Made by a program: the position numbers and the translations under genes. From assembly GCF_000829375.1 (NCBI RefSeq), contig NZ_AP014624.1:4092001-4156000 (forward strand): a stretch of 64,000 nt of DNA. The letters run 5' to 3'. Shown here one piece after another: positions 1 to 64,000 of the stretch (the stretch's first letter is position 1; every line of letters begins with the position of its first letter). The notes beneath the pieces are model-generated. The model worked only from the letters and a program-made list of their open reading frames with translations, had not been told where the DNA came from and did no database searches. The DNA is from Chryseobacterium sp. StRB126. Lineage in GTDB: Bacteria; Bacteroidota; Bacteroidia; Flavobacteriales; Weeksellaceae.

Positions 1-2
1 AT

Positions 3-776
3 AATCATTCGGATGCTTTTGTATTTAATCTGGCAACACGGTATAATAAATATAGCTACCTACAGCCTTTTGCTTCCTTTTCACAAGGATATTCTATTGG
101 TGATGTGGGGCTTATCCTACGCAACGGAGTCCCATTAAGCAAGATTGATCCTAAGCCTGTTGTCGTTAATAACTTCGAATTAGGAGTAAATGGTAAGATA
201 GATTTCTGGGATTACCAGTTGATAGGCTATTATAGTACCTCTAAGAAAGGAACTACTTTCGCTGAAACTTCTGTACCGGGTAATTACGAACTGAGTCAGG
301 TACCGCAACGTATTTATGGAGTAGAATTTGTTGCCAATGTAAAACCTGTTCAATGGTTGACCGTTGGAACTGTGCTGGGTTATATGGATGGCCGTCAGGA
401 TTTGAAAAATGAGGGGACTTTCAAGGACAAGCTGGACAATTCCATTATCTCACCTTTCAAAATTAATTTGAATGTTGATGTTAAGTTATCCCAGCAATGG
501 AATGTATACCTACAATACCTTCATTTAGGAGGAAGAAATGTGTTTTCTCCTGAAGAATACAACTATGGGAAATATCCGATTTCAGGTTATAATCTTGTAG
601 ATTTACAAACGAAATACAAATATCAGCAATTTACTTTTTCATTCTCCATTAATAATCTATTCAATGCTGATTATTATCCTATTCATGCTGAAGTAAGAGG
701 TGCAACCAATGAAGGTCGCTATTATATCAAAGGATCAGGAACAACGGCAAGTCTGGGGATACAATTCGATCTTTAA
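3..776 (+). CDS. TonB-dependent receptor, C-terminal part (5' end outside window)
   Basis: The reading frame is open from the left edge of the window, so the visible protein is only the last 257 residues or so of a larger outer-membrane receptor. What is seen is a run of alternating aromatic and polar beta-strands typical of a TonB-dependent receptor barrel. The end has the usual form: a strand with INNLFNADYYPIHAEVRG, then a glycine-rich loop, and a final strand ending in an aromatic-rich pattern (LGIQFDL). Such receptors import siderophores, vitamins or glycans using TonB energy. The substrate cannot be read because the plug domain and signal peptide lie outside the window. The next gene starts 224 bases downstream on the same strand, and nothing ties the two together. 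Confidence 0.8.
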   Translation, partial: NHSDAFVFNLATRYNKYSYLQPFASFSQGYSIGDVGLILRNGVPLSKIDPKPVVVNNFELGVNGKIDFWDYQLIGYYSTSKKGTTFAETSVPGNYELSQVPQRIYGVEFVANVKPVQWLTVGTVLGYMDGRQDLKNEGTFKDKLDNSIISPFKINLNVDVKLSQQWNVYLQYLHLGGRNVFSPEEYNYGKYPISGYNLVDLQTKYKYQQFTFSFSINNLFNADYYPIHAEVRGATNEGRYYIKGSGTTASLGIQFDL

Positions 777-1000
777 GCATATGGTAAACTTCTTTGTTTT
801 CCAAACAACTTAATGTAATCATATCATTTGACTTTACCCCTTATATTTATTTTTCAAGATGACTTTGAATAAGCTAAAAAATAGACTTACTGAAAAAATC
901 TGTACTTTAGTAGAACGTTCTGGCTTTGAAATCCCGCTCGTAAAAAGAACCAAGCCGTTAGTTGCAAACTTCACCCTACACCAACAAAAATTAACAAAAT

Positions 1001-1669
1001 ATGAAGAAACTTGAAGAACTCATAAACTTGGAAGAACCAGGCTGGGAATTAGTAACAGAATGGTTAAATGAAGCCAAAAATGAATATGAAATTTTACCAA
1101 AAGACGAGAGAAGAGCGGAAAAAGAACTTGTGAATGCTCAAGTCACAACACGATCGCCAATGGGTGCTGTAATCTATGAAACGGGAGGTATATTAATTGA
1201 CAATGGCTGGCTAAGAATTTTAGGCTCAGGAAGTGAAAAACTTGACAGAGGTTTGGCTGAATGGAATAAAGGAAAAACTTTTAAAAATTATGGTGATCAA
1301 CCTTCACATTTTTTAATTGCAGACGATATAATCGGTGGATATTTTGCCCTAAATGCTGGCGGAATTGGAAGCGAAATGGGGAAAGTTTATTATCTACCAC
1401 AAGACACCCTTGAATGGGAATGTTTAGACATCAACTATTCTGAATTTCTTTATTGGGCTCTGGCTGGCGATATCGATACGTTTTATGAGATTTTCAGATG
1501 GAAAAATTGGCAAAATGACATAAAAAAAGCAAACGGAAATCAAGTGTATTCATTTGTGCCATTTTTGTGGACTAAAGAAGGAAAAGACATAGAAAAGACA
1601 AACAGAAAATTAGTAGCGATTGAAGAAAACTATAATTTGACTGTAGAATCTGGAAAACCTGCTCCATAG
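1001..1669 (+). CDS. DUF2625 family protein
   Basis: A 222-residue soluble protein with no signal peptide or membrane segment. The sequence fits the DUF2625 family: an N-terminal helix (MKKLEELINLEEPGWELV), then a central beta-rich part with PMGAVIYETGGILIDNGWLRILGSGS, and GGYFALNAGGIGSEMGKVYY. Length agrees with the family. Function is unknown; the fold resembles proteins of the SMI1/KNR4 type that appear beside toxin systems, but no toxin gene is visible here. It is followed by its own terminator-like hairpin, so it is probably monocistronic. Family assignment is from memory of the motif pattern. Confidence 0.6.
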   Translation: MKKLEELINLEEPGWELVTEWLNEAKNEYEILPKDERRAEKELVNAQVTTRSPMGAVIYETGGILIDNGWLRILGSGSEKLDRGLAEWNKGKTFKNYGDQPSHFLIADDIIGGYFALNAGGIGSEMGKVYYLPQDTLEWECLDINYSEFLYWALAGDIDTFYEIFRWKNWQNDIKKANGNQVYSFVPFLWTKEGKDIEKTNRKLVAIEENYNLTVESGKPAP

Positions 1670-1794
1670 TAATCCGTTCAAATTGACCCGTTAATTCTGT
1701 ATCGCTATTTCAGGACGGGACAATAAAAGAAAATTCAGATACTTGTATCAGGAAATAGACCGTTTTTTAGATTGTATATAGATTACAATAATAC

Positions 1795-1823
1795 AACCCT
1801 TTAAATTTAATGTTTAAGGGGTT
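1795..1823 (+). terminator. Rho-independent terminator-like hairpin
   Basis: An 11-base stem (AACCCTTTAAA against TTTAAGGGGTT, one G-T pair) with a 7-base loop is followed by a T-rich tail (TTTATTTT). It lies 126 bases behind the DUF2625 gene and before the AraC gene, so it probably ends transcription from the left. Confidence 0.6.
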
Positions 1824-1918
1824 TTTATTTTCAATAGATCTTAACAAGCCACATCTATGTTTTGAGTAAAATATCATCAATAAATCCATTTGTTTTTTCC
1901 TAAATTACAGACTATAAA

Positions 1919-2743
1919 ATGAGACAAAACAAATTAATATATGATAGTTACAGAATTCCTGTCCCAGAGGAGTTTGAAGCGGCATTCTCTCATTTCTATT
2001 TTGCTGAAAATAATTCTGAAATAGCAGTCACCAAAACCCTGCTCCCTTCCTTCCAAACCATCATGGTTTTTAATTTTGGGGCTCATGCCTTCTTGATTTC
2101 CAAACAAAAAACGAAAATCGAAGTTGGTAAATGTATTGTTTTGGGGCCTATTAAGTCTTCATTTGAATATTGTCACCCTCCCAACTCCAGCATATTGGTT
2201 GCTAATTTCAAGAATGATGCATTTTACCGTTTTTTTGGAAAGGCAATTCTATCTGATCATTTTCCAATCCACCCCGACGAAGCGATGGAAGAGAATTGTT
2301 TTAACCGCTTAGCATTGCAGTTAAATAATATTGATACAGCAGAAGAAAAAGTAAATCATATTCTCAATTTCTGTAAGCCATACCTCAACCAGCAAGATAC
2401 CACCTCCAGCCTATTGGCTAATTTTAAATCGGATACGATGAATCCAATCAAATCCATTGCTGAACAAGTTAAGCAAAGTGAAAGAAACATTCAACTGATA
2501 CATAAAAAACACTTTGGCTTCAGTGCAAAAGAAATCAACAGGTATCATCGCTTTTTAAAAGCTATTGAATTGATTCAACAGATAGATTTTACTAAAGAAA
2601 AAGTAAACTGGTTTGACATTATTAATCAGTGTGGCTATTACGATCAAAGCCAACTTATTCATGATTTTAAGCATTTCCTCAATTTATCTCCTAAAAATTA
2701 TCTAAAGTTCCAACAGGATATCTGCCAAGCAACCAGCGAATAA
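1919..2743 (+). CDS. AraC-family transcriptional regulator
   Basis: A 274-residue protein. The first 150 residues or so form a beta-rich ligand-sensing region (cupin-like or DUF6597-like), and the last 100 residues form an AraC-type double helix-turn-helix. The visible helix motifs are SIAEQVKQSERNIQLIHKKH and the second-helix signature GYYDQSQLIHDFKHFLNLSPKNY, which closely follows the AraC consensus. It probably controls the quinone reductase gene that starts 77 bases downstream on the same strand; AraC regulators paired with flavodoxin-like reductases are common in flavobacteria. That pairing is an inference from position. The effector is unknown. Confidence 0.85.
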   Translation: MRQNKLIYDSYRIPVPEEFEAAFSHFYFAENNSEIAVTKTLLPSFQTIMVFNFGAHAFLISKQKTKIEVGKCIVLGPIKSSFEYCHPPNSSILVANFKNDAFYRFFGKAILSDHFPIHPDEAMEENCFNRLALQLNNIDTAEEKVNHILNFCKPYLNQQDTTSSLLANFKSDTMNPIKSIAEQVKQSERNIQLIHKKHFGFSAKEINRYHRFLKAIELIQQIDFTKEKVNWFDIINQCGYYDQSQLIHDFKHFLNLSPKNYLKFQQDICQATSE

Positions 2744-2784
2744 CCAATTTCGTTTTCTTACAATTTTTCCAGTGTCCCCTATTT

Positions 2785-2792
2785 TACTTTTG
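2785..2792 (+). promoter_or_regulatory. Possible -7 promoter element (TACTTTTG) for the quinone reductase
   Basis: TACTTTTG matches the Bacteroidota -7 consensus TAnnTTTG and lies 28 bases before the start codon at 2821. No TTG was found at the proper -33 distance, so this is only a half-supported promoter. If real, it means the reductase is transcribed separately from the AraC gene. Confidence 0.4.
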
Positions 2793-2820
2793 TACTGTTC
2801 AATCAATTAAAAGTAACAAT

Positions 2821-3423
2821 ATGAAACACCTTATTATCTATGCACATCCAAATCAGGAGAGCCTGAATGGTCAGATTAAACAATCTATTGAAAAAATTTT
2901 AGAACAGCAGGAACAGGAAGTAATCATCAGAGATCTTTACAGTCTTGGGTTTGATCCTGTACTGTCTCTGGATGATATGGCACAACAACGAAAAGGTATC
3001 GTTAATGAACTCGTCAAAAAAGAACAAGAATATATTTCGTGGGCAGATGTAGTAACTTTTATCTATCCAATCTGGTGGACTGGTATGCCTGCAATCATGA
3101 AAGGATACATTGACAGGGTATTTAGTTATGGATTTGCCTATCGTTATGACCAGGGAATACAAAAGGGATTATTAACGGGGAAACAGGCTATAATTCTTAA
3201 CACTCATGGAAAATCTCATGAAGAATATTCAGCTATCGGCATGGATAAAGCATTATTACTGACTTCTGATAAAGGGATCTATACCTATTGTGGTTTCCAG
3301 ATTAAAGAACATTTCTTTTTTGATAAGGCAGACCGTGCAACTCCTGAGGCCATACAAATGTGGTTATATAAAATCAGAGATGTATATACTATGACGAATA
3401 GTATTCAAGTAAAAAATGCTTAA
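2821..3423 (+). CDS. NAD(P)H-dependent quinone oxidoreductase, flavodoxin-like fold
   Basis: A 200-residue protein of the Flavodoxin_2 family (KefF, MdaB and mammalian NQO1 type). The N-terminus has the first beta-strand and FMN phosphate-binding loop (HLIIYAHPNQESLNGQI). The central signature YPIWWTGMPAIMKGYIDRVF is diagnostic of this family and forms the active site over the FMN ring. Family members transfer two electrons from NAD(P)H to quinones or similar electrophiles, often as protection from redox stress. It is cytosolic, with no signal peptide. The upstream AraC regulator is the likely controller. Confidence 0.88.
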   Translation: MKHLIIYAHPNQESLNGQIKQSIEKILEQQEQEVIIRDLYSLGFDPVLSLDDMAQQRKGIVNELVKKEQEYISWADVVTFIYPIWWTGMPAIMKGYIDRVFSYGFAYRYDQGIQKGLLTGKQAIILNTHGKSHEEYSAIGMDKALLLTSDKGIYTYCGFQIKEHFFFDKADRATPEAIQMWLYKIRDVYTMTNSIQVKNA

Positions 3424-3552
3424 TAATAAAGGCTTTCATTTTTGCATTAGGAAAACTCTAAGAATTTGGATTTGATTTAGATTTTAGTATCGAAATAATT
3501 TGCTCAAATCGGGAGCTTACTAATTTTTAAAATCATGTTATCAACTATGAAT

Positions 3553-4161
3553 TCACCCTATTAGATTCTGCTCTCGACTCTTTTCCCAGGAACCAGTTTC
3601 ATCGAGAATTTTTAAATAAGTGGAAGCAGTTTCGTTATCATGGTACAGTGGATACATCTGATCGGTTAGCGCTGTAAGAAAGTCAAAGAAAACAGAAAAA
3701 TCTTCCTTTGAGTTATAAAGTCCACCCCACTCGTCCAGAACCCAACATAACGTTTTGCCATCGTTAGCCGTAATTGAAGTGACGAGATGAGGAATATCCG
3801 CTTCAGTTCGTTTATAATAATCATAGTTTACTCCACCCAGCAATGATATTTCCCGGGCAGGAATTTTGATAGAGGTTATTTCAGAAAATAAAACAGCTCC
3901 GAAACAGGAACTGGTAAACCCTTCTTTATTTACCGTAATGATCTCTATCGACTGTCTTCTGGATGCTACTTTATACAGCTTATAAATGGATAGTAACATT
4001 AAAGGAAAGGTGAACAGCAAGAGCCAGTTCGGAAAATAGTCTTCCACAGGTACTACTAAGATGGTTGTTGTTAGCGTAATAGTCAGTAATGTCGAAAAAA
4101 ACCAAAGCAGAATAGCTGCGGTCTTCTTGTTATTATTAAAATGGAATTGATAGGTCTTCAT
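3553..4161 (-). CDS. Two-TM membrane protein with a PH-like domain
   Basis: A 202-residue protein not recognised as a named family. Two hydrophobic segments at about residues 13-37 and 46-63 form a membrane hairpin. The remaining 130 residues start with a beta-strand pattern (IEIITVNKEGFTSSCFG, VLFSEITSIKIP) that resembles the bacterial pleckstrin-homology domains often found behind such hairpins. This resemblance is by eye only. The gene lies alone on the minus strand between the quinone reductase and the CocE hydrolase. Function is unknown. Confidence 0.55.
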   Translation of the reverse strand: MKTYQFHFNNNKKTAAILLWFFSTLLTITLTTTILVVPVEDYFPNWLLLFTFPLMLLSIYKLYKVASRRQSIEIITVNKEGFTSSCFGAVLFSEITSIKIPAREISLLGGVNYDYYKRTEADIPHLVTSITANDGKTLCWVLDEWGGLYNSKEDFSVFFDFLTALTDQMYPLYHDNETASTYLKILDETGSWEKSREQNLIG

Positions 4162-4296
4162 TACTGTCCAAAAGGTTAGTTAAATAAAGTGATTTCTTTC
4201 TAAAAGAAAAACCACAGTCTCCAGTAGTAAATGTATACATATTCAGCTAAATATTAGCACAGTAATGAATTCCTTTCCATAAAATCTCGTTCCAAA

Positions 4297-6042
4297 TTAG
4301 TCTTTTAATATGGGAATTTTAACAAAACTATCGTTGTACCATTTCACTTTTAATGGTTCTTTGGCATCTTTAATGGTTTCTTCCGTTACTGTTTTGCCTG
4401 TTCCGTAATTTAATTCAGAAAATGGATTCTTATTTACATTGAGATACACTAATAATCTGCTTCCTTTGCTTAGTCGTTTGCTTACTAAGTGTGTATTAGA
4501 GAATGGAATGGTTTCAATAACATTTGGTTTTAATAACTTTCTGTGGGTGATATCATTTGCATAACTGGCCCGTCCTATAAAATAAGATAGGTGAAAATAC
4601 TCTCCATTGGGCATTACTTCATATAATGTTACACCAATATCCATATCCAGCTTGTTGATGCTTGCCTTGATAGCTCCTAGAAATGAACCATTTATTAATA
4701 TGGATTCTTTTAAAGGTTCACTCATAAAATTAAATCCATTGGCTGTATCTATTTCTTTCCGAATAAGGGGTTCCGGATAATAATCATTATTTGTTTTTCC
4801 TCTATCAGCAAAATCAACCTCTTGCGATAAAAAACTACTTTTAACAGGTTTCTTTGAGTTCAAAGCATAATACTTACCAGCCTTGTCATGGGTTAAGTAA
4901 AGTGTTAAAAAACCATTATACATTTTATCAATTGATGGGGCGCTCCGCCATTCATTGGCACCCATTACCTCATAGTTAATTTTATCCTTTAGAATTTCCG
5001 GTTTAGTTCCATTTTTTAAAATGTAATCAAACCATTGATAAGTAATTTTATTAATGTCAAACAATGCAACGGGATCAACCTTGTATTCGTACAGAACACT
5101 TTCTCCGCCGCTCTGTGTACCAAAATGCCCGTAAGGTCCGATGATAAGATATGCAGGTGTTTGCGGGCTATATTTTTGAAATTCTCTCAGATAATACAAT
5201 CCGGAGCTTTGTCCATCATTGTAATATCCATCAAAAGCTAAAACCGGAATTTTTATTTGTGCAAAATCTTCTTTATAAGGTGTCATTTTTTGCCAATAAC
5301 TATCAAAAGATGGGTGACTTATCCATCGTTGAAACCATTTATTAGGAACACCATCTATACTGTCTAATTTTTTATAGGCAACTCCAGTTTCCCACCATTT
5401 ATTCTGCATTTCACGAAAACGTTTTCTGTCATTTCCGGCTATAGTATCCAGATATTTATTATTTCCAACATAAAATGACCATTCGTAATTTGGGTTGACG
5501 AAAATATTATTTTCTACAGGTAACCCCTGACCTGGTCGTGCAGCAACTGATGGTACAATTGTTTTAAGGGCTGGATGCAGGGTTTTACATGCTGCCCATT
5601 GAGTAAAGCCATTATAACTTCCACCATACATACCAACACTTCCATTACACCACTTTTGCTTGCTGATCCAGTCGATAACATCGTAAGTATCATTGCCGTC
5701 ATTTTCATATGGAAATATCTCGTCAGGGCTAAATCTCTTTCCTCTTGCATAAGCAATAACACCCACGTAGCCATTGTCTACGGATCTCTTTAATGATATC
5801 ATATCTCTGCCTTTATCTCTAACATAAATAGTGGATTGAAGGATTACAGGTTTAGGATTCTCATCTCCCTTTTTTCTCACAATCATTAAAGATAATGTTG
5901 CTCCGTCTCTCGTTTTTACTAAAACACTATCCTGGATGTTATAGATGCTTTTTAAATCCTCTAACTTTATTTTTCGAGTTTGTTGTGCTGAAACGGTGAA
6001 AAATGCCAGAAATAGAATGATGAAATTCAAAAATGGTTTCAT
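4297..6042 (-). CDS. CocE/NonD family hydrolase (X-Pro dipeptidyl-peptidase S15 type), secreted
   Basis: A 581-residue protein with a cleavable signal peptide (residues 1-20, ending FFTVSAQ). The alpha/beta-hydrolase domain of the S15/CocE family follows, with the nucleophile motif YGGSYNG (serine near residue 142). The C-terminal beta-jelly-roll domain typical of the family (X-Pro dipeptidyl-peptidase C-terminal domain) begins after about residue 370, and SRLLVYLNVNKNPF is its conserved strand. Family members hydrolyse esters (cocaine esterase, glutaryl-7-ACA acylase) or X-Pro dipeptides; the substrate here is unknown. The signal peptide places it in the periplasm. The gene stands alone on the minus strand. 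Confidence 0.88.
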   Translation of the reverse strand: MKPFLNFIILFLAFFTVSAQQTRKIKLEDLKSIYNIQDSVLVKTRDGATLSLMIVRKKGDENPKPVILQSTIYVRDKGRDMISLKRSVDNGYVGVIAYARGKRFSPDEIFPYENDGNDTYDVIDWISKQKWCNGSVGMYGGSYNGFTQWAACKTLHPALKTIVPSVAARPGQGLPVENNIFVNPNYEWSFYVGNNKYLDTIAGNDRKRFREMQNKWWETGVAYKKLDSIDGVPNKWFQRWISHPSFDSYWQKMTPYKEDFAQIKIPVLAFDGYYNDGQSSGLYYLREFQKYSPQTPAYLIIGPYGHFGTQSGGESVLYEYKVDPVALFDINKITYQWFDYILKNGTKPEILKDKINYEVMGANEWRSAPSIDKMYNGFLTLYLTHDKAGKYYALNSKKPVKSSFLSQEVDFADRGKTNNDYYPEPLIRKEIDTANGFNFMSEPLKESILINGSFLGAIKASINKLDMDIGVTLYEVMPNGEYFHLSYFIGRASYANDITHRKLLKPNVIETIPFSNTHLVSKRLSKGSRLLVYLNVNKNPFSELNYGTGKTVTEETIKDAKEPLKVKWYNDSFVKIPILKD

Positions 6043-6211
6043 TAGTTATTGTTAGTTTATTTGAGAAACTGGGAAGTTTATGTTACGTTTACTTATACAT
6101 ACCAGAAAACAGTTTCATTATTTTTTTTCAAAATAATGAGTTGCTTTTTTAAAGCACTAATGTAGTGGTAATTTGTGAATATAAATTATCTATATTCTAT
6201 TCATTCAGAGT

Positions 6212-6352
6212 ACCGGTTTACACTTACTGAACAGAGTCGGGGAAATTGATGACATTGCAGAAATGGTGTACACAGTTGCAAAAAGCAGCTTTATTACGGG
6301 TTTAATCATTAATGTTGATGGTGGTAAAGGTGCCGGGCGTAACCTAAGCTAA
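6212..6352 (+). pseudogene. 3' remnant of a short-chain dehydrogenase/reductase gene
   Basis: In the 329-base space between two minus-strand genes, a plus-strand frame codes for the end of a short-chain dehydrogenase: NRVGEIDDIAEMV, then SSFITGLIINVDGG, stopping at 6350-6352. R-GE-DDIA-MV and FITG-INVDGG are the standard C-terminal signatures of SDR enzymes. The frame upstream (from 6185) is not SDR-like and is closed by a stop at 6182, so the Rossmann fold and catalytic YxxxK are missing. It is the scar of a deletion. Confidence 0.8.
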
Positions 6353-6371
6353 TCCCGTTCACTGACCACTC

Positions 6372-7733
6372 TTAATCTTTTTTCTTTCGTATCTCCCCTA
6401 CTCCTGCCTTAGTCAGCTTAATCGTTGAATATTCCCCCTTAGGATCTTTAATAAATTCCACTGTTCTGTTATCATCATCTGACCTAAAAAATTTAGTACC
6501 AGATTCCGGAAACAGCTCAATATCAAGATCTTTATAATAGAGCTTTCCATTATTTTCAAGAATATTAATACCCTCATAATTTCCTGTAAAAAGTGGGTAA
6601 AGTCCTCCATTGTTTTTAACCTTCTGATGATGATAAGGAAGTTCTACATCTTTATCAAAACATATTGCAGCCAATCCATATGCCAACATATATGCCGGAG
6701 ACTGGTTATTAGAAAGAATAACAATGAACAAATCATCATTTACATAGCGGTTTAAGGAAGTCATTGCCCCAAAGAAACCTCCATCATGAGCAATTAATTG
6801 ATGCCCCTGATTATAGAAAGGATTGACCACAAAGCCATATCCAAAATTTTGATCGTTATAAGAGGTAAACATCAGTTGTTTCATCTTTTCACTTAAAACG
6901 GTTGTGCCATATAAAGCTCTATCCCATTTTAAAAGGTCATCTGCTGTTGAATAGATACCATCATGCCCAATATTGAATGCCCAGTTGATGTAAGGATTTT
7001 TATTATAATTTTTTTCTTTTCTGGTATATCTGTCAGCCATATTGACGACTACTTCATCATTGGTCATCACTCCAGTTTCATTCATTTTCAATGGAACAAA
7101 AATGTTTTCTCTTAAATACTCCGAATAGCTTTTACCACTTACCTTTTCTATAATACGAGCCAGCAAATAATACCCAATATTACTATATGCCGTCTGCTCT
7201 CCGGGGGTAAATAAGGGTTTTTTTTGTACAATATGATTTAATACGTCATTCTGGGTTAAGGAAACCTGATTCAGATAGAGTTCATCAAAATCCATCGAAA
7301 GTCCGGACATATGAGAGAGCATCATATGAAGGGTGATCTGGTCTCCTTTTGGAATGTCTGGAAAATATGTATTCAGCTTATCGTCCACTGATAAAAGTTT
7401 ACGTTCCGCCAGTTGAAGAATAGCTGCAGCAGTAAACTGCTTGCTTACAGAAGCCAAACTGTATTTTGTATTGGGAGTTGTTTTTATTTTCCATTCATAA
7501 TTTGCATAACCATAAGCCTCCCGAAGAAGCACAGAACCTTTTCTGGCAATCAGTACAGTACCGCTAAATCCATTCACATCTACCTGGGCCTTCATATATT
7601 GTGACAACTTATCAGAAAGGCTGGTCCTATTCTTCATTGTGGTTACATTTCCTTCAATTACTTTATTTTGTGAAAAGCCTTTGAAAGGAAGCAAGCTGAC
7701 TCCTAAAAGAAATATTAATTTTGAGTTTTTCAT
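6372..7733 (-). CDS. Secreted serine hydrolase of the class C beta-lactamase/PBP fold
   Basis: A 453-residue protein with a signal peptide (about residues 1-21, ending FKGFSQ). All three active-site motifs of the beta-lactamase-related family are visible: SVSK at 95-98, YSN at 183-185, and HDGG at 316-319 in the position of the KTG box. A C-terminal region of about 100 residues forms the extra beta domain common in these proteins. Members include D-aminopeptidases, esterases and class C beta-lactamases; true beta-lactam resistance is not implied. It lies in a row of three related genes on the minus strand (this one, the truncated one at 7969-8499, and 8555-9613), with gaps of 235 and 55 bases. 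Confidence 0.88.
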   Translation of the reverse strand: MKNSKLIFLLGVSLLPFKGFSQNKVIEGNVTTMKNRTSLSDKLSQYMKAQVDVNGFSGTVLIARKGSVLLREAYGYANYEWKIKTTPNTKYSLASVSKQFTAAAILQLAERKLLSVDDKLNTYFPDIPKGDQITLHMMLSHMSGLSMDFDELYLNQVSLTQNDVLNHIVQKKPLFTPGEQTAYSNIGYYLLARIIEKVSGKSYSEYLRENIFVPLKMNETGVMTNDEVVVNMADRYTRKEKNYNKNPYINWAFNIGHDGIYSTADDLLKWDRALYGTTVLSEKMKQLMFTSYNDQNFGYGFVVNPFYNQGHQLIAHDGGFFGAMTSLNRYVNDDLFIVILSNNQSPAYMLAYGLAAICFDKDVELPYHHQKVKNNGGLYPLFTGNYEGINILENNGKLYYKDLDIELFPESGTKFFRSDDDNRTVEFIKDPKGEYSTIKLTKAGVGEIRKKKD

Positions 7734-7873
7734 ACTTATCGGGTTTTGAACATAGCATTTTTCTAATCGAACCTACAATAAAGTCATCTAAAAAAATAAC
7801 CACTTACCCTATTTTCATTATTTAATCGTAGGCTTTTAAATGAACTTATTTTTTAAAATAATCCAATGCTATA

Positions 7874-7990
7874 TTAAGACATTTTTAGATTATAAAATCG
7901 GTCTTGTAAAATTTCTACCAATTTTTCGCCGACTACCTGATATTTTGCTCTTGTTTTCAATTGCTTTTTCAAGTTGAGCATATCTTCGGG
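7874..7990 (-). pseudogene. Out-of-frame 3' tail of an unidentified gene
   Basis: Directly behind the last serine-hydrolase-like codons, a different minus-strand frame reads on as PEDMLNLKKQLKTRAKYQVV and continues to a stop at 7874-7876. It is lysine-rich and protein-like, overlaps the stop of the truncated hydrolase, and looks like the end of another gene joined there by a deletion. I do not recognise the family, and the frame could also be chance. Confidence 0.35.
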
Positions 7991-8499
7991 GGCTGCCCTA
8001 AAAGACTTTGTTTTATAGTTGGAATAACATCTCCTTCGTAATGGTCTTCAAATTCACCCTGACTTGTGCCAGCCGTATGATTTAAAAACTGTTTCCAGGT
8101 TGGGCTATTATTCTCCGTAAACTTACTTTTTGGTAAACGCCAGCGTTTTAAGTATTTATCAATGGGCTCATCCAGGTTAATTAACCTTTTTTCATCAAGG
8201 ATATGGCAAAGAAGTGCTGTGATTGGCTTTGTGATTGATGCTGTAGAAAAAGCAGTGTTTACATCTAATTTTGCTTTAGAATCCATTGATTTAACTCCTA
8301 CCTGGTTTGAGTAAACAATCTTATAATTTTCAAAAACAACAAGACTAAATCCCGGAAGCTTGTACTTTTCTAATTGCTTATCAATATACAAACTGTCAGT
8401 AAGAAAGCTGTAATCTCTTTTTGAAGTTGCTGCATTATCCCTTGTTTGACAGCTCAACATAATGAGTGCAGCAACTAGTAAATAAAAGGTATTTTTCAT
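7969..8499 (-). pseudogene. Truncated serine hydrolase (class C beta-lactamase family), lipoprotein
   Basis: A 176-residue product that begins as a normal family member. It has a lipoprotein signal (LIMLSC, lipid cysteine at 17), then a beta-lactamase-fold start with STASITKPI, which gives the S-x-x-K motif at 88-91. It keeps LNHTAGTSQGEF, equivalent to the substrate-loop region, and then stops after LLGQPPKICST. Full members of the family need about 200 more residues, including the YxN and HxG motifs, so the product lacks two of three active-site motifs. The end coincides with the out-of-frame tail described at 7874-7990, which points to a deletion. It lies 55 bases behind the intact paralogue at 8555-9613. 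Confidence 0.8.
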
Positions 8500-8554
8500 G
8501 GTATTATTTTCTTTTAGGGTAGCAATTTTTATCCTTTAACGAACCGTTTTTAAT

Positions 8555-9613
8555 CTATTTCAAGACTGTATCGTAGATTTTATTCAACAGATCCTGTCTC
8601 ATTTTTGAGTTTCTATAGTCAAGAAGAATGATAATTCCCCATTTTTTATTCCTGTTGTAGCAGATGATGGAAGACTGTCCCATAGAATCTCCTGATTTCG
8701 AATAAATGGTATTTTTATCATCCGTCATCATGTTCAGCCCCAATCCCATGTATCTTTTTTCATCTTTATACACTATTTTTTCCGTAATGACAGCAGCTTT
8801 TCCAACTGTTATTTCATTATTTAAAACTGCTTTTAAATAGGTAACCATATCAGAAGCATTAGATTTTACCAATCCTGCAGATGCGGTAATATTCCACTTG
8901 AAAAATTCCTGAATGCCTCCGTCCGGATTGTGAGCCGTCGTTATATTTTTCACATTAAAGTCCTTAGTTAATGTACTGTTCATGTGTAAAGGCTTTATGA
9001 TTTTAGCTCTGATAATTTCATCATAGCTCTTACCATACACTTTCTCTAGTATTTGCCCCATTAAAGTATATCCTATGGTAGAATAACGAAATTGACCATA
9101 GTCTTTTAGCTCACTGCAGGTATTGATTATTCCCGCTAATGTTTCTATGGTCACACTGCTTACAGGCTGTTGCGGGTTCAGTTCCATCAATTTTGGAAAA
9201 TCTAAATCAGGTAATCCAGACTGATGTGATGCCAAATCTGAAATTTTAATTTTGTTTCTAAGATTCGGCTGTAGTACATATTCTTTGGGAAGTAATGCGT
9301 CTATATAATCATCTAACTTTATTTTCTTCTCCAAAACTGCCTGGGCAATTAAGTTTGAAGTCAGTATTTTAGTGATGGATGCAATTTCGAAGATGGAATT
9401 TTTATCAATTTTCGTTTGACTTTCTGCATTCAGCTTACCATAGGCTGTATAGTATTCTTCATTGTTATTGATAAAGCCAACACTAATTCCTACCTCAGGA
9501 TTTTTCTTATAATTATCGCTGATGATAGAATCAATTTTTTGGGTAATGTTTTGTCCAAAAGAAAAACTGCTTGCGAATAATAGTACTGCTAAAAATTTTG
9601 ATGAAGTTTTCAT
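8555..9613 (-). CDS. Secreted serine hydrolase of the class C beta-lactamase/PBP fold
   Basis: A 352-residue protein with a signal peptide (about residues 1-20, ending SSFSFG). Active-site motifs are SITK at 79-82 and YST at 177-179. The third motif region reads YSKSGDSMG, a K-S-G form as in true penicillin-recognising enzymes, where the neighbouring paralogue has HDGG. It has no extra C-terminal domain, so it is about 100 residues shorter than the first paralogue. The substrate is unknown; the family covers peptidases, esterases and lactamases acting in the periplasm. It is first in transcription order of the three hydrolases, and the AraC-type membrane regulator gene ends 154 bases upstream of it. 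Confidence 0.87.
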   Translation of the reverse strand: MKTSSKFLAVLLFASSFSFGQNITQKIDSIISDNYKKNPEVGISVGFINNNEEYYTAYGKLNAESQTKIDKNSIFEIASITKILTSNLIAQAVLEKKIKLDDYIDALLPKEYVLQPNLRNKIKISDLASHQSGLPDLDFPKLMELNPQQPVSSVTIETLAGIINTCSELKDYGQFRYSTIGYTLMGQILEKVYGKSYDEIIRAKIIKPLHMNSTLTKDFNVKNITTAHNPDGGIQEFFKWNITASAGLVKSNASDMVTYLKAVLNNEITVGKAAVITEKIVYKDEKRYMGLGLNMMTDDKNTIYSKSGDSMGQSSIICYNRNKKWGIIILLDYRNSKMRQDLLNKIYDTVLK

Positions 9614-9767
9614 TGTATCGTTTTTTTTATGTTTAAAAATTATTTCGATACAAAGATGTGGGAGAAAGAAGAATTAGGCGACCGAATAAAAGTATTCAGC
9701 CTCATTTGTGTAAAAAATAAGTACGAATCTCTACAAAAAAGAGTACGATTAATTACAAATCACTGAT

Positions 9768-10907
9768 TTATAAATTTTTACGATAACTAGTTGGTGTATT
9801 GCCTGTATGTTTTTTAAAGGCTGTATTAAAAGAAGATTTTGAATTAAAACCAACTTCGTATAGAATTTCAAGGATCGTTACCTTACTTTTTGTTGTATCT
9901 TTTAAAATATCCATAGCATTCTCTATACGGTATGTATTTACAAAATCATAAAAATGCTGTCCTAATTGATGGTTGATGAGAAGTGACAAATCCCGAACCG
10001 GAATTCCTATGTTATTGGAAATATCCTGAATGGTTAACGAAGAATTTAGAAAAGGTTTTTCTTCAATCATATACTTCTTTAACTTGATAAGCTCTTCATT
10101 ATATTCTCTTTCATCTATTGTGGGCTGCTCACTGCTCTTTTCTTCTGCAATAATCTCAGAAACGAGTTTTAATTTTGAATCAACATTTCTGAAAAGATCC
10201 GGGTTGTTTAATGCTTTGAATAAATACCAGCAAAAAATAAAAAGAGAGGAAACCCAAAGACTAATCTTTAACCCCTCAGAAATATGGGGATAATCTGAAA
10301 ATTTAAAAATGTTTTTTAAAAGAGCTACCGCATATAAAATAGTCAGTACAACCGTAAACTGGAATAACCAATGATAGGAACTGATGCTTTTCCCTGCATA
10401 GTTTTCAAGATATAGTTTCTTAGATTTTCTCAGTACTCTAAAAACAGCAATAATGTAGCTAATAATCTGAAGATGTATTAAAATATGAATGAACTGGAAC
10501 TCTATCATATTTTGGCGGTTCTGAATAAAACTCATTTTCGATGCTGCATCTACAGTATAAAAGCGGGGCAGTAAAACCAAATTAACAATTAAAAATGGGA
10601 GCAGATGCAGTAAATATTTGGGCTTTAACTTAAAATCAGAGTAGCACACTGATATTATATAGAAATAAAAAACAGGAATTTGCAAGAAAGCAAAGGTAGA
10701 CCTAAACATTCCCAGGCTGGATGAGCCATCAACCATCATATTAAACAAAGGCTCACTAATATCTATTGCATTTAACACCAGAAAAACAGCAAACAGAGCA
10801 TTACTTATTTTGTGCTTTGTTTTGAGTGTAATCAGAAAAAATGCCAGAAACAATGAAATGAATAAAGAGGTTGTATTTACAATAATTAATACATTAATTT
10901 TATCCAT
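9768..10907 (-). CDS. Membrane-bound AraC-family regulator (seven TM segments plus helix-turn-helix)
   Basis: A 379-residue protein. The first 225 residues hold about seven hydrophobic segments, e.g. LFISLFLAFFLI near the start and LWVSSLFIFCWYLF near residue 220. After a linker of about 60 residues, the last 90 residues form an AraC-type DNA-binding domain, with SIQDISNN-type first helix (SLTIQDISNNIGI) and second-helix signature EVGFNSKSSFNTAFKKHTG, ending in TPTSYRKNL. This architecture, a membrane sensor fused directly to an AraC domain, is frequent in Bacteroidota. It lies upstream of the serine hydrolase row in the same direction, so it may control those genes; this is only positional inference. 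Confidence 0.85.
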   Translation of the reverse strand: MDKINVLIIVNTTSLFISLFLAFFLITLKTKHKISNALFAVFLVLNAIDISEPLFNMMVDGSSSLGMFRSTFAFLQIPVFYFYIISVCYSDFKLKPKYLLHLLPFLIVNLVLLPRFYTVDAASKMSFIQNRQNMIEFQFIHILIHLQIISYIIAVFRVLRKSKKLYLENYAGKSISSYHWLFQFTVVLTILYAVALLKNIFKFSDYPHISEGLKISLWVSSLFIFCWYLFKALNNPDLFRNVDSKLKLVSEIIAEEKSSEQPTIDEREYNEELIKLKKYMIEEKPFLNSSLTIQDISNNIGIPVRDLSLLINHQLGQHFYDFVNTYRIENAMDILKDTTKSKVTILEILYEVGFNSKSSFNTAFKKHTGNTPTSYRKNL

Positions 10908-11072
10908 TCTTTACTCTTCTTTGTTTATGGTTATTTTATTTTTAAGCTTTTATTGGAATCCAAATGGTATTTTTAGATTTAAATTCCAGGTCGCACAAAT
11001 ATAGAAATTACATTGATATGATCAGAATTTTTTATATCCTGAGAAGTCATGAAGATAAAGGAATCTCACTCA

Positions 11073-12872
11073 TCAATTTCCAAAATTCACAAAGTGAGGC
11101 ACTTCCGTCGCAAAGCTATTCATTGGCAGAAGGTTATTTCGGTTACTGTTAAAATCAAACACTGAATTATAATCAAACGGAACACGAGGATAATAGGTAA
11201 AGGAAATCTGAATCCTGTTGAACACCAGGAACGGGTTATTAATGAGAACCCCCACTCCTATTTTAGTATTTGCACGGGTATTCAACAGCTTTTCATCCGG
11301 CATACCTAACCATCCTACTGCCATTGTTAAATAGGGACTGAAGTGGAAATTCTTCCATGTTTTATTGATGAACATCTGAAGCTGATATCTTAGCACCATT
11401 TTTTTAGTTCCAATATAATCTGCATTATAAACAGGAAACTCATCCGGCGAAGAAAGGTTAATTCTATCTTTATACGAATAATTATGCTGAGGATTTCCCA
11501 ATGCTAAAGTAGGAGAAAAAAAGTGTCTTACTTTGGCAAATTTCCAATCCATAAGATTCGTAAAATACGTTCCGTCTATACGAAAAGACTCCCTATTTTG
11601 GCTGTCTTCATTAAAAAATCTTCCAAACTGGGCTTTTAGAGTGAAATATCCCAACTTTGTAAAACTGCCATAAGATGCAGAAACTCCCAAATAAGGATTC
11701 GTTTCTTTGTTTCTTGATAATCCACCCGCAATAAGGTTTATGGAGTTTCCGTAAGCAATATCCTCCGGCAAGTCATATTGGAAAATATTCTTCTGAACGG
11801 AAAAACGTCTGTTAATAAGCCCCACAGACACCAGAAAACTATTGTAAGAACTGAAATACTTGTATTGATCGATTCCCGGACTGTCTTTATACTGATAATT
11901 CTGAAATCTCCCTATAACTGCAATATTGCTGGTCACTTTTTCACCGGGATCTGACGAAACCGGGATCTGATAACCACCCCATAGATCCTGGCTGTATACT
12001 TTAATCTGAACCTCGGGAAATGCAGTATCTGTTTCCACCGGCAATAAAACATTTCGCATAAAATATTCAAAAGTGAAACCACCTGCCCATTTGGTTAAAG
12101 GAGAGAAAAAATCTCTTCTCACGTTAAAATTGATTCTTTCATTTCTCAAAAAGTCCCTTTCTCCAAGGATTTGGGCACTGATATAAGACCCAAAAAGATT
12201 ATAGGTGGTATAACTTCCTAAAACATAGTCCTGTTTTTCTTTGGAATCATTTCTGTAAAGGAAATCTAATGTGTGGCCTAAGCCCAATACATTCTCTTCG
12301 GTAACTCCCAGTCCAATTTTACTGCCTGAATAACTGACTCTAGGCTTCAGGCTCCAGGAATCAAGAACTTTTACCACCACGTCAATAGAATCTTTGCTGG
12401 AAGTATCATCAGAAACGCTGATATTCACTCTGTTTATAAAAGGCATTGCCCTCATCAGACGTTCAGACTCATAGAGTTTCTGAGCATTATATTCTTCTCC
12501 TTCTTTAAAAAGTAAGTAATTATTAACGGTAGAGGCTCTTGTGGTGGAATGAAGATGGTCTGCAAACCAATCGTACCATTTTGATTTTTCTTTCTCATCT
12601 TTGGAGCCATATCCGAAAGGGTCAATAGTTTCGATCCTGATATTTCGGATATATCTTTTATTATAAGCTTCCTGTGGTAGTTTTTCTGTTCTGGATTTAA
12701 CAGAGGTTGAATCTGCTTCCCTACGGAATATGAAACGATGAAGAAATTTAGTGACTTTTCTTTTATCTGAAAACTCTTCTATTTTATAATAAAGTGAATC
12801 TTTCTTTTCCTGTGCATTTAAAAAGAAAAAACCACTTAAAAAGAAAATTAAAATTACAATTGATCTAATCAT
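11073..12872 (-). CDS. BamA/TamA-like outer-membrane protein with a POTRA-like region
   Basis: A 599-residue protein with a signal peptide (about residues 1-20, ending FFFLNAQ). Residues 70-175 or so look like a POTRA segment: RYIRNIRIETIDPFG, a long insertion, then LMRAMPFINRVNISV and DSIDVVVKVLDSW, the alternating beta-alpha-beta pattern of Omp85 proteins. From about residue 180 to the end it is a beta-barrel with many aromatic-ended strands. Omp85 proteins insert or move proteins across the outer membrane; one short POTRA region and a large barrel suggest an accessory member rather than BamA itself. It stands alone on the minus strand. Confidence 0.65.
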   Translation of the reverse strand: MIRSIVILIFFLSGFFFLNAQEKKDSLYYKIEEFSDKRKVTKFLHRFIFRREADSTSVKSRTEKLPQEAYNKRYIRNIRIETIDPFGYGSKDEKEKSKWYDWFADHLHSTTRASTVNNYLLFKEGEEYNAQKLYESERLMRAMPFINRVNISVSDDTSSKDSIDVVVKVLDSWSLKPRVSYSGSKIGLGVTEENVLGLGHTLDFLYRNDSKEKQDYVLGSYTTYNLFGSYISAQILGERDFLRNERINFNVRRDFFSPLTKWAGGFTFEYFMRNVLLPVETDTAFPEVQIKVYSQDLWGGYQIPVSSDPGEKVTSNIAVIGRFQNYQYKDSPGIDQYKYFSSYNSFLVSVGLINRRFSVQKNIFQYDLPEDIAYGNSINLIAGGLSRNKETNPYLGVSASYGSFTKLGYFTLKAQFGRFFNEDSQNRESFRIDGTYFTNLMDWKFAKVRHFFSPTLALGNPQHNYSYKDRINLSSPDEFPVYNADYIGTKKMVLRYQLQMFINKTWKNFHFSPYLTMAVGWLGMPDEKLLNTRANTKIGVGVLINNPFLVFNRIQISFTYYPRVPFDYNSVFDFNSNRNNLLPMNSFATEVPHFVNFGN

Positions 12873-13000
12873 TAGTCATCAAAATTCAATACAGTTTACA
12901 GCATCAATTTACAGGTCAACAGACCCTAAAATAGGGATAATTTCTTTTAAAGGTACTACTTTTGAATGAAAAGTCAAACTGCAATACCATTCAAAACCAC

Positions 13001-13699
13001 TTAACAAATCAAAAGCAGACGATATTCGCCTTCATTTTCAACAGGAGCTCTATGCACACAAGGCAAAACTTTTTGTGCCGGATGATCTACTGCCAGTCTC
13101 CAAAGATGTCCTAATCCCAGATTGGTAGGCACTGCATTGGGTTTAGCCTGATAATGCAGATCGAAGAAACAATCTTTCAAGAAATCTTCAAACTCATCTT
13201 CAGGTCCGTCATGTAATTCTTTAAGTTTTTCCCGGATCTCAGGAACCTGTATTTTTTGTACAGCCTGGTCATTGGGCAATATATCACTTGCAGCACCGTA
13301 ATAGGTACATAAAAAAGTATCTGTTCCAATGGGTGAACGATCTACATGGTACGAATAGACATCGGTTGAAATAAAATCAAACTCTTCGTCCCGATCATAG
13401 TTTTTAAGCAGATTGAGCGATGGTGAAGCTCCGAAATCCGTTAATAATTGTAAATCATTTAAAATTATTTCTCTGGCAATATTTCCTTCTTCCGACAGCC
13501 GCAATGCTAGAAGATCTTCAGTAGAAATTTCGGTAATACTTTCTTTCAATTGAAGCTTGGAAACAATTTCTTTAAAATCTCCGTCTAAATTCCTGTACCA
13601 GCACATAGCATTTATATCTCCCTGAAAATCGGTATGTATAAGTTCAGAAAATACAGAAACTATTTCTACTTGATGGTTATCGGAAAATGTCTTGTTCAT
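13001..13699 (-). CDS. DUF1826 family protein
   Basis: A 232-residue cytosolic protein without signal peptide or membrane segment. The pattern fits DUF1826: an N-terminal part with DINAMCWYRNLDGDF, a central histidine/aspartate segment (YHVDRSPIGTDTFLCTYYG), and a C-terminal LPCVHRAPV. In proteobacteria DUF1826 genes sit next to COG0523 zinc-homeostasis GTPases; no such gene is visible here. The conserved His/Asp/Cys residues would fit a metal-binding role, which is inference. It lies upstream of no obvious partner; the YdeI-like gene precedes it on the same strand with a gap of about 105 bases. Confidence 0.55.
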   Translation of the reverse strand: MNKTFSDNHQVEIVSVFSELIHTDFQGDINAMCWYRNLDGDFKEIVSKLQLKESITEISTEDLLALRLSEEGNIAREIILNDLQLLTDFGASPSLNLLKNYDRDEEFDFISTDVYSYHVDRSPIGTDTFLCTYYGAASDILPNDQAVQKIQVPEIREKLKELHDGPEDEFEDFLKDCFFDLHYQAKPNAVPTNLGLGHLWRLAVDHPAQKVLPCVHRAPVENEGEYRLLLIC

Positions 13700-13804
13700 A
13701 TTTTAGAATAAACTGCTTGGTCATTTATTCTCTGCAAAAATAAGAAATCACATTTATTTACCTTCATCATCCAGAAAGCAGAATCTCCAAATGCGTCAAA
13801 GTCA

Positions 13805-14392
13805 TTACAAAAAATGTTTTGGTTTCTTTGCCTGCGCAGCATGTTCCACGATTTCATCAATACGTTTCTTCCGGGTTTCCGGACGTTTTGCAAGAACAAT
13901 CCACTGAAGCATCATCTTTTTCATGGATTTGCTTAAGCTTTGGAAATACTCTTCTGAACCTGTATAGGCCTTAAAAGCTTCGCTTAGATCTTCCGGTACT
14001 GTAAGATCTTCCACACTATCAAGGATCACCCAGGAACCATTTTCCTTGGCAATTCTTATACATTCATGGCCTGCTTCTTTCATCAGTTCATCATTGATCA
14101 GCCTCTCTACTTTTTCTTTATTGATTCTTGACCATGTACTATTGGGTTTACGTCTGCTGAATAATTGTTTGAAAGAACCTTCATCAATAGTCTTTCTTGT
14201 GCTGTCTATCCAACCGAAGCAAAGAGCCTCATCCACCAGGTCACTCCAACCCACTACAGGTAAGCCGGATTTTTGGGTATTGCAAATTACCCAGACTGAT
14301 TGCTCATCCTGATGAAATTTCTCTAACCATTCCCTCCATTCTATTCTTGTTTCTATATGGATTTCTTTTCTTTTATTTGTTGTTTCCATCAC
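13805..14392 (-). CDS. YdeI/OmpD-associated family protein
   Basis: A 195-residue cytosolic protein of the YdeI (OmdA) family. Recognisable features are the N-terminal helix-rich segment ending SVWVICNTQKSG, the central DLVDEALCFGWIDST (the family hallmark), the R-R-KP-STWS loop (SRRKPNSTWSRINKEKV), and a C-terminal arginine/lysine helix (AKRPETRKKRIDEIVEHA). The family has been linked to bacteriocin or antimicrobial-peptide protection and outer-membrane protein effects in enterics, but its biochemical role is unknown. Same strand as the DUF1826 gene, probably cotranscribed. Confidence 0.8.
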   Translation of the reverse strand: MMETTNKRKEIHIETRIEWREWLEKFHQDEQSVWVICNTQKSGLPVVGWSDLVDEALCFGWIDSTRKTIDEGSFKQLFSRRKPNSTWSRINKEKVERLINDELMKEAGHECIRIAKENGSWVILDSVEDLTVPEDLSEAFKAYTGSEEYFQSLSKSMKKMMLQWIVLAKRPETRKKRIDEIVEHAAQAKKPKHFL

Positions 14393-14794
14393 AGTCTATT
14401 TCCATTGTTATTGTAAAGGTAATCAATGGAATTGACAAGGGTATGTCAGTAAGACATTATATAAAAAACAGGTTTAATTCATATGAGGAAAATAAGGATA
14501 ATGGAGAGGATAAATACAGCTTTAGATATTCATTGTTTTTCATAAAAGGTTGTCATTTTTGAGCCTATGGAATAAATTATTCATCCGGAAGAGTACTTAA
14601 GACATCTGGAATATTTAGTATGAAAATATATTATTTTTTATGCTTTCCCATAAAACAAACAATAAAAAGAACCGTAAATTTGGCGCCTAAATTACAAACT
14701 TAAGGAAGTTCCGGTTTATTCCAAATCTTGATTTTAAAGAAACGGATATCCCAGGAAACATTATAATTTTCAATATTATCTAAGAACATCAAAC
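14393..14794. other. Divergent intergenic region with a possible promoter
   Basis: About 400 bases without a convincing gene between a minus-strand and a plus-strand gene. TAAATTTG at 14675-14682 matches the -7 consensus TAnnTTTG on the plus strand, about 113 bases before the phospholipase-D-like gene, but there is no clear TTG at the -33 position. Nothing else was found. Confidence 0.4.
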
Positions 14795-15604
14795 GTGTAT
14801 TATAAGGAAAGGCAAAAATATTATTTTAAAATTGATACTGAAAACAGTGAAGGAGTTGAAGTATTTATTGGACAAAATGCAGGCAATCAACTGAATAACG
14901 ACATTCTGAATGCGCAGGCAGAAGTTCTCATCATTTCCCCCTATATTGATGAAGTAAAGCTGGATGATCTTCTGATGCTGAAGAACAGAAATATCAATGT
15001 GAGATTGGCATTCAGTGACCTGCGACCTGAGCAATACGGAAGTATATTACGAAAACTGATTCATCAGAACCGGGTCACCGATGTAAAGAAAAAAGAGAAA
15101 AGGGAAAGTCTGAAAAATCTTTTCTTTTTATCTTCTATTATTCTGTTTTGCCTGGGAATTTTTGCCCTCATTTATTTCGGGATTCATCTTGTTGATGATC
15201 TTACCAATTCCAATAATTTAGTTGCTCTTTTAATTGCTATCGCCTCTCTGTATGGATTTTTCAGATGCTGGGAAAAGAAAACAGAAGTTGAAAAAATGGA
15301 GATTTACACCTATCACTACTCTGAAAATTTGAATTTTAAATACATCAGAAATAACCGCTATGACAATAAGTTTCTGCACTCCAAGATTTACATAATCGAT
15401 AGAAAAGTAGCCTATCTTGGATCACTGAACTACACAAAGAGCGGATTTACCTCCAATTTTGAGTCTCGTATAAGAATTACCCAAAAGGAAAAAGTAAATG
15501 AACTAGTCCGTTTTGTTCATGATATTTTTGAGGATAATATGAATTTAAAAAAACATGAGCTTTTCTATCTTGGAAAACAAGTCTACAGTGAGGATATGTA
15601 TTAA
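14795..15604 (+). CDS. Membrane protein with a single phospholipase-D-like (HKD) motif
   Basis: A 269-residue protein beginning with a GTG codon; no ATG is available upstream before the stop at 14729. Residues 22-75 resemble the N-terminal half of a PLD domain (VFIGQNAGNQLNNDILNAQ, EVLIISPYID). Two membrane segments at about 108-131 and 139-157 interrupt it. The catalytic motif follows perfectly: H195-S-K197, D202, then GS-x-N at 209-212. PLD enzymes use two HKD motifs, by dimerisation when each chain has one, as in the Nuc nuclease; they cleave phosphodiesters in lipids or nucleic acids. A membrane hairpin inserted inside the PLD domain is uncommon. Substrate unknown. The gene converges with the adhesin gene. 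Confidence 0.75.
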   Translation: MYYKERQKYYFKIDTENSEGVEVFIGQNAGNQLNNDILNAQAEVLIISPYIDEVKLDDLLMLKNRNINVRLAFSDLRPEQYGSILRKLIHQNRVTDVKKKEKRESLKNLFFLSSIILFCLGIFALIYFGIHLVDDLTNSNNLVALLIAIASLYGFFRCWEKKTEVEKMEIYTYHYSENLNFKYIRNNRYDNKFLHSKIYIIDRKVAYLGSLNYTKSGFTSNFESRIRITQKEKVNELVRFVHDIFEDNMNLKKHELFYLGKQVYSEDMY

Positions 15605-15693
15605 TTTACCGTTTCTTCAAATATTAAAAACCTTGTCATCATTAACACCGACAGATTCTATTAAATCATACTCATTATTATGATATAAAAAAA

Positions 15694-15717
15694 CAGTGTT
15701 CTCCGAAGAGAACACTG
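15694..15717 (-). terminator. Terminator of the adhesin gene
   Basis: A perfect 10-base stem (CAGTGTTCTC/GAGAACACTG) with a CGAA loop. On the minus strand the hairpin is followed by seven T residues, so it is a strong terminator 22 bases behind the stop of the large adhesin. It may also act on the converging phospholipase-D-like gene. Confidence 0.85.
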
Positions 15718-15738
15718 CTTATTAAAATGAAGTGTGGA

Positions 15739-18700
15739 TTAATTTTTAATCAACTTGCCTTGTAATGACTTTTCTCCAGCCTGTACAATAACAATATAAG
15801 TACTCTGCAACCAGTTTGAGATATCTACATTAACCTCTCCTGAAGCTGCTTTAAGTTCTTTCTGGAATTTGATATTACCCATAGTATCAAAAACCTTGAT
15901 ATGTGTTGCCAATAATTTCTCATTGCCTGTATTATAGGAAACTTTCACTATTTCCTTTGCAGGATTCGGCATCAACTTCAGCGAAGAAGCTGTAGTAAGA
16001 CTTGGCGTACTTCCTGTTTTACCTGAAATAGACTTACCTATAACCTGTGGTTCAGCTACAAACTTACAATCATCTTGTCCAAAGAATAAGATGGCATCCG
16101 TTCCTCCAGGGAAGTTAGCATTTGGATAGAACATCAATGGATTGACATTCATATCATATGTTCCTCCTGCCGGAATGGTAATCATAGATGGGAAGTAAGT
16201 TCCATATCCGTTAAGACTTGAAATATCAAGCATTACCGGTAGGCTTCCTGCGTTATATATGGTTCCGTGAACATTATAATGATCTCCGTCCCATTTGAAG
16301 GATTCAATCTTAACATCAAAGTTACATTGCGTTTCTATTCCGCAATTTTTACCCGGATAGTAATTCATTGTTCCTGAATAATATTCACAGTGAAGTCCTG
16401 GAGCATTCTGATCAATTCTTAATCTATAAGTTCCCGGTGAGTAAATAAGATCAAGCTGATTGATGAAAGTATTGGTTCCATTTTGTATACTGGCCCCAAA
16501 TAGTTCCCATTGATGATAATCAAAATTACCTTTTGGCCCTAAGATATAACGGCCTTTATCTCTACAATAATCATAGCAGCCTGTAGGGAATACCCACATC
16601 AGACTTTCAATACTCAATGGTACATCTTTCTGACTATATACTTTACAGCCGCTTGGAGCAGTATAGATTACTTTATACATACCTCCTTCTTCTACAGTAA
16701 TTGATTGTCCGCTCATACCATTACTCCAGTTGTATTCTCCATTAGCAGGTCCTGATGCAGTCAGCTTTACTCTATATGGCTGGCAGCTTATCTGAGTAGC
16801 TGTCACTACAGGTGATGCAGGAGGATTACTTACGGTAACAACATAATCTTTAGAGCCTATACAATCTGTAGTTCCCGGTACACGAACTTCTAACCTAAAA
16901 GTATAAGTACCTGCCGGTAATCCACTGGTATTGTAAACAATTGGATGGGTTGCAGACCAACCTGTTGTCAATGGAACACCATTTCTCAGCCATCTGTATT
17001 CCAAAGTATTATCACCTACAATTCCTCTAAGTCTTATCGGGTTATTAGCACAAGCATTTGACTGTCCTGATATATTCACATAAGGAGGTTTTTTAAATGC
17101 TACTCCTACCGATTTAACACTCATAATACTAGTTTTACAACCATCTGCAGAAACCAGTATCGGCCAATAATTCCCAGATTCTGTTGGGATAAAGTTCATT
17201 GAATTTGGCGCTCCTATAACTTCCTGAGCTCCATTCATCCAAATATAACCAGAAGGAGCAGTTCCAATTGCAGTAAATGAAATTACTGGTGAACCACCTT
17301 CACATACAATAGCATTAAGAGGTGAAAGATTTCCTTTAAGATCAGCCTCTTTTATCGTAATTGTACGAACAGCAGAGAAATACTCACATCCTTGCGGAGT
17401 TTTCACTTTGAAACTCACATTCTTTATTCCGGCAGTATTAAATGTAACAGCAGTAGCTGATTGTGTAGTTACAAAAGAGGTTCCGTCAAAATACCATGTA
17501 TAGATATTTCCGGCTGTATATGATCCAGGCGAAAGGTTAATCATTTCCCCTTTACATGCCGCCGCTGGAAGGGCAAAAGTCACATTAGGAACAGGAGCTA
17601 ATGTAACTGTTTTTGTGATGGTACATTCAGGATATCCTAATGTAGGTGCTGATACCTTCATCGTAAAGGTATATGTACCTGGCGCTAGATTGTTATAAGT
17701 AGCTGTCTGCCCAACCTGATCTGGCTGTCCTGGCAAACTGAACCTATATTCAACAGCATTTGCATTAGATCCAAGATCAAATACCGTAGATGTATTGTAT
17801 AAAGTAACATTATACCCATTACCATTACAAGTCTGACCAACATTAAACTTAGGCTCATAATGTTTTTTAACTTCTACACTTGCAGAATACCAACACGTAC
17901 CATATCTAACACGAAGAGAAACAATATGTGCTCCTGCAAGATTAGTCTGGAATGTAGCTGAAGGCTGTCCCTGAGGGCTCACTAAGGTAAGCACACTGTT
18001 TGACACCCATTGAATCTCATCTGGTGTAGTGGTAAAATTCACATTACTTACACTGATTGTGTTACAGCCTGTCCATTTCGGAACGAAAGAAAACGCAGGA
18101 GGTGCAGGGCAATTTCCTGATGGTGGGCACGCATTCGTTACATGGATCTCCTGTGAATATACAATACACCCATTCTGATCAGTTGCTCTTACCTGATAAG
18201 TACCGGCAACCCCCATTCCTGATAAAGTATACGAATTGGTTGTATATCCGTTCTGTGCTACTCCATCTTTGAACCACTGCCAGCCTGTAGTGTTCGTAAG
18301 TCCTGTAGAACTATTTGCAGTAAGGGTATAAGGCTGCATAGGATAATCTCCACAAACTTCAAGATTGTATACCGGTGAAATAGTAATAATAGTCTCAGGA
18401 AGGATAATGAAACTTGCACTTGCTGTAGGTTTGTAAGCACACCCATTAGTCCCGTTATACGTTACCGTAACTATCTGAGAAACATTTCCTCCTGTATTAT
18501 TCTGAATATATCCATTATTTGGAAAACTATAATTTCCATACTGATCAAATGTTGCATTATGAGTCTGTCCATTTGCAAAAGTAAATGTAACACCTGTTGC
18601 AGAAGTAATTATTCCCTGATTGATAGAGAAAGTAAGATTTGAACCTAAACAGATCTTTCCAACATTGGTAAAGTTTACTACCGGAAGAGCTAGCTTACTT

Positions 18701-20655
18701 ACCGGTATACTGATTGTCTTCTCCTGTCCACATACTACAACCTTTAATTTAAGATTTGTTGTGTTGATATTAGAAGCAACTTCGTTAATATTTACGTTAA
18801 TGATATGACTACCCTGTCCGGATATAAAACTTCCGAAATTAGGGTTCTCAAAGCTCCATTCCATAGAATCCGGAACAATACCTCCTAAATCTGCTGAAAA
18901 CATCTGGTTACTGCTTGGACAGAAAGGTCCAGGGTTCGCATTGATAGAAATCACATTGAGATCTATTGGTTTTACAGTCTTTATAACAGCTTTAGATACA
19001 CATCCTGCCGGGCTTTCCAGTTTATTGACAACCGATACGGTGTACGAAGAAGCTCCCGGATTAAATACAACCGTTATAGAGTTTCCTGAATTACTTCCCT
19101 GGATCGTACCATTTGTAACACTCCATACAGGAACTACCCCTGGCAGTGTTGACAATAAAGAGTACACATAAGGTTTTCCAGGACATATTAACGATTCTCC
19201 GCTAATACTTTTTGGAGGTTTTGGAGGTGGTAATACCTTAATAAATATAGCATTACTTTCACAAGCTCCCCCTGCCTTAATTGCTGTGATTCCATAGTTT
19301 CCTGCTGTTAAGAAAGGATAACTAAGAGGTACCGTTGTTGGCTGTGGCGAAGTATATACTAACCCTCCGTTTAAAGTAATATTCCAAATAACAGGAACAT
19401 TAGGAGAAGCGGTAAATGTCTGAGGAGCTCCTACACAGATTTCTTCTGCACCACCAGAGATGGTTACAGGTTCTTCCACAACAATCGTTTTCTCTGCAAA
19501 TCCTTTACATCCCAATAAAGTATTGGTGTATTCAGCAGTCAGTGTATAAGTTCCAGGCGCTGTTCCTGTGAAAAGAACTTCATTTCTCTGTTGGTTGTAC
19601 GTCAGAAGACCAGCTCCCGGGCCTGTTACATCCCATTTGTCTACATTCGTAGTCGGCCATTTTGGAATCGAATAATTGTATTGTTTTCCTAAACATACTA
19701 CCGGTTCTCCTTTAATTTTTGCTAATTTTAAAATCACAGGAATCTTAACAGTTGTCCACTCTGGACAGCCACATTCAGATCTGTACATTACATATCCGAA
19801 ACCATCTTCAGGATCTACATTATCCCATTTTACTTCAATTTCGTTTTCGGAAGTATTTTGCCATGTTCCCCCAATCACTTTCCATTCTCCTTTGCAGCCA
19901 TTCTTCACGCTGTATTTTGCAAGACTTCCCTCACATACAACTGAAGCACAGCTAATCTGGATTGGTGGTGCTTCTGTAATTTCTATTTTATGGTATGTAG
20001 TTTCTGAACAACCACATTTATTGGTTACGGTAAGAGCAATAGAAAACCCACCAGCCTGAGTATAGGTATGAGAGGGTTCAAAAGCTGTAGATGTTGTCCC
20101 ATCCCCAAAATCCCAGAAATAGTTAACAATATCAGTTCCTCCGTTTGCATGAGAAAGATTCTTAAAGTGAATCTCAGTATTTTTACATGCTCTATCCTTC
20201 AGATTCACCAATTCAAATGATGCAGAAGGTTTATTTATTTTCTCAATACAGATGTTTTGAACTTCAGTCGTTCCATTAGTAAACGTTACCGTTGCCTGTA
20301 AAGAACCTGCCCCTGCATTTCCCCATACAATGGTTGCTTCAAGATTAGTTCCCCCTGAAGTCCCCTGTACGGTGCCTCCGGTAGGTGCCCAGGAGACAAA
20401 AGAGATATTTGATCCGTGAGCCGTATACTTTACAGTACTGCCCTCACAGACACGGACACACTGGCCGGAATCAACTTCTGAGGCAGCGGTCGCATTGTTA
20501 TCTCCCTTTTCACCCCGATAAATCTGACATCCGACCTGGGAATCCCAGGTAATATGAGTTAATGATTGTGCTTGCAGCCCCCAAGGTACAAGGAGCCAAC
20601 ATAGCAGGAGCCATCTGAAGATGTGCTGCCTACTAAAGTAAGTAGTGTTTTTCAT
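15739..20655 (-). CDS. Very large secreted PKD/Ig-repeat protein with T9SS type A sorting domain
   Basis: A 1638-residue protein when started at the ATG at 20655 (MKNTTYFS), which is followed by a basic region and a hydrophobic signal segment ending WGLQAQ. An in-frame start 28 codons upstream lacks a signal-peptide form. The body is a long array of Ig-like/PKD domains of about 80-90 residues. One is a textbook PKD domain (YFWDFGDGTTSTAFEPSHTY). Most repeats have a paired-cysteine pattern such as VCEGS and VVCLGK. The last 80 residues are a type A sorting domain for type IX secretion (LKLMPNPAKEIVKVSY, then VFDTMGNIKF and STYIVIVQAG). It is therefore expected to be exported and attached to the cell surface or released, as with gliding adhesins. 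No catalytic domain was seen. Confidence 0.9.
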   Translation of the reverse strand: MKNTTYFSRQHIFRWLLLCWLLVPWGLQAQSLTHITWDSQVGCQIYRGEKGDNNATAASEVDSGQCVRVCEGSTVKYTAHGSNISFVSWAPTGGTVQGTSGGTNLEATIVWGNAGAGSLQATVTFTNGTTEVQNICIEKINKPSASFELVNLKDRACKNTEIHFKNLSHANGGTDIVNYFWDFGDGTTSTAFEPSHTYTQAGGFSIALTVTNKCGCSETTYHKIEITEAPPIQISCASVVCEGSLAKYSVKNGCKGEWKVIGGTWQNTSENEIEVKWDNVDPEDGFGYVMYRSECGCPEWTTVKIPVILKLAKIKGEPVVCLGKQYNYSIPKWPTTNVDKWDVTGPGAGLLTYNQQRNEVLFTGTAPGTYTLTAEYTNTLLGCKGFAEKTIVVEEPVTISGGAEEICVGAPQTFTASPNVPVIWNITLNGGLVYTSPQPTTVPLSYPFLTAGNYGITAIKAGGACESNAIFIKVLPPPKPPKSISGESLICPGKPYVYSLLSTLPGVVPVWSVTNGTIQGSNSGNSITVVFNPGASSYTVSVVNKLESPAGCVSKAVIKTVKPIDLNVISINANPGPFCPSSNQMFSADLGGIVPDSMEWSFENPNFGSFISGQGSHIINVNINEVASNINTTNLKLKVVVCGQEKTISIPVSKLALPVVNFTNVGKICLGSNLTFSINQGIITSATGVTFTFANGQTHNATFDQYGNYSFPNNGYIQNNTGGNVSQIVTVTYNGTNGCAYKPTASASFIILPETIITISPVYNLEVCGDYPMQPYTLTANSSTGLTNTTGWQWFKDGVAQNGYTTNSYTLSGMGVAGTYQVRATDQNGCIVYSQEIHVTNACPPSGNCPAPPAFSFVPKWTGCNTISVSNVNFTTTPDEIQWVSNSVLTLVSPQGQPSATFQTNLAGAHIVSLRVRYGTCWYSASVEVKKHYEPKFNVGQTCNGNGYNVTLYNTSTVFDLGSNANAVEYRFSLPGQPDQVGQTATYNNLAPGTYTFTMKVSAPTLGYPECTITKTVTLAPVPNVTFALPAAACKGEMINLSPGSYTAGNIYTWYFDGTSFVTTQSATAVTFNTAGIKNVSFKVKTPQGCEYFSAVRTITIKEADLKGNLSPLNAIVCEGGSPVISFTAIGTAPSGYIWMNGAQEVIGAPNSMNFIPTESGNYWPILVSADGCKTSIMSVKSVGVAFKKPPYVNISGQSNACANNPIRLRGIVGDNTLEYRWLRNGVPLTTGWSATHPIVYNTSGLPAGTYTFRLEVRVPGTTDCIGSKDYVVTVSNPPASPVVTATQISCQPYRVKLTASGPANGEYNWSNGMSGQSITVEEGGMYKVIYTAPSGCKVYSQKDVPLSIESLMWVFPTGCYDYCRDKGRYILGPKGNFDYHQWELFGASIQNGTNTFINQLDLIYSPGTYRLRIDQNAPGLHCEYYSGTMNYYPGKNCGIETQCNFDVKIESFKWDGDHYNVHGTIYNAGSLPVMLDISSLNGYGTYFPSMITIPAGGTYDMNVNPLMFYPNANFPGGTDAILFFGQDDCKFVAEPQVIGKSISGKTGSTPSLTTASSLKLMPNPAKEIVKVSYNTGNEKLLATHIKVFDTMGNIKFQKELKAASGEVNVDISNWLQSTYIVIVQAGEKSLQGKLIKN

Positions 20656-21122
20656 GGTTAATAAAAATGTATTAATTTTCATTCGGAATTTAATGAAAAA
20701 TTCAATACTAAAGTCATTTATCAGTGAAAAAAATAACATTTCTACATCTTAAACATCAACAATATACTTCAATCACTGATTATATCTCAATTTATACACT
20801 TAATGGTTATTTATAAAAAAATCAATTTATCTTCATTTTAAAACAAAAACTAATGAATTTTAACTTATTCAAACGTTAATATTTAGAATAAAATTAACCA
20901 AAAATCAAACTTACATTAATTTTTTTGACACAAACAATAAGAATACATTATAAAAACCCATACAATAGGATAAAAAAATACACAGAAAAAACTCTTATAA
21001 CACTTTATTGTTACAGTATCAATAAAGACAGCATTTACCATTCCTCTATGGAAAAATTAAGAGCCCTTTATTTATTAACTAAAAAGCACTTATTTTGCAC
21101 CATAAAACAATGGGTAATTAAC
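20656..21122. other. AT-rich divergent intergenic region
   Basis: About 470 very AT-rich bases between the divergent adhesin gene and the GT-C-like gene. An open frame from 20925 runs into the downstream gene, but its first 66 codons look like translated AT-rich noise. No exact TAnnTTTG with proper -33 spacing was identified on either strand. Confidence 0.5.
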
Positions 21123-22451
21123 ATGAAAAAATACTTTAAGGAAATAATGATAGTAATCATTGTATTATTATCACGGTTACCTTTTATTTTTAACAGTCTA
21201 GGTATTGATTTAGATACCTGGAGAGAAGTATACACAGGAAAAATAATACATGAAGATCATATTTATAATGTTTCCCGTTTTCCAGGATATCCATTTCCGG
21301 AATTTATATACTCTTTAGTGTATCATTATCCTTATTGGGCAATCAATTTACTATCGGTTTTATTTACAATAGGTTGTTGCTTATATCTCTTCAAGATTCT
21401 AAACTTTCTTGCAATAAAACTTTCTTTTCTTATCGCCATAGTATTTCCATTTGTACCGGTCATCTATCTCAACAGTACGGTAGCTATGGAATACAACTGG
21501 TCTTTGTTCTTTTTACTGGGAAGTGTTTATTATCTCCTCAATAAAAATCTTTGGCTTTCCGTTTTACTATTCGGGCTTATGGTAAGTACAAGGTTTAACA
21601 ATATTATTTTTCTTCCTGCCTTTGCCTTCTTTTTGTACATTTACTCTGAAAAGGATCTCAAAAAAGTTTTACAATTTTCAGTTTTAGCCTTTCTTTCCAT
21701 ATGCATTTTCTTTTCGCCTGTTATTTTTAAATATGGCACTACCTTTCTGCAGAGTTATGGTGACTCAAAAGTCAGTCTCGGCAGTATACTAAGCCTGAGC
21801 ACATTATACGTATATGGAGCTTTAGGAATACTGGCTATTATATTAGGTTTAATCATTCAGTTCTTTAGAGGAGGTTATCAAAAAGTAAAAAACTTATCCA
21901 AAAATCATTTTGCTATATTCAGTATTTTAATGATTGTTTCCAATCTTATATTCTTTATTAGATATCCATTGGAAGCAGGTTATTTAATCCCCTCCGTTCC
22001 TTTTGTTCTTATTCTTCTGCAATATATTTTGAATGAAAAATTGATGAAATCTATATTATTTATACTACTTCTCTCTCCTTTTTTAATTCATGTAAATACA
22101 AAAAAAATCAGGATTACGGGAGGAGTATTCGTTAATGAAAATTATGAAGATCAACAACTAAAATATTGCAACGAGCTCGTCCGGGAAATCAAAATACATT
22201 CAGGAAATCAGCCTGCCATTTTCCATGTGGGCAATTATTCCGAACAGGTTTCACTGATTGGAAACTTTCATAAAAACAGCAATATAAAAATCGTTAAATA
22301 TCTTAGTCCAAAAGACCGGGAAGACATTATTAATAAAAAATACCTACTCTACTATTCCAATACCGAAAATGGAAAGACAGAAAACAGCAAAACCCATATA
22401 CTGGATCAATATGGAACATTCCTTTATGAAGATTTTGAACTCATAAGATGA
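21123..22451 (+). CDS. Multi-pass membrane protein, GT-C (ArnT/PMT-like) glycosyltransferase fold
   Basis: A 442-residue protein if translation begins at the ATG at 21123 (MKKYFKEIM, directly before the first hydrophobic helix); a longer frame begins at 20925 but adds no plausible protein. About ten membrane segments. The first extracytoplasmic loop carries an acidic D-L-D motif (SLGIDLDTWREVYTGKII) and RFPGYPFPEF, the arrangement seen in GT-C enzymes that use polyprenyl-phosphate sugars. The C-terminal 110 residues are soluble. It is not close enough to a named family for a firmer call. Monocistronic, with a hairpin about 95 bases behind it. Confidence 0.6.
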   Translation: MKKYFKEIMIVIIVLLSRLPFIFNSLGIDLDTWREVYTGKIIHEDHIYNVSRFPGYPFPEFIYSLVYHYPYWAINLLSVLFTIGCCLYLFKILNFLAIKLSFLIAIVFPFVPVIYLNSTVAMEYNWSLFFLLGSVYYLLNKNLWLSVLLFGLMVSTRFNNIIFLPAFAFFLYIYSEKDLKKVLQFSVLAFLSICIFFSPVIFKYGTTFLQSYGDSKVSLGSILSLSTLYVYGALGILAIILGLIIQFFRGGYQKVKNLSKNHFAIFSILMIVSNLIFFIRYPLEAGYLIPSVPFVLILLQYILNEKLMKSILFILLLSPFLIHVNTKKIRITGGVFVNENYEDQQLKYCNELVREIKIHSGNQPAIFHVGNYSEQVSLIGNFHKNSNIKIVKYLSPKDREDIINKKYLLYYSNTENGKTENSKTHILDQYGTFLYEDFELIR

Positions 22452-22545
22452 TTTTAAAACTAAAACTGAGATAAATTCCTATCGCACAAGGAGAAAAGTA
22501 TAAAACACTCCTTCTTTACCCAATATTACCATCGAAAGAGCAACA

Positions 22546-22580
22546 ATCCCCCCGGCAAATCTTCGATTTGCCGGGGGGAT
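22546..22580. terminator. Perfect 16-bp GC-rich hairpin
   Basis: ATCCCCCCGGCAAATC, loop TTC, then its exact complement. Sixteen perfect pairs with six consecutive G-C pairs make it the strongest hairpin seen in the window. It lies between the GT-C gene and the glutaminase promoter. There is no T-tract directly after it on either side, so it is not a classical terminator; it may insulate the two units or be a repeat element. Confidence 0.6.
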
Positions 22581-22615
22581 CAAGCATCCTTTCCTACTCA
22601 CATTCCTACCCAGCC

Positions 22616-22645
22616 TTGCACAAAAAATGAAATATCTTATCTTTG
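22616..22645 (+). promoter_or_regulatory. Bacteroidota-type promoter of the glutaminase gene
   Basis: TTG at 22616-22618, a 19-base spacer, and TATCTTTG at 22638-22645 match the TTG/TAnnTTTG consensus at ideal spacing. Transcription would begin near 22652, which is downstream of the ATG at 22627 and upstream of the one at 22690. It therefore decides in favour of the 22690 start. Confidence 0.75.
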
Positions 22646-22689
22646 TTTTTTCGAGGATCATTATAAACTTTTTATTCGAAATATTCTTC

Positions 22690-23703
22690 ATGACAAAAAA
22701 TAGCTTTTTATTTTCCGCCAAAGGAATTCTTATTGCAGGATTTTTATCCTTAAATACGGTGATGTATGCTCAGAAAACAGCAGATCTTTCTACCATTTCG
22801 GAAAAAACCTTAAGCAGCATTTTGGAAAAGAACAGAAATTATTACACACAAGGTAAGGTAGCTGATTACATTCCGGAACTGGGTAAAATGGATGCTAAAG
22901 CAATTGCCTTTTCTGTAGTAGATAAAAACGGTAAAGTATTCAGCATCGGTGATGTTCAAAAGAAATTCACCATGCAGAGTATTTCCAAGATCATCGCTTT
23001 GATGGTGGCTGTAAATGAAAGAGGTGAAGCGAACGTTTTTGATAAAATGGGTTATTTCGGATCAGACAGACCCTTTAATCATTTTTCCAATCTTGAAACA
23101 ACAGGAAAACCGCTTAATCCAATGATGAATGCCGGTGCTATCCTTACCACATCTTTAATTTCAGGTGACGGAGAGAAACCATTCCTTAAAGTGTTGGATA
23201 TGGTTCGCTATATTACCAAAAATTCGAGTATTGATTACAGCAAATCCGTATACGAGTCTGAAAAATCTACCGGACACCGTAACCGCGGAATGTTCTACAT
23301 CATGAAAAACAGTGGATTGATTTCCGGAGATGAGGATCAGCTGGATAATTATTTCAAACAATGCTCTATTGAGCTTAGGGCTGAAGATCTTGCCAAAATC
23401 GGATACTTCTTTGCGAACCAATGTGTGCGTTTTGATGGTGACTCTCAATATAAAAATGGAGATATTGCCAAGCTGATAGAATCTCAAATGTTGACTGCCG
23501 GGATGTATGAATTCAGTGGAGAATACTCCAGAACCGTAGGATTACCGAGCAAATCCGGAGTAGGTGGCGGAATTACAGTAAGTGTTCCGGGAAAAATGGG
23601 TATCGGAGTATTCAGCCCCGCCTTGGATCAGCATGGAAATTCATTAGCCGGATATCACATTATTTTAGATCTTGCAAAACAATATAACTTAAGTATTTTT
23701 TAA
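22690..23703 (+). CDS. glsA: Glutaminase A, exported
   Basis: A 337-residue enzyme that hydrolyses L-glutamine to glutamate and ammonia. The start at 22690 is chosen because the promoter TATCTTTG lies between the two possible ATGs, and because it gives a clean signal peptide (MTKNSFLFSA to NTVMYAQ, residues 1-28). The serine-glutaminase motifs are all visible: MQSISK with the catalytic S-x-x-K (S97, K100), NPMMNAGAI, the E-x5-N-type segment around YESEKSTGHRN, and the C-terminal KSGVGGGI. Length after signal removal (about 309) is normal for the family. Most bacterial GlsA enzymes are cytosolic; this one is expected in the periplasm, a feature found in some Bacteroidota. Confidence 0.93.
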   Translation: MTKNSFLFSAKGILIAGFLSLNTVMYAQKTADLSTISEKTLSSILEKNRNYYTQGKVADYIPELGKMDAKAIAFSVVDKNGKVFSIGDVQKKFTMQSISKIIALMVAVNERGEANVFDKMGYFGSDRPFNHFSNLETTGKPLNPMMNAGAILTTSLISGDGEKPFLKVLDMVRYITKNSSIDYSKSVYESEKSTGHRNRGMFYIMKNSGLISGDEDQLDNYFKQCSIELRAEDLAKIGYFFANQCVRFDGDSQYKNGDIAKLIESQMLTAGMYEFSGEYSRTVGLPSKSGVGGGITVSVPGKMGIGVFSPALDQHGNSLAGYHIILDLAKQYNLSIF

Positions 23704-23779
23704 TACACTAAAGAGAGTCTGAAAGTCATTGGATGATATATTTAATCTTGGTATAAACCACAATAAGCCGCTATAGCTC

Positions 23780-24388
23780 ATGAAAGATGCCATACAGTTT
23801 TTAAAGGACTTTGTTCAAGGAAAAATTTCCTGCAAAGAATTCGAACAACAGCTTTATACCAATCCGGAACTAGAAAAATTACTTTCAGACTCTTCCGTCA
23901 GCTGGCAGAAAACCTACCTGCAGGACACTACTCCATTCTTATATCTTGCAGAACAAAATTATACAAATCCAAATGGAAGGTTAAATGCACAACAAACCGT
24001 TCAGCTATTTTTAGATAAAATAGGAATAAAGACGACTGCAACCTCTCAATATTCCAATGATTATAATTGGATTCTAAGTACTAGCCCTAAATATATAGAT
24101 GCAGATTTAGGTTTTATAGAAAAACATATTTTACCGGAAGATAAAAACCTTTCAAAAGCGGAACAAAAACAACACATCAAACAACGGTATGCTGAACTTT
24201 TCAGATACCAGACCAAGCCACCCAAATGGATACAAAATCCCGAATGGCCTATTCAAAACAATTCTCCATTATTCTTTCTAGGACAAATTGAAATCAAAAA
24301 ATGTGATCTGTTTCAGGATGATGGATTTATCTACCTATTCATTGAATTAAAAACAGGAACGATTGAAACTATAAAACAGTTATATTAA
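23780..24388 (+). CDS. Unrecognised 202-residue protein, possibly an immunity protein
   Basis: Not recognised as a named family. The N-terminal 45 residues (AIQFLKDFVQGKISCKEFEQ, then LYTNPELEKLLSD) resemble an acidic helical module found at the start of several predicted immunity proteins of polymorphic toxin systems. The C-terminal part (PKWIQNPEWPIQNNSPLFFL, GQIEI, DDGFIYLF) resembles the YwqG/DUF1963-like end seen in such proteins. No toxin gene is visible nearby, so it would be an orphan. Cytosolic, no signal peptide. It begins 76 bases behind glsA on the same strand but is unrelated in function. Confidence 0.45.
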   Translation: MKDAIQFLKDFVQGKISCKEFEQQLYTNPELEKLLSDSSVSWQKTYLQDTTPFLYLAEQNYTNPNGRLNAQQTVQLFLDKIGIKTTATSQYSNDYNWILSTSPKYIDADLGFIEKHILPEDKNLSKAEQKQHIKQRYAELFRYQTKPPKWIQNPEWPIQNNSPLFFLGQIEIKKCDLFQDDGFIYLFIELKTGTIETIKQLY

Positions 24389-24600
24389 TTTTATTAATAA
24401 CATAATTAATATTTCTTTAACATTTTTTACGAATAATTCACAAAATCCCGATTATCATTTCTCCTCTATAGTATTCCAATTCAGTTCCATGAGGAATGAG
24501 TCTAAAATTTCACGATATTTTCAAGCCCGTATTTTGTCTATTTTACAGCCAAATTCATATGTTATCTTTTTGTAATATAACAAAAACAAATCTCTTCTTT

Positions 24601-24632
24601 TTGAAATATTTTATTTTTTATTCCTATCTTTG
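24601..24632 (+). promoter_or_regulatory. Bacteroidota-type promoter of the polyketide operon
   Basis: TTG at 24601-24603, a 21-base spacer and TATCTTTG at 24625-24632 match the Bacteroidota sigma factor consensus. Transcription would begin near 24640, giving an untranslated leader of nearly 500 bases before the first synthase gene. No equally good match was found closer to the gene. Confidence 0.65.
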
Positions 24633-24780
24633 CTTAACATTTCTTTAACTATAATTATTTATATTTATGGTTACCCAGATTGTGCCGGCTTGTTTGTAGC
24701 GAATAAGAAAATAAACCGAATACTTTAATAACATTTGAATAATTAACAAATGTTTGTTGAAAAATTATTATCGAATTTCA

Positions 24781-24805
24781 TTTATGATTGAAAATATATC
24801 ATAAA
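24781..24805 (+). repeat. Inverted repeat in the operon leader
   Basis: TTTATGAT, a 9-base loop, then ATCATAAA: an 8-base perfect palindromic pair between the promoter and the small leader ORF. It is AT-rich, so it is more likely a regulator-binding operator than a stable RNA hairpin. No regulator gene is adjacent. Confidence 0.35.
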
Positions 24806-24906
24806 TTTATTATTTTTATTCACGCATAATAAACAATCGATCTTTATCCCCATTAGATTGATGTTTAAATGCAAAATCGCATATTATTATTTTAATACTA
24901 AATGCA

Positions 24907-25065
24907 ATGAAAAACTTGACCATTATTAGGCTAATGCCTTTTGAAAAGCCGGACACAACCTTTAACTCTAATTACTTTAGAGCTAATCACATGCTGTTGA
25001 AAAGTCATCAACAAACAAACTTTACCATTAAAAATCTAATAGAAACCAATTTTATGATTTTGTAA
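24907..25065 (+). CDS. 52-codon leader ORF, diverged partial copy of the synthase start
   Basis: The predicted peptide starts MKNLTIIRLMPFEKPD, while the synthase at 25133 starts MKNVTIIGLTPFEKPD: 13 of 16 residues agree, and the DNA is nearly identical over about 48 bases. After that the two sequences diverge completely and the small frame stops at 25063-25065. It is either the remnant of a partial duplication or recombination at the 5' end of the synthase gene, or a translated leader peptide. It has no recognisable function of its own, and whether it is translated cannot be told. Confidence 0.55.
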   Translation: MKNLTIIRLMPFEKPDTTFNSNYFRANHMLLKSHQQTNFTIKNLIETNFMIL

Positions 25066-25132
25066 TAAGCCATATCTCTTTATTTCAAAGATTTATGCCC
25101 TTTTTACAAAATCCTTACTAACATATCACGCC

Positions 25133-28100
25133 ATGAAAAACGTAACCATTATTGGACTAACGCCTTTTGAAAAGCCGGATGTCAACCTTATGCCTAAATT
25201 GCATCAGGCGGGTATATTTCCTGTCCTCAGCTTAGGCCAAGAGTTAACGACCGCCCAGGCAGCAATTAGTCAACTTGAAGAAACAAACTTACCTTCTTAT
25301 GGTATTTATGTTTCCAATGAAAAACTATCAGCAATTCAACTTCCCGAAAATGTAAGATTTGCGATCTTACCATTCGGAATGACAGTTTCTCAAAATTCAA
25401 ATCTGGATATCATTTATCAGGTAACCAGTTTGGAAGAAGCTAAACAAGCTGAACAATCAGGAGCAAAAGGAATTATCATCAAAGGAAACGAAGCAGGAGG
25501 CCAAATTGGCTACGAATCTACCTTTGTATTATTCCAAAGAATTATCAATGAAATCAAAAGCATTCCGGTTTGGGTACAGGGGGGAATAGGACTCCATACT
25601 GCCTCAGCTGTGAAAGCCTTAGGAGCAACAGGAGTTGTTCTGGATAGCCAACTTGCTTTATTCCCTGAAAGTTCTGTACCAAAAGACATAAAAGATTTAT
25701 GTTCAAAACTTAACGGAACTGAAACTAAAATCATTGCCAATCACAGAGTATTGGTAAGACCTAATTCTCCTGCATTACCGGATGACATCAATGCTGAAGA
25801 TCTTAAACAATATTTTACAGATCTTGATATCAGCAAGAGCTACATCCCTATGGGCCAGGATATTTCGCTGGCAACTGATCTGTACGAAGAGTTCAGAACC
25901 CTGAAAAAAATGGCTTTCGGACTTAAAGAAGCTATGCATGGTCATCTGAAGCAAGCAAAAGCACTTCAGGTTATCAATCAAAACAATGCATTAGCACAGG
26001 AACTTGGTTTAAAATATCCAATTGCACAAGGTCCAATGACCCGTGTAAGCGATGTTCCCGGATTTGCCAATGCAGTAGCAGAAGCCGGAGCTTTACCTTT
26101 TGTAGCTTTATCATTACTTACAGGTAAATCAGCGAAGTCTTTGGTAATGGATACAAAAGAACTAGCAGGTAACAAAACATGGGGAGTAGGTATTTTAGGT
26201 TTTGCCCCTCAGGAACTAAGAGATGAACAGACTTCTTACATCCTAGAAGCCCAGCCGCCTGTAGTTTTAATTGCAGGCGGAAGACCCGCACAGGCTAAAG
26301 TATTTGAAAAAGCAGGAATAAAGACATTCCTGCACGTTCCGTCTCCTGCCCTATTGGATATTTTCCTTAAAGAAGGAGCTAAGAGTTTTATTTTTGAAGG
26401 CCGTGAATGCGGTGGACACGTTGGTCCACTATCAAGTATGGTGCTTTGGGAAAAACAAATCGAACGTATATTAAAAGAAGACCATCCGGAAAATATCAGT
26501 GTATTTTTCGCGGGTGGAGTCCATAATGATTTCTCAACAGCATTCGTTTCCATTATGGCTGCTCCATTAGCTGCCAGAGGTGTGAAAGTGGGTGTTTTGA
26601 TGGGAACCGCTTATCTGTACACTCAGGAAGCTGTACAAACAGGAGCTATCCAGGAAGAATTCCAGGTACAGGCTATGCAGGCTAAAGATACAGTCTTATT
26701 AGAAACAGCTCCGGGACATGAAACCCGTTGTTTAAATACAGCATTTGCTAACCACTTCAATACCGAGAAAGCCAAACTTATGGCAGCCGGAACAGACAAA
26801 AAAGTAGTATGGGAGCAATTGGAAAAATTAAACGTAGGCCGTTTAAGAATCGCAGCTAAGGGAATTGAACGCCAGGGAGACCAATTGGTAAATATTCCTA
26901 AAGACGATCAGCTAGACCTTGGAATGTACATGATCGGACAGATTGCCACCATGCAAAACAAGGTCCTTACCCTTGAAGAGCTTCACCAAAACGTTAGTAT
27001 TGGGAATTACGAATACATCCAGGAAGCAGAATTATCGGAATTACCTACATCCAGCGAAAAACCATTAGATATAGCAATTGTTGGAATGGAATGTATTTTC
27101 CCGGGTGCTAAAAATCTGGATGAATTCTGGAGAAACATCATTTTAGGAAAAGACAGCGTTACTGAAGTTCCGGACGAAAGATGGAATAAAGACCTTTATT
27201 ACAAACCGGATTCAGACGAAGCGGATGTATCGCATTCAAAATGGGGAGGCTTCATTCCGAAAATTGATTTTGATCCATTGGCATTTGGTATTCCACCACA
27301 GTCTCTAGCCGCTATTGAGCCTACGCAATTGCTTACTTTATTGGTGGCAAAACGTGCCATGGAAGATGCAGGATATGGTGAAAAACATATTAATAGAGAA
27401 AACATCTCTGTCATTATTGGAGCTGAAGGTGGTAACGACCTTGCCAACAGCTATAGTTTCAGAGGATATTATAAGCAGGTCTTCGGAGAACTTCATGAAG
27501 AAGTAAAAGAGGTCTTCCCACATACTACAGAGGATTCTTTCCCGGGTATTTTGGCCAATGTGATCGCAGGTAGGATTACGAACCGTCTGGATTTAGGAGG
27601 AAGAAACTTTACCGTAGATGCAGCATGTGCTTCGTCTTTAGCAGCCTTAGATTTAGCTTGTCAGGAACTTGTATTAGGAAAATCTGATATGGTTCTTGCC
27701 GGAGGTGCAGATTTACATAACGGAATCAACGATTACCTGATGTTCTCCAGTACTCATGCCCTTTCCAGAAAAGGAAGATGTGCTACATTTGACAGTGAAG
27801 CAGACGGAATCGCCCTAGGAGAAGGAATTGCTATCCTTGTTTTGAAAAGATATGAAGACGCTATCAACGATGGCGACCGTATCTACTCTGTAATCAAAGG
27901 AGTGGGCGGATCCAGTGATGGTAAAGCTCTTGGCTTAACTGCTCCTAGAAAAGTAGGTCAGGTAAGAGCATTAGAACGTGCTTATACCCAAGCTGGAATC
28001 AGTGCTGCAGCTGTAGGATTAGTAGAAGCTCACGGTACCGGAACTGTTGTTGGAGACAAAACAGAATTAAGTGCCTTAACCAATCTATTCAGCCGTTCAG

Positions 28101-31100
28101 GAGCATTACCGGGACAGACGCATTTAGGTTCTGTGAAGACCCAAATCGGACATACCAAGTGTGCTGCAGGATTAGCAGGTTTAATTAAAGCTTCTCTTTC
28201 TGTTTATCATGGAGTGAAACCTCCTACCCTTCACCTTAAACAACCGAATGCTTATTATAACGCACAAACCAGCCCTTTCTCTTTCCATGCAGAAACAGGA
28301 TTATGGACTGAAAAGAATCGTTATGCAGGAATCAGTGCTTTTGGATTTGGAGGAACAAACTTCCACACGGTAATTGCTAACCATCCGAAAAAAGATGATT
28401 CTATTGCCATGCAGTCGTGGCCTTCAGAATTATTTGTATTCCGTGGAGATAATTATGAGGAGGCTAAAGCACAATCTGGTCAGATCAAAGCTTTATTGGA
28501 TATCAATGATGGAATTCCATTAAAAGATATTGCGTACAGTTTAAGTATTGTTTCAGAAAAACCAATTCAATTCAGTATCGTTGCAGATACCGCTGAGGAC
28601 TTAATGATGAAGCTTGAACTTGTATTATTAGGAATTGAAACTAAAGATACATTCACTGTTAATAAGAAAGAAGGTAAGGTAGCCTTTACATTCCCTGGGC
28701 AAGGAAGCCAGAGAATCAACATGGCTCGTGATCTATTCGTAGTCTTCCCGGCTATGCGTAAGATTATCGACAATTACCCTGAGCTTGAAAAAGTAGTTTT
28801 TCCTTCTACAACATTCAATGAAGCGGATTTAAAGCAACAGAAAGAAACCATTAAAGACACCCGTTTAGCACAACCGCTTTTAGGAATTGTTGATCTTGCA
28901 CTGGCTAAATTCTTAGAATCATTAGGAATTATTCCTGATATGCTGGCTGGCCACAGCTATGGTGAATTACCGGCTTTATGTTTCTCAGGAGTATTTGCAG
29001 AAGACCAATTGGTTGATTTAAGTATCCGGAGAGCACAGTCTATCCTGAACTCAGTAGAAGGCGGAGATCCGGGTTCAATGTTAGCGGCTAGTGCCACTCA
29101 TGAACGTTTACAGCCGATCATTGCGAAAGTGGAAGGATGTTATCCGGTTAATTTCAATGCACCTACACAATGTGTTATCGCTGGAAGTACGGAAGCCATC
29201 AATAAGCTACTGGAAGTCCTTAAACAGGAAGGTATTTCTGCTAAGAAATTAGAAGTGGCGTGTGCATTCCACAGCCCATTATTGGCAAAATCAAAAGAGT
29301 TGTATGCTGACGTATTAAAAGACATTCCTTTCCAGGAGATGCAGATCCCTGTATGGTCTAATACCACAGCAGAAGTATACCCATCGAATCCATCAGACAT
29401 CAAAGAAAGACTGACTGAGCATTTGGTACAGCCCGTAAGATTCGTAGAGCAGATGCAGTCGATGTATAACGATGGAGCAAGAATCTTCATCGAGGTAGGA
29501 CCAGGAAAAGTCCTTACAGGATTGGCAAAATCATGTCTTGAAAAAGACCAATTGACTTTATATGTTGAAGACAGCAGCCGTAATAAGTTCACTCATTTAC
29601 TTTGTATGTTGGCACAGTATTTAGGAACAGGGCGCAGCTTCAATATTGAAAAACTTTTCGATGGCCGTTTCGTTCAGCTTGTGGATATCAATCAGCCTGA
29701 ATTGTACAAGAAAAGCCCTGCCATCTGGCGTGTGAACGGACAAGCTGCACATCCGACAACAGGTTCATTGCCTGCTAATGGTGCACTCCCTATCATAAAC
29801 CCTATTCCTATGAACAATTTTACCAATCATAATACGCAAGCTCCTGCTCCGGAAAGCTTATCTACAGCTGAACGTATGCTGCAGGAATATTTAAACAGTA
29901 TGAAACTAATGATACAGGCACAACGTGATGTGATGCTTTCCTTTATGGGACAGAATCCTCAGATCAGCCCAATGCCTGCTTACAATACTCCAATGCCAGC
30001 ACCTGCTCCTGAACGTACTATTCCGGTACAACCGGTTCAACAGGAAAGAGCTGTGGCTGCTCCTGCCGTTGCTGTAAAGGCATCTCCAACAAGAGATATC
30101 AAAGCATTATTACTACAGGTGGTAAGCGATAAAACAGGATACCCACAGGAAATGCTGGGCATGGAAATGGACCTTGAAGCTGATTTAAGTATCGACTCTA
30201 TTAAAAGAGTGGAAATCATCGGAACACTTCGCAGCGAGCTGGGAACATTAGCCAATGGAAATACCAACGAAGATATGGTAATGGAACAATTGGCAGCCAT
30301 CAAAACTCTAAGTGGATTAGTTTCATGGCTTACTGAATTCTCTGGAGCAGATGCCACTCCAGCAACTCCTGAAAAAAATGGAACAACTGCTGAAGCGGTT
30401 TCAAAACCACAGGCAAAATCTACTTTATCATTAGAAGACCTTCAAAATGCTATCTTAAATATCGTAAGCGAAAAAACAGGATATCCGAAAGAAATGCTAG
30501 GCCTTGACTTAGATTTAGAAGCAGACCTTAGTATTGATTCCATCAAGCGTATGGAGATCATTGCAGATCTTAAAAACAAGATCGGTTTCGGAGAAAATCT
30601 TGAACAGGCTGATGATGTGATGGAAAAATTAGCAGCCATTAAAACCCTTCGCGGATTGGCAAGCTGGATCAGTGAAATGAGCGGTGAAACCACTGAAATA
30701 AAAAACGAAGTAAAGGAAGTTAGCACTCCTGAAGCTACGAATAATGTATTATCTCGTCTCCGTTTTGACATCACGCCTACAGATGCTTCTTCAATACAAA
30801 ATACAGAAGTTCTTCAGGGAAAACGTTTCGCCATTACTCAGGATGACACCCAACAAACCTCAGCCATCAAAACTGAACTGGAAAAACATGGTGCTATCGT
30901 AGAATTGGTAGATGCAGACAAAGACCTTTCACATGTTGACGGATTAATCATGCTAGACCTATTCTCAGCAACTGATAAACCAAGCATTATCGATCACGTT
31001 GATTTAATTAAAAAACTGGATTTCGATAGAGTAAAATGGGTCTATTTAATTTCTGATATTCCGGCTCATCTTCAGGATATTTCTGATGCAAGCATTCTAC

Positions 31101-32170
31101 GTCATCACCAAGGATATCCGGGACTTTTCAAAAGCTTGGCAAGAGAATTCGATCATACCACTTGCAGATTAATCAGTTTAAGTACTCCTCAGGAAGTAGA
31201 TCAGATTGCTGAAATCACTTTAAAGGAAATATTAACCAACGATAAACCTGCTGAAGTTATTTATAAAAACGAAACAAGACATAAGGTAGATATCATCCCT
31301 TCTCCATTGTCTACAAGTTTAAATAAAGTCCACATTCAGCTAGATCAGAAATCAGTGGTATTGGTATTGGGAGGTGCACAGGGAATCACTGCAGAACTGG
31401 TAAAACACATGTCTCAGGCTTATCCATGTACTTATATTTTAGTAGGAAGATCGGCAGACCCAAGAAATGAGGTTTCTGCGAAAGAATTGGAAGCAATGAA
31501 GACTAAAGAGGAAATCAGAGCTTATTTGATTAAATCCGGAAAATTCACTTCCCCTGCTGAGATTGAAAAAGAAACCACAAAGGTTTACAAAAACAATCAG
31601 ATCCTACGTACAATCCGTGATATGGAAGCGCTTGGAAATACCATCGTTTATCAATCTTTAGACCTTTGTGACGAAGAAGGATTAAGCAACCTAATCAGCA
31701 GTATTTATGAAAAATACAGCCGCTTAGATGGAGTGATCCACGGAGCAGGTCTTTTAGAAGATAAATTATTCAAACAAAAGACGACCTCATCTTTCGGACG
31801 TGTATTCGATACCAAAGTAAAACCACTTCGTGTATTGGCTGAACAACTTCGTACAGACTGTCAGTTCGTTGTTTTATTCTCAAGTATTGCATCCGTATAT
31901 GGTAACAAAGGCCAGACAGATTATGCGGCTGCCAACAGTGTACTGGATGATTACGCTAACGCTCTGAATAAAAGACTAAAAGGAAAAGTAATCTCCATCA
32001 ACTGGGGACCTTGGAAAGGAGCAGGAATGGTTTCTTCCACCCTTGAATCAGAATACGAACGTAGAGGAATTTCTATGATCCCATTGGATGAAGGAAAAGA
32101 AATTTTCCTTAACGAAATAAAATATGGAACTGAAAGCCAAGTGCTTATCATGTCAGGAAATAATTGGTAA
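25133..32170 (+). CDS. PUFA-type polyketide synthase: NMO-NMO-KS-AT-ACP-ACP-KR
   Basis: A 2345-residue multidomain synthase. Order: a degenerate-looking TIM-barrel nitronate-monooxygenase-like half (about 1-260, GNEAGGQIG, VWVQGGIGLHTASAVKALGA); a canonical NMO/PfaD-type flavin enoylreductase (about 285-565, YPIAQGPMTRVSD, ECGGHVG); a ketosynthase (about 643-1070) with active Cys832 (DAACASS), His967 (EAHGTG) and the GHTKCAAG histidine; a malonyl-type acyltransferase (about 1180-1490) with GHSYG Ser1275 and AFHS; two acyl carrier domains with PUFA-type DSIKR motifs at Ser1689 and Ser1803; and a ketoreductase (about 2075-2345) with a GGAQGI nucleotide loop and Tyr2264. It corresponds to PfaA plus PfaD of PUFA synthases fused in one chain. 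All catalytic residues checked are present. First gene of the operon. Confidence 0.9.
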   Translation: MKNVTIIGLTPFEKPDVNLMPKLHQAGIFPVLSLGQELTTAQAAISQLEETNLPSYGIYVSNEKLSAIQLPENVRFAILPFGMTVSQNSNLDIIYQVTSLEEAKQAEQSGAKGIIIKGNEAGGQIGYESTFVLFQRIINEIKSIPVWVQGGIGLHTASAVKALGATGVVLDSQLALFPESSVPKDIKDLCSKLNGTETKIIANHRVLVRPNSPALPDDINAEDLKQYFTDLDISKSYIPMGQDISLATDLYEEFRTLKKMAFGLKEAMHGHLKQAKALQVINQNNALAQELGLKYPIAQGPMTRVSDVPGFANAVAEAGALPFVALSLLTGKSAKSLVMDTKELAGNKTWGVGILGFAPQELRDEQTSYILEAQPPVVLIAGGRPAQAKVFEKAGIKTFLHVPSPALLDIFLKEGAKSFIFEGRECGGHVGPLSSMVLWEKQIERILKEDHPENISVFFAGGVHNDFSTAFVSIMAAPLAARGVKVGVLMGTAYLYTQEAVQTGAIQEEFQVQAMQAKDTVLLETAPGHETRCLNTAFANHFNTEKAKLMAAGTDKKVVWEQLEKLNVGRLRIAAKGIERQGDQLVNIPKDDQLDLGMYMIGQIATMQNKVLTLEELHQNVSIGNYEYIQEAELSELPTSSEKPLDIAIVGMECIFPGAKNLDEFWRNIILGKDSVTEVPDERWNKDLYYKPDSDEADVSHSKWGGFIPKIDFDPLAFGIPPQSLAAIEPTQLLTLLVAKRAMEDAGYGEKHINRENISVIIGAEGGNDLANSYSFRGYYKQVFGELHEEVKEVFPHTTEDSFPGILANVIAGRITNRLDLGGRNFTVDAACASSLAALDLACQELVLGKSDMVLAGGADLHNGINDYLMFSSTHALSRKGRCATFDSEADGIALGEGIAILVLKRYEDAINDGDRIYSVIKGVGGSSDGKALGLTAPRKVGQVRALERAYTQAGISAAAVGLVEAHGTGTVVGDKTELSALTNLFSRSGALPGQTHLGSVKTQIGHTKCAAGLAGLIKASLSVYHGVKPPTLHLKQPNAYYNAQTSPFSFHAETGLWTEKNRYAGISAFGFGGTNFHTVIANHPKKDDSIAMQSWPSELFVFRGDNYEEAKAQSGQIKALLDINDGIPLKDIAYSLSIVSEKPIQFSIVADTAEDLMMKLELVLLGIETKDTFTVNKKEGKVAFTFPGQGSQRINMARDLFVVFPAMRKIIDNYPELEKVVFPSTTFNEADLKQQKETIKDTRLAQPLLGIVDLALAKFLESLGIIPDMLAGHSYGELPALCFSGVFAEDQLVDLSIRRAQSILNSVEGGDPGSMLAASATHERLQPIIAKVEGCYPVNFNAPTQCVIAGSTEAINKLLEVLKQEGISAKKLEVACAFHSPLLAKSKELYADVLKDIPFQEMQIPVWSNTTAEVYPSNPSDIKERLTEHLVQPVRFVEQMQSMYNDGARIFIEVGPGKVLTGLAKSCLEKDQLTLYVEDSSRNKFTHLLCMLAQYLGTGRSFNIEKLFDGRFVQLVDINQPELYKKSPAIWRVNGQAAHPTTGSLPANGALPIINPIPMNNFTNHNTQAPAPESLSTAERMLQEYLNSMKLMIQAQRDVMLSFMGQNPQISPMPAYNTPMPAPAPERTIPVQPVQQERAVAAPAVAVKASPTRDIKALLLQVVSDKTGYPQEMLGMEMDLEADLSIDSIKRVEIIGTLRSELGTLANGNTNEDMVMEQLAAIKTLSGLVSWLTEFSGADATPATPEKNGTTAEAVSKPQAKSTLSLEDLQNAILNIVSEKTGYPKEMLGLDLDLEADLSIDSIKRMEIIADLKNKIGFGENLEQADDVMEKLAAIKTLRGLASWISEMSGETTEIKNEVKEVSTPEATNNVLSRLRFDITPTDASSIQNTEVLQGKRFAITQDDTQQTSAIKTELEKHGAIVELVDADKDLSHVDGLIMLDLFSATDKPSIIDHVDLIKKLDFDRVKWVYLISDIPAHLQDISDASILRHHQGYPGLFKSLAREFDHTTCRLISLSTPQEVDQIAEITLKEILTNDKPAEVIYKNETRHKVDIIPSPLSTSLNKVHIQLDQKSVVLVLGGAQGITAELVKHMSQAYPCTYILVGRSADPRNEVSAKELEAMKTKEEIRAYLIKSGKFTSPAEIEKETTKVYKNNQILRTIRDMEALGNTIVYQSLDLCDEEGLSNLISSIYEKYSRLDGVIHGAGLLEDKLFKQKTTSSFGRVFDTKVKPLRVLAEQLRTDCQFVVLFSSIASVYGNKGQTDYAAANSVLDDYANALNKRLKGKVISINWGPWKGAGMVSSTLESEYERRGISMIPLDEGKEIFLNEIKYGTESQVLIMSGNNW

Positions 32171-32189
32171 CCCTCTGTATACACTAAGC

Positions 32190-35100
32190 ATGAAAAAAAC
32201 AGATGTTGCTGTAGTTGGACTATCCTGTGTCTTTCCCGGGGCGCAGGATGCCCAAACTTTTTGGCAGAATATTGTCAATAAAGTAGACTCTACCCAATCC
32301 GCTCCGGCTGATAGGATAGATCCGGTGCATTTTAGCGATGCCACCAACCCTGTCGATCGTTTCTACTGCAAACGAGGCGGGTTTATTCCTGATTATGAGT
32401 TTAACCCTACCACCTTTGGGATTTTACCCCTTGCCGTGGAAGGAACAGAACCAGATCATTTACTGACCCTTGATTTAGTTCAGAAAGCTTTAGAAGATGC
32501 AGGTGTATTTCAAAAGAAAACATCTCTTGAAAAAGCAGGAATTATCATCGGAAAAGGAAATTATACCGGACCGGGAGCTACCCGTGCCATTGAAATTGTA
32601 AGAACCGGAGAACAGATTTCTTCCTTATTGCAGGAGCTTCTGCCTCAGGTATCTTCCGCTGATATTGAAAAAGTAAAACATGCTTTCCAGGAACGCAAAG
32701 GACGTTTTGCTGCTGATACTGCCATGGGATTAATTCCTAACCTGGTAGCTTCATTGGTAGCCAACCGTTTTGATCTTGGAGGCGTTGCTTTTACGGTAGA
32801 TGCCGCTTGTGCCAGTGCTTTAATTGCGGTAGACCATGCCGTACAGGAACTTCAGAGAGGACGTTCCGATATGATGATCGCCGGAGGAGTTCACACCGGA
32901 CAGAACGCAGCTTTCTGGAGTATTTTTGCTCAATTGGGAGCGATGTCCCGCCAGGAACAGATCAAGCCGTTCAGTAGGGATGCTGATGGATTACTGATTG
33001 GGGAAGGCTGTGGTTTCGTCGTGTTAAAACGATTGGAAGACGCCGTTCGCGATCAGGATAAAATCTATGCGGTCATTAAAGGTGTAGGCGTAAGTAGTGA
33101 TGGTAACGGAACCAGCGTGATGAGCCCATCCGTAAAAGGTCAGTTAAAAGCTTTAGAACAAGCCTGGATCAATGCTGATCTGGATAAAAATAAAGTAGGT
33201 TACCTTGAAGCCCATGGTACCGGAACTCCGCTTGGAGATAAAACAGAACTTCAGACCTTAGCACAGTTCTTCGGAAAAGAAGAAGCTGCTCCGGCAGCAG
33301 GAATCGGGTCTGTAAAGTCCAATATCGGACATGCTATGCCGGCTGCCGGAATCGCAGGATTGATTAAAACCTGTCTTGCCTTACACCATGATACATTACC
33401 ACCAACATTGTACTGTGAGAATCCTACTGCAGACATGCAGAATACAAGATTTGAACCGGTACAGGAAGCTAAAAACTGGTCAAAAACAGGACTGCCCAAA
33501 GTAGCGGCAGTCAATGCTTTCGGATTTGGCGGAATCAATGCTCACGTTGTTCTTGAAGGCTATGACATGCCGAAAAAAGACAAAGTATTGCTATTGGCAA
33601 GACCTACCCAGGCAGAATTAGTTTCTGCATTACAAAATAACGATACCACTTTAGGAGAAGGAGATTTCAGAATAGCGATATTCGATCCTACGCCTGCAAG
33701 AGTAGAAAAAGCCCTTAAAATTGTTTCCAAAAACCTGATCTGGAAAAACAAGCAGGATATCTGGTACACTTCTACCCCATTATTAAAAGATGGCGGAAAA
33801 GTAGCCTTCGTATTCCCTGGTTTGGATGGTCTGGCAAAAGGTGAAGTAGACAGCGTTAGCCGTTATTTCGGATTAACAGCGCCTATAGAAACTGAGGGCG
33901 AAGGCCTTTTAACCGATGCTTTAAATATTTTCAACAACTGCAGCATCCTTGACAATTCATTGAAAAAACTGGGAATCATCCCGGATATGAATGCAGGACA
34001 CAGTTTAGGAGAATGGCTGGCAGGATATTCATCAGAACTGGCGGAAGCCAATTCAGTAAAGGCTTTAATCGATGTTCTGAATCCTGAAACTTTTGAATTA
34101 AAAGATTCTAAATTCATTGCCATCGGAGCCGGAATTAATGTGGTACAGCCTTTTATCACTGAAATTTCAGATCTGTATATTTCTAACGATAACTGTCCTA
34201 ATCAGGTCATTCTTTGTGGCAGCAATGCTGCATTGGATGAGTTGGTTCCCTTATTAAAATCAAAACAGATCTTCCATCAGGTACTGCCTTTCCAATCCGG
34301 ATTCCACTCTCCATTTATCGCTGATAAACTGGATGTGATTTTAGCGGGAATGGAAAAAGCACAGTTCCAGAAAACGAAGATTCCGTTATGGTCTGCAACC
34401 ACTTTAGAACCTTATCCTGCAGATCAGGCAGCGATCAGAAAACTGAGTGCTGAGCATTTGGTTGAACCTGTTCGTTTCCGTGAACTGACAGATAAACTAT
34501 ACGAAGAAGGCGCCAGAGTATTCATTCAGGTGGGTACCGGTGGTCTGATCGGATTTATTGATGATACCTTGAAAGGAAAAGCATTCAGCACCATTCCTTC
34601 CAGTGTTCCTACCCGTTCCGCATTGGCGCAGTTACAACGTGTTGTAGCTTCATTATTTGTAGAAGGGAAAACCATTGCTCTTGATTTCCTGGAAGTTCAG
34701 CAGCATTCAAAAAAAGCACAAGGAAAAGGCATTAAACTGGAATTAGGCTCACCTATTATCCGAAACTTCAAAGAAGTAAAAGCCTTAGCTCAAGCCTTTG
34801 AAACACCAAAACAATATACTGCCTCAGCTTCAGCCATGACAGCAAAAAGTGGGCATCCGCTGGTACAGGCATTCCAGGACAATGTTAATGATATGATCCG
34901 TATGCAGGAAGAAGTCCTGACTTTATTCCAGAACCGTCCGGAAATTACGATTCCACGCCCTGCTCAGGTTGCTCCTGTAGCACAGCACGCTGCTCCACAA
35001 GCACCAAGAAGTACAACCTTCTCAAAAGATCTGTATGTAACACTGGAAAGTCATCCATACCTGATCGATCACAGCTTATTGAGACAGCCTAAAGGGTGGG

Positions 35101-36455
35101 CTCATGTAGCGGATATGGAACCGGTAATCCCGATGACCATGATCTTTGAGCAGCTGGCAGAAATTGCAGAAGCGGAAATCCCGGGAACACAGGTTCATAA
35201 AATCATGAACGTAAGTGTATTCCAATGGATGAACGTAGCGCAGCCTTTTGAGAAAACTGTGAAAGGACAATGGCGTGGTGAAAATCATGCGTATCTGGAT
35301 ATTGAGAACTTCGCTAATGCAGAAGTCACCTTAAAATCCGGTCCTGTTCCTACTCCAACCTTCAATCTTTCCATTGGTGATCTTTTACCAATTGAAAAAA
35401 CCCCTGAAGAAATCTACGATATGCACATGTTCCATGGTGACAAATACCAGGGAATTACTGAAGTTTCAGCGGTTGGAACCAAAGGAATTATAGGAAAGAT
35501 CAAAGGAAATGGCGGAAAAGGGTCTCTGCTGGACAATGCCGGACAGTTATTCGGGCTTTGGTTACAGCTAACTTTAGTGAAAGACCGTATCGCCTTCCCG
35601 GTGAAGATCAGAGACATTGAATTCTTCGGAGACATGCACGATCAGGAAGGTATTTTTGAATGTACCTGTATGCAGACTGAGCTTAATGATGAATTTGCCA
35701 TTGCTAATATCGTTCTTAAAAGAGACGGAAAAGTATGGTGTGCCATCACAGGCTGGCAGAACAGAAGACTGGAAATTGATGCCGCCTTATGGAATGTTTC
35801 CATGTCACCATTGCATAACCGCCTTTCTGAAGAGATTGCTCCTGAAGTATTCTTCTTCCACCAGGCGTATACCAGAGTCGCTTCATGGGATTTTATCCTG
35901 AAAAGATATTTCAACCAGACGGAAAAACAGCATCATCAACAATTATTACCGAACAAGAAGAAAAACTGGATGGTAAGCCGTGTGGCGGTGAAAGATGCCG
36001 TGAGAAACCTTCTTCGTCAGGAAAAAAATCTTGCCTGCTTCCCGATCACCTTTGAGATCCGTTCCGATGAAGTGGGGAAACCTTACCTCATCAGTGATTT
36101 TACAGAAGATATTCATATTTCACTCGCTCACAAAGGAAAAGAAGCCGTGGGGATTGCGAGATATGGCAAATCTGTAGGAATCGATATGGAACTCATGGAA
36201 GAACGCAGCTCAGGATTCTATGATCTGGTATTTACAGACCATGAATTAGCCTTATTAAAAGGAAAAGATCAGGCAGAATGGACCACCCGTTTCTGGGTAG
36301 CGAAGGAAGCCTACGGAAAATTCTTAGGAACCGGACTGAAAGGGAATCCAAAAGCCTTTGAAGTAGAACAAATAAAAGACGATCACTTGTGGATCAACAA
36401 CATTGAAATCAAAACTGTTAAACATAAAAATTATATTATCGGATGGACACTGTAA
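32190..36455 (+). CDS. Polyketide synthase subunit: KS-AT-DH-phosphopantetheinyl transferase
   Basis: A 1421-residue protein. The ATG at 32190 (MKKTDVAVVGLSC) is chosen because it directly begins the ketosynthase fold, leaving a 19-base gap to the first synthase gene. Domains: ketosynthase (1-430) with Cys207 (DAACASA) and His342 (EAHGTG), so it is active in form and not a chain-length-factor; a short acyltransferase (about 530-860) with GHSLGE Ser605 and GFHSP; a PS-DH dehydratase hotdog region (about 945-1205) with HPYLIDHSL (His955); and a C-terminal Sfp-type phosphopantetheinyl transferase (about 1230-1421) with GIDMELMEE and WVAKEAYGK. The last domain would load the phosphopantetheine arm on the operon's carrier domains. 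No carrier domain is present, so it must work with the ACPs of the first gene and the free ACP. Confidence 0.88.
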   Translation: MKKTDVAVVGLSCVFPGAQDAQTFWQNIVNKVDSTQSAPADRIDPVHFSDATNPVDRFYCKRGGFIPDYEFNPTTFGILPLAVEGTEPDHLLTLDLVQKALEDAGVFQKKTSLEKAGIIIGKGNYTGPGATRAIEIVRTGEQISSLLQELLPQVSSADIEKVKHAFQERKGRFAADTAMGLIPNLVASLVANRFDLGGVAFTVDAACASALIAVDHAVQELQRGRSDMMIAGGVHTGQNAAFWSIFAQLGAMSRQEQIKPFSRDADGLLIGEGCGFVVLKRLEDAVRDQDKIYAVIKGVGVSSDGNGTSVMSPSVKGQLKALEQAWINADLDKNKVGYLEAHGTGTPLGDKTELQTLAQFFGKEEAAPAAGIGSVKSNIGHAMPAAGIAGLIKTCLALHHDTLPPTLYCENPTADMQNTRFEPVQEAKNWSKTGLPKVAAVNAFGFGGINAHVVLEGYDMPKKDKVLLLARPTQAELVSALQNNDTTLGEGDFRIAIFDPTPARVEKALKIVSKNLIWKNKQDIWYTSTPLLKDGGKVAFVFPGLDGLAKGEVDSVSRYFGLTAPIETEGEGLLTDALNIFNNCSILDNSLKKLGIIPDMNAGHSLGEWLAGYSSELAEANSVKALIDVLNPETFELKDSKFIAIGAGINVVQPFITEISDLYISNDNCPNQVILCGSNAALDELVPLLKSKQIFHQVLPFQSGFHSPFIADKLDVILAGMEKAQFQKTKIPLWSATTLEPYPADQAAIRKLSAEHLVEPVRFRELTDKLYEEGARVFIQVGTGGLIGFIDDTLKGKAFSTIPSSVPTRSALAQLQRVVASLFVEGKTIALDFLEVQQHSKKAQGKGIKLELGSPIIRNFKEVKALAQAFETPKQYTASASAMTAKSGHPLVQAFQDNVNDMIRMQEEVLTLFQNRPEITIPRPAQVAPVAQHAAPQAPRSTTFSKDLYVTLESHPYLIDHSLLRQPKGWAHVADMEPVIPMTMIFEQLAEIAEAEIPGTQVHKIMNVSVFQWMNVAQPFEKTVKGQWRGENHAYLDIENFANAEVTLKSGPVPTPTFNLSIGDLLPIEKTPEEIYDMHMFHGDKYQGITEVSAVGTKGIIGKIKGNGGKGSLLDNAGQLFGLWLQLTLVKDRIAFPVKIRDIEFFGDMHDQEGIFECTCMQTELNDEFAIANIVLKRDGKVWCAITGWQNRRLEIDAALWNVSMSPLHNRLSEEIAPEVFFFHQAYTRVASWDFILKRYFNQTEKQHHQQLLPNKKKNWMVSRVAVKDAVRNLLRQEKNLACFPITFEIRSDEVGKPYLISDFTEDIHISLAHKGKEAVGIARYGKSVGIDMELMEERSSGFYDLVFTDHELALLKGKDQAEWTTRFWVAKEAYGKFLGTGLKGNPKAFEVEQIKDDHLWINNIEIKTVKHKNYIIGWTL

Positions 36456-36742
36456 ACGCAACATTAAAAATGAACCACGAAGAACTTTTTACTTTATTAA
36501 AAGGTTTTATTACTGAAGTGATAGGTGCTGAATTTGTAGAGGAGATGGACATTACTCCGGAAAGTTCATTCACCAAAGATCTTGAAATGGACAGCATTGA
36601 GATTGTCTCTTTCTCTGAAAAGATTAAGGCGCATTTTGGCGATCAGATCGACTTTACAGGTTGGTTATCTTCTATGGATCTTGACCAGCTTATTAATCTT
36701 GACCTTAGTATGATCATCAATTATATCTACGAATGCCAATAA
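36443..36742 (+). CDS. Free acyl carrier protein
   Basis: A 99-residue acyl carrier protein with the attachment motif EMDSIEIVSF (Ser51 counted from the first ATG). A second ATG nine codons in (MNHEELF) gives a 90-residue protein of more usual length. The first ATG overlaps the end of the previous gene by 13 bases, typical of translational coupling. The DSIE motif differs from the DSIKR of the PUFA-type carrier domains, so it is probably used by a different partner, such as the hydrolase, glycosyltransferases or acyltransferases that follow. This last point is inference. Confidence 0.85.
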   Translation: MDTVNATLKMNHEELFTLLKGFITEVIGAEFVEEMDITPESSFTKDLEMDSIEIVSFSEKIKAHFGDQIDFTGWLSSMDLDQLINLDLSMIINYIYECQ

Positions 36743-37515
36743 TCACTGTCAATAACAGACAAGTTCATATACAGGAACTCAATAAAGGTGCCGAACAAAC
36801 CGTGGTCTTAATCCACGGGATGTTCAGTAACCTGTCCATTTATTATTTTAATATTGCCCCTATTCTGGCAAAACATTTCCATGTGGTGATGTACGATCTG
36901 AAAAGTCACGGGATGAGTGAACGCTTTTTGGATGGGTACGACCTTGAAAACATGTCATCCGATCTGATGAGTTTAATGGATCACCTTCAACTGGAAAAAG
37001 TACATCTTGTAGGCTATAGCTTCGGTGGTCTTATTGCTTTGAAAACAGCATTGAAATACCCTGAACGCGTTAATCAACTGGTGGTGATGGAAGCTCCGGA
37101 TCCTCAGGACGAAAAAGCCCGTAACATCATTGATGAGTACAGCAAGGAATTCCTTGAGCATTATGTAGCCAATTTTACAGATACTACCAAAGTGCAGATG
37201 GGCAAAAGACAAATGGAAAAGAACCATCGTATGTATGAGTTTCTGTTTAATCAAACCAGCATCAAAGCAGATATGATTAAGGAAAAACATTTCCTTGGTG
37301 AAGCCGATTTCAATGGATTGACGGCTTCCACGTTATTGCTTTACGGTGCTGATTCCAACTGCAGACCTACAGGAGAATGGCTGCAGGCTCAAATCGGTTC
37401 ATCCGAACTTGAATTAATCTCCGGCGATCACAATATCCCTATCCAGGAACCTCAGCTGATCGCAGAGACGATCGCTCAGTTTTTATCTAATATCTTAACG
37501 AAGAACCATGGCTAA
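36733..37515 (+). CDS. Alpha/beta hydrolase, possible chain-release thioesterase
   Basis: A 260-residue alpha/beta-hydrolase. Visible are the oxyanion-loop motif VLIHGMFSN, the nucleophile elbow GYSFGG (Ser96), and a late catalytic histidine near SGDHNIP. It has no signal peptide, so it is cytosolic. It overlaps the ACP gene by 10 bases and the glycosyltransferase gene by 8 bases. In this position it may release the acyl chain from the carrier protein or move it to an alcohol acceptor. Family alone would also allow an esterase or haloperoxidase-like role. Confidence 0.8.
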   Translation: MPIITVNNRQVHIQELNKGAEQTVVLIHGMFSNLSIYYFNIAPILAKHFHVVMYDLKSHGMSERFLDGYDLENMSSDLMSLMDHLQLEKVHLVGYSFGGLIALKTALKYPERVNQLVVMEAPDPQDEKARNIIDEYSKEFLEHYVANFTDTTKVQMGKRQMEKNHRMYEFLFNQTSIKADMIKEKHFLGEADFNGLTASTLLLYGADSNCRPTGEWLQAQIGSSELELISGDHNIPIQEPQLIAETIAQFLSNILTKNHG

Positions 37516-39910
37516 ATTTGCATTTATAGTTCCACCCTTGACAGGACATGTCAATCCTACCCTAAGCATCGGTGCTACGCTGTTGGAAAGAGGACATGAA
37601 GTAGCCTGGATCAGTCTTGACCCTACTTTAGGGGCTAAACTTCCGGAGGGCGGAAAATTATTATTGATCCAATATGATCAGACCGACGAAGAAAAGAAAG
37701 AAAGCGAACAGTATCTCGATATTATTTCCAAAAAAGTGGTCTACGGAATCGACAGCGTGAAGTTCCTTTACGAGGAAGTTCTTATTCCACTGAACAGACA
37801 TTACTATAAAGGAATTGTTGCTTTATTAAAAACATACCAACCCGATTTGATTATCGGTGACCACCAGTTATTTGCTGCTCCGGTAGCTGCCAAAGCATTA
37901 GGTATTCCTTACGCAACTTCAGTTACCGCTCCGGCTGCCATTAAAATCATGAATGAACTGCCTAAAGTTCACGAATGGGAAGTGAATCAAATCCTAGATT
38001 TACAGAAAGAGCTTGGTTTTCATGAAGAACGTTCTCTGGCAACTTCAGACCTGTTGACGCTTGTTTTAACCTCAAATTATTTCTTTGGGGAAATGGAAGA
38101 TCTAGCTCCTCAATATCAATTCACGGGACCAGTTCTTACAGAGCGTCGCATCTCTTGTGAATTTGATTGGGAAAGATTAAAAAATGCTACCAACAAAAAG
38201 ATTTTAGTAAGCATCGGAACCACTTTCGATCACGATCATAAAAAAGCATTCTTCCAAAAGGTTGTAGATGCTTTTAAAGATGAAGATTTAACGGTTGTAG
38301 TGGTTTCTGACCCACAACTTTTCGAGCAATGGCCGGATAACTTCATGGTGTACCAGCAGGTTCCTCAGTTGGATCTGTTACCTCATCTTGATGGGGTGGT
38401 TTGCCATGGCGGTCACAATACCGTTTCTGAAACTTTATCCAACGGAATTCCTTTGGTGGTAATTCCTATTGCGTATGATCAGTCGCACGTTGCAGGACGT
38501 GTTGTGCGTACAGAAGCGGGTGAAAGACTTAATTTCAACAGATTTAAAGCCAATCATCTGAGAGAGGCAGTACAACAAATATTAAATAACCCGGGCTATC
38601 GTGAGGCAGCTCAAAAAGTAGGACAATCTTTTATGGAAGCAGGAGGAGCATCTACAGCCGCTAATTTATTGGAAGAAGCCATCACAAAGACTTCAAAACC
38701 GGAAAAACCGTCTAAATTCTTATTTGTTATTCCCCCATTTTTCGGACATGTGAGCCCTACATTAAGTGTGGGAGCCAGTCTGATTGCCCGTGGCCATGAA
38801 GTAAAATGGTTCGGAATTACGCCTTTAGACAGCAAACATATTCCGGAAGGAGGCTCTTATTTTTATCCTGAAGAAGATCTTATTCCGTATCAGGAAGAAA
38901 TCGCCCGCATTTTAAAAAGACAGGATGACGGTCCGGCTTGTTCAGGCCCTGAAGTGATGAAACTTGCTTTGGAAGAAACCTATGTTCCTTTCGCTAAAAT
39001 GATGATGCCGGGATTAACCCGATTAACAGAAAGCTGGATGCCTGATGTGATCGTAAATGACTGTATTACTTTTGGCGGTGCGCTTTTCGCTCACAAACAC
39101 AACATTCCTTGTGTAACGACCACGCCTGTTCCACCGGACGTTATGGGTGACACTGAAAAAAGTGCCCCTAAAATCTGGGAATGGCAGCAAAACCTCATCA
39201 AAGACCTGCAAAAAGAAGTAGGCATTCATGAAGAAGGTATTTATATCCATTCGCATAAACTGAATATGGTATTTACATCACAAGCCTTTGCCGGTTTTGA
39301 TACCGTACCATCTCACATGAAATTTGTAGGCCCTGTAAAAGGTCGTCCGAACGACGCTCCTTTTGACTGGGATAAATTAAATGCTTCCACCACTCCAAAG
39401 ATCTTTGTATCGCTGGGAACTTTATTGGTGGACATCAGAAAAGCATTTTTTGAAAAGATTATTGCAGCATTTAAAGATCAACCGGTAACGGTGATTGCCG
39501 CTACTCCACCGGAAATCTTTGAAGAATGGCCGGAAAACTTTATTGTCAACAGCTTTGTCCCTCAATCTGCGGTAATGCAAAGAATGGATATGGTAATCTG
39601 CCACGGTGGTTTCAATACCGTAAATGATACTTTCCGTAACGGGTTACCGATGTTGATCACGCCTATTGCTTATGATCATTTCCATATTGCGAAATTAATT
39701 GAGCAGGCAGGTTGCGGAATCAGCATCCGATACAAGAGACTGCGTGTAGAAGCACTTCGTGAAACCGTTTTTGAATTACTGGAAAATCCTAAATACAGAG
39801 CTGCCGCTCAGGAAGTTCGAAATACCTTCAATCTTGCCGGAGGTAATGATAAAGCGGTAGAATTGTTAGAAAACTTTGTACAGGAACATTCCACATTAGC
39901 GTCTGTATAG
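37508..39910 (+). CDS. Two fused GT1 (MGT-type) glycosyltransferases
   Basis: An 800-residue protein made of two complete UDP-glycosyltransferase (GT1, MGT) units joined head to tail. Unit 1 spans about residues 1-397 and begins MAKFAFIVPPLTGHVNPTLS. Unit 2 spans about 402-800 and begins SKFLFVIPPFFGHVSPTLSV. Each has the donor-binding signature near its end: CHGGHNTVSETLSNGIP near residue 300 and CHGGFNTVNDTFRNGLP near 700, each followed by a conserved PIAYD motif. GT1 enzymes transfer a sugar from a nucleotide donor to a lipid, polyketide or carotenoid hydroxyl. Two units in one chain suggest two successive sugars or two acceptor positions. The gene is coupled by overlap to the hydrolase, and the next gene follows after 3 bases. 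Confidence 0.9.
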   Translation: MAKFAFIVPPLTGHVNPTLSIGATLLERGHEVAWISLDPTLGAKLPEGGKLLLIQYDQTDEEKKESEQYLDIISKKVVYGIDSVKFLYEEVLIPLNRHYYKGIVALLKTYQPDLIIGDHQLFAAPVAAKALGIPYATSVTAPAAIKIMNELPKVHEWEVNQILDLQKELGFHEERSLATSDLLTLVLTSNYFFGEMEDLAPQYQFTGPVLTERRISCEFDWERLKNATNKKILVSIGTTFDHDHKKAFFQKVVDAFKDEDLTVVVVSDPQLFEQWPDNFMVYQQVPQLDLLPHLDGVVCHGGHNTVSETLSNGIPLVVIPIAYDQSHVAGRVVRTEAGERLNFNRFKANHLREAVQQILNNPGYREAAQKVGQSFMEAGGASTAANLLEEAITKTSKPEKPSKFLFVIPPFFGHVSPTLSVGASLIARGHEVKWFGITPLDSKHIPEGGSYFYPEEDLIPYQEEIARILKRQDDGPACSGPEVMKLALEETYVPFAKMMMPGLTRLTESWMPDVIVNDCITFGGALFAHKHNIPCVTTTPVPPDVMGDTEKSAPKIWEWQQNLIKDLQKEVGIHEEGIYIHSHKLNMVFTSQAFAGFDTVPSHMKFVGPVKGRPNDAPFDWDKLNASTTPKIFVSLGTLLVDIRKAFFEKIIAAFKDQPVTVIAATPPEIFEEWPENFIVNSFVPQSAVMQRMDMVICHGGFNTVNDTFRNGLPMLITPIAYDHFHIAKLIEQAGCGISIRYKRLRVEALRETVFELLENPKYRAAAQEVRNTFNLAGGNDKAVELLENFVQEHSTLASV

Positions 39911-39913
39911 CCT

Positions 39914-41197
39914 ATGAACCAACCTATTAAAAGAAGATTATTATTTGGTGAGCGAATGTTACTGGGAGACGGAACAGAACCGTTCAATGCGGTGATCCCT
40001 TTCAGGCTCAGAGGTACCTTTACACTGAAGGATATCCAGCAGGCTTTGGCTCAGATCCAGCAAAAACATCCATGGTTAAGAGCGCTTATTGCTCACGATG
40101 ATCAAAATATCCCGTGGTTTGATGTTCCTGAAAACCCGATCTCCATTCCGGTGCGAATTATCGCCAGAAAAGGAGAAGATCAGTGGCAGGAAGAATCCAA
40201 AAGGGAATGGAATACTTTATTCGATCCTAAAAAATTGCCTCTTATCCGGTTTGTCTGGATCAAGGGGGAAGACGTTTCTGACATGCTGTTTGCGTTCCAC
40301 CATTGTTTATGCGATGGTGGTTCTGCAATGGCTTTCCTTTATGAATTTTTAAAAGTATTGGATAATCCAAAAGCCGATATCGGGATAGAAAGTCCTATTT
40401 TAGGCATTCAGGATGTGGTTCCGGCGAATATTTTAAACAGCCGAAAGCAAAAATTAAAAGCTAAATTCATCGGAAGATTAGCGGCTACAGCCATTAAGGT
40501 TATTCCTACCGGTAAAAAATCCATTGATCGTCAAAATGATTATTTAATCAACTGGAAAGTGGATGAAACTGTAAGCCAGCAACTGATTTCCTATTGTAAA
40601 TCCAATGGTGCTACCGTGAACACGTTCTTAAGTGCCGCTTTACTTCAGGCATTCAAAAAAGTAAAAGGAACCGGAGCTTTTAATAAAGTATCCTGTCCTG
40701 TAGATATCAGACGTTTTGCTAACCAGATCAAAAACGACCATATTTTTGCTTTTGGATTGATGATCGTAGTTTCTGCCAATGAAAAGCTGAGCTTTATAGA
40801 AAATTTACATGCCATGCAGGCTTCTGTAGAGCGTAAAACCTCTAAGCTCGATCCTTATATCACCATGATGGTGATGGAATCCGGGCATGATGCGCTGAAC
40901 AATTTCACCAAGCTTTTAAAGAACGGAAAATCCTCTAACGACTGTATGTTTTCCAATCTGGGACGCATTCAGATCCCGCATGAGTATAAAGAATTTTCGG
41001 TGGATACTATTTTCAGTCCATCGGTCATTGGGCCGTTAGGGAATACGACAACAATGGTAGTTTCAACGTACCGTGGGAAAATGGATTTTTCATTTGTAGG
41101 AAGTGAAGGATATCTGCCTTATACCGACGCCATGGCGATTCGTGATGAAGTTATGAAGATCATTAAAACCCAACTGGAATATATCGCCGTATCATGA
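39914..41197 (+). CDS. PapA/condensation-type acyltransferase 1
   Basis: A 427-residue protein of the CoA- or ACP-dependent acyltransferase superfamily (condensation, chloramphenicol-acetyltransferase and PapA fold). The catalytic motif is HHCLCDG at residues 129-135, with the general-base histidine at 130. The late FSNLGRIQIP segment is also typical of PapA/alcohol-acyltransferase proteins. PapA enzymes acylate hydroxyls of glycolipids and polyketides. In this operon it would add an acyl chain to the sugar or the polyketide. It is directly followed by a paralogue with an ATGA overlap. Confidence 0.8.
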   Translation: MNQPIKRRLLFGERMLLGDGTEPFNAVIPFRLRGTFTLKDIQQALAQIQQKHPWLRALIAHDDQNIPWFDVPENPISIPVRIIARKGEDQWQEESKREWNTLFDPKKLPLIRFVWIKGEDVSDMLFAFHHCLCDGGSAMAFLYEFLKVLDNPKADIGIESPILGIQDVVPANILNSRKQKLKAKFIGRLAATAIKVIPTGKKSIDRQNDYLINWKVDETVSQQLISYCKSNGATVNTFLSAALLQAFKKVKGTGAFNKVSCPVDIRRFANQIKNDHIFAFGLMIVVSANEKLSFIENLHAMQASVERKTSKLDPYITMMVMESGHDALNNFTKLLKNGKSSNDCMFSNLGRIQIPHEYKEFSVDTIFSPSVIGPLGNTTTMVVSTYRGKMDFSFVGSEGYLPYTDAMAIRDEVMKIIKTQLEYIAVS

Positions 41198-42444
41198 TCA
41201 AAAGAAAACTAATGATGGTGGAGAGGATCATGTATGTAGATCCCGAAACGCCCGTAAACTGCGTATTTGCAGCTAAAATAAAAGGAGAAATTCCGGAGCA
41301 GAATTTTAAAACTGCTCTGGAAAAAATCCAGCAGAAGCATCCTATGCTGAGAGTGGTCGTAGATAGCAAAAGTGAGAAATATCCTTTTTTTAAAGAAAAA
41401 AAAGACATCGCTCCTATCCCACTCCGCATTGTAGAAAGAAAAACGGACGAAGACTGGCTTACAGAATCCCAGAAAGAATGGAAAATCTTATTTGAGGAAG
41501 AAAATACACCTCTCGCCCGTTTAGTTTGGGTAAGAGGACAGAACGTTTCTGAGGTCTTTTGGGTAATGCCCCATTGCATCTCAGACGGAACCACCGGAGT
41601 GACTTTGATGAAGGAAATTCTTCAGCTTTTGGATGATCCTTCTTTGGAATTAGAACCTTATGAGGCTTTCCAATCTGTAGATGAGTTTTTACCCTCTAAC
41701 TTTAATGTAAAAAGTAAGAAATTCAAAGCCAAACTTTATCTGACGTTTGCCAGGTTCTTCTTTATGCTACAGCAAAAAAGTAAAAAGAGAAACCTTGGAA
41801 AAGACTATGTCCTTCACCAAAAACTGGATCCGGCAACCACGACTCAAATTACTGAAAGATGTAAAGCCAATGGCATTTCCGTACATGCTTTACTTTGTTC
41901 TGCGTTCATGCAGGCATTCCAGGAAGTAAAAGGGAAAGAAGCCAAAGGAAAAGTGATCAGTCCGGTGGATGTGCGTCATTTTATTCCGGAGATCAAAGAA
42001 GATCATTTATTTGCTTTTGCCCCAACGGTTGACCTTGCGATTAAAAAAGGAAGTTCCGATCTGTTGAACAATGCCAAACAGATTAAAGAAGACCTTACTC
42101 AGAAAATAGGAAAAATGGAAGCCCGCGAACTGCTGTGGATGGGTGAACAGATGCACCCGATTGTGGACCGTATGATCTCCATGCTTAAATCAAGCAATGG
42201 CGGCCATGATGTAACCCTATCCAATATGGGTAGGATCAACATCCCGAACGAATATAAAAACTTCAGCATTGAAACCATTTTCAGCCCTACGGTAGCCTTC
42301 CCATGGCTGAACTCAAATACTTTGGTGACTACCACGTACAACCATCAGATGGATTTTATATTTTTGTCCAACGAAGACTTCCTTCCCAAAGCGGAAGCCG
42401 CCAAAATAAAAGAGAAAGCCATAGCGCTAATGACCGCCTCATGA
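41194..42444 (+). CDS. PapA/condensation-type acyltransferase 2 with variant active-site motif
   Basis: A 416-residue paralogue of the preceding protein, aligned over its whole length. The motif reads PHCISDG at residues 126-132: the first histidine of HHxxxDG is proline, but the general-base histidine (127) and the Asp-Gly are kept, so it is likely still active. It has the same late SNMGRINIP segment. It overlaps gene 1 by ATGA and the following membrane gene by ATGA. Two different enzymes would let the pathway attach two different acyl chains or acylate two positions. Confidence 0.78.
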   Translation: MIKRKLMMVERIMYVDPETPVNCVFAAKIKGEIPEQNFKTALEKIQQKHPMLRVVVDSKSEKYPFFKEKKDIAPIPLRIVERKTDEDWLTESQKEWKILFEEENTPLARLVWVRGQNVSEVFWVMPHCISDGTTGVTLMKEILQLLDDPSLELEPYEAFQSVDEFLPSNFNVKSKKFKAKLYLTFARFFFMLQQKSKKRNLGKDYVLHQKLDPATTTQITERCKANGISVHALLCSAFMQAFQEVKGKEAKGKVISPVDVRHFIPEIKEDHLFAFAPTVDLAIKKGSSDLLNNAKQIKEDLTQKIGKMEARELLWMGEQMHPIVDRMISMLKSSNGGHDVTLSNMGRINIPNEYKNFSIETIFSPTVAFPWLNSNTLVTTTYNHQMDFIFLSNEDFLPKAEAAKIKEKAIALMTAS

Positions 42445-42992
42445 AATTGAAATTTAAGCCGAAGCCACCTAAAAAGCTCAAAAAAACTACCCTCAAACGC
42501 TTTCTCATCAAGCGTACGATTTATTATGTCCTTCCCAATGTATTTTTCAATTTCATCATCGCCTATGCCAGCTTCAAAGAATTAGGCTACACCCATTTCT
42601 TCTCCGGTGAGCAGAACCTGGCCCGCCTTACCTTACCCATGGCTTTATTTCTCCCCGTTGTCCTCACCATAGACATCCTCAAAAGAGTAACCGATGCCGC
42701 CGGACAAGGCGCCATTGAGTTTACCGTAGACGAACAATTGAATATTAAAAAATTAATGACCAAGCTGAGTATCCTGCATGGCGTGATTACCTGTTCTTTG
42801 GTATTAGTTATGCTTTTCTTAGGGCAATATAATTTTTCTAAGGATTATAAACTGGATGCTACGGCGATGGCTGTAGTAGTGGGAACACTGGCTGGAATTT
42901 TGTCTGTAGTGTTTGTGTATTTGCCGGTGTGGAGGCTGAGGAGGTGGATGTGTAGGAGGGTAAATACAATGACTTTAGATATGAATAAATAA
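42441..42992 (+). CDS. Small four-TM membrane protein, last gene of the polyketide operon
   Basis: A 183-residue protein with a strongly basic N-terminus (MKLKFKPKPPKKLKKTTLKR) and about four hydrophobic segments. No family was recognised. The ATG at 42441 overlaps the preceding stop (ATGA), so it belongs to the operon and probably acts with the product at the inner membrane, e.g. anchoring or handing on the lipid. No transport motif is visible. A longer frame starting at 42303 overlaps the previous gene and is not credible. Confidence 0.7.
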   Translation: MKLKFKPKPPKKLKKTTLKRFLIKRTIYYVLPNVFFNFIIAYASFKELGYTHFFSGEQNLARLTLPMALFLPVVLTIDILKRVTDAAGQGAIEFTVDEQLNIKKLMTKLSILHGVITCSLVLVMLFLGQYNFSKDYKLDATAMAVVVGTLAGILSVVFVYLPVWRLRRWMCRRVNTMTLDMNK

Positions 42993-43027
42993 ACTCTTCA
43001 TGATAAATAATTAGAAGAGTTTATTTA
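42986..43027. terminator. Bidirectional terminator at the end of the polyketide operon
   Basis: A perfect 14-base stem (TAAATAAACTCTTC and its complement) with a 14-base loop, sitting between the last operon gene and a converging minus-strand gene. Its left arm includes the stop codon of the membrane protein, and A- and T-rich arms allow function in both directions. Confidence 0.7.
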
Positions 43028-43040
43028 CTTTCATAACTTT

Positions 43041-43298
43041 TTAATCTTTCACAACTTCAAAAGGCCAAGTATAATGGCTGGAAGCAAAAGGACGTTTTCC
43101 TTCCGGATAAACTATTTTAGCTTTTATTCTAAATTTTGTTCCTACAGGAAAATCATTAGATAGCACTTTGGAGCATTGTACAAACATCGTTTCCAAATAG
43201 GGATCTTGATCAGGAAGAGGCTTAATGTGAACTGGTCCATGCTTGCCTCTTTCATTAGTTAATACACTTTGTACAATAATGTAATCATATTCTTCCAT
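43041..43298 (-). CDS. Unrecognised 85-residue protein
   Basis: A small soluble protein that is not recognised. The predicted chain is mainly beta-strand, with YDYIIVQSVLTNERG at the start, a central PLPDQDPYLETMFVQCSKVL, and GTKFRIKAKIVYPEGKRP near the end, ending in a WPFEVVKD motif. It is the last gene of the minus-strand row beginning with hsdM, 76 bases behind the DUF5655 protein, so it may belong to the defence operon or be an unrelated gene. The composition is protein-like and it has a short AT-rich leader. Confidence 0.5.
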   Translation of the reverse strand: MEEYDYIIVQSVLTNERGKHGPVHIKPLPDQDPYLETMFVQCSKVLSNDFPVGTKFRIKAKIVYPEGKRPFASSHYTWPFEVVKD

Positions 43299-43374
43299 GA
43301 TATTTAGTTTTTATATTTACTCAAATATAAGCTTAAATCAAAGTATAACAAATACCTAATTTCCAACAACAATA

Positions 43375-44283
43375 TTATAATGCTTGCTTCACAAGACTCA
43401 TAATATATTCTAAGTTTTCTGTATCCTTAACAATTATTTCATAGTCACCATTTCCATTATGTCCTTTAAGATCAGAAACATCTCTCATAATATTTTTAGG
43501 ATCATCAAGTTGTCCTTTTTTGAGGTTAATCCACATTTTCAATGAATTAGCTTGTACCTCTATATCCATCACATTTGTTTTTGTTTTAAATGCGATATAC
43601 CATTTTTTTGGATGTACTTCTAACTCGGAAGATAAGTTTAAAATTGCTTGCTTATAACTTTCGTAAAGTTCAATTACAGAATCATTTTTACCCGAAAGGT
43701 ATAACTCTTCTGTATATACAGTCACTTGTTTAGTTACCTTACTTATAACAGAGTTTTGTTCAGATTTAACTTCTTTAATATTAGGAGCTGCCTTAGATTT
43801 TTTTATAGGATTAATCAGTATAATATCATTTTCATACTGCTTAATTTCCCAAAGCTCTATTGGTAAGTCTTTAAAGTTCGAAGCCTGCTTTTGAAAGTAA
43901 GTAAAAGCGGGAGATACAAAAACAACTTTAGACTGCGACCAATCAATATCAGCACGTTTAATGGTTTCATTCTGACTTTCATTATATTCAACAATGAAAT
44001 CTGCTTTGTATTCCAACATTAAATTTAAATACGAAACTCCTTGGTCTACTACGGAAAAGTGTCTATCTCTTTTATATTCTATAATAACAAAAGAATTGTT
44101 TTCACTATCATAAGCTAAAGTATCAATTCTGTTCGCTTTTATAGTAAATTCAGACTTTATAAATTTCCAATTGGTTAAGGTTTCGAGATTAGATTCAAAA
44201 ACATTTTGAATATCTTTTTCAAGCTTAAATGGTTTTTCTGCTAAGTTTTTAAGCTTTTTTTGATCTATATTATATAAATACAT
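43375..44283 (-). CDS. PD-(D/E)XK-like nuclease with a C-terminal DUF5655 domain
   Basis: A 302-residue protein. The N-terminal half has the core of a PD-(D/E)XK nuclease fold of the DUF91/NucS type: RIDTLAYDSENNSFVIIEYK, giving Asp, then Glu and Lys in an E-x-K arrangement, preceded by an acidic helix (EKDIQNVFESNLETLTNW). The last 110 residues (from TEELYLSGKNDSVIELY) match DUF5655, a domain often found at the end of GmrSD-like and other restriction proteins. It is the sixth gene of the operon beginning with hsdM. A role in cutting foreign DNA or recognising it is likely but inferred. Confidence 0.7.
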   Translation of the reverse strand: MYLYNIDQKKLKNLAEKPFKLEKDIQNVFESNLETLTNWKFIKSEFTIKANRIDTLAYDSENNSFVIIEYKRDRHFSVVDQGVSYLNLMLEYKADFIVEYNESQNETIKRADIDWSQSKVVFVSPAFTYFQKQASNFKDLPIELWEIKQYENDIILINPIKKSKAAPNIKEVKSEQNSVISKVTKQVTVYTEELYLSGKNDSVIELYESYKQAILNLSSELEVHPKKWYIAFKTKTNVMDIEVQANSLKMWINLKKGQLDDPKNIMRDVSDLKGHNGNGDYEIIVKDTENLEYIMSLVKQAL

Positions 44284-44295
44284 TTTATTATCCTT

Positions 44296-44601
44296 TTAAA
44301 TTATATCTGAATCATCTCCAAAATGCTCCTTAAGCATTCTTTCTAATAATTGGATGGCTTTGGATTCTGCAAATTTATCTCCATCAGAATATAAATCAAA
44401 AATTAGAACTCCTTTTTTCTGATCTATACTATATTTGAAATAAAAGTGATCAATATATTGTCCTCCTTTATGAGAAAGCAGCTCATCAGAGTCATATTCC
44501 CAACTACGAATTTTCTTATGATCTATTTTATCAAACAAATTTTGAATCAACTTTCCCGGATTGGCAGTTGTTAATTTCAGTGAATCAATTTTGTTTTTCA
44601 T
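44296..44601 (-). CDS. Unrecognised 101-residue protein in the restriction operon
   Basis: A small soluble protein without recognised domain. The pattern is an N-terminal helix (KLIQNLFDKIDHKKI), a beta-rich centre (YIDHFYFKYSIDQKKGVLIF) and a C-terminal helix. It lies 30 bases behind hsdR and 12 bases before the DUF5655 gene on the same strand, so it is surely cotranscribed. It may be a regulator or an accessory part of the restriction system; nothing in the sequence decides. Confidence 0.6.
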   Translation of the reverse strand: MKNKIDSLKLTTANPGKLIQNLFDKIDHKKIRSWEYDSDELLSHKGGQYIDHFYFKYSIDQKKGVLIFDLYSDGDKFAESKAIQLLERMLKEHFGDDSDII

Positions 44602-44631
44602 ATTATTAGTTTAATTATATACTTCTGAATA

Positions 44632-47600
44632 TTAAATATTAATTGCCTGTTTAATCATATTGTAAAAAGCCTGATAAAAAGAAGAATCCTGAGCATATAA
44701 TTTGTAAAGCTCTAGTTCTTGTTTTCTTTGTTGAGACATTACTTCATCAAGAATTTTCTTCAATGCCAAATCTCTATTTTGTTCATCCGTATTTTGGGCA
44801 ACTTTCATATTAAAATCAGGATGTGCCTGAACAGATTTGCTTAAAGAAATAAATTTAACTCTTTGATCTTCAGGAGTAGCTTCCCAACCTTGAAACCATC
44901 TTTCATTAAACCCATTAATAATACTTTCTAATTCATCTTTCTCAGCTTCTCCGTGTGCACCTCTAACATTTGGATTCTGAGGAGTTAACTCTGTTTCAGA
45001 ATCGTCAAGAGATATAGAAGTATTCAATTTTACTCTTTCCAAACCATAAGTTGACAAGTCTACAGATTCTAAAAGTTGATCTAAAGCATCTTGCTCCTTA
45101 TCTTCAATTTTTAATTTTGGAATCAGAAACTTTAAAAACCAAAAAAGTTTTTCCCAAGAAACCATTTCATAAGGAAGAATAGCTGCAATTTGTCCGTAAA
45201 TCTTTACAAACTGTTTAGCTTTTATTTTATAATCTGCTTTTTGGTTATCATCTAATTCCAGATCTGAAATAAATCTTTGAGCCGCCACATCTATAATAGG
45301 ACTTAAAAATTGTGCATCAACTTTATTAAAATATTTTTCATTGAAATCCTCTACTTCTGCTTGTTCATAGATTCCCGAATCATCTAAACTGTCTTTTAAT
45401 TCGTGTAATACATTAATATCAGTTGCACTGTTTAATGTAGTAGAAGTATAAAAAGGATCAAAAGAAGTTTTAATATCTTCCACAGAATTAAAGAAATCCA
45501 ATACAAAAAGATCTTCTGTTCGCTTATCTAATTTATTGGCAGAACGATTCAATCTTGATAAAGTCTGAACAGCTAAAACGCCTTGCAGTTTTTTATCTAC
45601 ATACATAGCAGAAAGTTTGGGCTGGTCAAATCCTGTAAGATATTTATTAGCAACCACTAGTATTCTGTATTCATCTTCATCAAACTTATCTTTAGTTTCA
45701 CTTTCTGCAAAGCCATTCATTTGAGCTTCAGTGTATTCTATACCATCTACCGTTTTAGCCCCCGAAAATGCGATCACAATTTTAAAAGGATTTCCTTTCT
45801 TCATTAGCAGATCAGCTAGTGCCTTATAATATCTAATAGCAGATTCTATACTTTGTGTCACTACCATTGCTTTTGCCTTTCCCTTAAGCTTTTTCGTATT
45901 TACAACTGAACTTGTAAAATGATCAAGCATTATTTCCGCTTTCGTACCAATGGTTTGTTTATGCTTTTCCACATAAGCTTTCAATTTTTTCTGAGCTTTC
46001 GAAGTATCAAACAATGGATTGTCTTCTATAGATTTTTCTAATTCATAATAACTTTTGTAAGTCGTATAATTAGCTAAAACATCTAAAATAAATCCTTCTT
46101 CAATGGCCTGTTTCATTGAATACAAATGAAAAGGCTTAAAAGATCCATCCTCCTGTTTCTTTCCAAATTTTTCTAAAGTATTGTTTTTAGGTGTTGCCGT
46201 AAAAGCAAAATAAGAGGCATTTTTAGTCATTTTCCTAGCCTGCATCGCCTGAAGGATCTTATCCTGATAATCTTCATAGTCCTGATCCTCTCCTTTATTT
46301 CCAATAGCTTCATTCAATTTATCAGCAGAACTTCCGGATTGTGAGCTATGTGCTTCGTCAATTATAACTGCAAATTGTTTATTGCTCATGTCAGAAATAT
46401 CTTTTACAATAACAGGAAATTTCTGTATAGTTGTAACTATAATTCTTTTGCCATTTTCCAAAGCTGTTTTCAGGTCAGCAGAACTATATGCAGCCGCTAC
46501 AATATTTTTAACTTCAGAAAATTCTTTAATATTATCTCTCAACTGTTTATCTAACAACCGTCTATCCGTTACCACAATCACAGAATCAAAAATGGGCTGA
46601 TTGATTGTTTTGTTTCCTGCAACCACATCATTTTCAGGATAAGCTTCTATAAGTTGGTACGCCAGCCAAGTAATAGAGTTGGATTTACCTGAACCTGCAC
46701 TATGCTGAATAAGATAAGTTTCTCCAGCTCCTTTTTGGGTAGTATCTTTCATTAATCTTCTAACTACATCCAATTGATGGTATCTTGGAAAAAATAACGT
46801 CTTTTTATTTAAAGCATCATTTTCACTACCGTCAAATCTGACAAAGTGCTGGATAATATTGGCAATACTTTCTCTTCGTAAAACATCCTGCCAGAAATAG
46901 GAAGTTTTATGACCAAAAGGATTGGGTGGATTTCCTTTTCCAAAATTATTACCGAGATTGAAAGGAAGAAAAAATGTTTTAGCACCATCCAATTTGGTGG
47001 TCATATAAATCTCATCAGTATCTACAGCAAAGTGAACAATACATCTTCCAAAATTAAGTAAAGGCTGTGTCGTATCACGCTTATATTTATACTGATCAAC
47101 CCCATGCACCTTAGCGTTCTGGCCTGTCCATTGGTTTTTAAGTTCTATAGTAGAAATAGGAATACCATTAATGAAAATCACCATATCTATTTCTTCAAGA
47201 GGGTTGGCAACTGAGTACCTCAATTGTCGGGTAACAGAAAACTGATTACTCTCAAAATTGTCTTTGATACATTGACTACTATTTTGTAAAGGTGCTACAT
47301 AAAATAACGTAAACTGTGCATCATCAACTGCCAGACCTTTACGAAGCATTCTCAAAATGCCATACTTTTTTACCAACTTATCAAAACGGTCAAGAATTTT
47401 GATTTTCCAATCCGACTGGCGTTTTAGTTTTTCCAGTTCTTCTTTTTGCGTGGTTTCAAGAAAGTCCCAAAAGCGAACCTCATCCAAAGCATATTTTGCA
47501 TTGAAGTCACCAGGGTTTCCAATATAGTAACCATTACCGTTGTAGGGAGCATTTGAATCTGCTACAATTCCATTTTTTATATCTTCTGTTGAAATACCAC

Positions 47601-47670
47601 AGAGTGCTTTTTCTATGGCAGTTTCTAGGGCGAGTTCGTTAGTTTGTGATGGCATAATTAATTTATTCAA
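44632..47670 (-). CDS. hsdR: Type I restriction endonuclease, R (motor and nuclease) subunit
   Basis: A 1012-residue HsdR. The N-terminal PD-(D/E)XK nuclease region is visible at about residues 130-190 (EIDMVIFINGIPISTIELKN, with the E-x-K lysine). Two superfamily-2 helicase domains follow: Walker A HSAGSGKSNS near residue 325, Walker B DEAHSSQSG near 438, FTATPK near 490, and the second RecA domain with YLTGFDQPKLSAMYVDKKL. The C-terminus is the helical HsdR extension. This subunit translocates DNA with ATP and cuts it when the target is unmethylated. Unusually, two DUF262 genes separate it from hsdS. It overlaps the preceding DUF262 gene by 4 bases. Confidence 0.95.
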   Translation of the reverse strand: MNKLIMPSQTNELALETAIEKALCGISTEDIKNGIVADSNAPYNGNGYYIGNPGDFNAKYALDEVRFWDFLETTQKEELEKLKRQSDWKIKILDRFDKLVKKYGILRMLRKGLAVDDAQFTLFYVAPLQNSSQCIKDNFESNQFSVTRQLRYSVANPLEEIDMVIFINGIPISTIELKNQWTGQNAKVHGVDQYKYKRDTTQPLLNFGRCIVHFAVDTDEIYMTTKLDGAKTFFLPFNLGNNFGKGNPPNPFGHKTSYFWQDVLRRESIANIIQHFVRFDGSENDALNKKTLFFPRYHQLDVVRRLMKDTTQKGAGETYLIQHSAGSGKSNSITWLAYQLIEAYPENDVVAGNKTINQPIFDSVIVVTDRRLLDKQLRDNIKEFSEVKNIVAAAYSSADLKTALENGKRIIVTTIQKFPVIVKDISDMSNKQFAVIIDEAHSSQSGSSADKLNEAIGNKGEDQDYEDYQDKILQAMQARKMTKNASYFAFTATPKNNTLEKFGKKQEDGSFKPFHLYSMKQAIEEGFILDVLANYTTYKSYYELEKSIEDNPLFDTSKAQKKLKAYVEKHKQTIGTKAEIMLDHFTSSVVNTKKLKGKAKAMVVTQSIESAIRYYKALADLLMKKGNPFKIVIAFSGAKTVDGIEYTEAQMNGFAESETKDKFDEDEYRILVVANKYLTGFDQPKLSAMYVDKKLQGVLAVQTLSRLNRSANKLDKRTEDLFVLDFFNSVEDIKTSFDPFYTSTTLNSATDINVLHELKDSLDDSGIYEQAEVEDFNEKYFNKVDAQFLSPIIDVAAQRFISDLELDDNQKADYKIKAKQFVKIYGQIAAILPYEMVSWEKLFWFLKFLIPKLKIEDKEQDALDQLLESVDLSTYGLERVKLNTSISLDDSETELTPQNPNVRGAHGEAEKDELESIINGFNERWFQGWEATPEDQRVKFISLSKSVQAHPDFNMKVAQNTDEQNRDLALKKILDEVMSQQRKQELELYKLYAQDSSFYQAFYNMIKQAINI

Positions 47671-49982
47671 GAATAATTATCAATAATATAAGTGATCACT
47701 TTTTGCAAAGATTTCTCACGATATTCTTCAGTACCGTGTGATTTTATAATAAAATTATGTCTGCTAAGAGGAGAGTTGTAAACAATTTTTATCGACTTCC
47801 CTTTTATTTTAATTATACCAAATTGATTATATTTTGTTGAAAATCCAAATTGAATACTTGCAGTATCAAATCCTTTTTTATTTAATTCAGACTTCAATAC
47901 CAAAGACATAAAATCATAGTCGCCTGCAAAATTGTATTTTGTTTTATTCAGACAATAAATAAATTCGTCTTCGTTGCTTCCAAAAAATTTAACATAATGC
48001 CTTTTTGAGGAAAGGAAAAGTAGTGGATATTTTATAAAATAATATTTCCAGTCTCTTGCAGTTTCATTCTTTAAGTAAATTTTGATAACTTCTTGTAATT
48101 GTTCTTTAATTGAAGTTTCGGAAATTAATTTATCAAACAAATTAATTAATGCAGAAGCACCAGTTTTATAGGTTTGTCCTAAATTTACTGTCTCTTTTAG
48201 AAGCCTTCTCCAAGAAAGATCACGATGATTACTGTCGTTATAAAAAAACCAATTGGTTGAGTATATTGAATAATCTCCAAATGTTAGCAATGCTCTTCTA
48301 AACTCTTCTTGTTCAAATCTTTTTAATCCTTCTTCATTAAATATGGAATTAAACACTTTTGATGTAGCTTTTAATTTTTCATAGAGTCTTATCAGTTCAT
48401 CATCCGAAATCGCACTTAGACCAATATTATCTGAAACCTGCATAATGCCGCTAAAAACTAACAAGCTGCTAATCTGTCCTTTCAAAAAGCCATGAGTTTC
48501 AATCGACTCAATTAACTCAAACCATTCCGGAGATTTAAGTTTCATCTGTAATTTTACAAATTCTTCTTTTGTCTGAACAGAATCAAAGCCTTTCATAGAC
48601 TTACCAATATAATCTGAGTATAAATTACCCGAATAATCATATAAAAATTCATTAATTCCATTTAAACTTGTCTTCAAATCTTCTGAGCTGTCATAAATTG
48701 TATTTACAGTAAGATTTTGTAGAAGTTTCATCCATCTTAATAATTCGTCATAATTTACATGATCATTATTCTTAAATAAAAACTTGAATATTCCATAGAA
48801 CATTACACGACGTTCATAATTAGCTCCTACACCTTCGTCAAAACTCGGTTTTACATAATCTTTCACAAAATTTGTTTGTTCAAAAAACTTTATGATTGAT
48901 TTATCTTTTGAACATAAAATATCCAATATATTGATGTAACTTATTAGTCCATTTTCAAAAAGTAATTCATTTTTGTTTAAGGCATAATAACTAATAGAAT
49001 CAACTATTTCCAAATTTTTAGTTGCAGTATTATATAAAGCTACATCTTTAATGATCAATTCATTTAGAGAAACAAAAGTCAATAGATTGAGCAGTTTATC
49101 ATCAAAATGATTGTTTTCATCACGGTTTGTCCAAAAATAATCTGACCATACTGTGTCTACCTGCGTCACAAAGTAAGTTTCTACATCCACAGGTCTTGCT
49201 CCAGTAAGCGTTTTTAAATGATAGTAGTAATGAGTGTTAAAATCACTTTCTTTGATTAGTTTTGCTAGCTGGGCTTTTAAATTTTCAAAACTTGTTAGTT
49301 GCTTACCTCGTGCATTCATCTTGATATATAAACTATCAGATAGTCCAAACGTGTCTAGCTGCAAAAAGTTAAAGGTAATTGCACATTGATCTGAAAATAT
49401 AAAATCATTGATCCTAATATCATTTCCAGAAAATTCTGTATGAATACTTGCAAGCATTGTAATCATTGCTTGAATAGTGTTGTCATAATTCCAAGCTGCA
49501 TAGTACCAGTTTTCATTTTTTATAACTTCTTCAATGGACTGATTTTCATTAAAAATATCGTCAAAATCTTTCTTACTTATTTTATTGCACAAACATTTCA
49601 AAAACTCGTTAGATGACGGTCTTGTCTCGTAATGAAATTTTGAAAAAACTGACAGGTAATCTGATAACTTATTTTCCTTGAATGCCAGATACCAATGTAT
49701 TAAAAATAAAGTCGTTAATCTCTGTTGTCCATCCAAAGGAATAAAACTACCCAGTTCGCTGGTACCATAAACAAAATCTAAATCAAGCCCTTTACTTGAT
49801 CCATTTTTAAACTCAATAACTGCGTCTTTAATATTTTTTAGAAACTCATTTCTAATTTCGATGGCTCTCGTCGTTTTTCTTCCTTGCGCATAATCCCTCT
49901 GTATTTTAGGAATCAGGATACCATTAGGAACCGATATAGCTTCACTTGTATTACTAAGAATATTCCAAAAAGTAGTTTTCAT
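47667..49982 (-). CDS. DUF262 protein (GmrS-like) without HNH domain
   Basis: A 771-residue protein. The N-terminal DUF262 domain has its ParB-like DGQQR motif at about 84-88 (IPLDGQQRLTTLFLIHWYLA) and an arginine-rich entry (KIQRDYAQGRKT). NARGKQLTSFENLKA near residue 230 is another DUF262 hallmark. The long C-terminus has no visible DUF1524/HNH motif, unlike its neighbour. DUF262 proteins form the nucleotide-hydrolysing part of GmrSD-type IV restriction, which targets modified phage DNA. It overlaps hsdR by 4 bases and follows the other DUF262 gene by 4 bases, so the two are translated together and may form a pair. Confidence 0.85.
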   Translation of the reverse strand: MKTTFWNILSNTSEAISVPNGILIPKIQRDYAQGRKTTRAIEIRNEFLKNIKDAVIEFKNGSSKGLDLDFVYGTSELGSFIPLDGQQRLTTLFLIHWYLAFKENKLSDYLSVFSKFHYETRPSSNEFLKCLCNKISKKDFDDIFNENQSIEEVIKNENWYYAAWNYDNTIQAMITMLASIHTEFSGNDIRINDFIFSDQCAITFNFLQLDTFGLSDSLYIKMNARGKQLTSFENLKAQLAKLIKESDFNTHYYYHLKTLTGARPVDVETYFVTQVDTVWSDYFWTNRDENNHFDDKLLNLLTFVSLNELIIKDVALYNTATKNLEIVDSISYYALNKNELLFENGLISYINILDILCSKDKSIIKFFEQTNFVKDYVKPSFDEGVGANYERRVMFYGIFKFLFKNNDHVNYDELLRWMKLLQNLTVNTIYDSSEDLKTSLNGINEFLYDYSGNLYSDYIGKSMKGFDSVQTKEEFVKLQMKLKSPEWFELIESIETHGFLKGQISSLLVFSGIMQVSDNIGLSAISDDELIRLYEKLKATSKVFNSIFNEEGLKRFEQEEFRRALLTFGDYSIYSTNWFFYNDSNHRDLSWRRLLKETVNLGQTYKTGASALINLFDKLISETSIKEQLQEVIKIYLKNETARDWKYYFIKYPLLFLSSKRHYVKFFGSNEDEFIYCLNKTKYNFAGDYDFMSLVLKSELNKKGFDTASIQFGFSTKYNQFGIIKIKGKSIKIVYNSPLSRHNFIIKSHGTEEYREKSLQKVITYIIDNYS

Positions 49983-49986
49983 TTTA

Positions 49987-51843
49987 TTAATTTTCTAGTA
50001 AGTTATTCAAATTGTATACTTTGCTTTCTATGTCTTTTACATAAGCCTTTCTGTCATCAAGTGTCCAATAAGCATCGTGCCATACAGTATCCGAGTAGTA
50101 CTTGAAGAATACTTTTCTGGTTTCATTTGGTATAAATGCCATTATCTTATCTAATTCCTTTATCTTTTCTCTCTTTACTCCAAAAATTGAATTACTTAAA
50201 TATGAATTCGAACCCACATCAAGAAGTGTCAGGTTAGCGATAGACTGATCATCTGTTATCCATTGGTAACCATCAGCTTCCTCTATTAATGCTTCTGCTT
50301 TCATATCCTGCTCATCTTTTTTAGAATTATACCGGTCAATATCACTAAAGATAGTAGTAAAAAGTTCTTTGTATTCTTCCGAGAAGCCATTACTTATATC
50401 AAACTGAGAAAGTACTTTAAGAGATTCAATAATTGCAACAAGCTCAGTATCATTTTCTTTCAGATTTCTCTGGAAGTACTGAAGATGCTCATGAATCCAC
50501 AGTGGAATATCCTTTTCTTTCAAGTCCTCAGAATTCTGCGCATAGATGTGTTCTAAAGACCATTTATTTGTCCTGATTTGATCAAATGGAAATTGTATAG
50601 AAGTATCAGGCTGCAATAGCGAACTTACCACATTATAAAGAAGAAGTATACTCTCTATTGTTTTTTTATCATTACTTTCATAACTAAGTGCCGATAGTTT
50701 TTTTGCCAGAAACCTATCTTTTATCTTATTAAGCAAACTGGATTTAAAACCATCACGATTAAGGTCTTTGTATTTTTTCAACAATTCAATTACATTCTCG
50801 TTTCTGGAAATTAGAAATCCGATAATATGGTTGTACCATTTATTATTGTACCATTCCAGCAAAATATCAAAATATGCTTTTAATTCTGACCATTCTTTTT
50901 CAATAAACGATGTATTGCTTATTTCTAATTCTTTTACCGTTTCAGGATTACTTCTAACCTCTTTTATTTTGTCGTAGTAAGTATTAAAAGATTCTAAACT
51001 ATCTTTTTTATTAATTGGACTCTCAGTTACCAGATCCAAAATATAATCAATTCTGGTTTGGTAATTATTTTCTTTTTTATTGTATATGAAAGCCCAGAAC
51101 TTATCGTCTTGCAATTGTTTTTGCATAGCATCCCATTCCAAAGCAATGACAGACTGCTTGTTATTAAGAATGGTTTCTGCTATCTTTTGATCATCTTCGT
51201 CCAAGCCTAATTGTAAATTGTTTTTACTTAGAAAGATTGCTTTTACCAACTCTGAATTGGTTAGCGGAATTTTACCAATATTGATACGTGTAAAAACATC
51301 TATTGGATTGGATTCTTCTTTAATCTCATACCAAATAATGTCGACCTGTTCCAGAACTATATCAGTTATTTTTCTTTTTAATCGAGGTATTCGCGTACCA
51401 TTATCGGTGAACCAGTTAGATATGATGCCATATGCCTGACTGATGTAGAAGTAATCCGGATTATCACTATTGATTTCTGTTGTTAAATTTTGAAGAAAAG
51501 CCTCACTGTTGGTTCTGGTTTCATACTGTAGACTAAACAAATTCACTTCATCGTCAGATTGTCTCAAATAAGATAACAAAATATACAGCGTGGTCAAACG
51601 CTGTTGTCCATCTAAAACTTCATATCTGCCGTCTGGCAATTCTTTAACGACAATCGGTTGCAGACAGTATTTTTCCTTTTTATTTTCACTAAAAATTAAA
51701 AACTCTAATAAATCATTTAATAAAGCTGATACTTCATCCTTACCCCAGCGATATCCTCTTTGGTAAGAAGGAATAAAAAACCTATAGTTTTTACTTGTTA
51801 ATGTTAATTCGCCTATTGATCTGGGCTCTAATACATTGGTCAT
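49987..51843 (-). CDS. DUF262-DUF1524 (GmrSD-type) protein
   Basis: A 618-residue protein. The N-terminal DUF262 domain shows IPSYQRGYRWGKDEV and the ParB-like motif VLDGQQRLTTL (Asp78). A middle helical region follows. The C-terminal half carries the DUF1524 His-Me-finger nuclease signature NKWSLEHIYAQNSEDLKE near residue 425 (E-H-x4-N form). This is the GmrSD architecture that cuts glucosylated or otherwise modified DNA in an NTP-dependent manner. It lies 38 bases behind hsdS inside the type I operon, so two different defence activities share one transcript. Confidence 0.88.
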   Translation of the reverse strand: MTNVLEPRSIGELTLTSKNYRFFIPSYQRGYRWGKDEVSALLNDLLEFLIFSENKKEKYCLQPIVVKELPDGRYEVLDGQQRLTTLYILLSYLRQSDDEVNLFSLQYETRTNSEAFLQNLTTEINSDNPDYFYISQAYGIISNWFTDNGTRIPRLKRKITDIVLEQVDIIWYEIKEESNPIDVFTRINIGKIPLTNSELVKAIFLSKNNLQLGLDEDDQKIAETILNNKQSVIALEWDAMQKQLQDDKFWAFIYNKKENNYQTRIDYILDLVTESPINKKDSLESFNTYYDKIKEVRSNPETVKELEISNTSFIEKEWSELKAYFDILLEWYNNKWYNHIIGFLISRNENVIELLKKYKDLNRDGFKSSLLNKIKDRFLAKKLSALSYESNDKKTIESILLLYNVVSSLLQPDTSIQFPFDQIRTNKWSLEHIYAQNSEDLKEKDIPLWIHEHLQYFQRNLKENDTELVAIIESLKVLSQFDISNGFSEEYKELFTTIFSDIDRYNSKKDEQDMKAEALIEEADGYQWITDDQSIANLTLLDVGSNSYLSNSIFGVKREKIKELDKIMAFIPNETRKVFFKYYSDTVWHDAYWTLDDRKAYVKDIESKVYNLNNLLEN

Positions 51844-51881
51844 GTTTTTTCTTGTTATTAGTTTTTTTTATTTGTTTTATT

Positions 51882-53162
51882 TCAGCTCACCCTCACTTTC
51901 CCAGTCACCACATTATCTATCAGCACCGTTTTATACTCTTTCAGCTTGTCTATTTCCTGTTGCTTGAGCAAGATAGCTTTGGTGATTTTTTCTTCTATGG
52001 CTTCAACATATAATCTAATTTGTTCCATTTCAGTTTCAGGAGGAATTGGCACTTTTATGGAATTGAGATTTCCTATTGTTAATTGATTTATTGTAGACGT
52101 TAAAAACGAACCAGATAATGACTTAAAAATATTTGAATTTAAGATGCAGAATAAATACCTATTATATTTTGATCTAAATACAGTATTAAAAGCTCCAAAA
52201 GAATGGCCGATATCATAAGTATTTGCAATAGCACATTTACCAATTAAGTCTCTGCTACCATTTCGAGAACAAATTAAAATATCATCCTTTCTTATCAATA
52301 ATTTATCTGAAATTCTTCCCTTGACATAAACATTTTCTTTTTCACCGTAAACAAACTTTCCATTACGTAAATTTGAAGATCGTAAAACAAGTTTGCCTTC
52401 TGTTGGGTCACATAAATCATTTGGTGAATAAGTTAAGCCGATAATTGCATTGCCCAGAAATTTTAATTTTACAGTATCCCAATGCTCAGGAATTTCCCCA
52501 ATCCAATCCACACCACTGTCTTTCATTTTTACATTATCATCCAAACCTTTGGTAACGGCTTTTTGGATGAGAATTTGGCGACGTTCTTTCAGCAATTCTA
52601 TTTCTTTTTGCTTAATGACAATCGTTTGGTCTATTTTGGAGGTTTTGTCATCGAGAAAGGTAGCGACGGCTTGTTGTTCGATAAGTGGAGGAATTGGAGT
52701 ATAAGAATATTTTAATTCTTCATAGCTGATATTTTTACCTTCTCTAATCCCAACAATACTCAATTGAAGTTCAGCAATAAATGCCTTACTTTTAAAAAGA
52801 AACTTAAAATAATTATCATTAATTTCTTTTTGAGATTTTAATACTGTGTAAGCAGGACTTATTAAACCTTCATATTCAGAATATTCTAAGCCTCCTTCAA
52901 AAGATCTTAAGCTAATTGCGAAATCACCTTTTGAAATAACTTTGAAAGATTCTAGATTTCCAGTTGGCATAACCATTCTATTTTCAACCATACTTCGTGG
53001 TACAACTCCTTGATCTTGAGTTACAGAAAGTAAATCTAAATCTGGTCTATTCTTAATTGAAACATCTTTAAACAAAAATTTCAATTTTAAAATATTCCAT
53101 TGTTTAGGAATCTTTCCAATCCAGGCTACACCGCTATCTTTATATTTTTCGTATTGCTGCAT
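51882..53162 (-). CDS. hsdS: Type I restriction-modification specificity subunit
   Basis: A 426-residue HsdS with two target-recognition domains. Each half begins with the same short motif: KDSGVAWIGKIPKQWNILKL near residue 8 and KDSGVDWIGEIPEHWDTVKL near 213. Each ends in a coiled coil such as ATFLDDKTSKIDQTIVIKQK, which spaces the two halves. HsdS reads the bipartite target and brings HsdM and HsdR to it. The specificity cannot be read from sequence. The gene follows hsdM with a 3-base gap. Confidence 0.95.
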   Translation of the reverse strand: MQQYEKYKDSGVAWIGKIPKQWNILKLKFLFKDVSIKNRPDLDLLSVTQDQGVVPRSMVENRMVMPTGNLESFKVISKGDFAISLRSFEGGLEYSEYEGLISPAYTVLKSQKEINDNYFKFLFKSKAFIAELQLSIVGIREGKNISYEELKYSYTPIPPLIEQQAVATFLDDKTSKIDQTIVIKQKEIELLKERRQILIQKAVTKGLDDNVKMKDSGVDWIGEIPEHWDTVKLKFLGNAIIGLTYSPNDLCDPTEGKLVLRSSNLRNGKFVYGEKENVYVKGRISDKLLIRKDDILICSRNGSRDLIGKCAIANTYDIGHSFGAFNTVFRSKYNRYLFCILNSNIFKSLSGSFLTSTINQLTIGNLNSIKVPIPPETEMEQIRLYVEAIEEKITKAILLKQQEIDKLKEYKTVLIDNVVTGKVRVS

Positions 53163-53165
53163 TGC

Positions 53166-55517
53166 TTAAAAATTTAAGATTTCAGCCAATAATCCATCAC
53201 CTTCCTTTTCCAAGGCTAATATATCCTTTGTTACTTCCTCCAAACTTCGTAATGGTACAGGTTGATAAAAATATTTATTGAAGCTTAATTCATAACCGAT
53301 CTTTACAGAATCCAATGCAATCCAGCTTTCTTCAGCATACGGTTTTACTTCTCTCAGAAAATAACCATGTATATTATCTTTTAAAGGAATGCTTTCACTG
53401 TCACGCAGGTCGCTTTCGGTTTCATATATGGTATATTCCCCTTTCTTAGTTGTTGGGAAGTAGCCATAATAAGGTAAGTCTTTTTCTGTACAACCTAAAT
53501 AATCCAGTAAATCAGATAGTTTTTGACTGTTTAACTTTTCTACTTTTTTAATGACTTTATCAGCTTCTTCATCATACCAGCTTACCGTATCCAGAATCTG
53601 TTTCTTTTCAGAAGCAGAAAGTTTGGTTTTATCCAGCTTCAGAACTTCATCTACTTTGGCAACAAATTCATTAAAATTGGTATATACTTCCGTTCCCAAT
53701 ACTTCCATCAAACGAAATGCTGTTTGATAAAGTTGCTCCTGTCTGTTCCAACTTTCTTTTTTTAGATAACCTGCCAGTTGCTTAGCATTAATATTCAGGT
53801 CATGCTTTTCTATGTAATTTTCAACTTCTTTTTTGTATTTCTCTAAACCTTCGTACACTTCCATTCCATATGTATCATACAGCCCTTTTGAAAATGCGGG
53901 TTGAGATTTGTCCCACTTCAATGCTTCTATTTTCTCGGAAGTAAATTGAGATTTCAAACGTTTGGGTCTTTCTATATTGACTTTATAATATCCAAAGTCA
54001 GCATTTTCAAAAACTTTACTGGCGATATTTCCAGTTTCTTTTTTGTCAAGTTCATCCAGTTGAAGATAACACTTGACAATCTCCTGAATATGCTGTTTGG
54101 TAAGTTCACAGTTTTTATTACCAAGATTTTTTCTCAATTTCTGATACATTTCACTTGCATCAATCAGCTGAACCTTACCTTTACGTTGTGCAGGCTTATT
54201 GTTGCTGAGAATCCAGACATAAGTGGTAATTCCTGTATTATAAAAAATATTATTGGGAAGCTGAATAATCACATCCAGCAAATCATTTTCAATAATGTAT
54301 CTTCGAATATTGCTTTCTCCACCACCTGCATCTCCTGTAAACAGGCTCGACCCATTGTGGACTGAAGCAATACGGCTACCTATAGTATTTTTTGAAGTAA
54401 CGGCTTTCATTTTATCTACCATTTCCATCAGGAAAAGCAATTGACCGTCACTGCTTCTTGGTACAGCATCAACAACTTCTTCTTCGCCCCAGTAATTTTT
54501 TAGTTTGATAAGAAATCGGTTGTCTATAACATCTTTTCCGTCTTTAATGTATTTCTGTTCACTTGCCCAGCTTTTTCCGTAAGGCGGATTAGACAGCATG
54601 AAATCGAATTTCGTTCCGGCAAACTCATCTGTAGACAAGGTAGAACCTACTTTAATGTGTTCAGGATCTTTACCCTTAATCATCATATCCGACTTACAGA
54701 TAGCGTAGGTTTCATCATTCACCTCCTTTCCAAACATGTATACTGAGGTATTTGTCGCTTTTATTTCTCCTTCTTCATCTGTGATAAAGAGTTCAGATTC
54801 TGTTAGCATTCCACCCGTTCCACAAGCTGGGTCATAGATAGTAATTACTGAAGGTATTTTTTCTTTTATGGGCTCAAAAACCAAATGCGTCATCAAGTCG
54901 ATCACTTCACGAGGGGTATAGTGTTCACCAGCCTCTTCATTATTATCTTCATTGAATTTCCTGATTAGTTCCTCAAAAACATAACCCATTCCAAGATTTG
55001 TTAGCGCCGGCATTTTTCTTCCGGAAGTATCTAGTTTTTCAAAAGGAGTCAGATTAATATCAGGTGAAGTGAATTTTTCAAGTACATCCAGCAAAACATC
55101 TTTGTTTGCCATATGTTTTATTTGTGCTCTCAATTTGAACATCTCAATAATTTCCTGCACATTAGCACTAAAACCATTTAGGTAGTCTTCAAAATTTCCT
55201 AACAAAATTTGTTGACTATTTGTAGCAGAAGAATGCAGACTTTGTAGTGTCCATTCGCTAGTGTTATAGAAAACATATTTAGAAGCAGCTGTCATTCCTT
55301 TATCATCCCATTCGGTAAACTTCATTGTCTCCTTTTGGAAAACTACTTCTTCAAGGACATGCTGCTTGGTAGGTTCTAGTAAAGCATCTAATCTCCTAAG
55401 AACAACCATTGGCAATATTACATCTCTATATTTTCCTCTTACATAAACGTCTCTTAAACAGTCATCTGCAATACTCCAGATAAACGAGACCAGTCTGTTG
55501 TGTACAGCGTGATTCAT
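53166..55517 (-). CDS. hsdM: Type I restriction-modification DNA adenine methyltransferase
   Basis: A 783-residue HsdM, which is first in the operon. An N-terminal helical domain (N12 class) is followed by the N6-adenine methyltransferase core: SAM-binding motif YDPACGTGGMLTESEL near residue 228 and catalytic NPPYGKSW near 309. The part after about residue 500 is longer than in classic HsdM (about 520 residues), with coiled-coil stretches and an extra C-terminal region ending in repeated strands; such long HsdM forms are known in Bacteroidota. It methylates the target adenine to protect the host. Confidence 0.94.
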   Translation of the reverse strand: MNHAVHNRLVSFIWSIADDCLRDVYVRGKYRDVILPMVVLRRLDALLEPTKQHVLEEVVFQKETMKFTEWDDKGMTAASKYVFYNTSEWTLQSLHSSATNSQQILLGNFEDYLNGFSANVQEIIEMFKLRAQIKHMANKDVLLDVLEKFTSPDINLTPFEKLDTSGRKMPALTNLGMGYVFEELIRKFNEDNNEEAGEHYTPREVIDLMTHLVFEPIKEKIPSVITIYDPACGTGGMLTESELFITDEEGEIKATNTSVYMFGKEVNDETYAICKSDMMIKGKDPEHIKVGSTLSTDEFAGTKFDFMLSNPPYGKSWASEQKYIKDGKDVIDNRFLIKLKNYWGEEEVVDAVPRSSDGQLLFLMEMVDKMKAVTSKNTIGSRIASVHNGSSLFTGDAGGGESNIRRYIIENDLLDVIIQLPNNIFYNTGITTYVWILSNNKPAQRKGKVQLIDASEMYQKLRKNLGNKNCELTKQHIQEIVKCYLQLDELDKKETGNIASKVFENADFGYYKVNIERPKRLKSQFTSEKIEALKWDKSQPAFSKGLYDTYGMEVYEGLEKYKKEVENYIEKHDLNINAKQLAGYLKKESWNRQEQLYQTAFRLMEVLGTEVYTNFNEFVAKVDEVLKLDKTKLSASEKKQILDTVSWYDEEADKVIKKVEKLNSQKLSDLLDYLGCTEKDLPYYGYFPTTKKGEYTIYETESDLRDSESIPLKDNIHGYFLREVKPYAEESWIALDSVKIGYELSFNKYFYQPVPLRSLEEVTKDILALEKEGDGLLAEILNF

Positions 55518-55847
55518 TCAAAAATTTTAAAAAGCACAATTTACAACTTTTGTGGCTACTGCTAAATATGGAAAACCATAAAAAGGTAAAATAATACACT
55601 AAAGATTTGATCTGTAGTAAGAGTATGAAAGCTTCCTTTTATTAAACAAAATCTTTTGTATCTTTTAACTTTGTAAAATATTCGATTTGTGATTAAATTT
55701 ATTCGGAATAAATGATAACGTTTCAATAGTCTTACCAGATGATTTCTCTAATTCCTACGCCCATCATAATACTTTAACACCCTTTATACCCTATCCCCAG
55801 ATAAATTTTCGTTCTTTTGCAAAAAGTTTTAATTTTTAAATAAGCCC
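55518..55847. other. Divergent promoter region between hsdM and the acyltransferase
   Basis: A 330-base AT-rich divergent region. TAACTTTG at 55666-55673 matches the plus-strand -7 consensus, about 175 bases before the acyltransferase, but a TTG at the -33 distance is missing. No clear minus-strand promoter for hsdM was found. Confidence 0.35.
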
Positions 55848-56981
55848 ATGTCGAAGTTTGATGAAATCCGGTATTTTCATGATCATGAAGTGAACGAAAG
55901 ATTGCAGAGCATAGCCCGCGATCCGATGATGAAAGCACTGATGACCTTTACTTTTCCCGGTGTGGATGAGCAGGTTTGGCTGGAACAGTTTAAAGAGGTT
56001 CATTCCATCAGCGATTTTCAGCACCAGTTTGTGGCCTATGCCGTTCGCCAGATTCTTGCCAAGAGTTCTGAAGGGTTAACCACTTCAGGTTTCGATAAGC
56101 TTGATAAAAACACTTCTTACCTTTATATTTCGAACCACAGGGATATTGTACTGGATACTTCACTCCTTAATCTTGTTTTGCTGGAAAGCGGCCATATTAT
56201 GACGGCTTCAGCCATTGGTGACAATCTTGTCAAAAGAAATTTTCTGAATGTACTGGCCAAACTAAACCGCAATTTCTTAGTTCAGAGAGGACTTTCCCTT
56301 CGTGATCAGCTTACAAGTTCACAGGTGATGTCCGAATATATTAAAGAACAGCTACTTCAGGAAAATCGCTCCGTATGGATTGCCCAGCGGGAAGGCCGTG
56401 CTAAAGACGGGAATGATGCTACTCAGCAAGGGGTTTTAAAAATGCTAGCCATGGCAGCCGGAGATCAATCTCTAATTGAGTATTTTAAAACATTAAAGAT
56501 CGTTCCTATCTCCATTTCCTATGAGTATGATCCTACAGATTCCCTAAAAATGCCTCAATTGCTGGCACAGCACAGGGATGAGGAATATATTAAAGGAAAA
56601 AACGAAGATTTTACAACGATACTCAGCGGAATTTTAGGACAAAAGAAAAGAATTCATCTGCATGCCGGTGACGTTATTGATACAGAATTGGATGAAATTG
56701 CCGCTACGATTGAAAATAAAAACAAGCAATTGCAGGCTATTGCACAGTTGATTGATAATTCCATCATTCAAAATTACAAGCTTTGGCCTACAAAATATAT
56801 AGCTTACGATCTGATCAATGATACAGACACCTATGCTTCTCAATATACAGAACAGGAAAAACAATTGTTTATCCGAAGGCTGGAGATGCGTATAGATCCT
56901 TCTGATCCTGTTTCTAAAGAATATTTCCTGGCAATGTATGCCAATCCTTTGGTGAATAAATTAAAAGCGGAAGAAAAGTAG
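55848..56981 (+). CDS. Glycerol-phosphate acyltransferase family protein (PlsB/GPAT type)
   Basis: A 377-residue soluble-looking acyltransferase. The first block is ISNHRDIVLDTSLL near residue 95, a variant of the H-x4-D motif in which five residues separate His and Asp. NFLVQRGLSLRDQLTSSQ is block II-like. IAQREGRAKDGNDATQQGVL near residue 180 is block III, the glycerol-phosphate-binding motif in its PlsB-like form. The enzyme family transfers acyl chains to glycerol-3-phosphate or lysophosphatidate at the inner membrane. The variant spacing is shared by Bacteroidota homologues as I remember them. It is monocistronic, followed by the repeat region. Confidence 0.8.
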   Translation: MSKFDEIRYFHDHEVNERLQSIARDPMMKALMTFTFPGVDEQVWLEQFKEVHSISDFQHQFVAYAVRQILAKSSEGLTTSGFDKLDKNTSYLYISNHRDIVLDTSLLNLVLLESGHIMTASAIGDNLVKRNFLNVLAKLNRNFLVQRGLSLRDQLTSSQVMSEYIKEQLLQENRSVWIAQREGRAKDGNDATQQGVLKMLAMAAGDQSLIEYFKTLKIVPISISYEYDPTDSLKMPQLLAQHRDEEYIKGKNEDFTTILSGILGQKKRIHLHAGDVIDTELDEIAATIENKNKQLQAIAQLIDNSIIQNYKLWPTKYIAYDLINDTDTYASQYTEQEKQLFIRRLEMRIDPSDPVSKEYFLAMYANPLVNKLKAEEK

Positions 56982-56987
56982 TTTCTT

Positions 56988-57220
56988 TAACCACAGATCT
57001 GCACAGATATTTTTTGGCTACTAATGTACGAATGAATAAAAAAATTGTGCATTCGTGGCCAAATATTGAAGAGTTTTATAAACGCAAAGATTTTATCTTC
57101 ATACCGTAAAATGGTAAGGGAGCAAAGAGGGGAATCAATGAAATTGATTCTTACTAAGCGGATGCATAACATAAAGCTTCTTCAGCGACAAAGTCGCTAT
57201 TCTTAGCCTCCTAAAATAAA
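56988..57220. repeat. Structured intergenic repeat, copy 1
   Basis: A 233-base element, repeated at 57351-57583 with about 90 percent identity by eye. It begins with CCACAGATCTGCACAGAT and contains several inverted repeats: GAATCAAT-GAA-ATTGATTC (57132-57150), AGCGAC-AAA-GTCGCT near 57185, and TACC...GGTA near 57105. It codes for nothing convincing. Elements with this kind of beginning occur often between genes in Chryseobacterium, from memory. Confidence 0.8.
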
Positions 57221-57350
57221 ACATTTGAATCATTAATTCTTTGCGTCAAAAAAAAATAAACCATTAAGAAATGTGAAGGTTTTAAGGTAGATTAAAATTC
57301 ATCAAAGATAAATGTAGAGGGCCATTGATCTAACAGGTTCTGTTATTTTA

Positions 57351-57583
57351 TAACCACAGATCTACACAGATATTTTTGGCCACTAATGCACGATTTTTTT
57401 ATTCATTCGTGAATTAGTGGCTAAATATTGAAGGGTTTTATAAACGTAAAGATTTTATCTTCATACCGTAAAATGGTAAGGGAGCAAAGAGGGGAATCAA
57501 TGAAATTGATTCTTACTAAGCGGATGCATAACATATAGCTTCTTCAGCGATAAAGTAGCCACTCTTAGCTTTCTAAAATAAAT
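57351..57583. repeat. Structured intergenic repeat, copy 2
   Basis: Second copy of the 233-base element, 130 bases behind copy 1 and in the same orientation. The GAATCAAT stem is intact (57494-57512), whereas the AGCGAC/GTCGCT stem has decayed to AGCGAT/GTAGCC. From 57584 to the promoter at 57852 only AT-rich sequence is seen. Confidence 0.8.
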
Positions 57584-57851
57584 TACAAATTATCTAAAAA
57601 TTACAAGAGCTCCTTCATCATGTTTTCACACAATCGCTATAATTAAGTAATAATTTTGCATAATTAATCCATATTTATTTAACATAATATCACAAATATG
57701 GGATATAATTAGATTTTTTTCACTCTTAAAACATTAAAAATGCTTTTTTTTCAAAAAAAAATAAAATATTGTAAAATTATGAATAACAAGTTGTTAAGTT
57801 TTAATTATTAAATGAAAAACTAAAAAACAATTGCTTTATTCATTTTAGAAT

Positions 57852-57882
57852 TTGGCTAGTTAATAAAAATTTATTTCCTTTG
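57852..57882 (+). promoter_or_regulatory. Possible promoter of the receptor/lanthipeptide locus
   Basis: TTG at 57852-57854, a 20-base spacer, and TTCCTTTG at 57875-57882, one base away from the TAnnTTTG consensus. It lies 38 bases before the receptor start codon. The purine-rich GGAGGGG after it is closer to the start than the -7 element but too far away to be the ribosome binding site. Confidence 0.5.
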
Positions 57883-57919
57883 GAGGGGAATAATAATCAC
57901 TCCAAACCAAACTAATAAC

Positions 57920-60298
57920 ATGATACTAAGTAAATTTACTTCTCCTTTAACTGTACTTACACTTTTAAGTAGTGGCGTTGTATTTGCTCAGGAATTCTCT
58001 GTTACAGGTAAGATCACAGACTCTAATAAGCAGCCGCTTCAATTTGTTCAAATCAAATTACAAAACACTGATAAAACATTAGTAGTAAATGGATTAACTG
58101 ACAGTTCAGGTAACTTTTCCCTTAAAGGCGAAAAAGGTGATTATATTCTGATTGCTGAATATCTCGGTAAAAAATATCTTGAAAAGAAGATTAGCCTTCA
58201 GTCTAGTGTAGATTTAGGCCAAATTCAAATTACGGAAGATCAATCTATAAAAATAGAGGCCGTAAACATCAAATCATCAAAAAAACTTATTGAAAGAAAA
58301 GTTGATCGTTTAGTATATAACGTTGAAAATTCTATTGCTTCTCAGGGGATGACGGGATTAGATGCTTTACGAAACACTCCGCTCATTAGAATTCAGAATG
58401 AAAATGTTTCTATCGTAGGAAAAGGGAATGTAGTGGTTATGATTAATGATCGATTAATCAATCTTTCACAAAATGAATTAGCGGGTTATTTACAGTCTCT
58501 GAGGTCTGATGATATTTCTAAAATTGAAGTGATTACCACTCCGCCTTCAAAATATGAAGCGCAAGGTAACAGCGGAATGATTAATATCATCATGAAAAAA
58601 AATCCAAATCTGGGCTGGAGCGGAAATGCCAGTGCCTCTTATCAGAAAACCAGTTATTATGGGTTTGGATCAGGTTTAACATTGAATTATCAGTCAAAGA
58701 AAATCAGTACCTCACTGAAACTTCGTCAGTATAATAATTCAGCAAAACCTAAAGGAACAAGAAGTCTTATAGGGTCAGACAATAGCATCTACACTAATGA
58801 AGTAAGAAAAGATGAAGTAAAAATACTAGGTTTTAACTACAGCCTAGATTATAAGATTAATGCTAAACAAAATATAGGAGTCATTTACGACTTTAACAGG
58901 CAGCGCAGCACTATGAATGCTGATGGAGCAAGCAGATACGAGCGCCTTGGGATTGTGGATTCCACATTAAGCACCGTCCAGAAGCAAGTTTGGAAAACAC
59001 CTACACATACTTTAAATGCATATTATGATCTTAAATTAGATACTTTAGGAAAAAAATTGAGCATAACAGCCAACTACCTCAACAATGCGCCTGATAAAAT
59101 AAATGATTTTAATACATTAAATAATTTCTCAGCGCTGGAAACTACAATTCGGAATAGCAGTTATATGAATTATAACATCTATTCGGGACAGGCAGATCTT
59201 ACCCTTCCTTCCCAATGGGGAAATATTGAAACAGGGGTAAAATATACATCATTTGATAATAAATCCAATGTTGAATATTACAATCTTATAGGTCCGGACT
59301 ATGTTATAAACCCTGCTAATAGTAATAATTTTCATTATAAAGAGCATAATTATGCTGCTTATTTAAGCTATCAAAAAGATTTCAGTGAAAAATGGTCTGC
59401 AAAAGCAGGTTTAAGATATGAGTATACTCAATTTAATGGTACCAATTCAGAAGTACAGGGAAATATAGCTGAAGGTAAATATGGCAGGTTATTTCCTACT
59501 GCCTATGTACGATATAAGCCTAGTGATGACCATGTATTTTCTCTTAGCTATTCCAAAAGAATAGAAAGGCCAAGCTTTCAGACGCTTAATCCTTTCAGAT
59601 GGTATACCAATCCTTATATGTATTTTACAGGGACTCCTACTTTGTCTCCTTCCTATAATGATAATGTTGAGCTCACCTATACGCTTAAAAATAAGTTCAG
59701 CGCAACACTATATAATCAGTATAATAAAAACGGATTATCAAATATAGCCCGCCTTGTGAATGGGATCTATACTAATGTTTTTGAAAATGCATATAACGAA
59801 AATAAAATAGGGTTACAATTAGCCTATAATGAGACTTTCTTCAACATCTGGGAAACATCATTAAGTGCAACGGGAACCTATGCATCCACAAAACCGATTA
59901 TCCCTGAAGCAGAAAAAATTGAATTGTCTTCATTTTCATACACCATATATAATACAATAAGCCTTAATAAAGCTAAAACATGGTCTTTATTAGTGAATTT
60001 CTGGCATGACCTGCCTTATGTATATTCTAATATAAAGATCAAAACCCAAATGAACTTTTCTCCGGGGATTAAAGCATCATTTTTTGATAAAAAGCTAAAT
60101 ATTAGTGCCGTATTAAATGACCTGTTCAGAACATTAACCAGTGAAGGATATTCTTACAACGCAGGTTACCGTAATGAGTTTTACAATTACTTTGACCAAA
60201 GAAGACTGAACCTGAGTGTCAATTATTCTTTTGGAAATAAGAAAGTAAAAGGAGCAGGAAAAAGTATAAGGTTCGAAGAAAAATCAAGAGCTAATTAA
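57920..60298 (+). CDS. Outer-membrane beta-barrel receptor with N-terminal carboxypeptidase-regulatory-like domain
   Basis: A 792-residue outer-membrane protein. A signal peptide (residues 1-24, ending GVVFAQ) is followed by a CarboxypepD_reg-like beta domain (FSVTGKITDSNKQPLQFVQI to about residue 105). A TonB-receptor-like plug (about 110-225, GMTGLDALRNTPLIRIQNENV, IEVITTPPSKYEAQGNSGMI) and a large barrel of the OMP_b-brl_3 type complete it. No SusD partner follows, so it is not a glycan importer of the Sus kind. The lanthipeptide precursor starts only 80 bases downstream, on the same strand. It may export, import or bind the peptide, or it may be an unrelated neighbour. Confidence 0.85.
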   Translation: MILSKFTSPLTVLTLLSSGVVFAQEFSVTGKITDSNKQPLQFVQIKLQNTDKTLVVNGLTDSSGNFSLKGEKGDYILIAEYLGKKYLEKKISLQSSVDLGQIQITEDQSIKIEAVNIKSSKKLIERKVDRLVYNVENSIASQGMTGLDALRNTPLIRIQNENVSIVGKGNVVVMINDRLINLSQNELAGYLQSLRSDDISKIEVITTPPSKYEAQGNSGMINIIMKKNPNLGWSGNASASYQKTSYYGFGSGLTLNYQSKKISTSLKLRQYNNSAKPKGTRSLIGSDNSIYTNEVRKDEVKILGFNYSLDYKINAKQNIGVIYDFNRQRSTMNADGASRYERLGIVDSTLSTVQKQVWKTPTHTLNAYYDLKLDTLGKKLSITANYLNNAPDKINDFNTLNNFSALETTIRNSSYMNYNIYSGQADLTLPSQWGNIETGVKYTSFDNKSNVEYYNLIGPDYVINPANSNNFHYKEHNYAAYLSYQKDFSEKWSAKAGLRYEYTQFNGTNSEVQGNIAEGKYGRLFPTAYVRYKPSDDHVFSLSYSKRIERPSFQTLNPFRWYTNPYMYFTGTPTLSPSYNDNVELTYTLKNKFSATLYNQYNKNGLSNIARLVNGIYTNVFENAYNENKIGLQLAYNETFFNIWETSLSATGTYASTKPIIPEAEKIELSSFSYTIYNTISLNKAKTWSLLVNFWHDLPYVYSNIKIKTQMNFSPGIKASFFDKKLNISAVLNDLFRTLTSEGYSYNAGYRNEFYNYFDQRRLNLSVNYSFGNKKVKGAGKSIRFEEKSRAN

Positions 60299-60378
60299 CA
60301 TAAAAATACACGCGCGTGCAGGAGAAACTCGAAAATCCTTTAAAAGAGTAGAGACTAAATTTATAAAATTTTAATATC

Positions 60379-60564
60379 ATGAACAACAAATTCAGCCAAC
60401 TGCAATTAAACAAAAAAACAATTGCTAAATTAAACGAAAGACAACTAAGCACAGTAAAAGGAGGTAACAAAGCTATTACACCGGTAAGAGAAGGTGATTG
60501 CACAACTACTTCTGTTACAAACAATTGCACCACTACATCAACAACTGGAGCAACTAACTTATAA
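60379..60564 (+). CDS. lanA: Class I lanthipeptide precursor peptide
   Basis: A 61-residue peptide with a Bacteroidota-type lanthipeptide leader: LQLNKKTIAKLNERQLSTV, then KGG with a double-glycine cleavage site after Gly29. The predicted core (residues 30-61) has Cys41 and Cys50, eleven Thr and two Ser. The core contains the same C-T-T-T-S unit twice, nine residues apart (41-45 and 50-54). Dehydrated Thr/Ser plus the two cysteines would allow two (methyl)lanthionine rings. The dehydratase and cyclase genes follow. Which residues are modified cannot be predicted safely, and the mature product is unknown. Confidence 0.88.
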   Translation: MNNKFSQLQLNKKTIAKLNERQLSTVKGGNKAITPVREGDCTTTSVTNNCTTTSTTGATNL

Positions 60565-60572
60565 ATTATTCT

Positions 60573-60607
60573 GAAACCTTCCCTTTTGAAGAAACTGGGA
60601 AGGTTTC
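60573..60607 (+). terminator. Terminator or attenuator between precursor and LanB
   Basis: A perfect 11-base stem (GAAACCTTCCC and its complement) with a 13-base loop, followed by a T-rich run (TTTTATTTT). It lies 9 bases behind the precursor stop codon. Such partial terminators in lanthipeptide operons keep precursor mRNA more abundant than the enzyme mRNA. Confidence 0.85.
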
Positions 60608-60706
60608 TTTTATTTTCTCAGCTATAAATCCAGCTTATACTGGTGATTAATAGCATCCATCCCATTATCTTTTATCCTAAGAAGTCTCATTTATAATACA
60701 AAAAAA

Positions 60707-63700
60707 TTGAAACCAAACTTCCTTATTCCTACAAATTTTTTTGTGGTCAGAATTTCGACCCTTCCATTTACCAACATGAAGCAGTTGAATGATGCCATGA
60801 TGGCAAAAGACATTCATGTGGTTAAAAGATATTTTGCGGAAACAATTTTCCTCAATGCTTTATATCTTGCCACAAGAACTTTCTACAATATAGCATTGGA
60901 TTGGCTAAATGACAAAGAAACCATCTTTGATCCTTCAGACCGAGTTCTTCAAAGTTTATACAAATATTATTCCAGAATGTGCACCAGATGCACACCGTAT
61001 GGGTTGTTTGCGGGTTTTAATTCAGGAAAAACATACCAAGGTGAAACAAATATTCTGTTAAAAAATAATGATCTTATTTTAAAAGTACGAACAGATGTAC
61101 TTTTCCTCAGAAAATTAAAAGACATTATCATCGCAGAGAATAATGAAAAAATTCCTTATTTTCTCAATAACACTCTTTATACCAGTGGAGATAACTGGAG
61201 ATACATCAGCTGGAGTGAACGTTATGATTATGAAATAAATGAAGTTCCTATAAATCCTATCCTGAGTTCTATTATTGATCAGGCTCAAAGCGGGACCACC
61301 ATTTCTGAAATACAAAACCTTATTTCACGACAAATACCGGATATTGATGACCATGAAATTATAGAATACATCAACTCCCTGATAGAAAGTAAAATATTGG
61401 TTGATAAACTTCCACCGTATATGACGAGTCTGGAAGATCCATTATCAGAACTCCAAAAATATCTTACGCAATATGGATATAAAACAGATTCATTACAATC
61501 GATTGCAAAAATACAAGATAAAACATATGATGTTTTTACATCAAACTCTATCGTAGAAGAAATTGAAAACAAAGCTCAGGAATTTTCAGATATCATAGAT
61601 GAAAACAGACAAATCGTTCAAATTGATTCTATCATTCCACTAGCACACCAGTCCGTTAACCAAAAGGTAACTTCTTTACTATCCAAAAGAACCGAAGAAT
61701 TAATTCCATTGGTGAAAGCTAAGCCTAATCACAGGCTATCAAACTTCACTAAGCGGTTTATTAGGAAATTCGAAACCATGGAGGTACCATTGGTTAAAGC
61801 TCTTGATCCGGACTTTGGGGTAGGATATGATTATCACATCAGTGGCAATCTTGAAGAAACTCCCTTACTGGATGAGCTCTATTTTACTTTTGAAGATTCA
61901 GAGAACCATGAAAGCGTTCCCCCTATTGTCAAATTGGTTCTTGACAAATATATTCATTGTTTTTCTCCTGAAACTTTTACCCCTGTCGTCTTAACGGAGC
62001 AAGATGTAAAAGAAGTAGGTAAAAAACAGGATCCACCTCTTTCTTTTGGCTATAACAATCATATATTTGGTTCATTTATATGTAAATCTCAGGAGGATAT
62101 TGATAATGGAAATTTTAAATTTCTTACCGTTTCTCCTATTCCTACTCCATTGGCTAATATTGTATTGTCAAGATTTGCATATCATGATCCTGCATTGGCC
62201 GAAAACTTAAAAACAATTTCTGAAAAAGATTCGGAAGATTGTATTTATGCAGAATTACTTCATCATAGAGAGGACAGGCTGGGCAATGTTTTACAACGGC
62301 CCAACTTTCATACCTATGAATTACCTTATGTTTCAGAAAGTAAAAATAATGGAGATTCTGTTATATTAATTAATGATATTTATATCCGTTTTGAAAACGG
62401 AAGATTAAAGCTAAGATCAAAAAAACTCAACAAAGAAATAAGACCAAAGTACACTAATGCCTATAATTATGGGGACAATCAGCTCCCGGTTATCAAGTTT
62501 TTAGGCGATTATCAATTCAATGGGATTGACTTAGGGTTTCTTTGGAATTGGGGATTTCTTGAAAAAAACAGTTTCCTTCCCCGAGTGGAATACAAAGAAT
62601 TTATTCTGTCGGAAGCCTGCTGGCGAATTGACATGGATAAAGATATGACCGCTGAAAAACTGAAAAAGCTGGTCATCAACAAATGTATTCCTCAGTTCTG
62701 CACCATTAAAGAGAGAGATAATGTTCTGGTTTTGGACACTACTAATGAAACCTGTCTCCATATTCTGGCAAGACAGATTACAAAAGAAAACATCTTCTTG
62801 TATGAATACTTTGAGCCTTTGCAATTACCTAACGAAAATGGAAAATCATTTGCGTCCGAATTTATCTTCCCATTTACAGTAAAAGAAGAGAAAACATCAT
62901 CTGCCCATAATTTTACAGAGCATACCGAGACAAAGAAAAGAAAATATATTCCGGGTGATGAGTGGAGTTTTTATAAGATCTATACAAGTCATAAATATGC
63001 GGATACCATCATTACAGAAGTTCTTGCAGATTATGTAGAACATTTCGAACAGGATGATCCTGAATGTCCATGGTTCTTTCTGAGATTTCAGGACCCTGAG
63101 TATCATGTACGTTTCCGGATCAAGAAAAAAATTAATGAAGCAAGCCTTCAGTATCTGAATAACAAACTTTCTGTACTTCTTGAAAATGAAATGATCAGCT
63201 CTTTTGAAATTGATACCTACAAACAGGAAATTGAAAGATACGGCGCTGAAAATATAGAGCTTTCAGAGAAATTGTTCTATTATGACAGCTTAGCAGTCAT
63301 GAACTTTCTTACCATTGAAAATCTTACTGAAGAAATAAGATGGAAAACAGGTGTTTTTTCACTGAATCGGCTTATGGATGATTTTGAGGTTTCTCTGGAT
63401 GATAGAATTCGCTTATTTGAACAGCTCTATCAAACATTTCTTCCTGAGCATGTGGATCATTCCAATCCGGAATATGTACAAAAATTTAAAAAATCAATAG
63501 ATAAAAAATACAGAGAAAACAGAGATTATCTTGAATCTGTTCTCCGTCAGCATGATTACAGCGAAATAGAAGATTTCATTCACCCGTTTATAACACGATC
63601 AGAAAATATAAGAGAACTAACCTCTTTAATAAAAAATACAAAATCTGGTACTTCATATATTACTTTATTGCAGGATTATGTACACATGAATATGAACCGT

Positions 63701-63802
63701 ATTTTTTTAACAAAAGCAAGAATGCATGAATTTGTTATTTACTTTTTCATGTTTAAAACCTACAATTCCATAAAACACAGAAAGCATAATGCAGAAGCTT
63801 GA
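60707..63802 (+). CDS. lanB: Lanthipeptide dehydratase LanB (full-length, glutamylation and elimination domains)
   Basis: A 1031-residue class I dehydratase. It uses tRNA-Glu to glutamylate Ser/Thr of the precursor and then eliminates glutamate. The N-terminal glutamylation domain covers about residues 1-700, with LanB signatures CTRCTPYGLFAGF near residue 95 and RLGNVLQRPNFHTYELPYV near 525. The C-terminal elimination domain (SpaB_C/thiopeptide-type) starts at GDEWSFYKIYTSH near 751 and includes WFFLRFQDPEYHVRFRIKK. The start is a TTG codon at 60707 (then KPNFLIPTNFFVVR, the usual LanB beginning); no ATG precedes it in frame, and an ATT at 60689 is the only near alternative. It overlaps the cyclase gene by 14 bases. 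Confidence 0.93.
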   Translation: MKPNFLIPTNFFVVRISTLPFTNMKQLNDAMMAKDIHVVKRYFAETIFLNALYLATRTFYNIALDWLNDKETIFDPSDRVLQSLYKYYSRMCTRCTPYGLFAGFNSGKTYQGETNILLKNNDLILKVRTDVLFLRKLKDIIIAENNEKIPYFLNNTLYTSGDNWRYISWSERYDYEINEVPINPILSSIIDQAQSGTTISEIQNLISRQIPDIDDHEIIEYINSLIESKILVDKLPPYMTSLEDPLSELQKYLTQYGYKTDSLQSIAKIQDKTYDVFTSNSIVEEIENKAQEFSDIIDENRQIVQIDSIIPLAHQSVNQKVTSLLSKRTEELIPLVKAKPNHRLSNFTKRFIRKFETMEVPLVKALDPDFGVGYDYHISGNLEETPLLDELYFTFEDSENHESVPPIVKLVLDKYIHCFSPETFTPVVLTEQDVKEVGKKQDPPLSFGYNNHIFGSFICKSQEDIDNGNFKFLTVSPIPTPLANIVLSRFAYHDPALAENLKTISEKDSEDCIYAELLHHREDRLGNVLQRPNFHTYELPYVSESKNNGDSVILINDIYIRFENGRLKLRSKKLNKEIRPKYTNAYNYGDNQLPVIKFLGDYQFNGIDLGFLWNWGFLEKNSFLPRVEYKEFILSEACWRIDMDKDMTAEKLKKLVINKCIPQFCTIKERDNVLVLDTTNETCLHILARQITKENIFLYEYFEPLQLPNENGKSFASEFIFPFTVKEEKTSSAHNFTEHTETKKRKYIPGDEWSFYKIYTSHKYADTIITEVLADYVEHFEQDDPECPWFFLRFQDPEYHVRFRIKKKINEASLQYLNNKLSVLLENEMISSFEIDTYKQEIERYGAENIELSEKLFYYDSLAVMNFLTIENLTEEIRWKTGVFSLNRLMDDFEVSLDDRIRLFEQLYQTFLPEHVDHSNPEYVQKFKKSIDKKYRENRDYLESVLRQHDYSEIEDFIHPFITRSENIRELTSLIKNTKSGTSYITLLQDYVHMNMNRIFLTKARMHEFVIYFFMFKTYNSIKHRKHNAEA

Positions 63803-64000
63803 AATTCAAAATATTATCAACAATATCATAGCACAAATTGATCAAAACATCTCTATTTTTTCTGATGCTTCAATAGAATATGGAAAAATGGGAGCTGCTT
63901 TATTGTATTACTACTGTTATAAACATTTTGATAATAAAGAATTTCTGGATAAAGGAGAACTTATGATTGAAGAGTCTATTCATCTTCTTTCTAAAATCTC
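63789..64000 (+). CDS. lanC: LanC-like lanthionine cyclase, N-terminal part (3' end outside window)
   Basis: An ATG at 63789 overlaps the end of lanB by 14 bases and opens a frame running to the right edge, giving 70 residues. SIEYGKMGAALLYYYCYKHF, followed by FLDKGELMIEES, matches the first repeat of LanC cyclases, in which a glycine-rich G-x-x-G-x-A-L segment and aromatic helix form the toroid. LanC adds cysteine thiols to the dehydrated residues using zinc. The zinc ligands (Cys, Cys-His) lie beyond the window and could not be checked. Confidence 0.8.
   Translation, partial: MQKLEIQNIINNIIAQIDQNISIFSDASIEYGKMGAALLYYYCYKHFDNKEFLDKGELMIEESIHLLSKI

Follow-up and report, generated by a model that had tools for sequence, protein, structure and literature searches.

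We describe in Chryseobacterium sp. StRB126 an intact operon of eight genes that is probably a dedicated glycolipid assembly line, with a sugar-bearing, esterified long-chain hydroxy-acid lipid as the product that we favor. The operon lies within a stretch of 64,000 nucleotides (the window) and occupies positions 25133-42992 of the plus strand, to which all coordinates below refer. Each gene is a single open frame, and neighboring genes overlap or almost touch (spacing of the open reading frames as listed -47 to +3 nt). Together they encode a lipid synthase of the Pfa family with a PPTase of its own, a glycosyltransferase (GT) and PapA-like proteins. An earlier note on the same DNA had described eight tightly overlapping plus-strand genes with this content, and the analysis bears out the coordinates and the strand and shows the operon to be conserved.

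Extent and conservation of the operon

The operon is not a chance arrangement, because the order of genes is retained in orthologues with identities down to ~60% (PfaDA) and 26% (membrane protein), and because dN/dS values range from 0.00 to 0.14 in pairwise comparisons with three relatives. A value was obtained in 23 of 24 comparisons, the exception being the membrane gene (TM) of relative L018. Gene order is maintained over two orders of Bacteroidota. Among 82 related loci, which belong to Chryseobacterium, Flavobacterium seoulense, Sphingobacterium, Pedobacter and their kin, 78 showed the full eight-gene set. Of 173 genomes searched in the genus, 106 yielded a match to the second synthase chain and 67 did not. 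Most of the catalytic residues tested are invariant across the aligned orthologues. The alignments comprised 84 rows for PfaDA (80 Bacteroidota loci and four rows of other lineages), 83 for PfaBC (81 Bacteroidota loci and two rows of other lineages), 86 for Pap1, 80 for Pap2 and 82 for each GT half including the Streptomyces row. The operon contains no NRPS or further PKS, and profile lists of the Pfam and TIGRFAM type show neither a fatty-alcohol-forming reductase nor a recognized exporter among the eight proteins.

The region upstream of the operon holds a promoter candidate at 24600..24632, TTTG-N21-TATCTTTG, within a block strongly conserved among nine aligned upstream regions. The candidate matches what we take to be the Bacteroidota-type promoter consensus. 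The pattern occurs five times in the window against 2.9 expected by chance, and this count is not significant, with 22 of 100 shuffles reaching five. Scans for sigma-70-type promoters and terminators likewise found sites no more numerous than in shuffles. A 52-codon leader open reading frame (24907..25065) shows codon-periodic conservation, and its codons 1-16 duplicate the beginning of the PfaDA gene, with identity at 42 of 48 nt.

The two synthase chains

The first chain (25133..32170; P0001) is a PfaDA-like megasynthase of 2345 aa. Domain profiles recover the previously proposed string of two NMO stretches, KS, AT, two ACP stretches and KR, including the KS-AT-tandem ACP-KR arrangement of PfaA-type PUFA synthases. 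The chain passes the TIGR02813 (PfaA) profile with 1041.8 bits against a cut-off of 1010.1. Judging from the alignment, NMO copy 1 (25133..25942, approximate limits) has lost the catalytic histidine, with Gln found here and L 44, K 15, Q 10, W 6, R 3, N 2, H 1, S 1, C 1 and one gap across the 84 rows. NMO copy 2 (25991..26848) retains the His in 84 of 84 rows and is likely a FabK/PfaD-like enoyl reductase, as its closest solved chains by fold comparison are enoyl-ACP reductases, FabK among them. KS1 (27068..28237) has an invariant Cys-His-His, and its deeper grouping with Ars-type rows in the tree is weak (83/65). AT1 (28685..29542) is of the malonyl type with Ser, His and Arg invariant, the Arg of the malonate stretch being present in 85 of 85 rows by a simple positional scan. 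Profiles and alignment place two tandem ACPs, whose phosphopantetheine Ser codons (1689 and 1803) span 30197..30541, and the motif IDSIKR occurs twice in all 80 full-length PfaDA orthologues. The tested Ser, Tyr, Asn and Lys positions of KR (31355..32017) are invariant.

The second chain (P0002) is PfaBC-like with the order KS2-AT2-DH-PPTase. Its open reading frame starts at 32124. The protein probably begins at M23 (32190..36455) because many relatives carry an in-frame stop in the part of the match that lies before about residue 22 and their open reading frames begin at residue 21-24. KS2 (32199..33413) is the single KS of this chain by Pfam. Its Cys-His-His is invariant (Cys in 83 of 83 rows), which rules out a degenerate or CLF-type KS. 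In the tree, KS2 forms a clade with the KS2 of Streptomyces and Actibacterium, separate from the Persicobacter domains that are presumed, from their position, to be PfaC KS and CLF. The proposed phylogenetic comparison with PfaC places KS2 outside both clades, and Pfam, residues and tree show no chain-length factor in the chain. AT2 (33957..34535) has an invariant GHSxG Ser and His and lacks the malonate-binding Arg, which is missing from the malonate stretch in 83 of 84 rows by a simple positional scan. The AT2 of Actibacterium has an Arg within the scanned stretch.

The DH (35016..35873, approximate limits) is of the double-hotdog PKS type with invariant His and DxxxQ. It scores 18.6 bits against Pfam PS-DH, below the cut-off of 23.7, and its predicted fold resembles PKS dehydratases in a model of modest confidence (pLDDT 72.9). 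The FabA family gave no match for this chain in Pfam up to an E-value of 5, a search in which HMMER filters discard most weak matches, and the two FabA-type DH domains of PUFA synthases were not recovered. The terminal PPTase (36171..36425) belongs to the ACPS family by profile and has an Sfp-like predicted fold matching 4mrt Sfp, at the same modest model confidence. The proposed KS-AT-DH-PPTase composition was hence recovered by profile for KS, AT and PPTase, with the DH sub-threshold in Pfam and identified by predicted fold. The idea that PfaA/B/C/D/E functions are compressed into two chains did not survive, given the absence of a KS-CLF and a FabA DH pair, the intact KS2, the PKS-type DH and the NMO copy 1 without catalytic His.

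Carrier protein, hydrolase and tailoring genes

The remaining genes begin with a free acyl carrier protein of 99 aa (36443..36742) with its Ser in 81 of 81 rows. Synonymous change in this gene is unusually low. RNA structure was rejected as the cause of this conservation (fold z-score -0.04), and Rfam at the gathering threshold gave no match inside the operon. The following alpha/beta hydrolase of 260 aa (36733..37515) has an invariant nucleophile Ser and the presumed His in 82 of 87 rows, and the candidate catalytic Asp tested is not conserved. The tandem GT1 of 800 aa (37508..39910) consists of two GT units by profile, motifs and fold, each of which has a gene to itself in Pedobacter and g89 loci. 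It belongs to the MGT family by TIGR01426 (390.8 bits, cut-off 260), and its fold matches are bacterial glycosyltransferases, with 10zg best and YjiC and oleandomycin glycosyltransferases lower. Macrolides are also among the substrates of MGT-family enzymes, and the family thus leaves the acceptor unsettled. The earlier suggestion of up to two sugars is plausible, as both halves keep the tested motif residues and differ at the donor site (Asp-Gln vs Asp-His).

Profiles identify two condensation/PapA-like proteins, as they do the ACP, hydrolase and double GT1 listed before. Pap1 (39914..41197) is acyltransferase-like and shares fold and HHxxxDG with PapA5 and the condensation superfamily, the motif being present in 86 of 86 rows. 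The nearest solved structure to its model (pLDDT 89.0) is 8s6l (TMq 0.82), next come NRPS condensation and epimerization domains, and PapA5 (1q9j) ranks sixth. Pap2 (41194..42444) is a PapA_C-containing relative that differs in having PHxxxDG, with Pro replacing the first His in 79 of 80 rows. For both proteins the nearest solved relative is 8s6l, titled 'AzeD dehydratase', whose aligned motif is PHxxxDG as in Pap2. Pap2 may thus not be an ester-maker, and of the two proposed PapA-like acyltransferases it is the less certain one. The review text examined contains no whole-word match to AzeD. The last gene encodes a small membrane-type protein of 183 aa at a conserved position (42441..42992), which probably starts at 42441, with an ATGA overlap with the Pap2 gene, rather than at 42303.

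Relatives outside the Bacteroidota

A new finding is that two Streptomyces plasmids (NBC_00984 and NBC_01243) carry the same five-gene core, PfaDA-PfaBC-ACP-hydrolase-GT, followed by a methyltransferase. Gene order on both is as in StRB126, and the proteins of Streptomyces sp. NBC_00984 show identities of 43% (30% towards the C-terminus), 36%, 23%, 30% and 34/29%. The Streptomyces cassette has one GT and a SAM methyltransferase, and a PapA-like gene is absent from its (incomplete) annotation. Its first chain has one aligned ACP compared with two in Chryseobacterium.

In Bacteroidota, Streptomyces, Actibacterium and Rhodobacteraceae SC52, the chain with AT2 is followed by a free ACP, which in SC52 is sub-threshold (16.9 bits to PP-binding, cut-off 20.8). 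No free ACP was found beside the Ars-type chains of Beijerinckia and Methylosinus, which both lack AT2. A scan of short frames there (plus strand, 60-199 aa) yielded one frame in 15 fitting a loose motif, and this frame lies across the DH-PPTase gene of Beijerinckia in a different reading frame. The association covers two loci without AT2 and four lineages that have it, of which two are Rhodobacterales, with 10 of 699 matching plasmid records examined. This co-occurrence suggests a hand-off step. KS2 as the partner explaining the free ACP was set aside, since in SC52 a second chain with an AT and without a KS is still followed by a probable (sub-threshold) ACP.

A speculative and less probable reading is that the five genes (PfaDA, PfaBC with AT2, ACP, hydrolase and GT) are a transferable unit that moved between Bacteroidota and Actinomycetota and gained lineage-specific tailoring genes. 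AT2 and the free ACP might then be a general off-loading station through which a fatty-acid-type synthase yields esterified lipids that carry sugars and may be dimeric or macrocyclic. In part of Chryseobacterium the unit would also have ahead of it a translated leader duplicating codons 1-16 of the synthase. The conserved tailoring set and the kinship with Streptomyces make the product of the operon a well-defined target. The product probably matters for envelope biology or competition, since 106 of 173 sampled genomes have the pathway and its core is shared with Streptomyces plasmids.

Proposed pathway and alternatives

From the genes and domains observed, the conservation of active-site residues and the gene order, we infer the following enzyme steps. 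The ACPs would be primed by the PPTase of the operon and AT1 would load malonate. A long, mostly reduced chain could then be elongated on the two PfaDA ACPs by KS1, KR, DH and the FabK-like ER. AT2, without the usual malonate-binding Arg, might shuttle an acyl group, either a completed one or a starter, between the free ACP and PfaDA, and KS2 perhaps appends a last unit that retains a 3-hydroxyl. The hydrolase would act in chain release or trans-esterification, each GT1 unit would attach one sugar to a hydroxyl, and ester bonds on the sugar or the chain would be made by Pap1 and, less surely, Pap2. The membrane protein may assist the placement of the product in the envelope. Points that speak against this scheme are the lack of a recognized exporter and of a fatty-alcohol-forming reductase among the eight proteins, the unconserved candidate Asp of the hydrolase, the broad acceptor range of the MGT family, the kinship of both Pap proteins with 8s6l and the Arg in the AT2 of Actibacterium.

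Other products were weighed against this glycolipid. The PfaA profile match and the paired IDSIKR motifs would also suit a synthase that yields an unsaturated (PUFA- or polyene-like) chain, later glycosylated or esterified. The PfaBC-like chain, however, has one KS and no CLF, KS2 falls outside the presumed Persicobacter clades, and the DH is of the PKS type with no FabA match. Such an unsaturated chain is unlikely, and a PUFA product as leading reading was rejected on the missing CLF and FabA-type DH. A product of the fattiviracin/cycloviracin kind would consist of glycosylated hydroxy acids ester-joined to one another, with the Pap proteins and/or the hydrolase as the joiners. The core shared with Streptomyces, there with a methyltransferase, is consistent with this chemistry, but no gene cluster for such compounds was found in the literature searched, and we regard it as quite improbable.

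A further alternative, which we consider rather unlikely, is an Ars-like saturated very-long-chain acid that the tailoring enzymes attach to a different acceptor, either a sugar or an envelope lipid, the chain itself not being glycosylated. Beijerinckia and Methylosinus do have a PfaDA-like chain together with a DH-PPTase in a gene of its own, and ArsA is described, in the part of the paper available, as producing C23-C25 fatty acids (PMC4824345). The StRB126 locus, however, adds KS2-AT2, the free ACP and the hydrolase, it has no type III PKS gene, and the deep placement of KS1 with Ars-type rows is weak. The glycosylated and esterified hydroxy-acid lipid remains our preferred product.

Comparison with known systems

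The operon shares with PUFA synthases (PfaA-E) the KS-AT-tandem ACP-KR chain, a FabK-like ER and a PPTase, but has neither their KS-CLF nor their FabA-type DH pair. In the HglE heterocyst glycolipid system, release occurs by a thioester reductase (HglB); no such domain was detected in the eight proteins (Pfam, E 0.001). A published antiSMASH region of C. herbae labeled 'hglE-KS, T1PKS, terpene' appears to contain an orthologue, in agreement with the hglE-type label expected for related clusters. The Ars-type loci of Beijerinckia (L134) and Methylosinus (L135) partly resemble the operon in their NMO-KS-AT-ACP-KR chain, but type III PKS-like genes replace the StRB126 tailoring set. These are two chalcone-synthase-like proteins by Pfam in Beijerinckia and one gene annotated as KAS III-type in Methylosinus; Pfam finds no type III PKS among the eight operon proteins. 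A Rhodococcus glycolipid was discarded as a parallel, as the succinoyl-type trehalolipids in the source text available represent different chemistry. In line with the earlier note, which knew of no described product for this exact arrangement, none was found in the literature searched. The search returned no glycolipid of Chryseobacterium linked to a gene cluster of this kind, and the available parts of the C. oranimense and actinomycete genome papers held nothing useful on a matching product or cluster.

Closer parallels exist for the synthase itself. Aquimarina sp. TRL1 and Flavobacterium sp. N502540 have fused pfaDA and pfaBC-PPTase pairs, likened to Renibacterium in the text available (JACS Au 2026, PMC13291983). 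The two-chain fusion with the PPTase on the second chain is as in StRB126, but according to the same partial source those pairs belong to PKS-NRPS hybrid clusters, whereas the StRB126 pair is accompanied by GT and PapA-like genes. The type of synthase was already cataloged in 2011 as the 'Type N' secondary lipid synthase of Chryseobacterium gleum and Chitinophaga pinensis, with the product given as unknown (Shulse and Allen 2011, PMC3098273, as far as the text was available). Type N shares the genus and a pfa-like cluster with the StRB126 operon, a match made by genus only. The word 'glycosyltransferase' is absent from the main text of that paper, and the portion available names no PapA-like or hydrolase genes. 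The limits of the operon, the split of 106 against 67 among 173 genomes and the association of AT2 with a free ACP make an orphan synthase of the 'Type N' kind accessible to testing.

Operon organization and conservation

The eight plus-strand genes that the earlier note placed at 25133-42992 are present with the listed domain set, in a genome of one 5.50 Mb contig. The first encodes a PfaDA-like synthase chain (P0001; 2345 aa, NMO-NMO-KS-AT-ACP-ACP-KR) and the second a PfaBC-like chain (P0002; KS-AT-DH-PPTase). These are followed by a free ACP, an alpha/beta hydrolase, a tandem GT1 glycosyltransferase (GT, 800 aa), two condensation-superfamily (PapA-like) proteins, Pap1 and Pap2, and a small membrane-type protein (TM), for which a Pfam search found no family over cut-off. 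Spacing between the listed frames is -47 to +3 nt. P0002 and TM probably start at 32190 and 42441, respectively, later than their longest frames.

A promoter-like TTTG-N21-TATCTTTG at 24600-24632 (+) falls within a block upstream of the operon that is strongly conserved in nine aligned loci. A leader frame of 52 codons (24907-25065, +) lies 67 nt upstream of PfaDA. Its first 16 codons copy the PfaDA start, with 42/48 nt identical and 31/108 beyond. Searched against its own genome, the leader matched, besides itself, the beginning of PfaDA (E 0.008) and one further place at chance level (E 0.43). A regular expression recovered comparable frames in 27 of 81 loci. In 22 of these, including the window, the leader has exactly 52 codons; dN/dS is 0.18 over codons 1-16 and 0.41 over the remaining codons. 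The ACP gene (36443-36742, +) shows synonymous change of 0.227 versus 0.35-0.50 in the other seven genes (60 loci), and among 2096 windows of equal size from the rest of the operon none was as low. RNA folding of the gene gave no stable fold.

The closest loci by P0002 protein are from Chryseobacterium, with identity up to 98%. In a search of the genus with P0002, 106 of 173 genomes had a best E value of 0 (the match being full length in 102 and in pieces in 4), and the remaining 67 gave weaker matches only. In the order of genome G514, 60 of 300 genomes, in 3 of 17 genera, passed E 1e-70. Among those passing, 59 carry a relative with 62-82% identity, which is truncated or fragmented in a few genomes; G788, also of this order, reached 36% over the KS portion only. 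Of 390 genomes sampled across the class, 9 passed, with full-length P0002 confined to the window's genome and G514; GT was found in 2 of 395. The distribution of the operon is therefore patchy, common in two groups and rare elsewhere.

Gene content was compared in 82 loci picked for presence of P0002, namely 66 plus L076 from the 68 nearest P0002 loci and 15 of 20 further fetched loci. All eight genes were detected in 78. Of the other four, L012 lies at a contig end, L062 has a broken ACP frame, L072 has numerous broken frames and no detected TM, and in L122 the ORF filter missed the ACP frame. A single fused gene encodes GT in 65 loci and two neighboring genes do so in 16, with L072 ambiguous; Pap1 is duplicated in L038, L042, L052, L115 and L116. 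Compared with L013, L016 and L018, the window gave pairwise dN/dS values of 0.00-0.14 in 23 of 24 comparisons; the remaining one, TM of L018, yielded no value. The operon is real and conserved.

Synthase type and active sites

The earlier note described PfaA-E functions compressed into two chains. This has to be amended. P0001 scores over the PfaA family cut-off, but the KS-CLF pair and the FabA-type DH pair of PUFA synthases are absent from the operon. The KS tree (39 rows, none of them named as HglE, PfaB, C. gleum or Chitinophaga) groups KS1 of the PfaDA chain with Streptomyces KS1 in one clade (100/100). At a deeper node, weakly supported (83/65), KS1 joins Actibacterium, Beijerinckia, Methylosinus and Rhodobacteraceae SC52. 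KS2 of the PfaBC chain joins Streptomyces KS2 (100/98) and Actibacterium KS2 (98/96), the latter placement being less sure because of a long branch. The KS2 clade is separate from the presumed PfaC KS and CLF rows of Persicobacter, assigned from position in unannotated records. The DH-PPTase model (pLDDT 72.9) matches the PKS dehydratases MlnB, CurF and CurK as well as Sfp.

Tested residues are invariant in KS1, AT1 and KR of 84 PfaDA rows (80 Bacteroidota plus Streptomyces, Actibacterium, Beijerinckia and Methylosinus) and in KS2, AT2, DH and PPTase of 83 PfaBC rows (81 Bacteroidota plus Streptomyces and Actibacterium), apart from a variable extra Arg column next to the AT1 Arg. Each PfaDA ACP serine is present in 83/84 rows, the first gapped in Methylosinus and the second in Streptomyces. 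The FabK-type His is found in all 84 rows of NMO copy 2. NMO copy 1 has no conserved His, the column holding Leu 44, Lys 15, Gln 10, Trp 6, Arg 3, Asn 2 and one each of His, Ser, Cys and gap. In positional scans after the active Ser, Arg is present in 85/85 AT1 rows and absent in 83/84 AT2 rows, the exception being Actibacterium.

Relatives in other phyla

Searched against plasmids, the KS1-AT1 region matched 699 records, of which 40 were listed and 10 examined. Two Streptomyces plasmids, with 49.3% identity over the query, carry PfaDA, PfaBC, ACP, hydrolase and GT in this order, then a methyltransferase. They represent one lineage, since their ACP and hydrolase accessions are identical. Identities between NBC_00984 and the window are 43% for PfaDA (C-terminal part 30%), 36% for PfaBC, 23% for ACP (E 2e-15), 30% for hydrolase and 34/29% for GT. 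The Actibacterium cluster (L075) encodes both synthase chains, ACP, phosphodiesterase and hydrolase; the type I phosphodiesterase-like protein (PF01663; 15078-16676, +) sits between free ACP and hydrolase. Rhodobacteraceae SC52 has an AT-DH-PPTase chain, then a small protein scoring a sub-threshold 16.9 bits as PP-binding (cut-off 20.8). Beijerinckia and Methylosinus have a PfaDA-like chain and DH-PPTase, accompanied by two chalcone-synthase-like proteins and one gene annotated as KAS III-type, respectively. Neither annotation nor a simple short-frame scan found a free ACP at these two loci; a Beijerinckia short-frame match was discounted as out of frame within the DH-PPTase gene.

Free ACP thus accompanies AT2 in 4/4 lineages examined (Bacteroidota, Streptomyces, Actibacterium and SC52, the last two Rhodobacterales) and was not seen in the 2/2 loci lacking AT2 (Beijerinckia and Methylosinus). 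These few cases fit a role of AT2 in acyl hand-off to the free ACP.

Tailoring enzymes

The hydrolase Ser is conserved in 87/87 rows and the presumed His in 82/87, with five loci carrying a second hydrolase-like frame; the single candidate Asp tested is not conserved (51/87). Pap1 retains HHxxxDG in 86/86 rows. In Pap2, Pro replaces the first His in 79/80, and the second His, Asp and Gly are found in 80/80. The Pap1 model (pLDDT 89.0) best matches 8s6l (TMq 0.82). NRPS condensation and epimerization domains come next, and PapA5 (1q9j) ranks sixth. The 8s6l entry is titled AzeD dehydratase, its molecule is named phthiocerol/phthiodiolone dimycocerosyl transferase, and its aligned motif is PHxxxDG, as in Pap2. 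Hence, Pap1 likely forms esters, with such a role less certain for Pap2.

Both GT halves (82 rows each, including a single Streptomyces GT) conserve the tested His and acidic residues, save single Asp/Glu exchanges. At the donor site, 82/82 N-terminal halves have the pair Asp-Gln and 81/82 C-terminal halves the pair Asp-His, the Streptomyces GT having Gln. In plant glycosyltransferases, such a Gln/His swap can change which sugar is used. The operon, which holds the glycosylating and acylating genes proposed in the earlier note, is probably functional and would make a glycolipid.

Other features of the window

A restriction-modification island (43375-55517, -) encodes HsdM, HsdS, HsdR, two GmrSD-type proteins and a DUF5655 protein that also matches NucS below threshold. 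A lantibiotic dehydratase with both Lant_dehydr domains (60707-63802, +) may be the first gene of a lanthipeptide-type cluster. Directly 3' of a TonB-type outer membrane protein gene lies a DUF805b RNA (Rfam RF02914; 60319-60354, +; 38.0 bits, gathering 35.6). Further features are a 1666 aa PKD-domain protein carrying a Por secretion tail (15739-20739, -) and two closely spaced beta-lactamase-family (PF00144) proteins (6372-9613, -).

Comparison with known systems

Among the literature matches listed, mostly titles and abstract openings, neither a product nor a description of this tailoring set appeared. The heterocyte glycolipid paper places related PUFA-type clusters in Bacteroidetes genera (PMC11804610), and ArsA is described as a fatty acid synthase (PMC4824345). 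For C. herbae, region 2.2 (495,527-554,653) carries the label 'hglE-KS, T1PKS, terpene' (PMC10459008). L029 (strain pc1-10, contig NZ_JAOAMU010000002.1, 512,485-536,777) would fall inside it, provided that region 2 is this contig, as we infer. The synthase type is already catalogued; Shulse and Allen 2011 (PMC3098273) list C. pinensis and C. gleum under Type N, with product unknown. Flavobacteriales hybrids with fused pfaDA and pfaBC-PPTase pairs, likened to Renibacterium, are described in JACS Au 2026 (PMC13291983). The present analysis adds the tailoring set, the limits of the operon and the Streptomyces core cassette.
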